Positions 1-48,489 of a DNA stretch of 48,489 bases are shown piece by piece (the first letter of the stretch is position 1; every line of letters starts with the position of its first letter). Under the pieces are notes generated by a model. The model was not told where the DNA came from. It did not search any database and worked only from the letters and a program-made list of their open reading frames with translations. A program made the position numbers and the translations under genes. This DNA is from Gammaproteobacteria bacterium (lineage in GTDB: Bacteria; Pseudomonadota; Gammaproteobacteria; Burkholderiales; Burkholderiaceae_C). The stretch covers positions 1 to 48,489 of the forward strand of contig JANYHL010000042.1 in assembly GCA_025359085.1 (NCBI GenBank). Reading direction: 5' to 3'.

Positions 1-2795
1 TCCAGCAGCGTGTGCAGCTTGCGCGCAATGGTCGGCACGGCTTTGAAATACTCATGCGCCGCTTCGACCGTGAGCTCCAGAATTTGCGCGATGTTCTTGC
101 CCTTGTACAGCACCTCCAGCGTTTCGCGGTTGTAGCGCTGACCGGCGCAGACGTCGCAGGGCACGTAGACGTCGGGCAAAAAATGCATCTCGACTTTCAC
201 CATGCCGTCGCCCTGGCAGGCCTCGCAGCGCCCGCCGCCACTGGACTGACTTACGTTGAAGCTGAAGCGCCCCGGCCCGTAGCCCCGCTCGCGCGCCATG
301 GGTACCTCGGCCATCAGCTCGCGAATGGGCGTGAACAGGCCGGTGTAGGTGGCCGGATTCGAGCGCGGCGTGCGCCCGATGGGCGACTGGTCGACATTGA
401 TGACCTTGTCAAAGTGTTCAATGCCTTCGATCGCCACATGCGCCGCCGGTTCCTCGTGCGCCCGGTACAGCGTGCGCGCCACTGCAGCGTAGAGCGTGTC
501 GTTGACCAGCGTGGATTTGCCCGAACCCGACACGCCGGTGACGCAGGTGAACAGTCCGACCGGAAATTCAACATCGACACCCTGCAGGTTGTGGCCGCTC
601 GCGCCAATCACCCGCAGCGATTGCAGCTTGCCCTGGGTTGCCAGATGCACTGCTTCACGCGCGGCGCGGCGTAGCGCCGCCGGACTCGGGGCAAAACGCT
701 GCGCCTTGGGCTTCTCCGCGGCTGCCCGCGCCCGCAGCGTGGGCAGCCAGGGCGTGCGTTGGAGCGGCACCGCGATCTGCAGCGTGTGCGCCAGATATTG
801 GCCGGTCAGCGATGCGGGGTTGGCCTTGACCTGCTCAAACGTGCCCTGCGCCATCACGCGCCCGCCGTGCAGGCCCGCACCCGGCCCCATGTCGATGAGG
901 TGGTCGGCCGCGCGCATCATGTCTTCATCGTGCTCCACCACCAGCACGCTGTTGCCGATGTCGCGCAGGTGTTTCAGGGTGCCAATCAGGCGGTCGTTGT
1001 CGCGCTGGTGCAGGCCAATGCTGGGCTCGTCGAGCACATACATGACGCCGGTCAGTCCGGAACCGATCTGGCTGGCCAGCCGGATGCGTTGCGACTCGCC
1101 GCCGCTTAAAGATTCGGCGCTGCGGTCCAAGCTCAGGTAGTTGAGGCCGACATCATTGAGAAACTTCAGCCGCAGGCCGATTTCATGCACCACTTTGCTG
1201 GCGATCTCACCCTTGGCGCCGTGCATTTTCAGCGTGTTGAAATACTGAAAACTCTCGCGCAGCGTTAAATGACTGAGCTCAAATATGGCACGCGCATGCG
1301 CACCTTCGCCAATCTTGACGTGGCGCGCCTCCAGCCGCAGCCGCGATCCGCCGCATTCCGGACAGGGCTGGGTGTTGCGGTAGCGTGCCAGGTCTTCACG
1401 CACCACGGCGGAATCGGTCTCGCCGTAACGCCGCTGCATGTTCGGGATGATGCCTTCGAACGGGTGCTTTTTGCTCACCTTCTTGCCCGTTTGAGTGCCC
1501 GAGTCCATCACGTAGCTGAACTTGATGTCCTCTGCACCCGACCCAAACAGCACCGCCTGTTGCACCGTTGGCGGCAGCGATTCAAAGGCCTGCTCTATAT
1601 CAAACTGGTAGTGCGCCGCCAAGCTCTCCAGCATGGCAAAGTAGTAGGCGTTGCGCCGGTCCCAGCCCTTGATGGCGCCACTGGCCAGGCTCAGCGTGGG
1701 GAACGCCACCACCCGCGCGGGGTCAAAAAAATCGTTCGCGCCCAGGCCGTCACAGGCTGGGCAGGCGCCGACGGGGGAGTTGAAGGAAAACAGCCGGGGC
1801 TCCAGCTCGGCAATCGAGTAATTGCAGACCGGGCACGCGAATTTGGCATTGAATATATGCTCGATTGGCCTGTGACCCCCGTCTTTATTGGCTGTATTGC
1901 TATCTATTTCTACAGCAATCGCGCGCCCGCCGGTCAAGCGCAAAGCGGCCTCAAAGCTCTCAGCCAGGCGTTGGCGCAGATGCTCGAAGTCGGTTTGCGC
2001 GGCGCGGCGTGCAGCGTCGGGCGCAGCGTCGCTGGTCGCGTCGGATTCGGTGGCGCCGCCTGACCCGGCGCTTGCCAGCGGTGCCGGGGCGTGGCGCACC
2101 TTGACGCGGTCAATCACCACGTCGATGTCGTGCTTCTCGGTCTTCTTGAGCGTGGGCAGGTCCTCAGCGTCAAATGCCTGTCCGTCGACCCGAAAGCGCA
2201 CATAACCCTGCGCTTGCATGTCGGCAAACACCTCCAGGAACTCGCCCTTTTTTTCGCGCGCCAGCGGCGCCAGGATCATCAGCCGGGTGTCAGGTGGCAG
2301 CGCCAGCACGGCGTCCACCATCTGGCTCACGGTCTGCGACTGCAGTGGCAAATCGTGTTCCGGGCAAAACGGCGTGCCGGCGCGCGCAAACAGCAGGCGC
2401 AGGTAGTCGTGAATCTCGGTCACGGTGCCCACCGTGGAGCGCGGGTTGTGGCTGGTGGCCTTCTGTTCGATGGAAATCGCGGGCGACAGGCCCTCGATCA
2501 GGTCCACATCGGGCTTGTCCATCAGTTGCAGGAACTGGCGCGCGTAGGTGGACAGGCTCTCGACATAGCGGCGCTGGCCTTCGGCGTACAAGGTGTCAAA
2601 GGCCAGGCTGGACTTGCCCGAGCCGCTCAAACCGGTGATCACCACCAGCTGGTTGCGCGGGATGTCGAGGTCGATGTTCTTCAGGTTGTGCGTGCGCGCA
2701 CCGCGAATGCTGATGTTCTGCAACTGCAGGGCCTGGCCCAAATGCTGGCCCTGCGGCTGGGCTGCGGGGACGATGGCGTCGTGAGTTAAGTTCAA
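1..2795 (-). CDS. uvrA: UvrA, excinuclease ABC subunit A (3' end outside window)
   Basis: UvrA is the ATP-dependent damage-recognition subunit of the UvrABC nucleotide excision repair complex. Reading the minus strand from 2795, the frame stays open to the window edge, giving about 931 codons; roughly the last 100-130 residues are missing. Seen: the conserved N-terminal block [14 protein letters not shown], Walker [17 protein letters not shown], the zinc-binding stretch FACPVCNYS followed by LEPRLFSFN, and the ABC signature [19 protein letters not shown]. No ATG lies in frame upstream, so the start is probably the TTG at 2795-2793; a later start is possible. Two oddities: a ~25-residue Ala/Ser/Asp-rich insertion (about 1985-2090), and an in-frame copy of the ~65 bp repeat (1849-1921) just before the first CxxC, encoding about 15 extra residues. 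No LexA-type box was seen upstream. Identity is certain; the start is not. Confidence 0.96.
1849..1921 (+). repeat. Comamonadaceae-type ~65 bp repeat, copy 1, in frame inside uvrA
   Basis: The order atatgc, a ggcctgtga block, cccccgt, then tgctatctatttct matches the other copies (for example 19048-19117). It lies antisense to uvrA, has a length compatible with the frame, and encodes about [12 protein letters not shown] in UvrA, ahead of the zinc-finger CPVC. Confidence 0.7.
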
Positions 2796-2964
2796 GGTGA
2801 AATCTGGTCGGGGAAACCTGCCATGATAGTCAAGGCCGGTTGACTTGGCACTTTTTCTGAAGCGCCAAGCGTTGGACTGCTGGGAATTCAGAGCCAATAC
2901 GGTGTGGCCGCACGGTCAGACCCGGTCTATCCGGCCAGCCTCGCCTCTGCCAGTTTGAGAGTTC

Positions 2965-3029
2965 AATAACTATTAAAAAAGTAGCGCATTACGCATATCT
3001 GACGGGGGCTAGAGCCTGATTTGTAAAAA
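2965..3029 (-). repeat. ~65 bp repeat, copy 2, at left edge of the defence island
   Basis: The intergenic stretch 2796-3032 has no supportable gene. Its right part is a repeat copy: an AT-rich actattaaaaaagtagc end, then gggggctagagcctgattt. It ends 4 bp before the res stop codon. Its orientation is opposite to copy 3 at 10990-11050, so the pair forms an inverted bracket around the island. Confidence 0.75.
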
Positions 3030-3032
3030 ATG

Positions 3033-5993
3033 TCAAAACGACAAACTGGTCTGCTGCGACGCATGGGCCAGCGGCCGCAGGCGGGCAAAGTCGAGCAAAT
3101 CCGCCAGCCGTGCGCCCTTGGCTTGCCAGTCTTTCACCACGTCTTCACCCAGCAGCACATATTGCCACGGCGCACCGCCACGCTGTTCGATGCTCAAACC
3201 GTTGATGCGCTCGCACCACGCCAGCGCGGCTTTCAGCTTGCGCTGCACGTTGGGGTGAATGGTTTGCTGCTGCGCCTTGGTTTCCACCAGATACACCGCG
3301 CCCGCCGTGCGCACCAGAAAGTCGGGTGAATAAAAAGCGGGCAGGCCGTCATCCTTGACGTAGCGCAGCCGTGCAAACGTATGTCGGTTTTCGCTGATCT
3401 TGCAAAAGGCCTGCACTTCCGTGTCGGCCTGCGCCCAGTGGATGAAGGCGCGTTCCAGCCCGCCGTTGCGCGCGGGCCAGGCGAGCCGGGTGTAGATGCA
3501 CTTGGACACCTCGACTGAATGGCTTTCGCGCATCATCAGGCGCGGCATTTCTGACAAACGACGCAAATGCACCTCGGTCTGGCCGGTGATGTGCTTTTGC
3601 TCCGACTCCAGCAAGGCCACAGCAAACACTTTGGTCATGTGATCCACCACCGGCTGCAGCAGCAACACGCGCCAGTTCTCGTCGTCCAGCGGGTTGAACG
3701 TCGCACCGAAGAGCTGCGTCCAGATGTAGTCGTCCAGCCAGCCGGTCAACTCGGCCGTATTCACCTGCAAATAAGGCTTGGCCATATGCGTCGCCACCTT
3801 GTTGCCTTTTGGTACCGGTTCGCTCAGCGCCTGGCTGATACGCCTTGTGAGTCGCGACAAATATTCGTTGTAGCCGCCCACGTTCATCACCGCGCCATCC
3901 ACGCGGTAGTCGCCAAACAGGGTGGCGCTTTGCAAGTCCTGGGAAATAAAGGTGTCGCCCTTGCCCAGCAGCCCGGTGAGTTGCGCCACCGTCATGGCGG
4001 TGAAAACGGGCAGAGTGGTCAGGTCCAGCGCATGGTGGTCACGCACCTCGTCGGCTTCTTGCAGGATGAACGGAATACCGAAGTCAAACGCCTCGTAACC
4101 TTCACGCAACTCGGCCGCGATCACGTCGCCGGTTGCGCTGGTGTCGTCCATACCATCACCCGTGGTGCCCGCCAGACCCTCCTGAATCAGCTCGTCGTAA
4201 AACGATTGAAAGGCTGGGTGCTCCACAATCGACAGCACATCCAGCAAGCTGTCGGGCTCCTGTCCGGCGTTGATGCGTTCGCGGTTCTCGTGCTTGAGGT
4301 CGGTGTATTCGTCATCGCGCCACATCAGCCTTAAGCCCCGGCCAATGGTCTGCTCCAGCAGAATCTGCGCTTGCGAACTGCGCAGCGGCACGATGACGCA
4401 GATGTTGTTCACGTCAAAGCCCTCACGCAGCATCAGCACGCTGACGATCACGCGTGGCGTGGCGTGCTGGTCCACACTGAACAGGCGCTGGCGCACCGGT
4501 GCCCAGTCTTTCTCACCCAGTTCGGCCTTCTTGCCGGAGTCGATCAGCATGACTTCGTCTTCGTTCAGACCTTCCTGATCCTGCAAAAAAGTGGCGACCA
4601 GCGGCGACACCGTGGTGTCCTCGCACACCACCAGCATCTTGGGGTGGCGCGTGGGGTCAATCCGGGCAAAGTCGGTTTCCAGTTTGCGCAGTTTCTTCAA
4701 GCCGGCGCGCAGCATCACGCGCTGGCCTTCGCTCAAGGCCGGGTTGCCCTGCTCATCGCGCTCGGCCTTGAACTCCAGCGGCAGCGCACCAATCTCCTTG
4801 CGCCGGTCCAGCACCAGCGACTTCACCAGCCCGGCCCGCATGGCGCTTTTCAGGTCAAAGTCCGTGACGATGTGCGGGAAATACACCTTGCGTTTGGTTT
4901 TGCCAGCGCCCACGTCGTTGTAAGGCGTGGCGGAGAAATCGACCTGCACAAAACGCCGGCCCTTGGTTGCGGCAATCTTCGAGAGGCTTTTTTGCCATTC
5001 CACCTCGGTCGATTCACCCTCGCGTTTGAACTCGTGGATGTGGTGCGCCTCATCGTTGAACACCATCAGTTCCGGCAAGCCGGCCAGAAACTCCAGCACA
5101 TTGCCGCGTGCATAGCGCCGGTCCAGCACGTCCAGACTGTTGCCGGTGGCGCGCCCAGGCGTGAGCGGCAGCACGGCGTTGATCACCTGCTGCGGGTCCA
5201 GCGGCGCGCCCAGGGCTTCGATTTCTTCCACATCTTCGGCGACATCGCCTTCATTAAGCAAATGCCAGTTGGTGATGGCGATCATGCCGTTGCCGGTGGC
5301 TTTCAGGCCGATTTCGTTTTTATTGCAGACGTTGCCGCGCACAAAGGCAAACACCGCGTCGCGGTGGGTATCGGGCATGAACAGGTCGGCAAAGCGGGCT
5401 ATGTCAGAACTGGCAAAGTCACGCGAGCCATTGCCGTTTTCGATCAGCTTGCCGCAAAACGCGTCCAGCAGCCGCTCATAAACAATCAAGCCTGGCGCCA
5501 CCACCATGAACTGGCGGGTAAAACGGGCGTCGTCAATGCCTTCCGCCAGCGCCGCCGTTTTGTTGAGCAGTTGCCAGATCATCAGCGCCTGCAGCACCCA
5601 GGTTTTGCCGGTGCCGGTGGCCATCTTGAAGCAGTATTTGGGATGCGCGTGCTTGGCCTGCGCTACCTCGTTCAAGCGCGTGCCGGTCAGCAGCGCGTCG
5701 GGCGCGCAAGCCTTGTAGAGGTCCAGCAGTGTCCAGTGCGCATGCCCGTGGCCCAGCACCTCATGCGCGACGATGGCGTTCAGAATCGCCTGCTTTTGCC
5801 CAGTATGAAAATTCAGCCCGCTGCGTGCCAGCACCATGTCCTCGCCAAACCACCACATCAGCAACTCGGCAGTGGTGGGCGTGACCAGCTCCAGAATATC
5901 GGCGGCACCGGATTCGAGACCCAGACAGAGTTGGTTGGTTTTGGCGGTGAGGCCGATGGAGAGGGCGAGTTGGTTGTTTTGGGATTGGGGCAT
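3033..5993 (-). CDS. res: Type III restriction enzyme, Res subunit (helicase-endonuclease)
   Basis: A 986-residue superfamily 2 helicase-nuclease, the usual Res length. Together with Mod it forms a type III restriction enzyme that translocates or slides on DNA using ATP and cuts near pairs of unmodified sites. Seen: Walker A MATGTGKT at about residues 124-131, DEAH in FNDEAHHIHE at about 314, the SAT motif DFSATPYND at about 356, the arginine-finger motif IGRGLRLMW at about 551, and a C-terminal PD-(D/E)xK-like core, PDFLVR followed by YLVETKA, at about 890-905. All key residues are present, so it should be active. Res normally follows mod directly. Here it is separated from mod by a HEPN-like gene and by two genes on the opposite strand. 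Its start lies 48 bp from that of the divergent phosphoribosyltransferase. Confidence 0.93.
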   Translation of the reverse strand: MPQSQNNQLALSIGLTAKTNQLCLGLESGAADILELVTPTTAELLMWWFGEDMVLARSGLNFHTGQKQAILNAIVAHEVLGHGHAHWTLLDLYKACAPDALLTGTRLNEVAQAKHAHPKYCFKMATGTGKTWVLQALMIWQLLNKTAALAEGIDDARFTRQFMVVAPGLIVYERLLDAFCGKLIENGNGSRDFASSDIARFADLFMPDTHRDAVFAFVRGNVCNKNEIGLKATGNGMIAITNWHLLNEGDVAEDVEEIEALGAPLDPQQVINAVLPLTPGRATGNSLDVLDRRYARGNVLEFLAGLPELMVFNDEAHHIHEFKREGESTEVEWQKSLSKIAATKGRRFVQVDFSATPYNDVGAGKTKRKVYFPHIVTDFDLKSAMRAGLVKSLVLDRRKEIGALPLEFKAERDEQGNPALSEGQRVMLRAGLKKLRKLETDFARIDPTRHPKMLVVCEDTTVSPLVATFLQDQEGLNEDEVMLIDSGKKAELGEKDWAPVRQRLFSVDQHATPRVIVSVLMLREGFDVNNICVIVPLRSSQAQILLEQTIGRGLRLMWRDDEYTDLKHENRERINAGQEPDSLLDVLSIVEHPAFQSFYDELIQEGLAGTTGDGMDDTSATGDVIAAELREGYEAFDFGIPFILQEADEVRDHHALDLTTLPVFTAMTVAQLTGLLGKGDTFISQDLQSATLFGDYRVDGAVMNVGGYNEYLSRLTRRISQALSEPVPKGNKVATHMAKPYLQVNTAELTGWLDDYIWTQLFGATFNPLDDENWRVLLLQPVVDHMTKVFAVALLESEQKHITGQTEVHLRRLSEMPRLMMRESHSVEVSKCIYTRLAWPARNGGLERAFIHWAQADTEVQAFCKISENRHTFARLRYVKDDGLPAFYSPDFLVRTAGAVYLVETKAQQQTIHPNVQRKLKAALAWCERINGLSIEQRGGAPWQYVLLGEDVVKDWQAKGARLADLLDFARLRPLAHASQQTSLSF

Positions 5994-6041
5994 GGCAATG
6001 AGAGAGATTTAAAAAGGGGTCGGCGTGGGAAAATGTGGCCA

Positions 6042-6764
6042 ATGTCCGAGAACATCAAACCGCCGCGTACCGCATGGGGCAACTTCCCTGACGTGCTGAT
6101 CCACGCCAACGAGTCGGCGGTGAAGCAGCATCCCGCTTACAAGCGGGCCAAGTCGGGGCATGGCCCTTCGGCTACTGTCGTGGTCAATGACACGATGAGT
6201 GAGCTGCAAAATCAGCAACTTGTCGATTTGCTGCGAGGTCACGCGCCCACGCTGGTGAGCGCCCATGCGTACGAGCGCGAAGGCATCAACGCTATTCCCC
6301 AAGCGTTTGCGGTGGAGATCAGCAAAGCTGTCGGTTGGCCGCACGACCTGGGCGTGGCGCAAATCAACGTGGTGGCTCACACGGGGGCGGATGGTTTCTC
6401 GCGGCTGGCTCGCCAGGCCGAGTTCGCCGGGGCGGTACAACCAGGGTGCGAATACGTGCTGGTCGACGACTTCGTAGGCATGGGCGGCACACTGGCGAAC
6501 TTGAAGGGCCATATCGAATCCAAAGGCGGGAAGGTGCTTGCGGCGGTGTGCTTGACCGGCAAGCCCCATTCCGCCAAACTGGCACTGTCGCCGGAACGCT
6601 TGCAAGAATTGAGGGAAAAGCATGGAACAGAACTTGAGAACTGGTGGTTTGGACGATTCGCTCACACCTTCGACGCGCTTACTGAATCAGAAGCTCGGTA
6701 CCTCGCCCGCACCGAGACGTTTGACGCCATCCGAAATCGAATTGCTGCTGCAAAGCAAGCGTGA
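6042..6764 (+). CDS. Phosphoribosyltransferase-fold protein in the R-M island
   Basis: A 240-residue protein with the PRPP-binding motif of type I phosphoribosyltransferases, YVLVDDFVGMGGT at residues 138-150, where D142-D143 are the acidic pair that holds the ribose. Known members move phosphoribosyl groups between PRPP and bases, but nothing here indicates the substrate, and I do not recognise the narrower family. The ATG at 6042 is chosen because MSENIKPP looks like a natural N-terminus; the ATG at 6033 is in frame and possible. The gene is divergent from res with 48 bp between starts. Its last 143 bases overlap a small downstream gene in another frame, suggesting translational coupling. 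Its placement inside a type III R-M locus suggests a role in defence, perhaps nucleotide-based, but this is inference. Confidence 0.8.
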   Translation: MSENIKPPRTAWGNFPDVLIHANESAVKQHPAYKRAKSGHGPSATVVVNDTMSELQNQQLVDLLRGHAPTLVSAHAYEREGINAIPQAFAVEISKAVGWPHDLGVAQINVVAHTGADGFSRLARQAEFAGAVQPGCEYVLVDDFVGMGGTLANLKGHIESKGGKVLAAVCLTGKPHSAKLALSPERLQELREKHGTELENWWFGRFAHTFDALTESEARYLARTETFDAIRNRIAAAKQA

Positions 6765-6828
6765 GTTGGCCGAGCAAGCCTTTGCAACACCCACGCGTGC
6801 GTCCACACACAAAGTTGTAGCGGCATAA
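6622..6828 (+). CDS. Small 68-residue protein overlapping the phosphoribosyltransferase gene
   Basis: This frame begins inside the phosphoribosyltransferase gene and runs 64 bases past its stop. It is supported by a good ribosome binding site, gaggga at 6611-6616, six bases before the ATG. Residues 34-50 (RLTPSEIELLLQSKREL) read as a helix with charged and aliphatic spacing, preceded by a polar, Pro/Thr-rich N-terminal half. I have a general memory of short bacterial proteins with an LTPSEIELL segment but no known function. It could be a partner or inhibitor of the phosphoribosyltransferase. The alternative is a chance overlapping frame, since most of it lies over another coding sequence. Confidence 0.55.
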   Translation: MEQNLRTGGLDDSLTPSTRLLNQKLGTSPAPRRLTPSEIELLLQSKRELAEQAFATPTRASTHKVVAA

Positions 6829-6884
6829 AGTAGTCTCCGCCATGCGGCTGGCATCGAAATCGGCGTTGGGGGTGTGATGCACGA

Positions 6885-7550
6885 TTAGGCTTCCGAGGAA
6901 GCATCTTGTGTCGCTAGCGCCTCAACGGCGGCGGTATAGGAGCCCGACGCGCTCACCAGACTGAACCAGAAAGTGAGAAATTTTTCGAATGATTCGATGG
7001 AAAGGGTCAATACATTCCATCCGACTCTTTTTCTTTTGCAGCCTGACCCTTCCCTGTGTTCCGAGAAAAATGTCAACTTTTCGATTTTTTGCACGTCAGT
7101 GCCAAATGCCACGATATTGTTGTGTGCTAGCGCATTTCTGAGAATGGAAAAGGCGAAGCTCACGTTTTGGTCAGCGAGATTGATAGGTGTGCCTTCGCCA
7201 TATTCACCTACCTTTCTGACATCCTTCAGCTCCGCACAGCGCGCGAGTTTTGCTTCTTTTAATACGCTGCTGCTTTGCAGGGTTTGCGAAAAAATATCTT
7301 TGAATTTTTGCAGTGTGGTTTGATAACTCACCTGATCCACAGCATCAAACCCCGGATGATCAGGTCGAGAGTTTCGATACGCAGGGATATTGATGTCTTC
7401 AAGGGGCATCGCCAATCCCGCAGCCGCAGCCATCAACATGACCGTTACTGACAAGTCTTCTGTCTCGTTGTCGGTATGCGCTTTAGCTCTTTCCCAAACC
7501 TTAAAAACACGTGAAGGCAAATCACGGTAAATGTCTTGGTAGTTGCTCAT
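6885..7550 (-). CDS. HEPN-motif protein between mod and res
   Basis: A 221-residue, mostly helical protein with no signal peptide. The informative feature is ILRNALAHNN at residues 136-145: R138-N139-x3-H143 fits the R-(polar)-x3-H motif of HEPN domains, which in many toxins and defence proteins is an RNase active site. The helix before it (about 126-137) and the helices near 75-110 are in keeping with a four-helix HEPN fold. It starts 21 bp downstream of the mod stop on the same strand, so it is probably co-transcribed with mod. HEPN proteins are known accessories of R-M systems; it may be an RNase that acts if restriction fails, or a MazE-like accessory with no catalysis. Base composition is slightly more AT-rich than in the housekeeping genes. 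Confidence 0.72.
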   Translation of the reverse strand: MSNYQDIYRDLPSRVFKVWERAKAHTDNETEDLSVTVMLMAAAAGLAMPLEDINIPAYRNSRPDHPGFDAVDQVSYQTTLQKFKDIFSQTLQSSSVLKEAKLARCAELKDVRKVGEYGEGTPINLADQNVSFAFSILRNALAHNNIVAFGTDVQKIEKLTFFSEHREGSGCKRKRVGWNVLTLSIESFEKFLTFWFSLVSASGSYTAAVEALATQDASSEA

Positions 7551-7571
7551 GAATAGCTCTCAGGAAGGGTT

Positions 7572-9758
7572 TCAAATGGACGAGACAACTTCGGCTTCAA
7601 ATCCAAACACATCCACCACGCGCACGCACACCTTGCGCGGGCCGGTCTTGAGCGGTGTCACCACCATGGCTTGCGTCACCACGCGCAGCGCATCGGCGTC
7701 ATTGGCCGTGTTGCCCCGGTAGTCCTGCCAGACCGAGCGGAACACCTTGCCGTCGTAGTCCGGGTCCACCGCCCAGTATTCGATCAACGCCAGCGGCTCC
7801 TGGTTGATGACGGCTTGCAGCTTCACGCGGTTGGCATCGTCGAGGTTGATGGCTTCGGGCGACAGCAGTACGTAGTTTTTGAGTTTGACAGTCAGCGTTT
7901 CTTGTCTTTCGCCCGCAGATGCCACTGATTCCGTTGGCCCTGAATCGGTCAAAGGGCTGCGCTCAATCGGATGAATCGTCAAATATTGCAACGAAGAAAA
8001 CCGCACTTGACCGCGCAATTTGTCGATGCCGCCTTTCTTCTTGAGCCGATCCATCAAGTCGGGCGGAATCACCAGCACTTCAAGCCGCGAGTCGTTCAGC
8101 ACGGTGATGGTTTCGCCAATCGAAGGCTCAAAGTTCCAGCCCAACACCACCACGCGATCCCAGCCGCCCATCAGGTTGTCACGCTGGGCGATGGCTTTTT
8201 TCAGCGTCGCCAGACCGGTCATTTTGTTGGGCGAATCGGCCAGCACCAGCGTTTTGCTGCTTTTGCCTGCGCCAAATGCCATGCCGGCGATGTGGCCCAG
8301 ATTGCGTTGTGGATTGACATCCGGCGGCAGGGGCAGGGCGCCATAAAGCGAGAGCACGATTTGCGACAGGTCGCCAATGCGGAAGTCGCGCCCCAACATA
8401 GCCTTGGCCGCTTCCACCTGGTAGTCGCCAATGGCCTGGTACAGAAACGGCTTGGCGTCCTGGTCAATCAGCCGCTTGCGCATGATCATGCAGGCGGGTT
8501 TGCCGAGATCGGTGGTAATCCAGCGGCGGCCGAGTTTTTCGGCAACGGCGGCGGCGGTGCCGGAGCCGCCGAAGAAATCAACTATCAGTGCTTCGGCATT
8601 TGTAGAAGCGCGAATGATTCTTTCCAGAAGTGCTTCTGGTTTCTGCGTTGGATAGTCCAGCCGCTCATTTGAAGTGGGGCTGATGCGATTGAGGTCGGAC
8701 CAAAAGTCCGTAATTGGCGTTCCTTTCGCATCTTTGAGAAACCGCTTTCTGCTGAGTGATCGACCGGTTGAGGAAACAACAATTTCGCCTCTCTCCCACA
8801 GGTCCTGCATCGTGTCTTTAGAGTAGCGCCAATAGCCTCGAACACCTTGAAATTCGTAGTAAGGATTGCCCTTGGCTGCACCGCCTGGCCCATCCACGGG
8901 CATCAATCGATAGCGCTCTTCTGAGATCGTATCGACATACTTGTAATCCCGGTCAAGGATGGCAGCCGTGTATGGTTCATAAGGTGGATACCAGACGCGC
9001 TGCTCGTTGCGTGCATAGAAAAGAATTCCCTCGGTCACTCGTCCATAGTGGGCTGCACCTTGACCAGAATCGCCGTGGGCGTGTGATCGTTTCCATGAAA
9101 TTTCGTTGATGAATTTGTCTTTCCCAAACACCTCATCCATCACGATCTTTACGTAGTGCCCGACATGCGAGTCAAGATGCACATAAATCGATCCGGTATC
9201 CGCCAGCAACTCCCGCATCAAAATCAGCCGGGGCGTGATCATGGCGAGATACGAAGCGGTGCCGTCGCTCCAGGTGTCGGAGTAGGCGAACTGTTCGATG
9301 ACGGTGGGCTTTTGCTCCAGCTCCATACCAGGCAGCGTGACCTTAGTGCGATAGTCGGCCTTGCTGTCAAACGGCGGGTCGATATAAATCAAATCCACCT
9401 TGCCGCGCAGTGATGGCGTGTTGTCAGCGCCCGCCAGCAGCGCCGCCATCGCCAGCAGGTTGTCACCGTAAATCAGGCGGTTGGTCCACGGCTGCCCCTC
9501 GACAGTGGCAACCTCCCCCAGCATCGGCTGCGGGCTCTCAATCAGGCTGGTCTGGCCGGGGGCAAATACTTCACGCTGCACCGTGCGCTTTTGCGCCGTC
9601 ACCCAATCCTGCATCGCGCTGTCCTTCGCAGGGAGCACGACTTCGCGGGTTTGCAGTGACACGCGGTGGCGACTCTCAATGCCTTCCAGTATTTTTTCAG
9701 CTTCTTTGCGGCCATTGGCCACGATGTCGGGGAGTTGTTCGAGCAGGGATTTGGGCAT
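7572..9758 (-). CDS. mod: Type III DNA adenine methyltransferase, Mod subunit
   Basis: A 728-residue site-specific N6-adenine methyltransferase. Mod recognises the target sequence and methylates one strand, and is required with Res for cutting. Seen: LIYGDNLLAMAALL, the catalytic motif DLIYIDPPFDSK at about residue 126 (DPPF in place of the more common DPPY), and the later AdoMet-binding motif VDFFGGSGTAAAVAEKLGRRW at about 395. Catalytic motif before FxGxG is the beta-class order typical of Mod. The region between, about 200-370, should hold target recognition. The middle of the gene (about 8590-9150) is more AT-rich than its ends, as expected if the recognition region has been exchanged. 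The start at 9758 faces a divergent regulator across 124 bp. Confidence 0.93.
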   Translation of the reverse strand: MPKSLLEQLPDIVANGRKEAEKILEGIESRHRVSLQTREVVLPAKDSAMQDWVTAQKRTVQREVFAPGQTSLIESPQPMLGEVATVEGQPWTNRLIYGDNLLAMAALLAGADNTPSLRGKVDLIYIDPPFDSKADYRTKVTLPGMELEQKPTVIEQFAYSDTWSDGTASYLAMITPRLILMRELLADTGSIYVHLDSHVGHYVKIVMDEVFGKDKFINEISWKRSHAHGDSGQGAAHYGRVTEGILFYARNEQRVWYPPYEPYTAAILDRDYKYVDTISEERYRLMPVDGPGGAAKGNPYYEFQGVRGYWRYSKDTMQDLWERGEIVVSSTGRSLSRKRFLKDAKGTPITDFWSDLNRISPTSNERLDYPTQKPEALLERIIRASTNAEALIVDFFGGSGTAAAVAEKLGRRWITTDLGKPACMIMRKRLIDQDAKPFLYQAIGDYQVEAAKAMLGRDFRIGDLSQIVLSLYGALPLPPDVNPQRNLGHIAGMAFGAGKSSKTLVLADSPNKMTGLATLKKAIAQRDNLMGGWDRVVVLGWNFEPSIGETITVLNDSRLEVLVIPPDLMDRLKKKGGIDKLRGQVRFSSLQYLTIHPIERSPLTDSGPTESVASAGERQETLTVKLKNYVLLSPEAINLDDANRVKLQAVINQEPLALIEYWAVDPDYDGKVFRSVWQDYRGNTANDADALRVVTQAMVVTPLKTGPRKVCVRVVDVFGFEAEVVSSI

Positions 9759-9810
9759 GGAAGCGTTGGTTGACCTCCCTCTGGCGGGCCAGAATCCGTC
9801 AACGTGATTA

Positions 9811-9839
9811 TTAATAACGTTATAAAACGTAACTATAAG
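9811..9839 (+). promoter_or_regulatory. Candidate promoter and palindromic operator between mod and the XRE gene
   Basis: The AT-rich 9759-9882 spacer has a perfect palindrome, ataacgttat at 9814-9823. It also has at least four more aacg(t) half-sites (near 9801, 9826, 9846 and 9871). A plausible promoter for the rightward regulator is ttaata (9811-9816), 17 bp, tataag (9834-9839), with the palindrome over its -35. This fits repression by the adjacent HTH protein. Confidence 0.45.
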
Positions 9840-9882
9840 TCAAATTAACGCTTGAGAATCACGCTGAAAATAACGTCAAGGC

Positions 9883-10299
9883 ATGGAAGATGCCAAGAAA
9901 CAGTTTGCGAACCAATTACGTGAGGCCATGATTGCGGCGGGCTATGCGCCCAAACCGGCGGTGCTGGAGCGGGAGTTCAACACCCGGCATTGGGGCAAGC
10001 CCATGTCGCTGCATGGCGTGCGGCTGTGGCTTCTGGGTGAGACCATGCCCGACTTTCGCAAGATGGAGACGCTGTCCAAATGGTTGGGGGTGTCTGTGCA
10101 GCAGCTTAGTTATGGTGGACCCAGTGGTCATGCCGCTGAACTGCGCCGTGCCCGCTGGGACAGCGGCATTGGCTACGAAGACCGGGATATCTTTGAGGCG
10201 TTTCTGAAGCTGCCAGTGCCCCAGCGCAAGATCATCCGAGAAGTAATCTTGACCTTTGCCAAAGTGCATGGCGAGGCGGCAACAACGGTGCCAGAGTAA
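9883..10299 (+). CDS. XRE-type helix-turn-helix regulator of the R-M island
   Basis: A 138-residue protein with an atypical XRE-like HTH in its first 80 residues. FANQLREAMIAAGYAPKPAVLEREFN is followed by MSLHGVRLWLLGETMPDF (recognition helix region) and LSKWLGVSVQQL, which matches the end of many lambda-repressor-like folds. The C-terminal part, with RDIFEAFLKLPVPQRKIIREVI, probably dimerises. It is divergent from mod with a palindromic, aacgt-rich spacer between them. It is therefore the likely controller of mod expression and of itself, in the way controller proteins delay restriction after entry into a new host. The role is inferred from fold and position. It lies 47 bp upstream of higB and might share a transcript with it. 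Confidence 0.75.
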   Translation: MEDAKKQFANQLREAMIAAGYAPKPAVLEREFNTRHWGKPMSLHGVRLWLLGETMPDFRKMETLSKWLGVSVQQLSYGGPSGHAAELRRARWDSGIGYEDRDIFEAFLKLPVPQRKIIREVILTFAKVHGEAATTVPE

Positions 10300-10304
10300 A
10301 TCTA

Positions 10305-10321
10305 ATTCTGCCAAACAGAAT
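10305..10321. promoter_or_regulatory. Inverted repeat upstream of higB, candidate HigA operator
   Basis: attctg-ccaaa-cagaat has perfect 6 bp arms, 25 bp before the higB ATG. Antitoxins of this family bind short palindromes just upstream of their operons. No convincing -35/-10 pair was found, although taaaat at 10335-10340 could be a -10. Confidence 0.35.
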
Positions 10322-10346
10322 CTCCAACTCAGATTAAAATTAATTC

Positions 10347-10625
10347 ATGATCCGCTCTTTCACCTGTGCCGACACCGAGGCCTTGTTCAACGGCCAGTTG
10401 GTGGGCCGGTTCAAAAACATAGAGCGGGTGGCGCGGCGCAAGTTGCTGCAACTGCATGGGGCCACCGAGTTGAACAGTCTGCGGATTCCCCCAGGCAACC
10501 TGTTGGATGCGTTGAGGGGTAATCGCAAGGGCCAGCACAGCATCCGCATCATCGACCAATGGCGCCTGTGTTTTGTCTGGCATGACGATGGTGCCTACCG
10601 TGTGGAAATTGTGGATTACCACTGA
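10347..10625 (+). CDS. higB: HigB-like toxin, RelE/ParE superfamily
   Basis: A 92-residue protein of the HigB-1/plasmid maintenance killer family. These are small ribosome-dependent mRNA nucleases that cut translated messages when the antitoxin is lost. Seen: the family pattern FTCADTEALFNG near the N-terminus, ARRKLLQLHGATELNSLRIPPGN in the middle, and a C-terminal GQHSIRIIDQWRLCFVWHDD followed by VEIVDYH, which contains the conserved basic and aromatic residues of the active face. The toxin-first order, with the antitoxin 27 bp downstream, is the HigBA arrangement. The length is normal and no damage is seen. It sits at the right end of the R-M island and may stabilise it. Confidence 0.9.
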   Translation: MIRSFTCADTEALFNGQLVGRFKNIERVARRKLLQLHGATELNSLRIPPGNLLDALRGNRKGQHSIRIIDQWRLCFVWHDDGAYRVEIVDYH

Positions 10626-10652
10626 GATATTGTTGAAGAAAGAAGGGCCAAC

Positions 10653-10961
10653 ATGACACAAGAACTGCTTGACGAAATTCACCCCGGCGAAATCTTGCTT
10701 GAAGAGTACATGAAGCCAATGGGCATTACGGCGCGGCAACTTTCCAGCGACATGGATGTGCCGCCCAGCCGCATCAGCGATATCGTGAATGGGGCACGTC
10801 CCATCACGGCCGACACGGCCCTGCGTCTGGGCCTGTTTTTCAGTATGGAGCCTCGGTACTGGCTGAATCTGCAAACTGAGTACGACATGCGCATCGTGAC
10901 GCGCCAGACGCTCGGTACGATCGCGCCGCGCATCCGGGTTTTTCAAGCCGCGGCGGCGTGA
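10653..10961 (+). CDS. higA: HigA-like antitoxin, XRE family
   Basis: A 102-residue antitoxin that binds and silences HigB and represses the operon. Seen: the HigA opening IHPGEILLEEYMKPMGIT, the helix-turn-helix ARQLSSDMDVPPSRISDIVNG at about residues 28-48, and the typical RPITADTALRLGLFFSMEPRYWLNLQ stretch after it. It follows higB on the same strand with a short gap containing an aagaaagaagg ribosome binding region. Length is as usual for the family. A copy of the ~65 bp repeat begins 29 bp after its stop and marks the right edge of the island. Confidence 0.92.
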   Translation: MTQELLDEIHPGEILLEEYMKPMGITARQLSSDMDVPPSRISDIVNGARPITADTALRLGLFFSMEPRYWLNLQTEYDMRIVTRQTLGTIAPRIRVFQAAAA

Positions 10962-10989
10962 GCAGACCCGTCAGGATGAAACGGCCTGT

Positions 10990-11050
10990 AATTTATGCCA
11001 AATAAGCCTGTAGCCCTTGTCAATACGACGTGAGCAGCTATTAATTTTGA
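10990..11050 (+). repeat. ~65 bp repeat, copy 3, at right edge of the defence island
   Basis: Reads atttatgccaaataagcctg, then tagcccttgtcaata, a variable part, and agcagctattaatttt. It lies in the 10962-11238 gap, which holds no supportable gene. Inverted with respect to copy 2. Confidence 0.82.
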
Positions 11051-11238
11051 CTTCAATTGCACACACCTTGGTGACTTACCAATTCGCGTCTAAACGCCCA
11101 ACCAGGGCGTTGGCACAGATCGGGGACAATGACCCGGTTCTGAACTAGTGCCATTTTTGGCTTTGTGTGTTGGGGAGCCCCGTTTTGTCCAAGATAAATG
11201 CCTCGGTGGAGAGAAAAGGCGCTGTTGCCACTTATGTG

Positions 11239-12435
11239 ATGACGCCGGTCGAGCTGCGCGCCAGTTTTTCGCTGGCCAGTATCTTTGCCCTGCGCATGCT
11301 GGGGCTGTTTCTGATTTTGCCGGTATTCGCGATCGAGGCCGCTAAATACCCCGGTGGCGACGACCTGGCCCTGATCGGCCTGACCATGGGGATTTATGGC
11401 CTGACCCAGGCCCTGCTGCAGTTTCTGTATGGCATGGCCTCGGACCGGCTCGGGCGCAAACGCGTCATTGTTTTTGGCTTGTTGCTGTTTGCCGGGGGCA
11501 GCTTTGTGGCGGCCTGGGCGCCCAGCCTGACCTGGCTGGCGATTGGGCGGGCGCTGCAGGGCGCCGGTGCCGTCTCGGCGGCGGTGACTGCGCTGCTGGC
11601 CGACCAGACCCGTGACGAGGTGCGCACCAAATCCATGGCGCTGGTGGGCATCAGCATCGGACTGATGTTTGCGCTGTCTTTGGTGGCGGCGCCGATGCTG
11701 GTGGCGGTGGTCGGGCTGAACGGCTTGTTTGCCGTGACAGGCGCGCTGGCCTTAGCGGGCGTGGCGGTGGTGATCTGGTGGGTGCCGCCCGAGCCGCAAA
11801 AGCATAAAGATTTGCCGCGTGGCGGCTTGATGGAGGTGCTGCGCCTGCCGGCCTTGCTGCGGCTGAACTTTGGCGTGTTTGTGCTGCATGCGGTGCAGTT
11901 GGCGATGTGGATGGCGGTGCCTGCCCTGCTGGTGCAGGCTGGCCTGGCGCGCGAGCATCACTGGTGGGTGTACCTGCCGGCGGTGCTGGGCTCGTTCCTT
12001 GTCATGGGCGGTTCGCTGTTTCAGCTGGAAAAGCGGGGGTACCTGCGGGCGGTGTTTTTGATCTCGATTGGGCTGACTGCGGCGGTGCAACTGGGTTTGC
12101 TGCTGATGGCCGCCAGCGCGCCCAGCGTCTGGGCGATGGTGGCGCTGTTGTTTGTGTTTTTTTATGGCTTCAATGTGCTGGAGGCGAGCCAGCCGAGCAT
12201 GGTGTCGCGGCTGGCACCGGCGCATGCGCGCGGTGCCGCCATGGGGGTGTACAACACCTTGCAGTCGCTGGGCTTTTTTGCCGGGGGCGTGATGGGCGGC
12301 TGGCTGGTGAAGCATGGGGGCGCGCCGCGCTTGTTTGCTGTTTGTGGTGGCCTCATGCTGCTGTGGCTGCTGGTGGCCTGGCCGATGTCAACGCAGGCGG
12401 TGCAAGCGCCGGGGTTGGCGCCAAAGGCTGGATAA
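11239..12435 (+). CDS. MFS transporter, YajR-like
   Basis: A 398-residue inner-membrane transporter of the major facilitator superfamily with about 12 hydrophobic segments. Substrate unknown; relatives are proton-driven drug or metabolite exporters. Seen: the opening helix ALRMLGLFLILPVFAIEA, then MGIYGLTQALLQFLYGMAS followed directly by DRLGRKRVI, which is the family's motif A between TM2 and TM3. GRALQGAGAVSAAVTALLAD is in TM4 and SQPSMVSRLAPAHARGAAMGVYNT in the second half. The ATG at 11239 is chosen because MTPVELRASFSLASIF is the natural start of this family. The frame is open to a GTG at 11167, but that extension looks non-coding. It lies 54 bp upstream of ssb on the same strand, an arrangement I remember as common in Burkholderiales. 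Confidence 0.9.
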   Translation: MTPVELRASFSLASIFALRMLGLFLILPVFAIEAAKYPGGDDLALIGLTMGIYGLTQALLQFLYGMASDRLGRKRVIVFGLLLFAGGSFVAAWAPSLTWLAIGRALQGAGAVSAAVTALLADQTRDEVRTKSMALVGISIGLMFALSLVAAPMLVAVVGLNGLFAVTGALALAGVAVVIWWVPPEPQKHKDLPRGGLMEVLRLPALLRLNFGVFVLHAVQLAMWMAVPALLVQAGLAREHHWWVYLPAVLGSFLVMGGSLFQLEKRGYLRAVFLISIGLTAAVQLGLLLMAASAPSVWAMVALLFVFFYGFNVLEASQPSMVSRLAPAHARGAAMGVYNTLQSLGFFAGGVMGGWLVKHGGAPRLFAVCGGLMLLWLLVAWPMSTQAVQAPGLAPKAG

Positions 12436-12489
12436 TGAACTCTGAAATTTTGTGGAACAGACCACAGCTACGTCAATTAAGGAACAACC

Positions 12490-12993
12490 ATGGCATCCGT
12501 TAACAAAGTCATTCTCGTGGGCAACCTGGGGCGCGACCCTGAAATTCGTTACCTGCCCAGTGGCGATCCGGTGGCCAACATCACCATTGCGACCAGCAGC
12601 AAATACAAAAGCAAAACCGGTGAGATGGTCGAGGAGACCGAGTGGCACCGTGTTACCTTCTTTGGCAAACTGGCCGAAATCGTGGGCCAGTATCTGAAAA
12701 AAGGCCGTTCCGTCTATGTCGAAGGCCGCATCAAGACCCGCAAGTACACCGACAAGGACGGCATCGAAAAATACGCCACCGATATCATTGCCAATGAGAT
12801 GCAGATGCTGGGTGGGCGCGAAGGCCTGGGTGGCCCGTCCGACGAGGATGAAGGCGCCAGCGGCGGCTATTCGCGTCCGGCGCCGGCGTCACGCCCGGCG
12901 GCATCTGCGTCGCCTGCGCGCCCGGCCCCGGCCGCCGCGCAGGCCAAGCCGTCGAGCGGTTTTGATGACATGGATGATGACATCCCGTTCTGA
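12490..12993 (+). CDS. ssb: Single-stranded DNA-binding protein SSB
   Basis: A 167-residue SSB that coats single-stranded DNA in replication, repair and recombination and recruits partner proteins. Seen: the OB-fold domain from [20 protein letters not shown] to about residue 110, with [21 protein letters not shown] and [17 protein letters not shown]; a disordered Gly/Pro/Ala-rich linker; and the acidic partner-binding tip DDMDDDIPF, intact to the last residue. The ribosome binding site aaggaac lies just before the ATG. A strong orthologue of the E. coli protein. Confidence 0.98.
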
Positions 12994-13025
12994 CGCCCGG
13001 CCAGAGAGTTGATGCGCCGCCCGTC

Positions 13026-13844
13026 ATGAATCAGCCTTACGTCCCGCCGCCGCCCGTGGGGCCGCAGGCGTTGATGGTGGCGCTGGGTCTGCGCGATCCT
13101 TTTCGCTGGCTGGCCGCTGGTTGGCGCGATCTGCTGGCGCACCCGGCCATCGGCCTTTTCTATGGTTTGTGTTTCTGGCTGATGGCGCTCACGCTGGCCG
13201 CGGTGTTTCGGACCAAGCCCGAATACACGCTGTCGCTGATTTCCGGCTGTCTGCTGCTGGGGCCCTTTCTGGCCATGGGTTTGTACGAGGTGAGCCGGCG
13301 TCGTGAGCGCGGGCTGCGGCCCGATTTCAGAACTTCCTTGACCTGCTGGGCCGCGCACACCCGCAGCATGGGCATGCTGGTGCTGGTGCTGATCGTGCTG
13401 GAGCTGCTCTGGGGCCGCGCCTCGCTGGTGGTGTTTGCGGTGTTCTTCAATACTGGCATGCCCTCCGGCACCGGGGTGATGAACGCTGTGTTCAACCCCG
13501 ACAACTGGGAGTTTGTCGCGGTGTACCTGGTCGTGGGCGGGGTATTCGCCGTCCTGGTTTTTTCTTTTGCGGTGGTGTCCATCCCGATGATCCTGGACCG
13601 CGATACCGATGCCATCACGGCTGCCATTCACAGTATGCGCGTGGTCTTGGCCAATCCGGCTGTCCTGCTGCTGTGGGGAGTGCTGATCACCACACTCGTT
13701 CTGCTGGCGTTGCTGCCCTGGGCCTTGGGCCTGGTTGTGGTCGGTCCCCTGCTCGGGCATGCCAGCTGGCATGCCTACCGCGGCGCGGTGTTCTGGCAGG
13801 ACGCCCCGGGGGTGCCGACGCCAGCTGCGAGCCTGAAACCCTGA
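13026..13844 (+). CDS. DUF2189 integral membrane protein
   Basis: A 272-residue inner-membrane protein of unknown function, recognisable as the DUF2189 family (sometimes described as cytochrome c oxidase subunit I-like). Seen: a cytoplasmic N-terminus with LRDPFRWLAAGWRDLLAHP, then about six hydrophobic segments including GLFYGLCFWLMALTLAAVF, LISGCLLLGPFLAMGLYEVSRR, the long VLVLIVLELLWGRASLVVFAVF, and the C-terminal LLLWGVLITTLVLLALLPWALG. It starts 32 bp after ssb on the same strand and is followed by a strong terminator. No charged cofactor-binding histidines typical of oxidases are evident, so a direct electron-transport role is not supported. Confidence 0.85.
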   Translation: MNQPYVPPPPVGPQALMVALGLRDPFRWLAAGWRDLLAHPAIGLFYGLCFWLMALTLAAVFRTKPEYTLSLISGCLLLGPFLAMGLYEVSRRRERGLRPDFRTSLTCWAAHTRSMGMLVLVLIVLELLWGRASLVVFAVFFNTGMPSGTGVMNAVFNPDNWEFVAVYLVVGGVFAVLVFSFAVVSIPMILDRDTDAITAAIHSMRVVLANPAVLLLWGVLITTLVLLALLPWALGLVVVGPLLGHASWHAYRGAVFWQDAPGVPTPAASLKP

Positions 13845-13869
13845 TTGTTCCTGGTTTCGTCGCGCTCAC

Positions 13870-13900
13870 GCTCGCGCCCCTGGAGGGTGCGAGCTTTTTT
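13870..13900 (+). terminator. Rho-independent terminator after the DUF2189 gene
   Basis: A 10 bp stem, gctcgcgccc with gggtgcgagc (one G-U pair), loop ctgga, followed directly by six T. It separates the DUF2189 gene from the efflux operon promoter about 20 bp later. Confidence 0.85.
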
Positions 13901-13918
13901 CGGTATTTGCAAGCGCAC

Positions 13919-13949
13919 TTGTACTGCAGGGGGTATATTGATATACTCC
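13919..13949 (+). promoter_or_regulatory. Efflux operon promoter with overlapping operator
   Basis: -35 ttgtac (13919-13924), 17 bp spacer, -10 tatact (13942-13947). The -10 is buried in an inverted repeat, ggggtatat-tg-atatactcc (13930-13949, perfect over gtatat/atatac). A further gtatat half-site is at 13955-13960. G-tract plus TA-rich arms are typical of CsoR/FrmR-family operators, and a member of that family is the last gene of the operon. Repression by blocking the -10 is the simple reading. Confidence 0.75.
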
Positions 13950-13975
13950 TACCAGTATATTTTTGAGGTGTCTCC

Positions 13976-15079
13976 ATGAGCTTGCTTTTATCGCCCCATG
14001 TCGTTCGCCTGACTCGCCGCGTCCGCCGCCTGTTGCCGTGGTGCAGTGTGTTGCTGATGTCTGTCGCCGCTGCGCAAGGTGGGATTCAAGTGCCGGTGGT
14101 TGCGGCCCAGGTGAAGTCAGTCGGCAGCGGGTTTCAACTCGACGGCGTGGTGCAGCCGGTCAAGCAGAGCACCATTTCGGCGCAGGCCAGCGGTCGTATT
14201 GCGACCTTGCTGGCCAAGGCCGGTGACAAAGTGCGGGCCGGTCAGGTGCTGGCCACGATTGACGACCGCGAGGCGCAAACCGGTGTCCAGAGTAGTCAGG
14301 CGCAGATGGCGCAGGCCCAAGCGGGCTTGAGCAATGCACAGGCCAACTTTGAGCGCACGCGCGATTTGCGCAGCAAGGGCTTTGTCAGTGCTGCCGCACT
14401 CGATACCGCTGACGCGCAACTCAAGGGTGCGCTGGCCGGGCGCGATCAGGCCGGCGCTGGCGCCCGCCAATCGGCATTGGCGCAGGGCTTTACCCGCGTG
14501 ACCGCGCCGTTTGAGGGCTGGGTGCTGCAGACGCACGCTGAAGCGGGTGACCTGGCGGTACCGGGCAAACCCCTGCTCACGCTGTATGCCCCGCTGCCGA
14601 TGCGGGTGGTGGTACAGGTGCCGGTATCGCGCTCGGGTGCCGCCCGTGCGGCCGGCGTGGTGGAGTTGTTGCTGCAAGACGGTGTCGGCGCCGGGCAATG
14701 GCAGCGTCCGGTGTCCATCAGCACCGTGCCGACAGCCGATCCGGTGTCACAAACGATTGAATGGCGTCTTGAACTGTCGGCCGAGGCGGCCAAAACCTTG
14801 CTGCCGGGTCAGCAACTGCGGGTGCGTTTTGCCGGTGGACAAGCCGTGCGCATGCTGGTGCCCAGCGCTGCCGTGCTGCGGCGTGGTGAATTGACGGCCG
14901 TCTATGTGGTGTCAGGCACGGGTTTTGTCCTCAAGGCGGTGCGTCTTGGCGCTGACCACGGTGACGAGGGGGTCGAGGTGGTGGCGGGCCTGGCAGCGGG
15001 TGACAGCGTGGCACTGGAGCCGGTGAAGGCCGGGTTGGCCGGGGCGCAAGCCGTGGCACCCGCAGCAGGGGTCAAGTGA
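13976..15079 (+). CDS. RND efflux periplasmic adaptor (membrane fusion protein)
   Basis: A 367-residue HlyD/AcrA-type adaptor that links an inner-membrane RND pump to an outer-membrane channel. Seen: an N-terminal basic stretch with the hydrophobic signal LLPWCSVLLMSVAAAQG; a biotinyl-lipoyl half VQPVKQSTISAQASGRIATLLAKAGDKVRAGQVLATID; a short alpha-helical hairpin rich in Ala and Gln at about 95-150; the second lipoyl half VTAPFEGWVLQTHAEAGDLAVPGKPL; and a beta-barrel and membrane-proximal domain after it. A ribosome binding site (gaggtg) precedes the ATG. The pump gene starts 1 base after its stop. No outer-membrane channel gene is present in the operon, so a TolC-like protein must come from elsewhere. 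Confidence 0.92.
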   Translation: MSLLLSPHVVRLTRRVRRLLPWCSVLLMSVAAAQGGIQVPVVAAQVKSVGSGFQLDGVVQPVKQSTISAQASGRIATLLAKAGDKVRAGQVLATIDDREAQTGVQSSQAQMAQAQAGLSNAQANFERTRDLRSKGFVSAAALDTADAQLKGALAGRDQAGAGARQSALAQGFTRVTAPFEGWVLQTHAEAGDLAVPGKPLLTLYAPLPMRVVVQVPVSRSGAARAAGVVELLLQDGVGAGQWQRPVSISTVPTADPVSQTIEWRLELSAEAAKTLLPGQQLRVRFAGGQAVRMLVPSAAVLRRGELTAVYVVSGTGFVLKAVRLGADHGDEGVEVVAGLAAGDSVALEPVKAGLAGAQAVAPAAGVK

Positions 15080-15080
15080 T

Positions 15081-18000
15081 ATGTCCATGAGCAACAAACC
15101 CATGGGCGTCTCGGGGCGCATTGCGGCGGCCTTTCAGGGCAACGCCCTCACGCCTTTGCTGGCGCTGGTCGCCTTGTTGCTGGGCTTGTTTGCGGTGTTG
15201 GTCACGCCGCGCGAAGAAGAGCCGCAGATCAATGTGACGATGGCCAACGTGCTGATTCCTTTTCCCGGGGCCAGCAGTGCCGATGTGCAGAGCATGGTGG
15301 CACGCCCGGCCGAGCAGGTGCTGAGCCAGATCGCTGACATTGAGCACACCTATTCGATGGCGCGCCCCGGTCTGGCGATACTGACTGTTCAGTTCAAGGT
15401 GGGGGTGCCGCGCACCGAAGCGCTGGTGCGCTTGTATGACGTGCTTAACGCCAACCAGGACTGGCTGCCGCGTGACCTGGGTGCTCTGGCGCCGATCGTG
15501 AAACCCAAAGGCATTGACGATGTGCCAGTGCTGGGCGTGACGTTGTGGAGTCGTGAAGTCTTGTCGGCCTATGAGCTGGAACGGGTGGCGCATGCGGTCG
15601 AGGCTGAAATCAAAAGCGTGCCCGGCACGCGTGAAGTACAGACCATCGGTGGCCCGGGCCGGGCCGTGCAGGTGTGGCTGGATCCGGTGCGCCTGCGCGA
15701 GCGCGGGGTTGATCTGCTCGCGCTCAAAGCATCGCTGGCGGCGTCCAATTTTGGAATGACTTCCGGAGCGGTGCTGGATACGACTGGCAAATCGGTGCAA
15801 ATGCTCACGGTCGAGACCGGCGAGTTTTTGCGGTCTGAGCAAGATGTGGGTGATCTGGTGGTGGGCGTGAGCAAGGGTTTGCCCGTCTATTTGCGCGAGG
15901 TGGCACGCATTGAGACCGGCGCCCAACTGCCGAAACGCTATGTCTGGTTCACGCCGGGAGTCGGCGCAACGCCCGCGCCTGCGGTGAAACCGTCCAGCGC
16001 CACGCCCGAGCAGGTGTCGGCCACGCTGCCCGTGGGCAGTGTCTACCCGGCGGTGACGATCAGCGTGACCAAAAAACCGGGTCAAAACGCGGTCGATGTG
16101 TCGCGCGCGGTGCGTGATCGCATTGAGTCCTTGCGCAACACCGTGATCCCTTCCAATATCGAGACCAGCATCACGCGCGACTATGGTGAAACGGCGGCCG
16201 AGAAGGCCAACAAGCTGATGCAGAAGCTGGCTTTTGCCACCGGTTCGGTCATCTTGTTGGTGGGCTTTGCCTTGGGGCGGCGTGAAGCGGTGATTGTTGG
16301 CGCTGCCGTGATTTTGACGCTGACCGCCACGCTGTTTGCATCTTGGGCCTGGGGTTTTACGCTCAACCGCGTCTCCCTGTTTGCTTTGATTTTTTCGATC
16401 GGCATCCTGGTTGATGACGCCATCGTGGTGGTCGAGAACATTCACCGGCACCAGCAACTCAACCCCGATGCCACCTTGAAAGACATCATTCCGCGCGCGG
16501 TCGATGAAGTCGGCGGCCCGACCATTCTGGCTACGCTCACGGTGATTGCCGCCTTGCTGCCGATGGCCTTTGTGTCCGGGCTGATGGGTCCCTACATGAG
16601 CCCGATCCCGATCAATTCGAGCTTGGGCATGGCGATTTCGCTGGCGATCGCGTTCACGGTCACGCCCTGGCTGGCGCTCAAACTGATGAAGCCGCACAGC
16701 CATGCCGCTGGCGAGCATGGCGGCGCCCAAACCAAGGGGCTGGGCCCCAAGCTGCAGAAGCTGTTCAGCGGGGTGCTGGGCCCGTTCCTTGAGAGCGGGC
16801 GCAAACGCTGGCTGCTGCTGGCCGGTATTCTGGTGGCATTGCTGCTCTCGGTGGGTCTGACCCTGGTGGAAGCGGTGGTCATGAAAATGCTGCCCTTTGA
16901 CAACAAGAGCGAGTTTCAGGTGGTGGTGGAAATGCCGGCTGGCACACCGCTGGAGGACACGGCCGCCACCTTGCATGAGCTCGGCGCCTTCCTGGCGCAG
17001 CAGCCGGAAGTGCTGAACCTGCAAGCCTATGCCGGAACCGCCTCGCCGATCACCTTCAACGGACTCGTGCGCCAGTACTATTTCCGCTCGGAGGCCGATC
17101 AGGGCGACCTGCAAGTCAATCTGGTCGACAAGCACCATCGCAGCGAAAAAAGCCATGTGATTGCGCAGCGCCTGCGCGTCGACCTGGAGAAAATCGGGCT
17201 CAAGCACAAGGCCATCATCAAAGTGGTGGAAGTGCCGCCCGGGCCGCCCGTGATGTCGCCCCTGGTGGCCGAGGTCTATGGCCCGGATGAAGCCGGACGC
17301 CAGCAACTGGCCGCTCGCCTGGCGCAAGCCTTTGCCGCCACGCCCGATATTGTGGGCGTCGACACCTCGCTCAAGGAAAACGCGCCGCGGGCCTACCTGC
17401 GTGTGCGGCGTCAGCGCGCCGAGTCGCTGGGTATCCCGGTGGCTGTCATTGCGCAAACCGCCGCCATGGCTTTGTCCGGGGTCGATGCCGCCTATCTGCA
17501 TGATGGCCAGAGCAAATACCCGGTGCCGGTGCGCCTGCAATTGCCGCTGGAGTCGCAAGTGGGGCTCGATGCTCTGCTGGCGATGCCGCTGCGCGCCGCC
17601 AACGGCCAGATGGTGCCCTTAAGCGAGCTGGTGCAGGTTGAGCGCGGCGTGATTGACAAGTCCTTGTTCACCAAGGACTTGAAGGGCGTGAGCTATGTGT
17701 TTGGCGACATGGCAGGCAAGCTAGACTCGCCCTTGTACGGCCTGTTTGCCATTCGCGGCAAGTTAGCCGATGCGGCATTGCCGGGCATGGGTGAGCTGGG
17801 TGAATACTGGATCAATCAGCCGCAAGACCCGTACCGCCAGTACGCGCTCAAGTGGGACGGCGAATCGCAGATCACTTACGAGACCTTCCGCGACATGGGC
17901 GCCGCCTATGGTGTCGGGCTGATCCTGATTTACCTGCTGGTGGTGGCGCAATTTCGCAGCTACCTGACGCCCTTGGTCATCATGGCGCCGATTCCGCTCA

Positions 18001-18416
18001 CCATCATCGGGGTGATGCCAGGCCACGCGCTGCTTGGGGCCCAGTTCACCGCCACTTCCATGATCGGCATGATCGCGCTGGCCGGCATCATCGTGCGCAA
18101 CTCCATTTTGCTGGTCGACTTTATCGAGCTGCAAGTCGAACAGGGCATGGCGTTCAAGGCGGCGGTGGTGAACTCGGCCGCAGTGCGGGCGCAGCCGATT
18201 GCATTGACCGGCCTGGCGGCCATGATCGGCGCCTTTTTCATTCTGGACGACCCGATTTTCAACGGCTTGGCCGTGTCCCTGATTTTTGGCATTCTGGTGT
18301 CCACCTTGCTCACGCTGGTGGTGATACCCGTCCTCTATTTCGCCTTGTACCGCAGGCGCATGGAAGCGCGTGCCGAAGGAATCACTGTGGTGCCAGTGCT
18401 ACCGGCTTCTCATTGA
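15081..18416 (+). CDS. RND efflux pump, inner-membrane permease
   Basis: A 1111-residue proton-driven exporter of the AcrB/RND superfamily. Seen: TM1 NALTPLLALVALLLGLFAVLV followed by PREEEPQINV; the periplasmic porter repeats; TM4 with SIGILVDDAIVVVENIHRH, where D445-D446 are the proton-relay pair; a second half beginning near 16800 with LLLAGILVALLLSVGLTLVEA; and a final block GLAVSLIFGILVSTLLTLVVIPVLYFALYRRR. The PREEEP motif after TM1 and the hydrophobic loop belong to a group of Proteobacterial RND pumps unlike CusA; the methionine clusters of copper exporters are not apparent. Substrate unknown. Being co-transcribed with a DUF2892 protein and a CsoR-like repressor suggests a small reactive substance or signal, but this is inference. 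Confidence 0.93.
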   Translation: MSMSNKPMGVSGRIAAAFQGNALTPLLALVALLLGLFAVLVTPREEEPQINVTMANVLIPFPGASSADVQSMVARPAEQVLSQIADIEHTYSMARPGLAILTVQFKVGVPRTEALVRLYDVLNANQDWLPRDLGALAPIVKPKGIDDVPVLGVTLWSREVLSAYELERVAHAVEAEIKSVPGTREVQTIGGPGRAVQVWLDPVRLRERGVDLLALKASLAASNFGMTSGAVLDTTGKSVQMLTVETGEFLRSEQDVGDLVVGVSKGLPVYLREVARIETGAQLPKRYVWFTPGVGATPAPAVKPSSATPEQVSATLPVGSVYPAVTISVTKKPGQNAVDVSRAVRDRIESLRNTVIPSNIETSITRDYGETAAEKANKLMQKLAFATGSVILLVGFALGRREAVIVGAAVILTLTATLFASWAWGFTLNRVSLFALIFSIGILVDDAIVVVENIHRHQQLNPDATLKDIIPRAVDEVGGPTILATLTVIAALLPMAFVSGLMGPYMSPIPINSSLGMAISLAIAFTVTPWLALKLMKPHSHAAGEHGGAQTKGLGPKLQKLFSGVLGPFLESGRKRWLLLAGILVALLLSVGLTLVEAVVMKMLPFDNKSEFQVVVEMPAGTPLEDTAATLHELGAFLAQQPEVLNLQAYAGTASPITFNGLVRQYYFRSEADQGDLQVNLVDKHHRSEKSHVIAQRLRVDLEKIGLKHKAIIKVVEVPPGPPVMSPLVAEVYGPDEAGRQQLAARLAQAFAATPDIVGVDTSLKENAPRAYLRVRRQRAESLGIPVAVIAQTAAMALSGVDAAYLHDGQSKYPVPVRLQLPLESQVGLDALLAMPLRAANGQMVPLSELVQVERGVIDKSLFTKDLKGVSYVFGDMAGKLDSPLYGLFAIRGKLADAALPGMGELGEYWINQPQDPYRQYALKWDGESQITYETFRDMGAAYGVGLILIYLLVVAQFRSYLTPLVIMAPIPLTIIGVMPGHALLGAQFTATSMIGMIALAGIIVRNSILLVDFIELQVEQGMAFKAAVVNSAAVRAQPIALTGLAAMIGAFFILDDPIFNGLAVSLIFGILVSTLLTLVVIPVLYFALYRRRMEARAEGITVVPVLPASH

Positions 18417-18473
18417 GGCCGTGTTGCCCGTCGTTTTCTCGTTCTATTATTTTTTAACTTCAGGAGTATCACC

Positions 18474-18698
18474 ATGACAGTTCAGCGTTATATCGTTATT
18501 TTTGCCGGTTTGTTCATCATGATTTCGTTGGCGCTGGGGGTCGAGGGCAGCCCCTTGTTTGTGAGCAAATGGGCGCTGGCCTTTACCGCTTTTGTCGGTG
18601 CCAATCTGTTCCAGTCCGGCTTCACCAACTTTTGCCCGCTGGGCATCATTCTCAAGAAACTGGGCGTGCCTGAGTCGAAAATTGGCTGTGCCAATTGA
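18474..18698 (+). CDS. DUF2892 small membrane protein
   Basis: A 74-residue protein with two hydrophobic segments, RYIVIFAGLFIMISLALGV and WALAFTAFVGANLFQSGF. A cysteine-containing tail follows, FTNFCPLGIILKKLGVPESK. This is the DUF2892 family, the membrane domain found at the C-terminus of rhodanese YgaP and as free proteins in sulfur-handling operons. The FCP motif near the membrane could carry or pass a persulfide, which is inference. It has a good ribosome binding site, caggagtatcacc, and lies 58 bp after the pump and 55 bp before the repressor in the same operon. Confidence 0.85.
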   Translation: MTVQRYIVIFAGLFIMISLALGVEGSPLFVSKWALAFTAFVGANLFQSGFTNFCPLGIILKKLGVPESKIGCAN

Positions 18699-18752
18699 GA
18701 TGGGGGAAGACCTGCGGGCCCTCATTTATTTTTGTGATGCAAGGAATCAACC

Positions 18753-19043
18753 ATGACTATTCTCACCGACGCCGATGCCCGCACCGAGATTCTCAACCGT
18801 CTGCGGCGTGCTGAAGGCCAAATTCGCGGTGTGCAGCGCATGATCGAAGAAGGGGAGAGTTGTCTCAAAATCGGGCAGCAGTTCTCCGCCGTGCGCAAAG
18901 CGCTCGACAGCACTTATTTGCGCATGACGATGTGCTTCATGGAGCAGGGGCTGGAAAACTGCCTGCAACCGGATGAGTCCCAGAAAGCCGGGATGGACAG
19001 CATGCTCAAAGACATGGAATCCCTGCTAGCGCGCATGGGCTGA
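18753..19043 (+). CDS. CsoR/FrmR-family repressor lacking the copper ligands
   Basis: A 96-residue all-helical tetrameric repressor of the CsoR/RcnR/FrmR/CstR family. Seen: ILNRLRRAEGQIRGVQRMIEEG, the DNA-contacting first helix, then SCLKIGQQFSAVRKAL with the universally conserved Cys at residue 37. Aligned on that Cys, the copper-binding His of CsoR (25 residues on) is Phe62 and the third ligand Cys (29 on) is Gly66; instead there is Cys61, and Cys70 further on. This is not a copper site, nor a standard FrmR or RcnR site. Two cysteines 24 apart suggest a thiol-based sensor, with CstR the closest idea, though CstR spacing differs. It is the last gene of the efflux operon and the likely ligand for the operator at 13930-13949. 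Confidence 0.88.
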   Translation: MTILTDADARTEILNRLRRAEGQIRGVQRMIEEGESCLKIGQQFSAVRKALDSTYLRMTMCFMEQGLENCLQPDESQKAGMDSMLKDMESLLARMG

Positions 19044-19047
19044 CCGG

Positions 19048-19117
19048 ATTTATATGCCAAATCAGGCTGTAGCCACCGTACTTACTACGTAGCTTGCTAC
19101 TATTAGTATAGTAAAAA
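19048..19117 (+). repeat. ~65 bp repeat, copy 4, between convergent genes
   Basis: Reads tttatatgccaaatcaggct, then gtagccaccgtacttact, and a small hairpin tactat-tagt-atagta at the end. It fills the gap between the repressor stop and the mnmA stop and may serve both as transcription end structure. Confidence 0.8.
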
Positions 19118-19127
19118 CAACCCTGAC

Positions 19128-20282
19128 TCAGGCGACAATGACGCCGCCGCCCAGGCACAGCTCGCCGTCGTACAACACCGCCGACTGTCCCGGTGTCACG
19201 GCCCATTGGGGCTGGGGAAAGGTCAGGCTGAAACCTTCGCCCGCACCGGCTGCCAGGGTGCACGGCGCATCCGACTGGCGGTAGCGGGTTTTGGCGCTGA
19301 ACTGGCCAGCAGCCGGGGCCGCGCCCGCCACCCAACTGGCATCCTGCGCGCTCAATTGAAACGACTGCAGCCACGGGTGCTCATGGCCTTGCACCACCCA
19401 CAGCGTGTTGCTTGCCAGGTCTTTGCGCGCCACGAACCAGGGTGCGTGCTCGCCGCCGCCGCGCTGTGCGCCTTTGGCTTTGAGGCCGCCAATGCCCAAG
19501 CCCTGGCGTTGACCCAGGGTGTAAAAACTCAGGCCCACGTGGTCACCAATGGTGTGGCCCTTGTCGTTTTTAATGGGACCCGGCTCGCGGGCGATGTAGC
19601 GGTTCAAAAAATCACGAAATGGACGTTCGCCAATGAAACAGATGCCGGTGGAGTCTTTTTTCTTGGCGTTCGGCAGGCCAATCTCCAGCGCAATGCGACG
19701 CACCTCGGTCTTCTGCAGTTCGCCCACCGGGAACAGTGTTTTCGACAATTGCGCCTGGTTCAGCCGGTGTAAAAAGTAGCTCTGGTCTTTCGAGGGGTCC
19801 AGGCCCTTGAGCAACTCGAAGCGACCCTCGCCCGCTTGGGCCTGCGCCGCGTCGAGCACGCGACCATCCGCGGCCAGGCAACGGACCCGGGCGTAGTGGC
19901 CGGTGGCGATTTTCAGCGCCCCCAACCGCAGCGCGTGTTCCAGAAACGCCTTGAACTTGATCTCGGCATTGCACAGGATGTCCGGATTGGGCGTGCGCCC
20001 GGCCTGGTATTCGCGCACGAACTCGGCAAACACCCGGTCTCTGTATTCGGCGGCAAAGTTGACGTGTTCAATCTCGATGCCGATCACATCCGCCACGGCG
20101 GCGGCATCGACAAAGTCAATGTTGGAGGAGCAGTATTCACTGTCATCGTCATCCTCCCAGTTTTTCATGAAGATGCCAATGACCTCGTAGCCTTGCTGTT
20201 TGAGCAGCCAGGCGGTCACGGCCGAGTCCACGCCGCCGCTTAATCCCACCACCACGCGTTGCCCACTGTGTCGCTTGTTCAT
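19128..20282 (-). CDS. mnmA: tRNA-specific 2-thiouridylase MnmA
   Basis: A 384-residue enzyme that activates U34 of Lys, Glu and Gln tRNAs with ATP and transfers sulfur from the TusE relay to make 2-thiouridine. Seen: the PP-loop SGGVDS at residues 15-20, Cys104 in [13 protein letters not shown], and Cys215 in [17 protein letters not shown], the two catalytic cysteines; GHYARV; and the C-terminal beta-barrel. The ATG at 20282 is preferred over an in-frame one at 20312, because aaggataatc gives a ribosome binding site and [17 protein letters not shown] is the family start. An insertion of about 16 residues (about 139-157, Ala/Gln rich) is present relative to the E. coli protein. It is downstream of a Nudix gene on the same strand, 52 bp apart. 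Confidence 0.96.
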
Positions 20283-20334
20283 AGGGGTGAGATTATCCTT
20301 GCCTGCTGGCAAGGTCGGCTGCCAGCGGGAAAAT

Positions 20335-20808
20335 TCAGCCGGTGATGCTGGCGTCGGCGATGACCAGTTCCAGCGGGTAACGTTTGCCGGCCAGGTAGTC
20401 TTCGATGCAGCACAGCACCATGGGGCTGCGCAAACGCGCGTGGTTGGCGCGGATGTCTTGCAGCGTCATCCAGAGCGTGCGCACAATGCCGTGGTCCAGT
20501 TTGCGCGTCGGGTCGGGCGCGCCGAGCTCGCCGCAAAAGGCAAAGCGCATGTAAGTGATTTCTTCCCGGTTGGTCAGTTGCTGGCGCGACAGATAGACCC
20601 CCACCAGCGCCGTGGGGGCAAATGCATAGCTGGTTTCTTCCAGCGTTTCACGGCGGCAGGCCTGCTCCGGGGTTTCGCCGCAGTCCAGGTGGCCGGCCGG
20701 ATTGTTCAGCCGCAGCCCGTCGACGGTGTCTTCTTCGACCAATAAAAAACATCCCTCGTGTTCAATGATGGCGGCGACGGTGACGTTGGGTTTCCAGCGG
20801 GTAGTCAT
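20335..20808 (-). CDS. Nudix hydrolase, NudJ-like
   Basis: A 157-residue pyrophosphohydrolase. The Nudix box [20 protein letters not shown] at about residues 39-58 carries the conserved G-x5-E-x7-RE-xx-EE pattern that binds the catalytic magnesium ions; the last small residue is Ser in place of Gly. E. coli NudJ, which removes phosphate from HMP-pyrophosphate and other diphosphates, is the nearest comparison by length and by its position upstream of mnmA, an arrangement also seen in E. coli. The substrate cannot be told from sequence. No signal or membrane segment is present, so it acts in the cytoplasm. Confidence 0.9.
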
Positions 20809-20998
20809 GTCGGGATTCTGCCGTAGGCGTCGCGGGGCGACCCGGAGATTGCCCAGTCATTGATTCAAGTCATGGTTTGCGCGGGCGGGAACCGGGACAA
20901 ACTAAGTTAAGCTCTTGGGCGCAGCGTTTGCCGCGGTTCTTGCCGCCGGACAGGCGCCGAACTCGTAGTTGAAAAATCACATATTGAGGAGTCGTTTT

Positions 20999-22654
20999 AT
21001 GCAAACTGGCGTACCTAACGCAACGGTGCCGGGAAGTTCCCCGGCGGCCGTTATCCCCGCAACATCCCGCTCGGTGCAACGCATTGGCGTGCCGCGCGAA
21101 GTGTTCCCGGGCGAAAAACGCGTGGCCACCGTGCCAGAGGTGGTTGAGAAGCTCATCAAATTGGGCTTCAAGGTCGTGGTCGAGTCCGGTGCCGGGGATT
21201 TGGCCAATTTTTCAGACGATACCTACCGTGCAGCAGGTGCCGAGGTCGTAGCCGGCGCTGCCGCCCTGTGGGCTGCAGCGGACATCGTGTTCAAGGTGCG
21301 CGGACCCACCGCCGAAGAAGTCGGCCTGCTGCGCGAAGGCGGCACGCTGGTCAGCTTCATCTGGCCTGCGCAAAACCCCGAATTGATGCAGCAACTCGCC
21401 GCCAAGAAGGCGACCGTGCTGGCCATCGACGCGCTGCCGCGCACGCTGAGCCGCGCCCAGAAGATGGACGCGTTGACCTCCCAGGCCGGTGTCGCCGGCT
21501 ACCGCGCCGTCATCGAGGCGGCCAACGCCTTCGGCCGCTTCTTCAGTGGTCAGATCACGGCGGCGGGCAAGGTGCCGCCGGCCAAGGTCTTTATTGCGGG
21601 TGCTGGCGTGGCCGGATTGGCGGCGATTGGCACCGCCGCCAGCCTGGGTGCCATCGTTCGTGCCAATGACACCCGTGCTGAAGTGGCCGACCAGGTCGTG
21701 TCGCTGGGTGGCGAATTCGTCCAGGTCGATTACGTCGAAGAGGGCTCGGGCGGCGGCGGCTACGCCAAGGTCATGAGCGAGGGCTTCCAACAAGCCCAGC
21801 GTGAGATGTACGCAAAACAAGCCAAAGACGTAGACATCATCATCACCACCGCCCTGATCCCTGGCAGGCCAGCGCCCAAGCTCATCACCGCCGAGATGGT
21901 CCGGAGCATGAAGCCCGGCAGTGTCATTGTTGACATGGCGGCCGAACAAGGCGGCAACTGCGAGCTGACCGAGCCCGGTCAGGCGGTGGTCAGGCACGGC
22001 GTGACCATCGTCGGCTACACCGACCTGGTCTCGCGCCTGGCCAAGCAGTCGTCCACGCTGTACGCCTCCAACCTGTTTCGCCTCACCGAGGAGCTGTGCA
22101 AGACCAAAGACGGCATCATCAACGTCAACATGGAAGACGAGGCCATCCGTGGCCTGACCGTCACCAAGGATGGCAGCATCACCTGGCCAGCACCGGCGCC
22201 CAAGGTGGCGGCGGCTCCGGCCGCAGCGGCCAAGCCGGTTGCTGTGGTCGCCAAGCCCAAGGGCGGGCATGGTCAAAGCAGCGAGCCGGCTTCCGGCTCC
22301 AGCATGGCGATCACGTTTGGTGTGGCCGCAGTCCTGTTCTGGTTGATCGGCGCGAGCGCACCGGCGGCATTTTTGTCGCATTTCACCGTGTTCGTGCTGG
22401 CCTGTTTTGTCGGCTACATGGTGGTCTGGAACGTCAAGCCAGCCCTGCATACGCCACTGATGAGCGTGACCAACGCCATCAGCAGCATCATTGCCATTGG
22501 CGCGCTGGTGCAGGTATCACCGTGGATTGGGACAAGCAATCGACCCAATGACTTGATCAGTTGGGTGGCGGCAGCGGCGATCGTGCTCACGGCGATCAAT
22601 ATGTTCGGCGGCTTTGCCGTGACCCAGCGCATGCTGGCCATGTTCCGTAAATAA
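20999..22654 (+). CDS. pntA: NAD(P) transhydrogenase, alpha subunit
   Basis: A 551-residue subunit of the proton-translocating transhydrogenase, which uses the proton gradient to make NADPH from NADH. Seen: the NAD(H)-binding domain I, starting RIGVPREVFPGEKRVATVPE, with VFIAGAGVAGLAAIGTAASLGAIV and RPAPKLITAEMV; an Ala/Pro/Lys linker at about 400-430; and the membrane part, three or four helices from ITFGVAAVLFWLIG to PLMSVTNAISSIIAIGALVQV. The domain I and membrane parts are fused as in E. coli PntA. The start is the ATG at 20999, with gagga 9 bases upstream; the frame is open further to a TTG at 20969 without support. pntB follows after 12 bp. Confidence 0.96.
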   Translation: MQTGVPNATVPGSSPAAVIPATSRSVQRIGVPREVFPGEKRVATVPEVVEKLIKLGFKVVVESGAGDLANFSDDTYRAAGAEVVAGAAALWAAADIVFKVRGPTAEEVGLLREGGTLVSFIWPAQNPELMQQLAAKKATVLAIDALPRTLSRAQKMDALTSQAGVAGYRAVIEAANAFGRFFSGQITAAGKVPPAKVFIAGAGVAGLAAIGTAASLGAIVRANDTRAEVADQVVSLGGEFVQVDYVEEGSGGGGYAKVMSEGFQQAQREMYAKQAKDVDIIITTALIPGRPAPKLITAEMVRSMKPGSVIVDMAAEQGGNCELTEPGQAVVRHGVTIVGYTDLVSRLAKQSSTLYASNLFRLTEELCKTKDGIINVNMEDEAIRGLTVTKDGSITWPAPAPKVAAAPAAAAKPVAVVAKPKGGHGQSSEPASGSSMAITFGVAAVLFWLIGASAPAAFLSHFTVFVLACFVGYMVVWNVKPALHTPLMSVTNAISSIIAIGALVQVSPWIGTSNRPNDLISWVAAAAIVLTAINMFGGFAVTQRMLAMFRK

Positions 22655-22666
22655 GGGAGACGATTG

Positions 22667-24109
22667 ATGTCTGCAAGTTTGGCAACGGTCTCCTATATTG
22701 GAGCCACGATTCTTTTTATCTTGAGCCTGGGTGGTTTGTCCAACCAGCAAACCGCATTGCGCGGCAATCTCTACGGCATGGTCGGCATGACGATCGCCGT
22801 TCTGGCGACGGTGTTTGGCCCGCAAGTGAGCGCCGCCGGTATTCCCTGGATCATCGGCGCCATGCTGATCGGTGCCGCGATCGGCCTGTACGCGGCACGC
22901 ACCGTGCAGATGACGCAGATGCCGGAATTGGTGGCACTGATGCACAGCATGGTCGGTCTGGCCGCGATGCTGGTCGGGATCGCCACTTTCATCGATCCGA
23001 CGGCGTCTTTTCATTTGGTGGATGGCAATAGCATCCCTTTGTCTTCGGCTGAAGAATCCATCCACAAGATCGAAATCTATATTGGCATCCTGATTGGCGC
23101 GGTCACTTTTTCCGGCTCTATCGTGGCGTTTGGCAAGCTCTCCGGGCGTATCGGTGGCAACCCGCTGCTGTTGCCGGGCCGCCATTGGCTCAATCTGGTC
23201 GGTCTGCTGATGGTGATCTATTTTGGCCGCGAGTTCATCAATGCCCATACCATTGCTGACGGCATCATGCCGCTGGTCGTGATGGCGGTGATCGCCCTGC
23301 TGTTTGGTGTTCATATGGTGATGGCCATTGGCGGTGCCGACATGCCGGTGGTGGTGTCCATGCTCAACAGCTACTCGGGTTGGGCGGCAGCTGCGACCGG
23401 GTTCATGCTGTCAAACGACCTGTTGATCGTCATCGGTGCCTTGGTCGGCTCCAGTGGTGCGATCCTGTCCTACATCATGTGCAAGGCGATGGCACGCAGT
23501 TTCATCAGCGTGATTGCGGGTGGATTCGGTACCACCAGCGCCACTCCGAAACCGACTGGCGACGCGGCACAACCGGCCGGTGAGGTGACGCCTATCAGTA
23601 GCGTCGAGACCGCTGAACTGCTGCGCGAAGCCAAAAGCGTGGTCATTGTTCCCGGCTACGGCATGGCGGTGGCGCAGGCCCAGCACACGGTGTATGAGAT
23701 CACAAAACACCTGCGTGCAAAGGGTGTCAATGTGCGTTTTGGCATTCACCCGGTCGCCGGTCGTATGCCCGGCCACATGAACGTGTTGCTGGCCGAGGCC
23801 AAAGTGCCGTATGACATCGTGTTCGAGATGGATGAACTCAACGATGACTTTCCCAAGACCGATGTGGTGATGGTGATTGGTGCCAATGACATCGTCAACC
23901 CCGGCGCCCAGGACGACCCGACCAGCCCGATTGCCGGTATGCCGGTGCTCGAAGTCTGGAAAGCCAAGACCTCCATCGTGATGAAGCGCAGCATGGCGTC
24001 GGGTTACGCTGGTGTGGACAACCCGCTGTTCTACAAAGAGAACAACCGCATGTTGTTTGGCGACGCCAAGAAGATGCTGGATGAAGTCCTGATCGCGTTG
24101 AAAACCTGA
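22667..24109 (+). CDS. pntB: NAD(P) transhydrogenase, beta subunit
   Basis: A 480-residue subunit carrying membrane domain II and the NADP(H)-binding domain III. Seen: eight to nine hydrophobic segments in the first ~270 residues, starting [20 protein letters not shown], with the conserved [16 protein letters not shown] and [24 protein letters not shown]. The C-terminal Rossmann domain has [36 protein letters not shown] and [13 protein letters not shown], which bind NADP. The start is the ATG at 22667, with aaggga just before it; an in-frame TTG three bases earlier is not needed. It works only with PntA. A terminator lies 56 bp after the stop. Confidence 0.97.
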
Positions 24110-24164
24110 GCCAGCTCTGCCCTCATTAGTTTCAGGGCTTAACGCTTTTTCCAAACGATCAAGG

Positions 24165-24198
24165 TGGGCTCAGCTGTGTCAGCTGCGCCCATTTTTTT
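24165..24198 (+). terminator. Rho-independent terminator after pntB
   Basis: Stem tgggc-t-cagctg / cagctg-c-gccca with one mismatch, loop tgt, then seven T. The rest of the 24110-24286 gap shows only a weak promoter-like tract (near 24249-24267) before fadD. Confidence 0.85.
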
Positions 24199-24286
24199 CG
24201 ACTGGGGATTAGGGGAAACACCCTCACGTCAACAAGGATGTTCACGCGAAAATAGGCTATTTAAACAACCTTGAGGAGACATCACA

Positions 24287-25960
24287 ATGACCGACCGTAT
24301 TTGGCTTAACAGCTACCCCAAAGGTGTGCCCGCTGATATTGATCCGGGCAAGTACTCGTCGATTGTGAAAATGATGGAGGAGAGCTTCAAGAAGTATGCC
24401 GACTGCACGGCTTACAGTTTCATGGGCACGGAGCAAAGTTACAAACAGGTGGATAGCCTGAGCCTGGCGTTTGGTGTGTATCTGCAAAGTCTGGGCTTGG
24501 TCCCGGGCGACCGGGTGGCGGTGATGATGCCCAATGTGCTGCAGTATCCGGTGGCGGTGGTCGGAATTTTGCGGGCTGGCTATATCCTGGTGAATGTCAA
24601 CCCGCTGTACACCGCGCGGGAGCTGGAGCACCAACTCAAGGACTCCGGCGCCAAAGCTATTGTCATTCTGGAAAATTTTGCTTCCGTGCTGCAAAAGTGT
24701 ATTGCCGCGACACCGGTCAAGCATGTCGTTCTCTGCGCCATGGGTGACCAGCTGGGACTTCTCAAAGGCGCCCTGGTCAATTATGTGGTGCGCACCAAGA
24801 AGAAACTGGTACCCGCCTATTCGCTGCCAGGCGCGGTGCGCTTCAATGCCGCCATCGCCAAGGGCAGTGCGGGGACGCTCAAAAAGGTAGTCCTGAAGCC
24901 GGAAGATGTGGCGGTGCTGCAATATACCGGCGGCACCACCGGCGTCTCCAAGGGCGCGGTGTTGCTGCATCGCAACCTGGTGGCCAACTTGCTGCAGGCG
25001 CAAGCCTGGAATGAACCGGCGCTGAAGAAGATCCCGGCCAACGAGCAGTTGACCTCGGTTTGCGCCTTGCCGCTGTACCATATCTTTGCCTTCACGGTGG
25101 GCATGATGCTGTCGATTCGTCTGGGCGGCAAGCTGATTCTGATTCCGAATCCGCGTGACCTGGCGGCTACGTTGGCTGAATTGGCCAAGCACAAAATCCA
25201 TGTGTTCCCGGCGGTCAATACCTTGTTCAACGGCCTGGCCAACCATCCCGATTTCAACAAAGTCGACTGGCGCAGTCTGGTGGTGTCTGCCGGTGGCGGC
25301 ACGGCGGTACAAAGTGCCGTGGCCAAGCTTTGGTTCGAGAAAACCGGCTGCGCGATTGCCGAGGGCTACGGCCTGAGCGAAACCTCACCGATTGCCACCT
25401 CGAACCCGGTCACCATCACCGAGTACTCGGGCACGATTGGTGTGCCGGTGTCGAGTACTTATCTGAAGTTGCTGGATGACGAGGGCAAGGACGTGCCGAT
25501 CGGTCAATCCGGCGAGATTGCCATCAAGGGCCCGCAGGTGATGGCCGGCTACTGGCAGCGCCCGGATGAGACCGCCAGCGTCATGACGGCTGATGGTTAT
25601 TTCAAGTCCGGTGATATCGGCGTGATGGATGAACGCGGCTACTTCAAAATTGTGGACCGCAAGAAGGACATGATTCTGGTCAGCGGTTTCAATGTCTTTC
25701 CGACCGAACTGGAAGACGTCGTTTCCCAACTTGCCGGGGTGATGGAGTGTGCTTGCGTCGGTGTACCTGACGCCAAGTCCGGCGAGGCGGTCAAGCTGGT
25801 GATTGTCAAAAAAGACCCAGAATTGACCGAGGCGCAGGTGCGGGCCTACTGCAAAGAAAATCTCACCGGCTACAAACAGCCCAAGGTGATTGAATTCCGC
25901 GCTGACTTGCCAAAGACGCCGGTTGGCAAAATTTTGCGCCGGGAACTGCGCGACAAATAA
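24287..25960 (+). CDS. fadD: Long-chain fatty acid-CoA ligase, FadD-like
   Basis: A 557-residue AMP-forming acyl-CoA synthetase that turns free fatty acids into acyl-CoA for beta-oxidation or lipid synthesis. Seen: the P-loop motif LQYTGGTTGVSKGAVLLHRN at about residues 208-227, GYGLSETSPIA with the conserved Glu at about 365, GDIGVMDERGYFKIVDRKKD at about 443 (adenylate-binding Asp and hinge), and KTPVGKILRREL near the end with the catalytic Lys. The ribosome binding site ttgaggaga is 8 bases before the ATG. The length and the MTDRIWLNSYPKGVPADID start match FadD of Burkholderiales. mtnP begins 17 bp after its stop on the same strand, so read-through is likely. Whether this linkage is functional is open. 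Confidence 0.93.
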   Translation: MTDRIWLNSYPKGVPADIDPGKYSSIVKMMEESFKKYADCTAYSFMGTEQSYKQVDSLSLAFGVYLQSLGLVPGDRVAVMMPNVLQYPVAVVGILRAGYILVNVNPLYTARELEHQLKDSGAKAIVILENFASVLQKCIAATPVKHVVLCAMGDQLGLLKGALVNYVVRTKKKLVPAYSLPGAVRFNAAIAKGSAGTLKKVVLKPEDVAVLQYTGGTTGVSKGAVLLHRNLVANLLQAQAWNEPALKKIPANEQLTSVCALPLYHIFAFTVGMMLSIRLGGKLILIPNPRDLAATLAELAKHKIHVFPAVNTLFNGLANHPDFNKVDWRSLVVSAGGGTAVQSAVAKLWFEKTGCAIAEGYGLSETSPIATSNPVTITEYSGTIGVPVSSTYLKLLDDEGKDVPIGQSGEIAIKGPQVMAGYWQRPDETASVMTADGYFKSGDIGVMDERGYFKIVDRKKDMILVSGFNVFPTELEDVVSQLAGVMECACVGVPDAKSGEAVKLVIVKKDPELTEAQVRAYCKENLTGYKQPKVIEFRADLPKTPVGKILRRELRDK

Positions 25961-25977
25961 CCAAACCGGGGCAAGTT

Positions 25978-26853
25978 ATGCAAAAACCAGTTCTTGGCAT
26001 CATCGGTGGCAGTGGTGTCGAAGACATTGAAGGGCTGGTCAACAAGCGTTGGCAGCCGGTTAACTCGCCGTTTGGCGCACCATCGGACGCGCTGTTGTTG
26101 GGGGAACTCGATGGGCAGCCATTGGCTTTTTTGCCGCGCCACGGACGCGGCCATCGCATCCCGCCCTCTGAAATCAATTACCGCGCCAACATCGACGTGC
26201 TCAAACGGGCCGGTGTCACGGATCTGATTTCAGTCAGTGCGGTGGGCTCGCTGCGCGAAGATTTGCCGCCCGGCATGTTTGTGATTGTTGATCAGTTCAT
26301 TGATCGAACCTTTGCCCGCGAAAAGAGCTTTTTTGGCACCGGGCTGGTGGCCCACGTCTCGATGGCACACCCGGTCTGCAAGCGACTGGGCGACCACCTT
26401 GAAATTGCGGCCCGCAGTGCCGGCATCGACGCCGTGCGGGGCGGCACCTACCTCGTGATGGAAGGTCCACAGTTTTCCAGTCTGGCCGAATCAAATCTCT
26501 ACCGCAGCTGGAACTGCGACGTGATTGGCATGACCAACATGCCGGAGGCCAAGTTGGCGCGAGAAGCCGAGTTGTGCTACGCGGCCGTCGCGATGGTGAC
26601 CGATTTTGATTGCTGGCATCCCGATCACGACGCCGTCAGCGTGGAGACGATCATCAAAGTGCTGTTGACCAATGCCGACAAAGCACGCAGCCTGGTTAAA
26701 ACAGTGGCGCCTCTTCTGCATACCGACCCCACTGCGCTGACTTGTTCGTGCCGAACCGCGCTTCAGCATGCATTGATCACCGCGCCTGGCGCGCGAGACC
26801 CGGCACTGGCGCAGCGTCTTGATGCCGTGGCGGGCCGTGTGCTGGGGCGTTGA
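25978..26853 (+). CDS. mtnP: S-methyl-5'-thioadenosine phosphorylase
   Basis: A 291-residue phosphorylase that splits 5'-methylthioadenosine (and, in the same family, 5'-deoxyadenosine) with phosphate into adenine and 5-methylthioribose-1-phosphate. Seen: LGIIGGSGVEDIEG at the start, FLPRHGRGHRIPPSEINYRAN (phosphate and ribose contacts), ISVSAVGSL, EGPQFSSLAESNLYRSW, and VIGMTNMPEAKLAREAELCYA. A base-recognition loop TDFDCWHPDH follows; TDYDCW there indicates adenine rather than hypoxanthine or guanine, and Phe for Tyr is conservative. Methylthioinosine phosphorylase is the alternative. It overlaps the next gene by one base (tgatg), so the two are translationally coupled. First step of the DHAP-shunt cluster. 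Confidence 0.93.
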   Translation: MQKPVLGIIGGSGVEDIEGLVNKRWQPVNSPFGAPSDALLLGELDGQPLAFLPRHGRGHRIPPSEINYRANIDVLKRAGVTDLISVSAVGSLREDLPPGMFVIVDQFIDRTFAREKSFFGTGLVAHVSMAHPVCKRLGDHLEIAARSAGIDAVRGGTYLVMEGPQFSSLAESNLYRSWNCDVIGMTNMPEAKLAREAELCYAAVAMVTDFDCWHPDHDAVSVETIIKVLLTNADKARSLVKTVAPLLHTDPTALTCSCRTALQHALITAPGARDPALAQRLDAVAGRVLGR

Positions 26854-27566
26854 TGGCGGATATTCAGGCAAACGCGGGTGAGCAAGTGCTGCGTCAAAAA
26901 ATGGTCGCTGCGGCCCGTCGCTTGACCGAATTGGGTCTCAACCGAGGCACGTCGGGCAACATCGGCGCCAGGTGCGGTCCATCGTTTCTCATCACGCCAT
27001 CGGGTGTCCCCGCCGAAGACCTGTCGCCTGAGGCGATGGTGGCGATGGATTTTTCGGGCGCAATCGTGGGGTCCGGTAAACCATCGAGCGAGTGGCGATT
27101 TCACCGCGATATTCTTGCCGCGCGGCCAGAAGTTGGCGTGGTGGTGCATACGCACTCACGTTATGCGACGTCGCTGGCCTGTCTGCAGCGTGAAATCCCT
27201 GCCTTTCATTACATGATTGCGGTGGCGGGCGGGGACACGATTCGCTGCACACCCTATGCGATTTTTGGTAGCCAGGCGCTCTCTGACCTGGCTTTGCAGG
27301 CTCTCGAAGATCGCAAGGCCTGTCTGCTTGGCAATCACGGCATGATTGCCCTCGGCGTGGATCTGGCTGATGCACTGGCCGTGGCGGTGGAGGTTGAGTC
27401 GCTGTGTGAACAGTATTGGACGGCCTTGCAATTGGGGCAGCCCAAGCTTCTGTCAGCCAGCCAGATGCAGGCGGTGTTGGAGAAGTTCAAAGGCTATGGC
27501 CGGGCCTCGCACACTCTCAGCGACCAAGCGGCAATAGGCCGTCATCAAGAGGGAGGTGAGGCATGA
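26853..27566 (+). CDS. Class II aldolase, DHAP-shunt type (Ald2-like)
   Basis: A 237-residue zinc aldolase of the fuculose-1-phosphate aldolase family. Seen: NRGTSGNIGAR (phosphate binding), PSSEWRFH with catalytic Glu80, the zinc ligands H99 and H101 in VVVHTHSRYATSLAC, and H162 in LLGNHGMIALG. The family cleaves ketose-1-phosphates to DHAP and an aldehyde. Sitting between mtnP and mtnA, the natural substrate is 5-methylthioribulose-1-phosphate or 5-deoxyribulose-1-phosphate, giving methylthioacetaldehyde or acetaldehyde plus DHAP. That is the role established for Ald2 in the DHAP shunt of Rhodospirillum and some E. coli. The start is the ATG overlapping the mtnP stop; its own stop overlaps the mtnA ATG. 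A generic fuculose or rhamnulose role is unlikely here, as no sugar genes are nearby. Confidence 0.88.
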   Translation: MADIQANAGEQVLRQKMVAAARRLTELGLNRGTSGNIGARCGPSFLITPSGVPAEDLSPEAMVAMDFSGAIVGSGKPSSEWRFHRDILAARPEVGVVVHTHSRYATSLACLQREIPAFHYMIAVAGGDTIRCTPYAIFGSQALSDLALQALEDRKACLLGNHGMIALGVDLADALAVAVEVESLCEQYWTALQLGQPKLLSASQMQAVLEKFKGYGRASHTLSDQAAIGRHQEGGEA

Positions 27567-28630
27567 GCAAACGAGTGGAGAGCGGAGTCCAGACCATCCA
27601 GACCTTGAGATGGGTCGAGGGTCACCTGGAGATGATTGATCAGCGCGTATTGCCCGCGCGCTTTGAGTATGTGCGCTACACCTCTGCCGCGGAGGTGGCA
27701 CAAGGCATTCGCGCCATGGTGGTTCGTGGCGCGCCGGCCATTGGTTGCGCGGCGGCCTACGGCATCGCCCTGGAATCCATGGTCTTGCGCCACTTGAGCC
27801 CAGACGCATTTGCCAGCGGCATGGAGCGCGGCTTTGAGGTGCTGGCGGCGAGTCGCCCAACGGCAGTTAATTTGTTCTGGGCGCTGGACCGCATGCGTCG
27901 TGTCTGGCAGGCGAATCAGCAGCTCAGCGTGGCTGAAGTGGTCGACTGTTTGATTGCCGAAGCCCAGGAAATAGCCGTCGAAGACGTTCGCATCAATCGC
28001 GCCATGGGGGCTCATGGGGCCGCGCTCCTGGCTGACGGCGCCCGGGTGCTGACGCACTGCAATGCGGGCGCCCTGGCAACCGCCGGGCATGGCACGGCGC
28101 TGGGCGTGATCCGCTCCGCGGTCGACGCCGGCAAGCGCATTTCGGTGATCGCTGATGAGACCAGGCCCTTTTTGCAGGGTGCGCGGCTGACCGCCTGGGA
28201 GATGGTGCAGGAAAAAATTCCGGTGACTCTGATTACCGACAACATGGCCGGGCACTTGATGAGCCGGGGTGATATTGATGCGGTCGTGGTCGGCACGGAC
28301 CGGGTGGCGGCTAACGGCGATGTGGCCAACAAGATCGGCACCTACATGGTGGCCGTGCTGGCGCAGCGCCATGGCATCCCGTTTTATGTGGCGTGTCCAC
28401 TGTCCACCATCGATCTGACCATTGCGGATGGCGCTGCCATTCCAATTGAAGAACGCGCTGCCGATGAAGTCACCGGATTTAGGGACTGCCAGTGGGCCGC
28501 CAAGGGCGTCCAGGTCCGCAACCCGGCTTTCGATGTGACGCCCGCTGAGCTGGTCACTGCGCTGATCACTGAAAAAGGCGTGGTGATGCGACCGGATCAG
28601 CCCCGTATTGCTGAGCTCTTCGCTGTCTGA
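27563..28630 (+). CDS. mtnA: Methylthioribose-1-phosphate isomerase
   Basis: A 355-residue isomerase that converts 5-methylthioribose-1-phosphate to 5-methylthioribulose-1-phosphate. Seen: RGAPAIGCAAAYGIAL, LTHCNAGALATAGHGTALG with catalytic Cys166, and DAVVVGTDRVAANGDVANKIGTY with catalytic Asp246; the pair corresponds to Cys160 and Asp240 of the Bacillus enzyme. YVACPLSTIDL and IPIEERAADEV near the end are also family hallmarks, and separate it from the related eIF2B subunits. Overlap of atga with the aldolase couples translation. The genes for the rest of the aerobic methionine salvage pathway (mtnB, mtnC, mtnD) are not in this cluster, in favour of the DHAP shunt. Confidence 0.96.
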   Translation: MSKRVESGVQTIQTLRWVEGHLEMIDQRVLPARFEYVRYTSAAEVAQGIRAMVVRGAPAIGCAAAYGIALESMVLRHLSPDAFASGMERGFEVLAASRPTAVNLFWALDRMRRVWQANQQLSVAEVVDCLIAEAQEIAVEDVRINRAMGAHGAALLADGARVLTHCNAGALATAGHGTALGVIRSAVDAGKRISVIADETRPFLQGARLTAWEMVQEKIPVTLITDNMAGHLMSRGDIDAVVVGTDRVAANGDVANKIGTYMVAVLAQRHGIPFYVACPLSTIDLTIADGAAIPIEERAADEVTGFRDCQWAAKGVQVRNPAFDVTPAELVTALITEKGVVMRPDQPRIAELFAV

Positions 28631-28747
28631 GGGTTTGCGCATGACAGCGCCAGACTGCTTGCTGCCCTTGGTGTTTCCCGATCGCTGCCGCTCAACTTGC
28701 ATCGCCAACCAGAGACGTTACCCGCAGAGATTGGGGTCTGGGTTTCT

Positions 28748-29734
28748 CTACTTCAGCCAGCCGCGTTTTCTGAAATACCACATCGGCACCAGGGCGCTCG
28801 CCACCATCAGCAGCACGGCATACGGGTAGCCCAGCGCCCAGTCGAGTTCGGGCATTAACTTGAAGTTCATGCCATAGACGCTGGCGATCAATGTCGGCGG
28901 CAGCAGCGCGACACTGGCGACCGAAAAAATCTTGATGATCTTGTTCTGGTTGATGTTGATGAAGCCGACGGTGGCGTCCATCAAAAAGTTAATTTTGTCG
29001 AACAGGAACGCTGTATGCGAATCGAGCGAATCAATATCGCGCAGAATTTGGCGCGCCTCTTCAAACTGCTCGCTGTTGAGCATTTTGCTGCGCATCATGA
29101 AGCTCACGGCCCGGCGCGTGTCCATGGCGTTGCGGCGGATGCGCCCGCTCATGTCTTCGTGGCGCGCAATCGCGCCCAGCACTTCGCCCGCCATGGCGTC
29201 CGTCACATCGCCAGACAGCACTTTGCTACTGACCTTTTCCAGGTGGTCGTAAATGCCTTCCAGCGTGTCGGCCGAGTATTCGGCGTCGGCATCAAACAGC
29301 TTGAGCAGCACTTCCTTGGCGTCTTCAATCAGGCCCGGCGCGCGCCGCGCCCGCATGCGCAGCAGCCGAAACACCGGCACGTCTTCGTCGTGGATCGAAA
29401 ACAACACGCCCATGCTCTTGAGTTCAACATTCACCAGATTCAGGATGAAGGCGACCCGCACGGTATGCGGCTCCTCCTCGTCGGCCACCAAAAAGTCACT
29501 GCGAATGTGCAGGTCCCCGTTGTCTTCCTTGTAAAAGCGGGCTGATTCCTCGATGTCCTCGTCCATCGCGTCTTCCGGGATCGACAAGCCGTAGTGCTGC
29601 TTGATCCAGCGTTTTTCTTCCTGGGTGGGCGACTCCAGATCGACCCAGATCGGCTGGAATTTAGACAGTTCTTCCAGCGAATCGATCTCTTCCTGGAACA
29701 GCCGGCCATTGGCCAGCGTAAAGATGTTGAGCAT
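28748..29734 (-). CDS. corA: Magnesium/cobalt transporter CorA
   Basis: A 328-residue pentameric Mg2+ channel of the inner membrane. Seen: the acidic cytoplasmic N-terminal domain; a long helical stalk (about 170-260) with RHEDMSGRIRRNAMDTRRAVSFMMRSKML; and two C-terminal membrane helices, the first IIKIFSVASVALLPPTLIASVYGMNF with the selectivity motif GMN inside YGMNF, the second AVLLMVASALVPMWYF. A short basic tail follows. Length and domain order are those of E. coli CorA. Convergent with mtnA across a 117 bp gap that holds no gene. The 29735-30037 stretch upstream shows no supportable gene, only a short gcgcttgcgc palindrome near 29890. Confidence 0.95.
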   Translation of the reverse strand: MLNIFTLANGRLFQEEIDSLEELSKFQPIWVDLESPTQEEKRWIKQHYGLSIPEDAMDEDIEESARFYKEDNGDLHIRSDFLVADEEEPHTVRVAFILNLVNVELKSMGVLFSIHDEDVPVFRLLRMRARRAPGLIEDAKEVLLKLFDADAEYSADTLEGIYDHLEKVSSKVLSGDVTDAMAGEVLGAIARHEDMSGRIRRNAMDTRRAVSFMMRSKMLNSEQFEEARQILRDIDSLDSHTAFLFDKINFLMDATVGFININQNKIIKIFSVASVALLPPTLIASVYGMNFKLMPELDWALGYPYAVLLMVASALVPMWYFRKRGWLK

Positions 29735-30037
29735 GGCTCACTCCCGGGTAATGGTTTGCATCTGGCAGGGTTTGCAGGTTTTTGCTTTCAACCCCGATGC
29801 AGTCAAGGCGGGTTGAAAGCTAGCAACTGGGGCAGGATTTCAAGGCGTGGTTTTCGGAAGTTAATCAACTTAAATTATCGCATTGCAAGGCGCTTGCGCC
29901 AGCGGCGACAACACCAAAGGCCGTTATCTTGAAGGCGTGGCCCGAGTTTCATATACTTGCACTCTTGCTTCGCGCACCTGTTGGCCGCCTTGGCTGCTGC
30001 TGGGGGCGCATGCTCGCCCTATTCCAACGACCCCGCC

Positions 30038-30150
30038 ATGTCCAACCCAACCCATCCCATCTGCCCGCTTGTCCCGAGTGCCTGCTTGAAGACACTTACC
30101 CGAAGGGTGACAACTATGTTGGCCCGGATGGCGGCCATGAATGGCCGAGG
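30038..30150 (+). pseudogene. yjdM: Decayed N-terminal remnant of a YjdM/PhnA-type zinc-ribbon gene
   Basis: From the ATG at 30038 the frame reads MSNPTHPI. A one-base shift around 30058-30063 then opens ACPECLLEDTYPKGDNY, followed by VGPDGGHEWP. YjdM/PhnA proteins start with a zinc ribbon CPxC ... CxxCxxEW; here the second CxxC has become G-P-D-G (two Cys to Gly changes) while the surrounding residues are kept. The OB-like C-terminal domain is absent: the homology stops about where the next gene begins. A frameshift, two lost zinc ligands and truncation make this a dead fragment. The match is short, so identity rests on the clear DTYPxGDNYV...GHEW spacing. Confidence 0.55.
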
Positions 30151-30182
30151 ATCGATTCGGCTGGCGCTGCGCCCCAACCACC

Positions 30183-31043
30183 ATGACCACCATGACACCG
30201 TGTTCGCATTACTGGGCTGACTGGTCGACGCGCGACTTCGCCCAGCTGATCGTCAGCGGACAAGCCGCGCAAACCATCGCCGTGCTGCCGGTGGCCGCCA
30301 CCGAGCAGCATGGTCCGCACCTGCCGCTAAGTGTGGACACGGTGCTGGTCGATGGCATTGTGGTGGCCGCTTTGCCGCATTTGGCTGCTGACTTGAAGGT
30401 GCTGTTTTTGCCGACGCAAGCGGTCGGTTTGAGCCCGGAGCACGCCCGCTTTCCCGGCACGCTGACACTCAAGAACGAAACCATCCTGCGGCTGTGGACG
30501 GACCTGGGCGAGTCGGTGGCGGCAGCCGGTATCCAGAAGCTGCTGATCTTTAATTCGCATGGCGGTCAGGTCAGCGTGATGGACCTGGTGGCACGCGATC
30601 TGCGCGCGCGGCTCGACCTGCTGGTGTGCAGCGCCAGCTGGTTCAACTTGCCGCTGATCGATGCACAAGGGCAGGATGTCAACGCCTTGTTCAGTGCCGA
30701 CGAACATCGTTTTGGCATCCATGCCGGAGACATGGAGACCTCCATGATGCTGGCACTCGACCCGGCGCGGGTGGCTATGTCACAGGCGCAAAACTTTCAT
30801 TCCAGCGCGCAGGACCGGGCGCAACGATTCGCCATTTTGGGCAATGGCAAGAGCGCCAAGCTCGGTTGGCAGATGCAGGACTACCACCCGGCCGGTGCGG
30901 TCGGCAATGCCGCCGCCGCCAGCGCCGACAAAGGGCGCGCGCTGGTGGCCGCAGCGGGGCTCGGTCTGGCCCGTTTGTTGGCCGAAATGGACCAACTGTC
31001 GCCGGGCACGCTGGTGTCCCGGCCAGCACCCAGCGTCGGCTGA
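30183..31043 (+). CDS. Creatininase-family amidohydrolase
   Basis: A 286-residue metal-dependent amidohydrolase of the creatininase/MftE family. Seen: the metal-binding ATEQHGPHLPLSVDT (Glu, His and Asp ligands) at about residues 39-53, GLSPEHARFPGTLTL, IFNSHGGQVSVMDL with another His, and a Glu in GIHAGDMETSMML that completes the site. Family members open cyclic amides such as creatinine or act on formamidopyrimidines in riboflavin-like pathways; the substrate here is unknown. The ATG at 30183 is taken; an in-frame one at 30141 would run over the yjdM remnant, and no good ribosome binding site decides between them. The neighbour downstream is a DMT exporter, 41 bp on. Confidence 0.88.
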   Translation: MTTMTPCSHYWADWSTRDFAQLIVSGQAAQTIAVLPVAATEQHGPHLPLSVDTVLVDGIVVAALPHLAADLKVLFLPTQAVGLSPEHARFPGTLTLKNETILRLWTDLGESVAAAGIQKLLIFNSHGGQVSVMDLVARDLRARLDLLVCSASWFNLPLIDAQGQDVNALFSADEHRFGIHAGDMETSMMLALDPARVAMSQAQNFHSSAQDRAQRFAILGNGKSAKLGWQMQDYHPAGAVGNAAAASADKGRALVAAAGLGLARLLAEMDQLSPGTLVSRPAPSVG

Positions 31044-31084
31044 TTTCGCTGATTGCCGCGTCACCCGCGCCCCTCGCTTAACTC

Positions 31085-31981
31085 ATGCTGGTTTCTTATG
31101 ATTTGTTCGCCCTGGGCGCCGCCGCCTGCTGGGCGCTGGGCAGCGTCACCTCGGTCACGCCGTCGCGCCATCTGGGCGCCTTTGCGTTCACCCGCTGGCG
31201 CATGCTGATGGTGGCGTTGATGCTGTGGGCGGTGGTGCTCGCCACCGGCAGCTGGCGCGCGTTTTCGCCCGGTGCCTGGGGCGTCATGGCGGTCAGCGGC
31301 TTGATCGGTATTTTTGTTGGCGACACCGCGCTGTTTGCCGCCATGAACCGGCTCGGGCCGCGCCGCGCCGGGGTGTTGTTTGCGACCCACGCGGTGTTCA
31401 GCGCGCTACTGGGTTTCTGGCTGCTGCACGAGCGCATGAGCCTGCAAGCCCTGTGGGGCGGCGTCTTGACGCTGGTGGGCGTGATGACCGCGATTGTGTT
31501 GGGGCGCCGCAAAGAAGAAAGCCACGCCTGGGAGGTCGATCAGGGCCACGTTGGCGCCGGGCTGCTGCTGGCCCTGCTGGCGGCGCTGTGCCAGGCGCTC
31601 GGCTCCTTGATTGCCAAGCCCGTGATGAGCACCGGTGTGGACCCGGTGATGGCTTCGGCCGTGCGCGTGAGCGTGGCCACTTGTGCCCACTTTGTGCTGT
31701 TGGGCGCGGGTTTTCGGGCGGCGCGGGCGCAGCAGCCGCCGACGCTGCGGGTGCTGGCGCAGACCGGGCTCAACGGTTTCATCGCCATGGGTGTCGGCAT
31801 GACGCTGATTTTGCTGGCGCTGCAAAAAGGCGACGTCGGCATGGTGGCGATTTTGTCGTCGGTGTCACCGGTGCTGGTGCTGCCGCTGTTGTGGCTGCAC
31901 CTGAGACGTGCACCGGCGCCGGGCGCCTGGCTCGGTGCCGTCATGACGGTAGCTGGCACGGCGCTGATTTTGCTGCGCTAA
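31085..31981 (+). CDS. EamA/DMT-superfamily transporter
   Basis: A 298-residue inner-membrane protein with about ten hydrophobic helices in two homologous EamA halves (about 1-140 and 155-298). Seen: DLFALGAAACWALGSVTS at the start of repeat one; GLIGIFVGDTALFAAMNRLGPRRAGVLFATHAVF in the middle of repeat one; and the matching GFIAMGVGMTLILLALQKGDVGMVAILSSVSPVLVLPLLWL in repeat two. Such proteins export metabolites or amino acids, but the substrate cannot be read from sequence. Same strand as the creatininase gene and possibly co-transcribed. No regulatory signal was seen in the short gap. Confidence 0.9.
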   Translation: MLVSYDLFALGAAACWALGSVTSVTPSRHLGAFAFTRWRMLMVALMLWAVVLATGSWRAFSPGAWGVMAVSGLIGIFVGDTALFAAMNRLGPRRAGVLFATHAVFSALLGFWLLHERMSLQALWGGVLTLVGVMTAIVLGRRKEESHAWEVDQGHVGAGLLLALLAALCQALGSLIAKPVMSTGVDPVMASAVRVSVATCAHFVLLGAGFRAARAQQPPTLRVLAQTGLNGFIAMGVGMTLILLALQKGDVGMVAILSSVSPVLVLPLLWLHLRRAPAPGAWLGAVMTVAGTALILLR

Positions 31982-32006
31982 CGCGGACGCTCCGACTGGA
32001 GGCTTC

Positions 32007-32687
32007 TCAGGCGTGCGTGATCCACGACGCGTGTTCCGGCTGATCCAGATGCGCCAGCGCGTTGAAGGTCAGCAGGGTATGGCGTTTCGGGTTGAAGGCA
32101 AACTCGGTGACCGCGCAGTTGCGCAGGCGCATATTGAGCTCGATTGTGGTCTCGGGGCTGGTGCCCAGCACATGGCCGATGGCGGTGGCAATCGGCCCGC
32201 CGCTGGAGACGATCAGCACATGGCCGTCGCAGTTTTTGCGGATATGGTCCAGCGCACTGACCACGCCGTGCCGGAACTCCCGGTAGCTGGGCATCCCGAC
32301 CGGGCTGACCACGCCGTTCATCCACTGTGTCAGTCCATCGCGCAGCAGGCGAAAGTGATGCCGATAGAGTTCCGGGGTGTCGGGCTTTGGCAATGGGTAG
32401 GGGTGCACGGTGGCGATCAGCGCCAGGCTGTCAAATTCGTTCAAGCCAGGCCAGAGCAAAGGTGTTACCCCCACGCTGGCCTCGCCATGCAGACCCTCAC
32501 AGAGGGCCGCATAGGTTTGCCGGTGGCGCTGCAGCGTGCCGGTCAGCACGGTGTCAAAGGTCAGCCCTTTGTCGCGCCAGTATTGGCCCAGCCGCACGCT
32601 TTGCTGCTGGCCCAGAGGGCTGAGCTGGTCGTAGTTTTCTGCGCCAAATGAAGCCTGGCCGTGGCGTACAAGGTAAAGGTGTCCCAT
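32007..32687 (-). CDS. Histidine phosphatase family protein
   Basis: A 226-residue phosphatase of the phosphoglycerate mutase-like branch. Seen: LYLVRHGQASFGAENYDQLSPLG at the N-terminus, where the His of RHG is the phospho-acceptor, and HVLIVSSGGPIATAIGHVLG near residue 155. This position usually has a second catalytic His (GHG); here it is SSGGP, a common variant in small phosphatases. Substrate unknown; not a glycolytic mutase, which are longer. The start at 32687 lies 7 bp from a repeat copy and has no Shine-Dalgarno sequence of its own, so the repeat forms its 5' leader. Confidence 0.87.
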   Translation of the reverse strand: MGHLYLVRHGQASFGAENYDQLSPLGQQQSVRLGQYWRDKGLTFDTVLTGTLQRHRQTYAALCEGLHGEASVGVTPLLWPGLNEFDSLALIATVHPYPLPKPDTPELYRHHFRLLRDGLTQWMNGVVSPVGMPSYREFRHGVVSALDHIRKNCDGHVLIVSSGGPIATAIGHVLGTSPETTIELNMRLRNCAVTEFAFNPKRHTLLTFNALAHLDQPEHASWITHA

Positions 32688-32693
32688 GGCCGT

Positions 32694-32759
32694 AATTTAT
32701 AAGATAGAGGGCACTGGCCCTTGTCGCGCTTGCGACCCCAGCTATAAATTAAATAGCGC
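32694..32759 (+). repeat. ~65 bp repeat, copy 5, abutting a start codon
   Basis: Reads aatttataagatagaggg, then tggcccttgtcgcgcttgcg, and a gctat-aaattaa-atagc hairpin end. It fills the whole gap between the phzF-like stop and the phosphatase start, so any leader of the phosphatase mRNA passes through it. Confidence 0.78.
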
Positions 32760-33716
32760 TCAGAGTTGGACGTGGCCGTCGATGCAGGTGACGGATTCGC
32801 CGCCGACCCAAACCTGGCCCGCGTCGTCTTGCCCGATGTGCACCTGGCCCAGGCGCCCCAGGCAACTGCCTTGGGTGGCGGTGTAGTGCGTGGGGGCCAG
32901 GCCATCGGCGATCAACCACTGCGCCAGGCTGGCGTTGAAGCTGCCGGTGACCGGGTCTTCATTCACCATCACATCGTTGGCAAAAAATCGCACTTCAAGC
33001 TGCGCTTGCGCTGGCTGCGCGCCATGGATTCCGGCGGGTGCGGCGAAGCCAAAAGCGCGCGCTTCCCGGTTCGATCGCCGGATGAGTCCGTTGCCGCTTG
33101 AGGCCGCCGCCACGGCCGCCATGCCGACACCGCTGATGCCCGCCTCCAGCATCCAAAGCCGCAGCGCTGCCAGATCGGGCTGAAGCTGCAGCACCGCGGT
33201 TGCGCTGCTGAGCAACAGACCAAAGTGGCGCGGGCCATTGGTCAGGTGTTGCGCGGCCAACACCTGGTCGTGGCGCAGGCCCAGCGCTGCGGCCAAACGC
33301 GCCACGGCTTCAGGTTCGGGTTGGCTGCGCGTGAGGGCGGGAGCGGCGAAGGCCAGTTGCGTGGCGCTGCGGCGGATGCGCACCAGTCCGACCTGGCATT
33401 GCTGCACGATGAGTTCGGGGTGCTTGGGCGCGCCCCCGTGCTCCAGCCAGGCGTGGCAGCTGCCCAGCGTGGGGTGGCCGGCAAATGGCATCTCGTGCGC
33501 GGTGGTGAAGATGCGCACCTGGTAATCCGCGCCCGCCGCCGCCGCCGCGGCACTGGGGGGCAACAAAAACGCGGTTTCCGACAGGTTGGTCCAGCGCGCG
33601 AAATGCTGCATTTCTTCGTCGTTTAAATCCGTGCCATCCAGCACCACCGCCAGCGGGTTGCCCAGGTAGGGCGTGCCGGTGAAGACGTCAACTTGCTTGA
33701 ACCGGCGGGTGGTCAC
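32760..33716 (-). CDS. PhzF-family isomerase
   Basis: A 318-residue protein of the PhzF/diaminopimelate epimerase-like superfamily, two similar halves with a hidden active site. Seen: QVDVFTGTPYLGNPLAVVLDG, ARWTNLSETAFLLPP with the catalytic Glu of PhzF, EMPFAGHPTLGSCHAWL, and NEDPVTGSFNASLAQWL in the second half. The second half otherwise lacks the Cys pair of diaminopimelate epimerase, as PhzF proteins do. The other phenazine genes are absent, so the product is some other isomerase with unknown substrate. Start is a GTG overlapping the racemase stop (gtga), so the two are translationally coupled. Confidence 0.9.
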   Translation of the reverse strand: MTTRRFKQVDVFTGTPYLGNPLAVVLDGTDLNDEEMQHFARWTNLSETAFLLPPSAAAAAAGADYQVRIFTTAHEMPFAGHPTLGSCHAWLEHGGAPKHPELIVQQCQVGLVRIRRSATQLAFAAPALTRSQPEPEAVARLAAALGLRHDQVLAAQHLTNGPRHFGLLLSSATAVLQLQPDLAALRLWMLEAGISGVGMAAVAAASSGNGLIRRSNREARAFGFAAPAGIHGAQPAQAQLEVRFFANDVMVNEDPVTGSFNASLAQWLIADGLAPTHYTATQGSCLGRLGQVHIGQDDAGQVWVGGESVTCIDGHVQL

Positions 33717-34450
33717 GGTGCGAGCTGGCTTTCTGATCGCTGGTCTGCCAAGGCCCAGTGCGCCGCGCTGCGGGCGTGCAGCAAGGTGGTGTCAAAGAGC
33801 GCCAGCGTGCTGTCTTGCGCTTGGATCAGCATGGCGATTTCGGTGCAGCCCAAAATGATGGCCTGTGCGCCGCGTGCGCCCAGCTCGGCTATCACCCGCA
33901 GGTAAGCGTCGCGCGAGGCCGGCAACACCTGGCCCAGGCACAACTCGTCATAGATCACCCGGTGCACCAGCTCGCGGTCGGCTGGCGAGGGTGTCAGCAG
34001 CGTCAGGCCGTGATCCTGTTCCAGACGGCGACGGTAGAAGTCTTGCTCCATGGTGAAGCGCGTGCCCAGCAAGCCAACAGTCGTGTAACCGGCCTGCTGG
34101 ATCGCCGCCGCAGTCGGGTCGGCAATGTGCAGCAACGGAATATGCACGGCGTTTGAAATGGCATCGGCGACCTTGTGCATGGTGTTGGTGCACAGCACCA
34201 GCGCGTCGGCGCCGGCGCGTTCCAGCTTTTGCGCTATGTCGGCCAGCACGGCAGCGGCTGCGTCCCATTGGTCGGTAGCCTGCAGGTGTTCAATCTCGTG
34301 AAAATCAACGCTGTACAGGATGATTTTGGCCGAGTGCAGCCCGCCCAATCGGGCTTTGACGGTTTCGTTGATCTCGCGGTAATACGGCACGGTGGATTCC
34401 CAGCTCATGCCGCCGATCAGGCCAAGGGTTTTCATGTCATGGGTTTTCAT
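33713..34450 (-). CDS. Aspartate/glutamate racemase family protein
   Basis: A 245-residue cofactor-independent racemase. Seen: LGLIGGMSWESTVPYYREIN, VLCTNTMHKVAD with one catalytic Cys at about residue 87, and AIILGCTEIAMLIQ with the other Cys at about 200. Family members interconvert L- and D-aspartate or glutamate, or act on related acids. No signal peptide, so the enzyme is cytoplasmic. The ATG at 34450 is used; the one at 34435 (MKTLGLIGG) is just as plausible and neither has a clear ribosome binding site. The end overlaps the phzF-like start by four bases. Pairing a racemase with a PhzF-like enzyme suggests joint handling of an amino acid, which is inference. Confidence 0.9.
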   Translation of the reverse strand: MKTHDMKTLGLIGGMSWESTVPYYREINETVKARLGGLHSAKIILYSVDFHEIEHLQATDQWDAAAAVLADIAQKLERAGADALVLCTNTMHKVADAISNAVHIPLLHIADPTAAAIQQAGYTTVGLLGTRFTMEQDFYRRRLEQDHGLTLLTPSPADRELVHRVIYDELCLGQVLPASRDAYLRVIAELGARGAQAIILGCTEIAMLIQAQDSTLALFDTTLLHARSAAHWALADQRSESQLAP

Positions 34451-34505
34451 GGAGCGAGGATAAGGCCGTCCTGGGGTTTTTTTGAAAACGGCCGAAAACC
34501 GAGAG

Positions 34506-34569
34506 TTTATATGACAAATCAAGCGCTAGCCCTTGTCAATAGTGCATAAGTAGCTATGTTAAAAATAGC
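34506..34569 (+). repeat. ~65 bp repeat, copy 6
   Basis: Reads tttatatgacaaatcaagcg, then ctagcccttgtcaatagtg, and a gctat-gttaaaa-atagc hairpin. It lies in the 34451-34731 gap, upstream of the racemase and pointing the same way relative to it as copies 5 and 8 relative to their genes. Apart from it and the next promoter, nothing supportable lies in the gap. Confidence 0.82.
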
Positions 34570-34694
34570 ATTCCAGCGCCTTCGGCTGAAAGCGGCCGTG
34601 CCCAGCGCGGGCCGCATGACGCAGTGCCAGATGCCCACGGCAACCGCCCGAGACAGGTCAACCGGCGTCAGTAACGATTGGGTGTCACTTTGGA

Positions 34695-34724
34695 TTGGCA
34701 AGTCTAGGGGAAAACCCTTATAGT
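34695..34724 (+). promoter_or_regulatory. Promoter of the GNAT gene, possibly leaderless
   Basis: -35 ttggca (34695-34700), 18 bp, -10 tatagt (34719-34724). Transcription would start at about 34731, right at the ATG at 34732, which has no Shine-Dalgarno sequence. Confidence 0.55.
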
Positions 34725-34731
34725 GCAGCGC

Positions 34732-35463
34732 ATGACTGAAACCAAAGAAAAAGTTAACCCCCCCTTTGACAGGGATTCGGCGACGTGGTTTGCGCCCATG
34801 GAAGGGGGGACTGGGTCGTCGCCCGGCCGGGCCTCGCCTTTGATGGTGCCGATCCGCTCACTCGGCGCCAATCACCGCGCGCGCATCGCCCGGCACTTGC
34901 TGGCGCTTGAGTCGCATGACCGTTACCTGCGTTTCGGCTTTGCGGCCAATGACGCGCAAATCCAACGCTATACCGACAGTCTCGATTTTGAGCGGGACGA
35001 TATCTTTGGTATTTACAACCGGCGGCTGGACCTGATTGCCATGGCGCACCTGGCTTTCGACACTGACAGCAAGCAGCGTGACTGCGCCGAGTTTGGCGTC
35101 TCGGTCTTGAAAGCAGCGCGTGGGCGCGGCTACGGGGGGCGCCTGTTCGACCGGGCGGCCATGCATGCCCGCAACGCCGGGGTCAGCCGGATGTTCATTC
35201 ACGCCTTGAGCGAGAACACCACCATGTTGAAAATTGCCCGCAAAGCCGGCGCCACGGTGGAGCGCGATGGCTCCGAGTCCGAGGCCCATTTGCTGCTGCT
35301 GCCCGCCACGCTGGACTCCCGTTGGACCGAATTGGTGGAAGAACAATTGGCCCAGACAGATTACCGCATCAAGGTGCATGTGAAACAGTTTCGCGACGCC
35401 TTGGGCGGGGTGATGGCACGCCGTTCCGAGGCGCAGAACGCCCAGCGAAACAGCCCGAAATAA
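34732..35463 (+). CDS. GNAT-family N-acetyltransferase
   Basis: A 243-residue cytoplasmic acetyltransferase. Seen: an N-terminal low-complexity segment of about 40 residues; then SHDRYLRFGFAANDAQIQRYTDSLDF, a start typical of GNAT proteins; EFGVSVLKAARGRGYGGRLFDRAAMHARNAG, the acetyl-CoA binding loop (the R/Q-x2-G-x-G/A pattern as RGRGYGG); and a beta-strand/helix end with KIARKAGATVERDGSE. The acceptor is unknown. The C-terminal ~60 residues (LVEEQLAQTDYRIK...) are charged and not part of the core. Starts at the ATG at 34732; a GTG at 34723 in frame is inside the promoter's -10 region. Confidence 0.87.
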   Translation: MTETKEKVNPPFDRDSATWFAPMEGGTGSSPGRASPLMVPIRSLGANHRARIARHLLALESHDRYLRFGFAANDAQIQRYTDSLDFERDDIFGIYNRRLDLIAMAHLAFDTDSKQRDCAEFGVSVLKAARGRGYGGRLFDRAAMHARNAGVSRMFIHALSENTTMLKIARKAGATVERDGSESEAHLLLLPATLDSRWTELVEEQLAQTDYRIKVHVKQFRDALGGVMARRSEAQNAQRNSPK

Positions 35464-35551
35464 CGCCGCTGGGGAGTCTGGCGCGGCAGGGTCGCGCCCA
35501 ATCCGCTATCCTTGAGGCTCGCAAACAACCGCATGTCCTGCTCTCCTGGCT

Positions 35552-36418
35552 GTGTCAGACCCCCATCCCACGCGTCCCGATCGGGAAGATAAACGCACAT
35601 TTCTGCGAAAACTGGCCGAGTTCCTTCACCCCGGGCCGGACTCGACCGACGAGCTGATTGCCACGCTGGCAGAAGCCGAAGACAACGAAATCATTGGCGC
35701 CGAGTCGCTCCGGATGCTCGAGGGCGTCATCGGCATGGCCGACATGACGGCCGGTGAAGTGATGGTGCCCGCCACCCAGATGGAGCTGGTCAATATCGCC
35801 GACCCCTACGATGTGATGATGCATGGCGTGATTGATACCGCGCACTCGCGCTTTCCGGTGTATGACGGCGAACGCGAAAACATTCTTGGCATTCTGATGG
35901 CCAAGGACTTGCTCAAACTCCAGCGCGCGCCTGAACTCAACATCCGCGCCTTGTTGCGCCCGGCGGTGTTTGTGCCGGAAAGCAAGGGGCTCAACGACCT
36001 GTTGCGCGATTTTCAGAGCAACCACAACCACATGGCGATCGTGATCGATGAATTTGGCCGGGTTGCCGGTCTGGTCACGATCGAGGACGTCCTGGAAGAA
36101 ATTGTGGGCGAGATCGAAGATGAGTTCGATATTGACGAGGATGAAGGGGATATTTATGGTCTGGCCGACCGCAGCTACCGCGTCAGTGGCGACACGCCGA
36201 TCGAGCGCGTGGAGAACGCCTTTGGCGTCAAGTTGACCGGCACCGACCCGGACGACGAGTTTGACACCATTGGCGGCTTGATTGCCCATGAAATGGGCCA
36301 TGTTCCCAAGCGCGGGGAACGTCATGTGCTGGCCGGCGTCAACTTTGTGGTGATGCTGACCCAAGGCGGGGCGGTGAAGTGGTTCAAGGTGTCACCGGTG
36401 GCTGAGGCCGCTCCTTAG
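35552..36418 (+). CDS. corC: CorC/HlyC-family protein with CBS pair
   Basis: A 288-residue cytoplasmic protein with two CBS domains (about 65-190) and a C-terminal CorC/HlyC transporter-associated domain (about 205-280). CorC/YbeX has been linked to Mg2+/Co2+ efflux and to ribosome assembly. Seen: MTAGEVMVPATQMELV and ILMAKDLLKL in CBS one, MAIVIDEFGRVAGLVTIEDVLEEIVGEIEDE in CBS two, and TIGGLIAHEMGHVPKRGE in the C-terminal domain. The start is a GTG at 35552. Immediately upstream of lnt, the same order as ybeX-lnt in E. coli, one base between stop and start. Confidence 0.93.
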   Translation: MSDPHPTRPDREDKRTFLRKLAEFLHPGPDSTDELIATLAEAEDNEIIGAESLRMLEGVIGMADMTAGEVMVPATQMELVNIADPYDVMMHGVIDTAHSRFPVYDGERENILGILMAKDLLKLQRAPELNIRALLRPAVFVPESKGLNDLLRDFQSNHNHMAIVIDEFGRVAGLVTIEDVLEEIVGEIEDEFDIDEDEGDIYGLADRSYRVSGDTPIERVENAFGVKLTGTDPDDEFDTIGGLIAHEMGHVPKRGERHVLAGVNFVVMLTQGGAVKWFKVSPVAEAAP

Positions 36419-36419
36419 C

Positions 36420-38099
36420 GTGCCGCCCTGCTGGCCTGACACGGGGGTGGCGCCCGCGCCAGCGCTCACGCTGGGGCGCGTGGCCCTGGTCTTGCTGGCG
36501 GGGTTTGCGCAGGCGGCCAGCCTGGCCTGGCCCTGGTCGCTGCCGGACGCTTCTTTTGATCTGTTGGGCTTACGCCCGGGGCAACCCGTTTGGTGGTTGC
36601 AATTGCTGGCGCTGGGCGGGCTGGCCTGGCTGCTGGAAAGCGCCCGCCAGGCCGGTCACGCCAGCGCGGCCAGCAAAACGCATTGGCGGCGCAACTGGCG
36701 CTTGGGCGCCTTGTGGGGGTGCTTGTTTTCCACCGCCTGGTTGATCGGCTCCTTTGGCTGGACCTATGTCGCCATGCACACTTACGCCGGTTTACCGAGC
36801 TGGCTGGCGGCCTTGGCGGTGCTGGCGCTGGCCGCTCTGCTGGCGCTCTACTACACCGCAATTTGTGGGCTTTTTGTAGCGCTAGCCCCCGTCAATAGGG
36901 CGTTTGCAGCTATTGTTTTTGCGTCACTTTGGTTGTTGGCCGAATTGGCGCGCGGCATCTGGTGGACCGGGTTTGGCTGGGGTGCGGCGGGCTACAGCCA
37001 CGTCGAGGGGCCGCTGGCGGGCTACGCCCCGTGGCTGGGCGTGTACGGCTTGTGCGCGTTGGCGGCGTGGCTGGCGATGAGCCTGGTGCAGATCGTGGCG
37101 CCCGATGCGTCTTGGCGCCAGCGGGCCATCACCCTGGCTGCCGCCCTGGGGCTGCTGGCGCTGCCGCAGTTGCAACGCCTGGACGGTGCGGACAGCGCGG
37201 GCTCGAGCGGCCGCCTGGCCGTCACCCTGTTGCAGGGCAACATACCGCAGAACGAAAAGTTTGAACCGGGCAGTGGCGTGCCGCTGGCCTTGCAGTGGTA
37301 CGCCGAGCAGCTCACCCACAGCCGCACCGCGCTGGTGATTTCGCCGGAAACGGCGCTTCCCGTTCTGCCGCAGCAATTGCCCCCCGCCTATTGGCGTGCA
37401 CTGCAACTGCGGTTTGCCAGCGGCCAGCAAGCGGCCCTCATTGGCACCCCGCTGGGCAACGCGCAGGACGGCTATACCAACTCCGTGGTCGGGCTCAAAC
37501 CGGGGCAGTCGCAGCCCTGGCGCTACGACAAACATCATCTGGTGCCGTTTGGCGAGTTCATTCCGCCGATGTTCAAGTGGTTTACCGCGATGATGAACAT
37601 CCCGCTGGGCGATTTCAACCGCGGCGCGCCCCGGCAAGCCCCGTTTGAATGGCAGGGGCAGCGGCTGTCGCCCAATATTTGCGTGGAAGATCTGTACAGT
37701 GAGGAGCTGGGGCTGCTGTTCAGTGAGCCGGCGCAGGCGCCCACTATTTTGGTCAATGTCAGCAACCTGGCCTGGTTTGGCAATGGCTGGGCGATGGACC
37801 AGCACCTGCAGATCGCGCGCCTGCGTGCGCTGGAATTTGCGCGCCCCTTGGTGCTGGCCACCAACACCGGGCTGACGGCGATTGTGGACCACCGGGGCCG
37901 CGTCACCCACGCGCTGGCACGCAACACGCGGGGCGCCCTGGTGGGCGAGGTAGAGGGGCGAACGGGTGTGACGCCTTATGCCTGGTGGGTGTCACGCTAT
38001 GGTCTTTGGCCGCTCTGGCTGCTGGCGCTGGCTGTGGTGGGACTGGGCACGCGCAGCGGCTTGCGAAAACGCCCGTCGTCGGAGCCGCGGTCGTGCTAG
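36420..38099 (+). CDS. lnt: Apolipoprotein N-acyltransferase
   Basis: A 559-residue inner-membrane enzyme that adds the third acyl chain to lipoproteins. Seen: hydrophobic helices over the first ~240 residues, then a nitrilase-like domain with the triad Glu310 (ISPETALPVL), Lys371 (YDKHHLVPFGEF) and Cys421 (PNICVEDLYSEE), spaced as in E. coli (267/335/387). LWLLAELARGIWWTGFGWGAAGYS is the conserved membrane motif. GTG start, one base after corC. Odd: residues 147-169 (AICGLFVALAPVNRAFAAI...) are encoded by an in-frame copy of the ~65 bp repeat inside a membrane helix. The protein is otherwise normal, so the repeat is tolerated. Confidence 0.95.
   Translation: MPPCWPDTGVAPAPALTLGRVALVLLAGFAQAASLAWPWSLPDASFDLLGLRPGQPVWWLQLLALGGLAWLLESARQAGHASAASKTHWRRNWRLGALWGCLFSTAWLIGSFGWTYVAMHTYAGLPSWLAALAVLALAALLALYYTAICGLFVALAPVNRAFAAIVFASLWLLAELARGIWWTGFGWGAAGYSHVEGPLAGYAPWLGVYGLCALAAWLAMSLVQIVAPDASWRQRAITLAAALGLLALPQLQRLDGADSAGSSGRLAVTLLQGNIPQNEKFEPGSGVPLALQWYAEQLTHSRTALVISPETALPVLPQQLPPAYWRALQLRFASGQQAALIGTPLGNAQDGYTNSVVGLKPGQSQPWRYDKHHLVPFGEFIPPMFKWFTAMMNIPLGDFNRGAPRQAPFEWQGQRLSPNICVEDLYSEELGLLFSEPAQAPTILVNVSNLAWFGNGWAMDQHLQIARLRALEFARPLVLATNTGLTAIVDHRGRVTHALARNTRGALVGEVEGRTGVTPYAWWVSRYGLWPLWLLALAVVGLGTRSGLRKRPSSEPRSC
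36860..36920 (+). repeat. ~65 bp repeat, copy 7, in frame inside lnt
   Basis: The central gcgctagccccc-gtcaata core and the following gcagctattgtttt align base for base with copy 6 (34506-34569). It lies sense to lnt and encodes hydrophobic residues in a membrane helix. Confidence 0.82.
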
Positions 38100-38198
38100 G
38101 CTGGCGCGCTTGTCCAAGCCTCGTAAAATCAGCATTTGCACGCGTGCAGGCGTGTCGTTTTCAAAAACCCAGGGCGTAGCCCGCATCAGCACCCCCTT

Positions 38199-39104
38199 AT
38201 GTTGACCTTCCAGCAAATTATTTTGAAACTGCAGTCCTACTGGGCCGAGCAGGGCTGCGCCTTGCTGCAGCCCTACGACATGGAAGTCGGCGCCGGCACC
38301 TCGCACACCGCGACATTCTTGAGGGCGCTGGGGCCGGAGCCCTGGAAGGCGGCCTACGTGCAGCCGAGCCGCCGCCCGAAAGACGGCCGCTACGGCGAAA
38401 ACCCGAACCGCCTGCAGCATTACTACCAGTACCAGGTGGTCTTGAAGCCAGCCCCCAGCAACATTCTGGAACTGTACTTGGGCAGTCTGGAGTCGCTCGG
38501 CTTTGATCTGAAGAAGAACGATATCCGTTTCGTTGAGGACGACTGGGAAAACCCGACCTTGGGCGCCTGGGGCCTGGGCTGGGAAGTCTGGCTCAACGGC
38601 ATGGAAGTCACGCAGTTCACCTATTTTCAGCAGGTCGGCGGCATTGACTGTCGGCCCATCACCGGCGAGATCACCTATGGCCTAGAGCGCCTGGCGATGT
38701 ACCTGCAAGGCGTGGACAACGTCTACAACCTGCAGTGGACCGAGGGCTTGCGTTATGGCGACGTCTACCTGCAAAACGAAAAAGAGCAGTCGGCCTACAA
38801 CTTCGAGCACAGCGACGCCGACTTCTTGTTCACCGCTTTCACGGCGCACGAGCGTCAGGCCAAGCACCTGATTGAGCAGCAGTTGGCCCTGCCTGCCTAC
38901 GAGCAGGTGCTCAAGTGCGCGCACAGCTTCAACCTGCTCGACGCTCGGGGCGCCATCAGTGTGACCGAACGCGCCGCCTACATCGGGCGCATCCGCAACC
39001 TGGCGCGCGCCGTGGCGCAGAGCTATTTTGAGAGCCGCGAACGCCTGGGCTTCCCGCTGGCGCCGCGCGAGTGGGTGGCGCAGATGACCAAGAAGGCTGC
39101 GTGA
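38199..39104 (+). CDS. glyQ: Glycyl-tRNA synthetase, alpha subunit
   Basis: A 301-residue catalytic subunit of the bacterial-type tetrameric glycyl-tRNA synthetase. Seen: the class II start [66 protein letters not shown] (motif 2 with the ATP-binding Arg), [10 protein letters not shown], and [26 protein letters not shown] near the end. The ATG at 38199 is chosen over an in-frame upstream start (38136) because the family always begins MLTFQ. The glyS gene follows 41 bp later. The 38100-38198 gap has no gene and no clear promoter. Confidence 0.98.
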
Positions 39105-39145
39105 TCAAGCAAGCTCAGCCGAACAGCATAAAAGAATAGTTAACC

Positions 39146-41407
39146 ATGACGACTCAAAACCTTCTCGTTGAATTGTTTGTTGAAGAGCTGCCGCCCAAGG
39201 CGCTCAAGAAGCTGGGCGAGGCGTTTGCCAGCCAGCTCGGTGAACAACTGCGCGCCCAGGGGCTGGCCAGTGCCGCATCGGTGGTCACGGCCTATGCCTC
39301 GCCGCGCCGTCTGGCGGCCCACATCACCCAGGTTTGGCACAAGGCCGCCGACCAGGCGGTGCAGCAAAAACTCATGCCGGTGAGCGTCGGGCTGGACGCC
39401 GCCGGCCAAGCTACCCCCGCGCTGATCAAGAAATTGCAGGCGCTCGGTGCGGAGGTTTCCGACCCGGTGGCGGCGGTGGCGGCGCTGCGACAAGCCCCCG
39501 ACGGCAAGGCGCAAGCGCTGTTTTACGACAGCCTGGTCAGCGGCGCCACGCTTGACGCCGGCCTGCAAAAGGCGCTGGAGCAAGCGCTGGCCAAGCTGCC
39601 GATTCCCAAGCTGATGAGTTACCAGCTGGAGGCCGATTGCGAGTTGCCGGGCTGGAGCAGCGTGCACTTTGTGCGCCCGGCGCACGGCCTGGTGGCGCTG
39701 CACGGCAGCACCGTGGTGCCGGTCAAGGTGCTGGGGCTCACGGCGGGCAACAGCACCCAGGGCCACCGGTTCGAGGCCCGCGTCTCGCCGGTGCTGATCG
39801 CGCATGCCGACGACTACGCCACCACCCTGGCACAAGACGGCGCCGTGACGGCCAGCTTTGCCGAGCGTCGCAGCGACATCGTGCAGCAGTTGGAGGGCGC
39901 CGCGGCTGCGCTGGGCCGCAGCGACCCGCGTGGCTCACACGCCGCGCTGCACCCGATTGAAGATGAAGCGCTGCTGGACGAGGTGACGGCCCTGGTGGAG
40001 CGCCCCAACGTGCTGGTGTGCCAGTTTGAGCCCCAGTTCCTGGAGGTGCCGCAGGAGTGCCTGATCCTGACCATGAAGGCGAACCAGAAATATTTTCCGC
40101 TGCTCGATGATGCAGGCCAGCTGAGCAACCAGTTTCTGGTGGTCAGCAACATCAGTCCGGTGGACGCCAGCTTTGTCATTGGCGGCAACGAGCGCGTGGT
40201 GCGCCCGCGCCTGGCGGATGCCAAGTTCTTCTTCGACCAGGACCGCAAGAAGACGCTTGCTTCGCGCGTCGAAGGACTGGACAAGGTCGTTTATCACAAT
40301 AAGCTGGGCTCACAGCGCGATCGTATGTTTCGTGTGCAGGCCATCGCCATCGCTATCGCTCGCCAACTTAAGGAGGCGGGCGTCAGCACAATTGATGACG
40401 GACCAGCAGGCACTGCGGCCATGCTCGCCAAGGCCGACTTGCTGACCGACATGGTGGGCGAGTTCCCCGAACTGCAGGGCATCATGGGCGGCTATTACGC
40501 GCGCCATGACGGCCTGGGCGAAGAGATTGCCTGCGCCATTGAAGACCATTACAAGCCGCGTTTTGCCGGAGATGAACTGCCGCGCAATTTGGTAGGCGTG
40601 GTCGTGGCGCTGGCTGACAAGCTGGAAACATTGGTGGGAATGTTCGGCATTGGCAACTTGCCGACTGGCGACAAAGACCCGTTTGCGCTACGCCGTCATG
40701 CGTTGGGGGTGGTGAGGATGCTTGTGGAAAGAGACTTGCCACTGGATTTATATAAGCTGCTTGTGTTGGCCGAGGGACTTGTTGATAACGCGTTGGCCGA
40801 TAAAGGCATTGACAACAGCCAGACGGTGCTTACCGCAACTGGTCAGCCTATTAAGGAATTGACGCATAGGACGATTCGTTCGATTGCACCGTTAACGGCA
40901 GAGTTTCTGCTTAGTTTCATCTATGACCGCCTCGCCGGAAGCTTGCGCGAACAGTCGTTCAATTCGCAGGAGGTCGATGCTGTACTGGCGCTTCAGCCAC
41001 AACGCCTGGGCGACATCCCCAAGCGCCTCGCCGCCGTGCGCGCCTTTGCCGCGTTGCCCGAAGCCCCGGCGCTGGCCGCGGCCAACAAACGTATCGGCAA
41101 CATCCTCAAAAAAACGCCTGACGTGGACCCGCATGTCAGCGAAGTGCTGCTGCAGGAACCTGCCGAAATTGCCCTTTTTGCCGCGATGCAGTCACTGGTG
41201 CCGCAGGCGAATGCGCAGTTTGAAGCGCTTGACTACACCGCCTCGCTGCAAACCCTGGCGGCGCTGCGCGCGCCGGTGGATGCGTTCTTTGACAGCGTGC
41301 TGGTCAATGCCGAACAATTGGACTTGCGCCTGAACCGCCAGGGCTTGCTGAAAAGCCTGCACGGCGCCATGAACCGCGTCGCTGATCTGGCGCGGCTGGC
41401 GGCCTGA
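39146..41407 (+). CDS. glyS: Glycyl-tRNA synthetase, beta subunit
   Basis: A 753-residue subunit that binds tRNA-Gly and is required with GlyQ for charging. Seen: NLLVELFVEELPPKALKKLGEAF at the start; ASPRRLAAHI; the conserved MKANQKYFPLLDDAGQLSNQFLVVSNI; RLADAKFFFDQDRKK; the HD-like core with VALADKLETLVGMFGIGNLPTGDKDPFALRRHALG; and a C-terminal anticodon-binding-like region. Length is normal. Odd: about 40,290-40,980 is clearly AT-richer at third positions than the flanks (ctt, gtt, gat, tta, ata), as if replaced by recombination, while the protein remains intact. Confidence 0.97.
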   Translation: MTTQNLLVELFVEELPPKALKKLGEAFASQLGEQLRAQGLASAASVVTAYASPRRLAAHITQVWHKAADQAVQQKLMPVSVGLDAAGQATPALIKKLQALGAEVSDPVAAVAALRQAPDGKAQALFYDSLVSGATLDAGLQKALEQALAKLPIPKLMSYQLEADCELPGWSSVHFVRPAHGLVALHGSTVVPVKVLGLTAGNSTQGHRFEARVSPVLIAHADDYATTLAQDGAVTASFAERRSDIVQQLEGAAAALGRSDPRGSHAALHPIEDEALLDEVTALVERPNVLVCQFEPQFLEVPQECLILTMKANQKYFPLLDDAGQLSNQFLVVSNISPVDASFVIGGNERVVRPRLADAKFFFDQDRKKTLASRVEGLDKVVYHNKLGSQRDRMFRVQAIAIAIARQLKEAGVSTIDDGPAGTAAMLAKADLLTDMVGEFPELQGIMGGYYARHDGLGEEIACAIEDHYKPRFAGDELPRNLVGVVVALADKLETLVGMFGIGNLPTGDKDPFALRRHALGVVRMLVERDLPLDLYKLLVLAEGLVDNALADKGIDNSQTVLTATGQPIKELTHRTIRSIAPLTAEFLLSFIYDRLAGSLREQSFNSQEVDAVLALQPQRLGDIPKRLAAVRAFAALPEAPALAAANKRIGNILKKTPDVDPHVSEVLLQEPAEIALFAAMQSLVPQANAQFEALDYTASLQTLAALRAPVDAFFDSVLVNAEQLDLRLNRQGLLKSLHGAMNRVADLARLAA

Positions 41408-41440
41408 GCCGCTGGCTGCGTCCACAACCCCATGGGCACC

Positions 41441-42022
41441 ATGAAACTCGTCATCCTCGACCGTGACGGCACCCTGAATCAGGACAGTGCCGAATTCATT
41501 AAAACCCCCGAAGAATGGCTGCCCTTGCCCGGCGCGCTGGAGGCGATTGCCCGTTTCAACCATGCCGGCTGGCATGTGGTGATTGCCAGCAACCAGTCCG
41601 GCTTGGGGCGTGGTTTGTTTGATGTGTCGATGCTCAATGCGATCCACGCCAAGATGCACAAGATGCTGGCGGCGGTCGGTGGCCGGGTCGATGCCGTCTT
41701 TTATTGCCCGCACGCGCCCGATGAGGGCTGCCACTGTCGCAAGCCCGAGTCTGGCCTGTTTGAACAAATTGGCGAGCGCTATGGGGTGGACTTGCGCGGT
41801 GTGCCAACGGCGGGCGACACGGCGCGCGATGTGCTGGCGGGCGCGCGCGTGGGTTGCGAGCCTCATCTGGTGCTGACCGGCAAGGGTGCCGCCTACCGCG
41901 GTCGGCGTTTGCCGCATAACTTTCCAAAGGCGACGCAGGTGCATGAAGATCTGGCCGCCTTGGCTGACTTTTTGATTGCGCGGGATACGGCCAAGACTGA
42001 GCGGGCGACTACAAAGTTATAA
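41441..42022 (+). CDS. gmhB: D-glycero-beta-D-manno-heptose-1,7-bisphosphate 7-phosphatase
   Basis: A 193-residue HAD-superfamily phosphatase in ADP-heptose synthesis for lipopolysaccharide core. Seen: the nucleophile motif LDRDGTLN at the N-terminus; SNQSGLGRGLFD; the zinc-binding loop CPHAPDEGCHCRKP (Cys, His, Cys, Cys); and AGDTARDVLAGARVGCEPHLVLTGKG with the last acidic residues. ATG at 41441 (MKLVILDRDGT) chosen; 41432 adds MGT. Odd: the stop taa at 42020-42022 is the first part of a ~65 bp repeat, so the last residues TTKL and the end of the protein are set by that insertion. The original C-terminus may have been a little longer. Confidence 0.92.
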   Translation: MKLVILDRDGTLNQDSAEFIKTPEEWLPLPGALEAIARFNHAGWHVVIASNQSGLGRGLFDVSMLNAIHAKMHKMLAAVGGRVDAVFYCPHAPDEGCHCRKPESGLFEQIGERYGVDLRGVPTAGDTARDVLAGARVGCEPHLVLTGKGAAYRGRRLPHNFPKATQVHEDLAALADFLIARDTAKTERATTKL

Positions 42023-42076
42023 AAATAGTAGCTGCTCAGGCAGTATCCACGGGGGCTAGAGGCCTAAAACGCATAA
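42017..42076 (-). repeat. ~65 bp repeat, copy 8, spanning gmhB stop to plsC start
   Basis: Reads ttataaaaatagtagctgct, then a variable part, gggggctagaggcctaaaac and gcataa, ending at the A of the plsC ATG. It supplies the stop codon of gmhB and the whole intergenic region, including whatever ribosome binding plsC has. Confidence 0.82.
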
Positions 42077-42811
42077 ATGTTACTGATTCGCTCCCTGTTG
42101 CACATGGCCTGGTTGCTGCTCACGGTGATTCCGTGGGGGCTGGCGCTGGTGCTGATTTCGCTCTGGGTGCGCCGCACCACGCTGTGGTGGTTTGCCGTCA
42201 ACTGGTTCCGGCTGGTGATTTGGGGCACGCGCGTGTTGCTGGGTGTGCGGGTGCGCGTCAATGGCTTGGAACACTTGCCAGCGGGTGCCACCCTGCCCGC
42301 AGTTTTGCTGTGCAAACACCAGTCCACGCTGGAGACGCTGCTGATCCCGACCTTGATGCCGCGCCCGCTGGCGTTTGTCTTCAAGCGCGAACTGTTGCGC
42401 CTTCCGTTTTTTGGCTGGTCGATGGCGCGGCTGGACATGATCCACATTGACCGCGAGTCCCGCGCCCTGGCCATGAAGCATGTCATTGAGCAAGGAAAGC
42501 GGCGCCTGGCGCAAGGGACCTGGGTCATCATGTTTCCCGAGGGCACGCGCATCGCGCGCGGCCAAACCGGCACCTATCAAACGGCGGGCACCCGGCTGGC
42601 GGTGGAGACCGGGGCGCCGGTGGTGCCGATTGCCGTGTCGTCCGGCAAATGCTGGCCGCGCCAGGGTTTCATCAAGCACCCCGGGGTGGTCGATGTCTCG
42701 ATTGGCCCGGCCATTGCCAGCGTCGGGCGCGAACCCAAAGAGCTGATGCGCGAGGTACAGGCCTGGATCGAAGCCGAAATGCGCCGGATTGACCCCGACG
42801 CCTACTTGTAA
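42077..42811 (+). CDS. plsC: 1-acyl-sn-glycerol-3-phosphate acyltransferase
   Basis: A 244-residue inner-membrane acyltransferase that makes phosphatidic acid. Seen: an N-terminal hydrophobic helix (LLHMAWLLLTVIPWGLALVLISLWV); the H-x4-D/E motif as KHQSTLETLL, with Glu in the acidic place, a variant usual in this group; FKRELLRLPFFGW; and FPEGTRIARGQTGTYQTAG, which binds the phosphate. The last part is cytoplasmic. Starts directly at the end of repeat copy 8, with no separate Shine-Dalgarno sequence. It continues the envelope cluster (lnt, gmhB) in this region. Confidence 0.95.
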   Translation: MLLIRSLLHMAWLLLTVIPWGLALVLISLWVRRTTLWWFAVNWFRLVIWGTRVLLGVRVRVNGLEHLPAGATLPAVLLCKHQSTLETLLIPTLMPRPLAFVFKRELLRLPFFGWSMARLDMIHIDRESRALAMKHVIEQGKRRLAQGTWVIMFPEGTRIARGQTGTYQTAGTRLAVETGAPVVPIAVSSGKCWPRQGFIKHPGVVDVSIGPAIASVGREPKELMREVQAWIEAEMRRIDPDAYL

Positions 42812-42821
42812 GCGCCGCGCG

Positions 42822-43763
42822 ATGCATCCCTTGCTCCGCTTTACGCTTGATCTGTTTGAGCCAAATTGGGCACCAGCCCGCGAGAATAAAGCGCCACTAG
42901 CTATTGAAATAAGAGCGTCAGAGGGCTTGCCGGTCAACCCGCCGCCGCCGCCCGCGCCCGCCCCGGTCGCGGCTCCCAGCAGCTGGCGCCACCCGCGCGC
43001 CAATCGCGAAGCCCGGTTGTGCGACCGGCTGGTGGCCTACGAGTTCAAGCGCGGCCAGCGCCGCAGCATTGGGTTTGTGATTCGACCCGAAGGGCTGGTG
43101 GTGAGCGCGCCCAAAGGGGTGCCTCTGCATCAGGTGGACGCGGCGTTGCGGGATAAATCGCACTGGATTGTCCAGAAACTGGGTGAGACGCAAGCGCGCC
43201 AGCAGCGCCTGCTGGCGCGTCGCATCGCGTGGTGTGACGGCGCGATGATTCCGTACCTGGGGCAGTTACTGCGGCTGTTGCTGGTGCCGCAGCAAGCCGC
43301 CGCTGGCGCGGGCGTCAAACTGAAAGCGGGGGCCATCGGCATGGCTGAACTCACGCAGGCCGATGCGCCGGGCCTGACGCTGCGCCTGACGCTGCCGGTC
43401 GACGCCACGCCGGATCAAATTCGGGATGCAGTGCAAGCCTGGTTGAGGCGCCAGGCGCAGCAGCTCTTTACCAAACGGCTGGACCACTTTGCTCCGCAGC
43501 TGCAGGTGCAGTGGCGCAGGCTGGCCCTGAGCAATGCCCGCACCCGCTGGGGCAGCGCCCGCATTGACGGCTCGATCCGGCTCAACTGGCGCCTGATGCA
43601 CTTTCAGCCCGCCGTCATCGACTATGTGGTGGTGCATGAACTCAGCCACTTGCGGGTGATGGACCACAGCCCGCGTTTCTGGGCCACCGTGCAGGCGGTC
43701 GTGCCAGACCATGTGGCGCTGCGCCGGCAACTCAAGGACGAGGCCTTGCCACACGGTTTGTGA
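42822..43763 (+). CDS. YgjP-like M48/DUF45 metallopeptidase
   Basis: A 313-residue protein of the YgjP/WLM metallopeptidase family. Seen: a Pro/Ala-rich N-terminal extension of about 60 residues; RGQRRSIGFVIRPEGLVVSAPKGVPLHQVDAALRDKSHWIVQKL; RRLALSNARTRWGSARIDGSIRLNWRLMHF; and the zinc motif VVHELSHLRVMDHSPRFW (HExxH plus a downstream His). No signal peptide, so it is probably cytoplasmic; the substrate is unknown. The ATG at 42822 is used; an in-frame start at 42789 overlaps plsC. Odd: residues about 24-33 (APLAIEIRAS) are encoded by half of a ~65 bp repeat in frame. Confidence 0.9.
   Translation: MHPLLRFTLDLFEPNWAPARENKAPLAIEIRASEGLPVNPPPPPAPAPVAAPSSWRHPRANREARLCDRLVAYEFKRGQRRSIGFVIRPEGLVVSAPKGVPLHQVDAALRDKSHWIVQKLGETQARQQRLLARRIAWCDGAMIPYLGQLLRLLLVPQQAAAGAGVKLKAGAIGMAELTQADAPGLTLRLTLPVDATPDQIRDAVQAWLRRQAQQLFTKRLDHFAPQLQVQWRRLALSNARTRWGSARIDGSIRLNWRLMHFQPAVIDYVVVHELSHLRVMDHSPRFWATVQAVVPDHVALRRQLKDEALPHGL
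42889..42915. repeat. Half copy of the ~65 bp repeat inside the YgjP-like gene
   Basis: The stretch ctagctattgaaataagagc matches the hairpin end of the family (compare the uvrA copy, which encodes the similar IAVEIDS). The central tagccc(tt/cc) block is not present. Confidence 0.45.
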
Positions 43764-43805
43764 CCCGCCCGGCGCGCCTGGCTGGGGCTGTTGTTGTGGT
43801 TTGAT

Positions 43806-43842
43806 AGCCCTTGACGGTCGCGCTGCGTGCTAAGCTGGTAAG
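43806..43842 (+). repeat. Possible degenerate repeat copy upstream of the aminotransferase
   Basis: atagcccttgacggtcgc followed by gctgcgtgctaagctg has the tagcccttg core only. The rest of the 43764-43897 gap shows nothing beyond the ribosome binding site of the next gene. Confidence 0.3.
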
Positions 43843-43897
43843 TTCAAACGCAGGGGGGCCCAGCCTCTGTCCAGTGCAACTGAAAAAGGAGAACGCC

Positions 43898-45025
43898 ATG
43901 TCCGGCCTGCTACCCCACGTCGACCCCGAAGGTCTGCTCGAATTTTCTGTGGTCTATACCGACCGCGCGCTCAATCACATGTCGCAAAGTTTCCAGCGCG
44001 TGATGCAGGACATCTCCGCCATGTTGAAGGAGGTGTACCACGCCCAGTCGGCGCTGCTGGTGCCGGGCAGTGGCACTTTCGGCATGGAAGCGGTGGCACG
44101 CCAGTTTGCGGGCGGCAAAAAAGTGCTGATCCTGCGCAATGGCTGGTTCAGCTACCGCTGGACGCAGATTCTGGACATGGGCCAGATCGCTGCAGAGTCC
44201 ACCGTGCTCAAGGCGCGCCGGGTGGGCTCCGACCCGCAATCGCCCTGGGTGCCGGCGCCGATTGACGAGGTGGTGGCCGCCATCCACGCCAAAAGGCCGG
44301 ACGTGGTGTTTGCCCCGCACGTAGAAACCGCCAGCGGCATGATGCTGCCCGACGCTTACCTGCGCGCCGTGGCTGCTGCCGTGCATGCGGTCGGTGGCCT
44401 GTTCGTGCTGGACTGCGTGGCCTCCGGCGCGATGTGGGTCAACATGGTGGACACGGGTGTCGATGTGTTGATCAGTGCGCCGCAAAAAGGCTGGAGCAGC
44501 TCGCCCTGCTGCGCCATGGTGATGCTCAGTGAGCGTGCCCGCGCTGCCATCGAGTCCAGCAGCAGTAGCAGCTTCGCCTGCGACCTGAAAAAGTGGTTGC
44601 AGATCATGGAAACCTACGAGAACGGCGGCCATGCCTACCACGCCACCTTGCCGACCGATGCGCTCACGCGCCTGCGCGACACCATGAAGGAGACACAGGC
44701 TTACGGCTTTGAGCGCGTGCGCGCCGAGCAGATCGACCTGGGCGCCAAGGTGCGCGCGCTGTTCGCGCGCCGCGGCATCCCGAGTGTGGCGGCAGAGGGT
44801 TTCACGGCGCCGGGCGTGGTGGTGAGCTACACGCGCGATCCCGAGATCCAGTCCAGCCGCAAATTTCTGGCGCTTGGCCTGCAAACCGCCGCCGGCGTGC
44901 CACTGCAGTGTGATGAGCCCCTTGATTTCATGACCTTCCGGGTCGGTCTGTTCGGTTTGGACAAGTGGCACAACGTGGACCGCACGGTCGGGCAACTGGC
45001 CGCCGCCTTGGACCGTATGTTGTAA
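43898..45025 (+). CDS. Class V aminotransferase, alanine-glyoxylate/serine-pyruvate type
   Basis: A 375-residue PLP enzyme of fold type I. Seen: VPGSGTFGMEAVARQFAGGKKVLILRNGWFSYRW, where the GSGT turn binds the PLP phosphate; FAPHVETASGMMLP; LFVLDCVASGAMWVNMVDTGVDVLISAPQKGWSSSPCCAMV, with the PLP-binding Lys in APQKGW; and FMTFRVGLFGLDKWHNVDRT near the end with a substrate Arg. Such enzymes move the amino group of alanine or serine to glyoxylate or pyruvate; the exact substrate is unknown. The ATG at 43898 is chosen because aaaaaggag precedes it by 7 bases. The frame runs further upstream through the repeat-like gap without support. Confidence 0.93.
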   Translation: MSGLLPHVDPEGLLEFSVVYTDRALNHMSQSFQRVMQDISAMLKEVYHAQSALLVPGSGTFGMEAVARQFAGGKKVLILRNGWFSYRWTQILDMGQIAAESTVLKARRVGSDPQSPWVPAPIDEVVAAIHAKRPDVVFAPHVETASGMMLPDAYLRAVAAAVHAVGGLFVLDCVASGAMWVNMVDTGVDVLISAPQKGWSSSPCCAMVMLSERARAAIESSSSSSFACDLKKWLQIMETYENGGHAYHATLPTDALTRLRDTMKETQAYGFERVRAEQIDLGAKVRALFARRGIPSVAAEGFTAPGVVVSYTRDPEIQSSRKFLALGLQTAAGVPLQCDEPLDFMTFRVGLFGLDKWHNVDRTVGQLAAALDRML

Positions 45026-45039
45026 GCCCGGGTGATCTT

Positions 45040-45075
45040 GTCGCAGGCGTCAAGCGCGGCGTTGACGCCTGCGAC
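45040..45075. repeat. Perfect 14 bp inverted repeat between the aminotransferase gene and pgk
   Basis: gtcgcaggcgtcaa (45040-45053), 8-base loop, ttgacgcctgcgac (45062-45075). A perfect stem but with no T-run, so not a standard terminator. It may be a Rho-blocking hairpin or a protein operator upstream of pgk. Confidence 0.75.
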
Positions 45076-45080
45076 CTGCG

Positions 45081-45107
45081 CTGACGGTGTGAAGGCGCTC
45101 CTACAAT
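45081..45107 (+). promoter_or_regulatory. Weak candidate promoter of pgk
   Basis: -10 tacaat (45102-45107) with an imperfect -35 ctgacg (45081-45086) at 15 bp spacing. The 45026-45137 gap is otherwise AT-rich just before the ATG. Confidence 0.35.
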
Positions 45108-45137
45108 TTAATTAATATCTTAGCAACAAGGGTTTTT

Positions 45138-46331
45138 ATGAACGTTATCCGCTTTTCCGATCTGTGCGCCCAGGGCCAAGTCTGCGGCAAACGGGTTTTT
45201 ATCCGCGCCGATCTGAATGTGCCGCAAGACGAAGCCGGGCACATCACGGAAGACACCCGCATTCGCGCCTCCATCCCGTGCATCCAGATGGCGCTCGACG
45301 CCGGGGCGGCGGTGATGGTCACCTCGCATCTGGGGCGCCCGACCGAAGGTGCGTTCAAACCAGCAGATTCGCTGGCGCCGGTGGCCCAGCGCCTGGCCGA
45401 GTTGATGGGTCGCGCCGTGCCCTTAATTTCCAACTGGGTCGATGGCGTCAGCGTTGAGCCCGGCCAGCTGGTGTTGCTGGAAAATTGCCGAGTCAATCCC
45501 GGCGAGAAGAAAAACAACGAAGCGCTGGCCAAAAAAATGGCGGCCTTGTGCGATATTTTTGTGCATGATGCCTTTGGCACGGCACACCGCGCTGAAGCCT
45601 CCACCTACGGCATTGCGCAATTTGCCACGGTGGCGTGCGCAGGTCCGCTGCTGGCGGCTGAGATGGACGCCCTCACCCAAGCGCTAGCGAACCCGAAACG
45701 CCCGCTGGTGGCGATTGTGGGGGGCTCCAAGGTGTCGAGCAAACTGACCATTTTGAAAAGTCTGGCCAGCAAAGTGGACCAGCTCATCGTCGGTGGCGGC
45801 ATCGCCAACACCTTCATGCTGGCGGCGGGCTTGAAGATCGGCAAGAGTCTGGCCGAGCCTGACTTGTTGGAAGATGCCAGGGTTGTGATCGCCGCCATGA
45901 AGGCGCGCGGCGCTGCCGTCCCCATCCCGACCGATGTGGTCACCGCCAAGACCTTCGCGGCCGACGCCGTGGCAACCGTCAAGGCCGCCACTGAGGTCGC
46001 CGACGACGACCTGATTCTCGATATCGGTCCCCAAACCGCCGCTGCCCTGGCGACGCAACTCAAGGCGGCCGGCACCATTGTCTGGAACGGCCCGGTCGGC
46101 GTGTTTGAGTTTGCTGCGTTCGAGAACGGCACCCAAACCATCGCCCGGGCCATCGCGGAGTCGAGCGCGTTTTCAATTGCCGGGGGTGGCGACACCCTGG
46201 CAGCCATCGCCAAGTACGGCATTGAAAAGCAGATCGGCTACATCTCGACCGGCGGCGGCGCCTTTCTGGAAGTGCTTGAAGGCAAAACGCTGCCGGCCTT
46301 TGAAATATTGACGCGGCGGGCAGCGGGTTAG
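45138..46331 (+). CDS. pgk: Phosphoglycerate kinase
   Basis: A 397-residue glycolytic and gluconeogenic kinase that makes ATP from 1,3-bisphosphoglycerate. Seen: [30 protein letters not shown] at the N-terminus, with substrate-binding Asp and Arg residues; [75 protein letters not shown]; and the nucleotide loop [41 protein letters not shown]. Length and all motifs are normal. It stands apart from other glycolytic genes here, between an aminotransferase and an acyl-CoA dehydrogenase. Confidence 0.98.
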
Positions 46332-46350
46332 AGCCGGTTCGGTCATACAC

Positions 46351-46391
46351 GGGGCATTGGGTGGCGGGTTGCGCCTTTGCCCCGGCTTTTT
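46351..46391 (+). terminator. Probable terminator after pgk
   Basis: Outer stem ggggca / tgcccc with an inner ggcg / cgcc stem, then ggc and five T. It lies between the convergent pgk and acyl-CoA dehydrogenase genes. Confidence 0.55.
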
Positions 46392-46434
46392 CGGTGGGCG
46401 GCCCCTCCCGCCGCCCCAGGCACCAAGCAAGCGG

Positions 46435-47709
46435 CTACCGGATGCGCGGCTCGGCCAGCAGTTGTTCTGGCAGCGTGAAGTATGCCGAACTCGCGCCCCG
46501 GTGCTCTCGCGCCTGCGCCAACTCATGACGGGCTACGGTGCGCAAATGCACTTCATCCGGGCCATCCAGCAGCTGCATGGCGCGGCCCCAGGTCCAGAAG
46601 TAAGCCAGCGGCGTGTCGGGTGACAGACCCATGGCGCCAAACACCTGCATCGCGCGGTTGACCACCCGCGTCTGCAGCCGTGCCGTCACCACCTTGATGG
46701 CGGATACATCCACCCGGCTCTGCGGGTGGGCACCTTGGTCGAGTTGCCAGGCGGCGCGCAATACCAGCAGGCGGGCTTGGTCAATTTCCAGGCGCGACTC
46801 AGCGATCCATTCCTGCACATTTGCAAAGTCGGCCAGGTACTTGCCAAAGACGTGCCGCTCCAACGTGCGATCACACATCATGGTGAGTGCCAATTCGCAC
46901 TGGCCGATGGTGCGCATGCAGTGATGGATGCGCCCCGGGCCCAGCCGCGCTTGCGCCATGGCAAAACCGGAGCCCTCCTGGCCCAGCATATTGGCAGCCG
47001 GCACGCGTACGTCTTTGAAGATGATTTCGCAATGCCCTTCGGGCGAATGGTGCTGCATGATCGGGATGTTGCGCACCAGCGTGACACCAGGCGTGTCGAT
47101 GGGTACCAGCACCATGCTGTGCTGGGCATGTTTGTCGGTGCTTTCGTCATCGCTGCGGCACATCACAATCAGCAATCGACAGTTTGGATGCGCGGCGCCC
47201 GTCACAAACCATTTTCTCCCGTGCAACAGCAATTGCTCGCCTTCATGGCGGACACGGGTCTGTAGGTTGGTGGGGTCCGAGGAAGCGACGTCGGGCTCGG
47301 ACATGGCAAAAGCAGAGCGTATTTCGCCGTTCAGCAAGGGGCGCAACCAGCGCTGGCTTTGCTCTGGGGTGGCAAACAGATGCAACAGCTCCATATTGCC
47401 GGTGTCGGGTGCGCTGCAGTTGAATACCTCCGAAGCCCACGGCAGGCGCCCCATCACCTCGGCCAGTGGCGCATAGGCCAGGTTGCTCAGTCGCTGGCCG
47501 GGCTCGTCGTCGTGGAGACTGGGTAAAAATAAATTCCACAAGCCTTCCGACCGGGCCAGGGCCTTGAGATCGTCTATAAAAAGGGGGGGGAAGATGCCCT
47601 GCGCCACGGAGCGATGCCATGCGCCGTTGTAGGGCAGTACGTAACGGTCGATAAAGTCCTCCAGGCGCTGGCGCAGAGCCTGCACTTGGGGTGAATACTC
47701 AAAATCCAT
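46435..47709 (-). CDS. Acyl-CoA dehydrogenase family protein
   Basis: A 424-residue FAD enzyme that makes 2-enoyl-CoA, passing electrons to ETF. Seen: MDFEYSPQVQALRQRLEDFI; FAMSEPDVASSDPTNLQ, the FAD/substrate motif; LLHGRKWFVTGAAHPNCRLLIVM; GPGRIHHCMRTIGQCELALTMM; and QVFGAMGLSPDTPLAYFWTWGRAMQLLDGPDEVHLRTVARHEL, the C-terminal helix block where the Glu of DGPDEVH fits the catalytic base position of the long-chain and isovaleryl branch. The ATG at 47709, with aaagg just upstream, is used, not an in-frame start at 47832. Substrate chain length is not readable. Convergent with pgk. Confidence 0.93.
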   Translation of the reverse strand: MDFEYSPQVQALRQRLEDFIDRYVLPYNGAWHRSVAQGIFPPLFIDDLKALARSEGLWNLFLPSLHDDEPGQRLSNLAYAPLAEVMGRLPWASEVFNCSAPDTGNMELLHLFATPEQSQRWLRPLLNGEIRSAFAMSEPDVASSDPTNLQTRVRHEGEQLLLHGRKWFVTGAAHPNCRLLIVMCRSDDESTDKHAQHSMVLVPIDTPGVTLVRNIPIMQHHSPEGHCEIIFKDVRVPAANMLGQEGSGFAMAQARLGPGRIHHCMRTIGQCELALTMMCDRTLERHVFGKYLADFANVQEWIAESRLEIDQARLLVLRAAWQLDQGAHPQSRVDVSAIKVVTARLQTRVVNRAMQVFGAMGLSPDTPLAYFWTWGRAMQLLDGPDEVHLRTVARHELAQAREHRGASSAYFTLPEQLLAEPRIR

Positions 47710-47933
47710 AGCGGACCTTTCTAATTTCGCAACGACGCTAAGGTGTCGATCTGGCCGACGCGCTGCGCGGACTCGGACTGGCCGTCGTCTGTAGGATGAA
47801 GTTTGCCGAAAGTGGGCTGAATTGGCTGTCACCTTGGTGCTGATCTGCCGCGGCGGCGCAAGATGCTCGGTCTACACGGCCTGCGGTGGCCACAAACAAG
47901 CTGCCGGGTGACAGGAAGTCGGTCAATAAAAGC

Positions 47934-47961
47934 TTCACAATGAGCAAATAGGTGCTATAGT
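47934..47961 (+). promoter_or_regulatory. rRNA operon promoter P1
   Basis: -35 ttcaca (47934-47939), 16 bp, -10 tatagt (47956-47961), followed by tcaaggcttcgctga. The stretch 47710-47933 shows no gene and no other signal. Confidence 0.65.
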
Positions 47962-48082
47962 TCAAGGCTTCGCTGAAGAAAATCAGATGGGTACTTGGTG
48001 CCGGGTTAAGACGCTAATAAATGCGATTTAACCGCAATTCAGATTTAAGTCGGCAAGAAAAATAAATAAGAAATTTCAAAAT

Positions 48083-48130
48083 TTCCAAGAAAAGCGCAAA
48101 AAGCGTACTATAATTTAAGGCTCCGCTGAT
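48083..48130 (+). promoter_or_regulatory. rRNA operon promoter P2
   Basis: -10 tataat at 48109-48114, preceded by an A/T-rich tract (48050-48100) that could act as an UP element, with no strong -35 at the normal spacing. From ctata onward it repeats the P1 core: 19 of 22 bases are the same (ctata-tt-aaggct-cgctga). Confidence 0.6.
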
Positions 48131-48210
48131 CACAGTGAAGAGCAAGAAGGCAAAGCGAGACGCAAGTTGAGTGGTGCTGAAGATCATTAAAAACATACAG
48201 CCGATAAGTG

Positions 48211-48274
48211 TGGGCGTTTGAGGCGAAAAGCCAAGTTCTTCGGAACTATGTCTTAACTGACATACAAACGCTCA
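48211..48274 (+). ncRNA. 16S leader cloverleaf-like structure
   Basis: A 10 bp closing stem, tgggcgtttg with caaacgctca (one G-U), encloses three hairpins in order: ggc-gaaaa-gcc, agttc-ttcg-gaact (a UUCG tetraloop) and atgtc-ttaact-gacat. The result is a four-way junction about 90 nt before 16S. A candidate for processing, antitermination or ribosome assembly; not tRNA, as it lacks the anticodon, T-loop and CCA features. Confidence 0.7.
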
Positions 48275-48366
48275 TGAAGTAAAAAAGATGTGAAATTCAG
48301 AAATGAAGTTCACGTTGATTCCAATTTATGAGTAGCCTGAGAAATTGGGCAAAAAATTCAAGATCG

Positions 48367-48489
48367 AACTATAGAGTTTGATCCTGGCTCAGATTGAACG
48401 CTGGCGGCATGCCTTACACATGCAAGTCGAACGGCAGCACGGGAGCAATCCTGGTGGCGAGTGGCGAACGGGTGAGTAATATATCGGAA
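48367..48489 (+). rRNA. rrs: 16S ribosomal RNA, 5' end (continues beyond window)
   Basis: The universal agagtttgatcctggctcag at 48373-48392 is followed by attgaacgctggcggcatgc and acatgcaagtcgaacggcag, which place it in the betaproteobacteria. cgggtgagtaatatatcgga at the edge is typical of Comamonadaceae. Only about 123 nt are in the window. The mature 5' end is estimated a few bases before agagttt. Confidence 0.98.

Follow-up and report, generated by a model that had tools for sequence, protein, structure and literature searches.

An element of ~64 bp (64-66 columns; GC 0.40-0.44), dispersed between genes and in frame inside them, is constrained as DNA, independent of its orientation. Its sites are inherited vertically, and its presence is nearly all-or-none by species. 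The element is probably a recognition site that acts as double-stranded DNA and is kept for a putative trans-acting DNA-binding reader.

Profile R1, run with filters off on the window (the whole 48,489-nt stretch of DNA analysed), yields nine matches of 10.1-56.8 bits, comprising seven clear copies and two degenerate ones, in uvrA and at 32696 (Table 1). Six copies match by construction because they belong to the R1 seed alignment; the remaining three lie outside it. The first-pass annotation had listed at least eight copies, a half copy and a doubtful one. The family is real, with only degenerate matches (1876, 32696) at the copies placed at 1849 and 32694; what had been taken for a half copy at 42889 proves to be full-length though degenerate, and R1 finds no copy at 43806. 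Both copies claimed inside genes, in lnt and uvrA, are present, the latter degenerate and antisense to its gene. The lnt copy occupies the same place in L069, L070, L071, L073, L075 and L145, and the copy in the YgjP-like ORF has a 21-bit counterpart at its position in G145. The uvrA stretch scores 20-21 bits in G145 and G146, and 10 residues are absent there in two same-genus species, G001 and G012. The copy at 34506 overlaps the racemase ORF as listed from TTG; an empty counterpart was sought in L069 and L070, where the upstream region is not syntenic.

Table 1. Element copies in the window, with profile R1 scores and membership of the R1 seed alignment
Position	Strand	Bits	R1 seed	Location
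1876..1909	+	13.9	no	Degenerate copy inside uvrA (gene on -), antisense to the gene
2967..3031	-	48.3	yes	Between ResIII-helicase ORF (3033-5993, -) and uvrA (start 2897, -)
10990..11050	+	56.5	yes	Intergenic, upstream of MFS transporter ORF (Pfam MFS_1)
19049..19114	+	46.2	yes	3' end of mnmA (gene on -), convergent with coding segment to the left
32696..32757	+	10.1 (E=0.025)	no	Degenerate copy filling the gap between PhzF-like and histidine-phosphatase genes (both -; Pfam)
34506..34571	+	56.8	yes	Intergenic, between racemase gene (-) and GNAT acetyltransferase gene (+)
36863..36921	+	45.7	yes	In frame inside lnt, sense, reading LAPVN
42015..42078	-	56.6	yes	Filling the junction of GmhB-like HAD gene and PlsC-like acyltransferase gene
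42855..42916	+	28.2	no	In frame near the start of YgjP-like ORF, sense

The source genome (G000) holds at least 150 places at E<=7e-7, among the best 150 of 1079 candidates scored. The core CTAGCCCNNGTCAATA, with at most one mismatch, occurs at 22 genome places vs 1 for a reversed control pattern, so that copy number lies above chance expectation. Of 120 genomes sampled across the family, 31 have matches, and genome scans bear out the kinship with Rhodoferax and Polaromonas repeats and the in-frame copies in core genes that the first-pass annotation had proposed. Conserved columns span ~64 bp, with no short core of about 9-12 bp. A relaxed pattern at the 22-base spacing of ATAGCT(N)22CTAGAG gives 79 matches, by eye all element copies.

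Of the 129 distinct copies examined in the source genome, 34 are placed in frame within ORFs such as mutL, purL, leuS, truB, dnaX and lnt, with 21 in sense and 13 in antisense orientation; between co-oriented genes, 34 are sense and 29 antisense. Protein length at the copies differs from that of relatives by -12 to +9 residues (16 of 17 query segments with aligned orthologs), and among these orthologs no gene lacks the whole element length of about 22 residues. Little or no length change accompanies the element in lnt and mutL; several other element loops exceed those of other families by 3 to 16 residues, and loops are longer in most comparisons with other families of the order. The gmhB-plsC junction has gained about 60 bp, and junction spacers of similar length with no recognised element exist, as in L091. 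The mutL copy has a native peptide, and only its codons are element-like. Because it sits in the native ATPase domain, mutL may have given birth to the element; tuning in place would explain the site equally well. The first-pass annotation had raised the case of conserved coding sequence at these positions in relatives without the repeat, which holds in part for mutL.

Comparison of 29 genes with the two closest relatives gives an amino-acid identity of 0.700 inside the element vs 0.846 in the flanks, and a codon identity, given the same amino acid, of 0.824 inside vs 0.701. Identical codons inside the element number 617 of 749, with 535 expected from per-amino-acid flank rates. Taken singly, 27 of the 29 loci have the higher codon identity inside the element, and 23 have the lower amino-acid identity there. 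Fourfold third positions reach 0.916 (n=167) at columns of >=1.4 bits and 0.633-0.697 at columns below 1 bit, with the flank at 0.678. Synonymous constraint is alike in both orientations, sense 0.880 (flank 0.709) and antisense 0.872 (flank 0.750). In-gene and intergenic copies have a common information profile (r=0.91), and coupled columns are neighbours, with one exception. Conservation is higher in the motif than around it, and the places that it occupies in core genes are permissive ones.

The element lies at the same site in all 50 ortholog rows of these 29 genes, scoring >=20 bits in 47, and close relatives provide no pair of filled and empty sites. Within the genus, orthologous sites carry it in 44 of 46 cases in five species (10 of the 44 being already in the alignment behind profile R2) vs 1 of 40 in five others. 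Comparing positive with negative species at consensus columns involves some circularity, the motif itself being the criterion for positives. Intermediates exist: G149 has the element at 1 of 5 loci and G150 at 4 of 5. Rhodoferax genomes counted as positive are G000, G145-G148, G010, G013, G014, G004 and G005. The five element-negative species, G001, G003, G006, G012 and G015, do not form one clade; on a species tree from four proteins, used in place of a RAYT tree, they include two well-supported separate lineages and a third, G006, that is weakly placed. The near all-or-none species pattern suggests a double-stranded site that is read by a trans-acting factor and decays as a set. The spacing and strand of copies in G010 look random.

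The MITE-like mobility proposed by the first-pass annotation finds no support, given stable sites, locus-specific letters in orthologs and consensus letters conserved at synonymous positions; site stability and DNA constraint speak against a mobile MITE as the main account. Terminal inverted repeats were looked for, and the two ends of the consensus do not form an inverted repeat, with no RNAalifold pairs. In-frame insertions made long ago by a selfish element that was once mobile, and now decaying in the manner of Rickettsia palindromic elements, would account for in-frame copies in many unrelated genes, for the longer loops and for the gain at gmhB-plsC. We consider this improbable, given synonymous conservation on consensus columns, length differences that fall short of a whole element, a native protein at the mutL site and zero gain or loss across the ortholog rows of the closest relatives. 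Concerted evolution, in which gene conversion keeps copies alike, fits their high similarity at consensus columns. It founders at low-information columns, where agreement is 0.69-0.72 between orthologs and 0.31-0.38 between paralogs; orthologs thus keep locus-specific letters, and gene conversion between copies deserves almost no credence as the explanation.

An RNA element, whether terminator, processing site or regulatory hairpin, might be expected from the gctat...atagc end hairpin noted earlier and from the nearest gene edge being a 3' end for 56 of 92 copies outside genes. The GCTAT-ATAGC hairpin pairs in 91.3% of cells, a little more than in shuffles (20 of 500 attain that value), and its covariation is only marginal (19 of 500). 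RNAalifold finds no consensus pairs, the other stem is not above shuffles (454 of 500), constraint is equal in both orientations relative to genes, and no window copy matches Rfam at gathering thresholds, which makes an RNA role very improbable. Unlikely, though less so, is a REP-type family whose single-copy REP-associated tyrosine transposase (RAYT) recognises and spreads or keeps the element. The RAYTs of G000 and G010 exceed the NCBIfam cut-off for this transposase. A copy stands at the RAYT 3' end, on the same strand, in G000, G010, G056 and G060 (29.6-36.4 bits) and in G145, G146, G147, G148 and G005 (24.6-43.3 bits); weaker copies occur there in G124 (13.2 bits) and G014 (11.3 bits), and a second copy lies upstream of RAYT in G000, G145 and G146. 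The REP-like and transposase suggestion of the first-pass annotation thus holds as far as an intact RAYT with an adjoining copy in several genomes, but RAYT presence does not follow that of the element. Of 22 same-genus genomes 21 have RAYT, with open frames in all five element-negative species, which rules out RAYT loss as the cause of the element's disappearance; 4 of 5 element-negative genera have it as well. No copy adjoins it in positive species G004, G013 and G011 or genus G027, and traces in G040 and G067 are not significant. RAYT bears other end sequences of its own, which are not generally near copies (1 of 5, 1 of 3 and 2 of 6 sites, small numbers throughout). Element copies also sit inside genes, and the hairpin covaries only marginally.

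The preferred reading, a DNA site read in trans, would have the element occupy well over 100 fixed places, both intergenic and within permissive loops of core proteins, where a putative DNA-binding factor would read it as double-stranded DNA. Copies would be maintained by selection or by recombination drive favouring the motif. Such a reader presumably exists, and its loss would let all sites decay together; its role may be DNA-uptake-like or chromosome-organising. As a guess, it could be a DNA-uptake or self-recognition receptor; as a more tentative guess still, a chromosome-organising protein. ComEC, tried as a discriminating competence gene, does not separate the genomes: its domain occurs in 15 of 16 element-positive genomes (absent from G067) and 14 of 14 element-negative ones. 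A replication-polar motif is likewise rejected, because the 150 best G010 matches favour neither strand and neither arm. A bolder and rather doubtful proposal makes the element a self-recognition (DNA-uptake) sequence of a third, independent kind. It would be a Comamonadaceae address tag, double-stranded and 64 bp long, perhaps read partly via DNA shape by a putative receptor; synonymous tuning would have written it into mutL and other core genes, and receptor loss would erase it throughout the genome. If a DNA site of this sort is indeed read, a genome-wide DNA code overlies core genes in many genomes of a common environmental family, a code that is maintained at the expense of protein conservation and that some species have lost as a set. 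Positive and negative species within one genus would then offer a direct route to the reading protein, and fast-evolving loops in these proteins could reflect a DNA signal instead of protein adaptation.

REPs are extragenic by name; the element resembles a REP family with its RAYT in being a short dispersed repeat, with a single-copy RAYT and a copy adjoining the RAYT gene. It differs from REPs, described in the available part of the source as 20-40 bp palindromes (PMC3733652), in being 64 bp, largely unpaired, in frame in genes for a quarter of its copies and absent from species that keep RAYT. Rickettsia palindromic elements (RPEs) share its in-frame copies inside many unrelated genes (PMC10969869); as far as the accessible text of the sources goes, they are palindromes of about 150 bp added to genes, with repeat identity fading over time (PMC10969869 among others), whereas the element is conserved as DNA and adds no whole-element length to proteins. 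BRE is reported from Bordetella, Polaromonas and Rhodoferax, in some cases in coding sequences, and is about 90 bp, 69% GC in Bordetella and often tandem in the part of the article at hand (PMC3110155). The present element, shorter, lower in GC and dispersed, is set apart from BRE by that description, not by letters.

DNA uptake sequences, DUS in Neisseria and USS in Pasteurellaceae, are denser than the element here, which is like them in its many copies in both orientations, permissive core-gene places, motif-level conservation and old shared sites. The accessible text describes uptake sequences in these terms, with conservation above the surroundings and old sites common to species (PMC2397512), and gives a length of 9-11 bp vs the 64 bp of the element (PMC4212676). 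A literature search that included literal 11-12-base element strings, with subscription papers and preprints outside its scope, recognised no description of the element in the text covered and one fitting line, in PMC5217627; look-ups of six names apiece in the available parts of PMC3733652 and PMC12306157 gave no match. That line concerns Polaromonas naphthalenivorans CJ2, where a spaced motif ATAGCT(N)22CAAAAG of unknown function has 125 copies, 18 of them in genes; the accessible part of the article presents a motif and covers neither the element nor its conservation and distribution among species (PMC5217627). None of the 488 loci searched contains the exact CJ2 pattern. Its second hexamer agrees with that of ATAGCT(N)22CTAGAG in the element at 4 of 6 positions, and its first hexamer and 22-base spacing are the same.

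Profile R1, built from sequence only on 25 copies, recovers at least 150 copies of the ~64-bp element in the 3.16-Mb genome G000; among named matches to its lnt, Rhodoferax MAGs come nearest. In its contig C118 (the window), where the first-pass annotation had counted at least eight copies in 48 kb, seven are clear and two weak by this profile. Alignment of 124 copies gave the consensus AATTTTATGCCAAATCGGGCTCTAGCCCCCGTCAATAATGCGTAAGCAGCTATTAATTTAATAGCAAA; copies have a GC content of 0.44 within genes and 0.40 elsewhere, the window standing at 0.61. G010, a complete genome of the same genus, holds at least 150 copies by the broader profile R2. Within the family, 31 of 120 genomes (G000 included) match at E<=1e-5, and an order-wide draw of 150 genomes yielded three. 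These are G000, a second member of its family, and a genome from a different family in which the one match is weak.

Individual loci in G000 (positions on contig C118 are window positions)
Feature	Contig	Position	Strand	Observation
ORF, 986 aa	C118	3033-5993	-	Type III restriction (ResIII) helicase domain; adjoins uvrA; possibly belongs to a restriction system
16S rRNA gene	C118	48366-48489		Gene start; cut off by contig end
L024 and L025	C7	about 2.7 and 6.8 kb		Near-identical pair of copies, 4 kb apart and with similar flanks; suggests a segmental duplication
L009/L156	C37	33.8-36.2 kb		Three copies within about 2.4 kb; RAYT-end-like GGGGTCAGATTCCAATTA sequence adjoins at least one
mutL (L184)				Holds two copies; in the one that lies within the conserved ATPase domain, rare-looking codons fit the element and the peptide stays native

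Placement, covering 130 copies in 133 G000 loci with ORFs from a simple codon-usage gene finder, puts 34 of 129 copies in frame inside ORFs (35/130 before removal of one double count). The remaining 95 comprise 63 between co-oriented genes (34 in the same orientation, 29 opposite), 22 convergent, 7 divergent and 3 at edges. Pfam hosts include mutL, purL and dnaX with two copies each, leuS, truB, pyruvate dehydrogenase E2, dsbD, a tRNA_U5-meth_tr-type methyltransferase and a kdo transferase; the short names RlmD, KdtA, YfiH, HrpA and Rlu are our interpretation of Pfam matches. The genes uvrA and lnt, earlier reported to contain copies, are hosts by NCBIfam.

In-gene copies are not a simple insertion. 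At lnt, site length is equal in most aligned relatives whether the element is present or absent, the exceptions being nine relatives with 3-13 additional residues and two with 1-2 fewer. The mutL copy sits in a conserved ATPase motif with length unchanged, and mutL of G012 encodes almost the same peptide as G000 at the site with different codons. Of 17 query segments that have aligned orthologs in 11 same-genus genomes, 16 show length differences from -12 to +9 residues, and the whole-element length (about 22 residues) is never added or missing. By whole-match length relative to G000, orthologs from nine other-family genomes are mostly shorter: TruB by 3-4 in 6/8, RlmD by 7 in 7/9 (one by 0, one by 11), the second PurL site by 3-8 in 9/9, Rlu by 7-8 in 4/4, YfiH by 4-12 in 7/8 and KdtA by 15-16 in 2/2, whereas MutL exceeds the G000 length by 0 to 7. 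In G000 and others, gmhB and plsC are separated by about 60 bp of element; in several relatives the two genes overlap.

G145 and G146, which lnt comparison places closest to G000, match the element at the site in 50/50 ortholog rows covering 29/32 loci (12.9-57.9 bits, 47 at >=20 bits); the other three loci have no ortholog in this set, and lnt has the element in both genomes. Amino-acid identity is 0.700 inside the element versus 0.846 in flanks, and where the residue is unchanged the codon is identical at 0.824 versus 0.701, with the codon pattern (higher inside) holding at 27/29 loci and the amino-acid pattern (lower inside) at 23/29. Conservation of fourfold third positions is confined to consensus columns, reaching 0.916 in high-information columns versus 0.633-0.697 in low-information columns and 0.678 in flanks, and falling to 0.444 (n=27) where G000 departs from the consensus. 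Gene-antisense copies show the same pattern as sense copies. Low-information columns retain locus-specific letters, with ortholog agreement of 0.69-0.72 and paralog agreement of 0.31-0.38. Fifteen column couplings exceed the permutation maximum, 14 of them between columns one to two apart (for example AA/TT at 13-14 and TA/AT at 36-37); the sole distant coupling, 44-66, is not complementary. These neighbour-column couplings suggest that DNA shape, rather than a hairpin, is what is read.

Profile R2, run at E<=0.01 on 86/90 ortholog loci, separates same-genus species almost completely. Five positive species carry the element at 44/46 in-gene sites (G004 9/10, G005 6/7, G010 15/15, G013 4/4, G014 10/10), 10 of the 44 already belonging to the alignment of R2, and five negative species at 1/40 (G001 0/7, G003 0/10, G006 0/11, G012 0/7, G015 1/5); G149 (1/5) and G150 (4/5) are intermediate. 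A four-protein tree with element regions removed places G001-G012-G015 with G000-G145-G146 (99/100) and G003 with G004, G005, G010 and G013 (100/100), G006 being weakly placed; the negatives therefore form at least two lineages. Third-position identity in consensus columns is 0.815 (n=389) in positives and 0.458 (n=203) in negatives (flanks 0.615 and 0.563), a contrast that is partly circular, as positives were called by motif and pairs are not independent. From the use of the same sites in both well-supported clades, we infer that the sites are probably ancestral and their loss coordinated, which would imply a trans-acting factor.

G000 encodes one REP-associated tyrosine transposase (RAYT). 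A same-strand copy lies at the RAYT 3' end in G000, G010, G056, G060, G145-G148 and G005, with a weaker one in G124 and G014 and no copy at RAYT in G004, G011, G013 and G027. RAYT is present in 21/22 same-genus genomes, negatives among them, and may explain the origin of the repeat family, not its keeping. RAYT genes of several genera (L443, L444, L445-L455) are flanked by GGGGTCAGA...-type and ...TGTCCCCAATT-type sequences distinct from the element. In G040, about 20 PF01797 matches, many identical, point to an active IS200-like element besides RAYT.

ComEC does not separate positives from negatives, and the positive genome G067 is without it; an uptake role is therefore posed as a hypothesis alongside a chromosome-organising one. 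Verminephrobacter eiseniae belongs to the same family as G000. One study (PMC4212676) describes this species as capable of transformation and gives hints that its uptake is sequence-limited. The one counterpart of the element found in print is a motif of two parts from P. naphthalenivorans, which shares its first hexamer and its spacing with the element (PMC5217627). The pattern of the element resembles that of DNA uptake sequences, whose motifs are conserved and occupy permissive places within core genes (PMC2397512).
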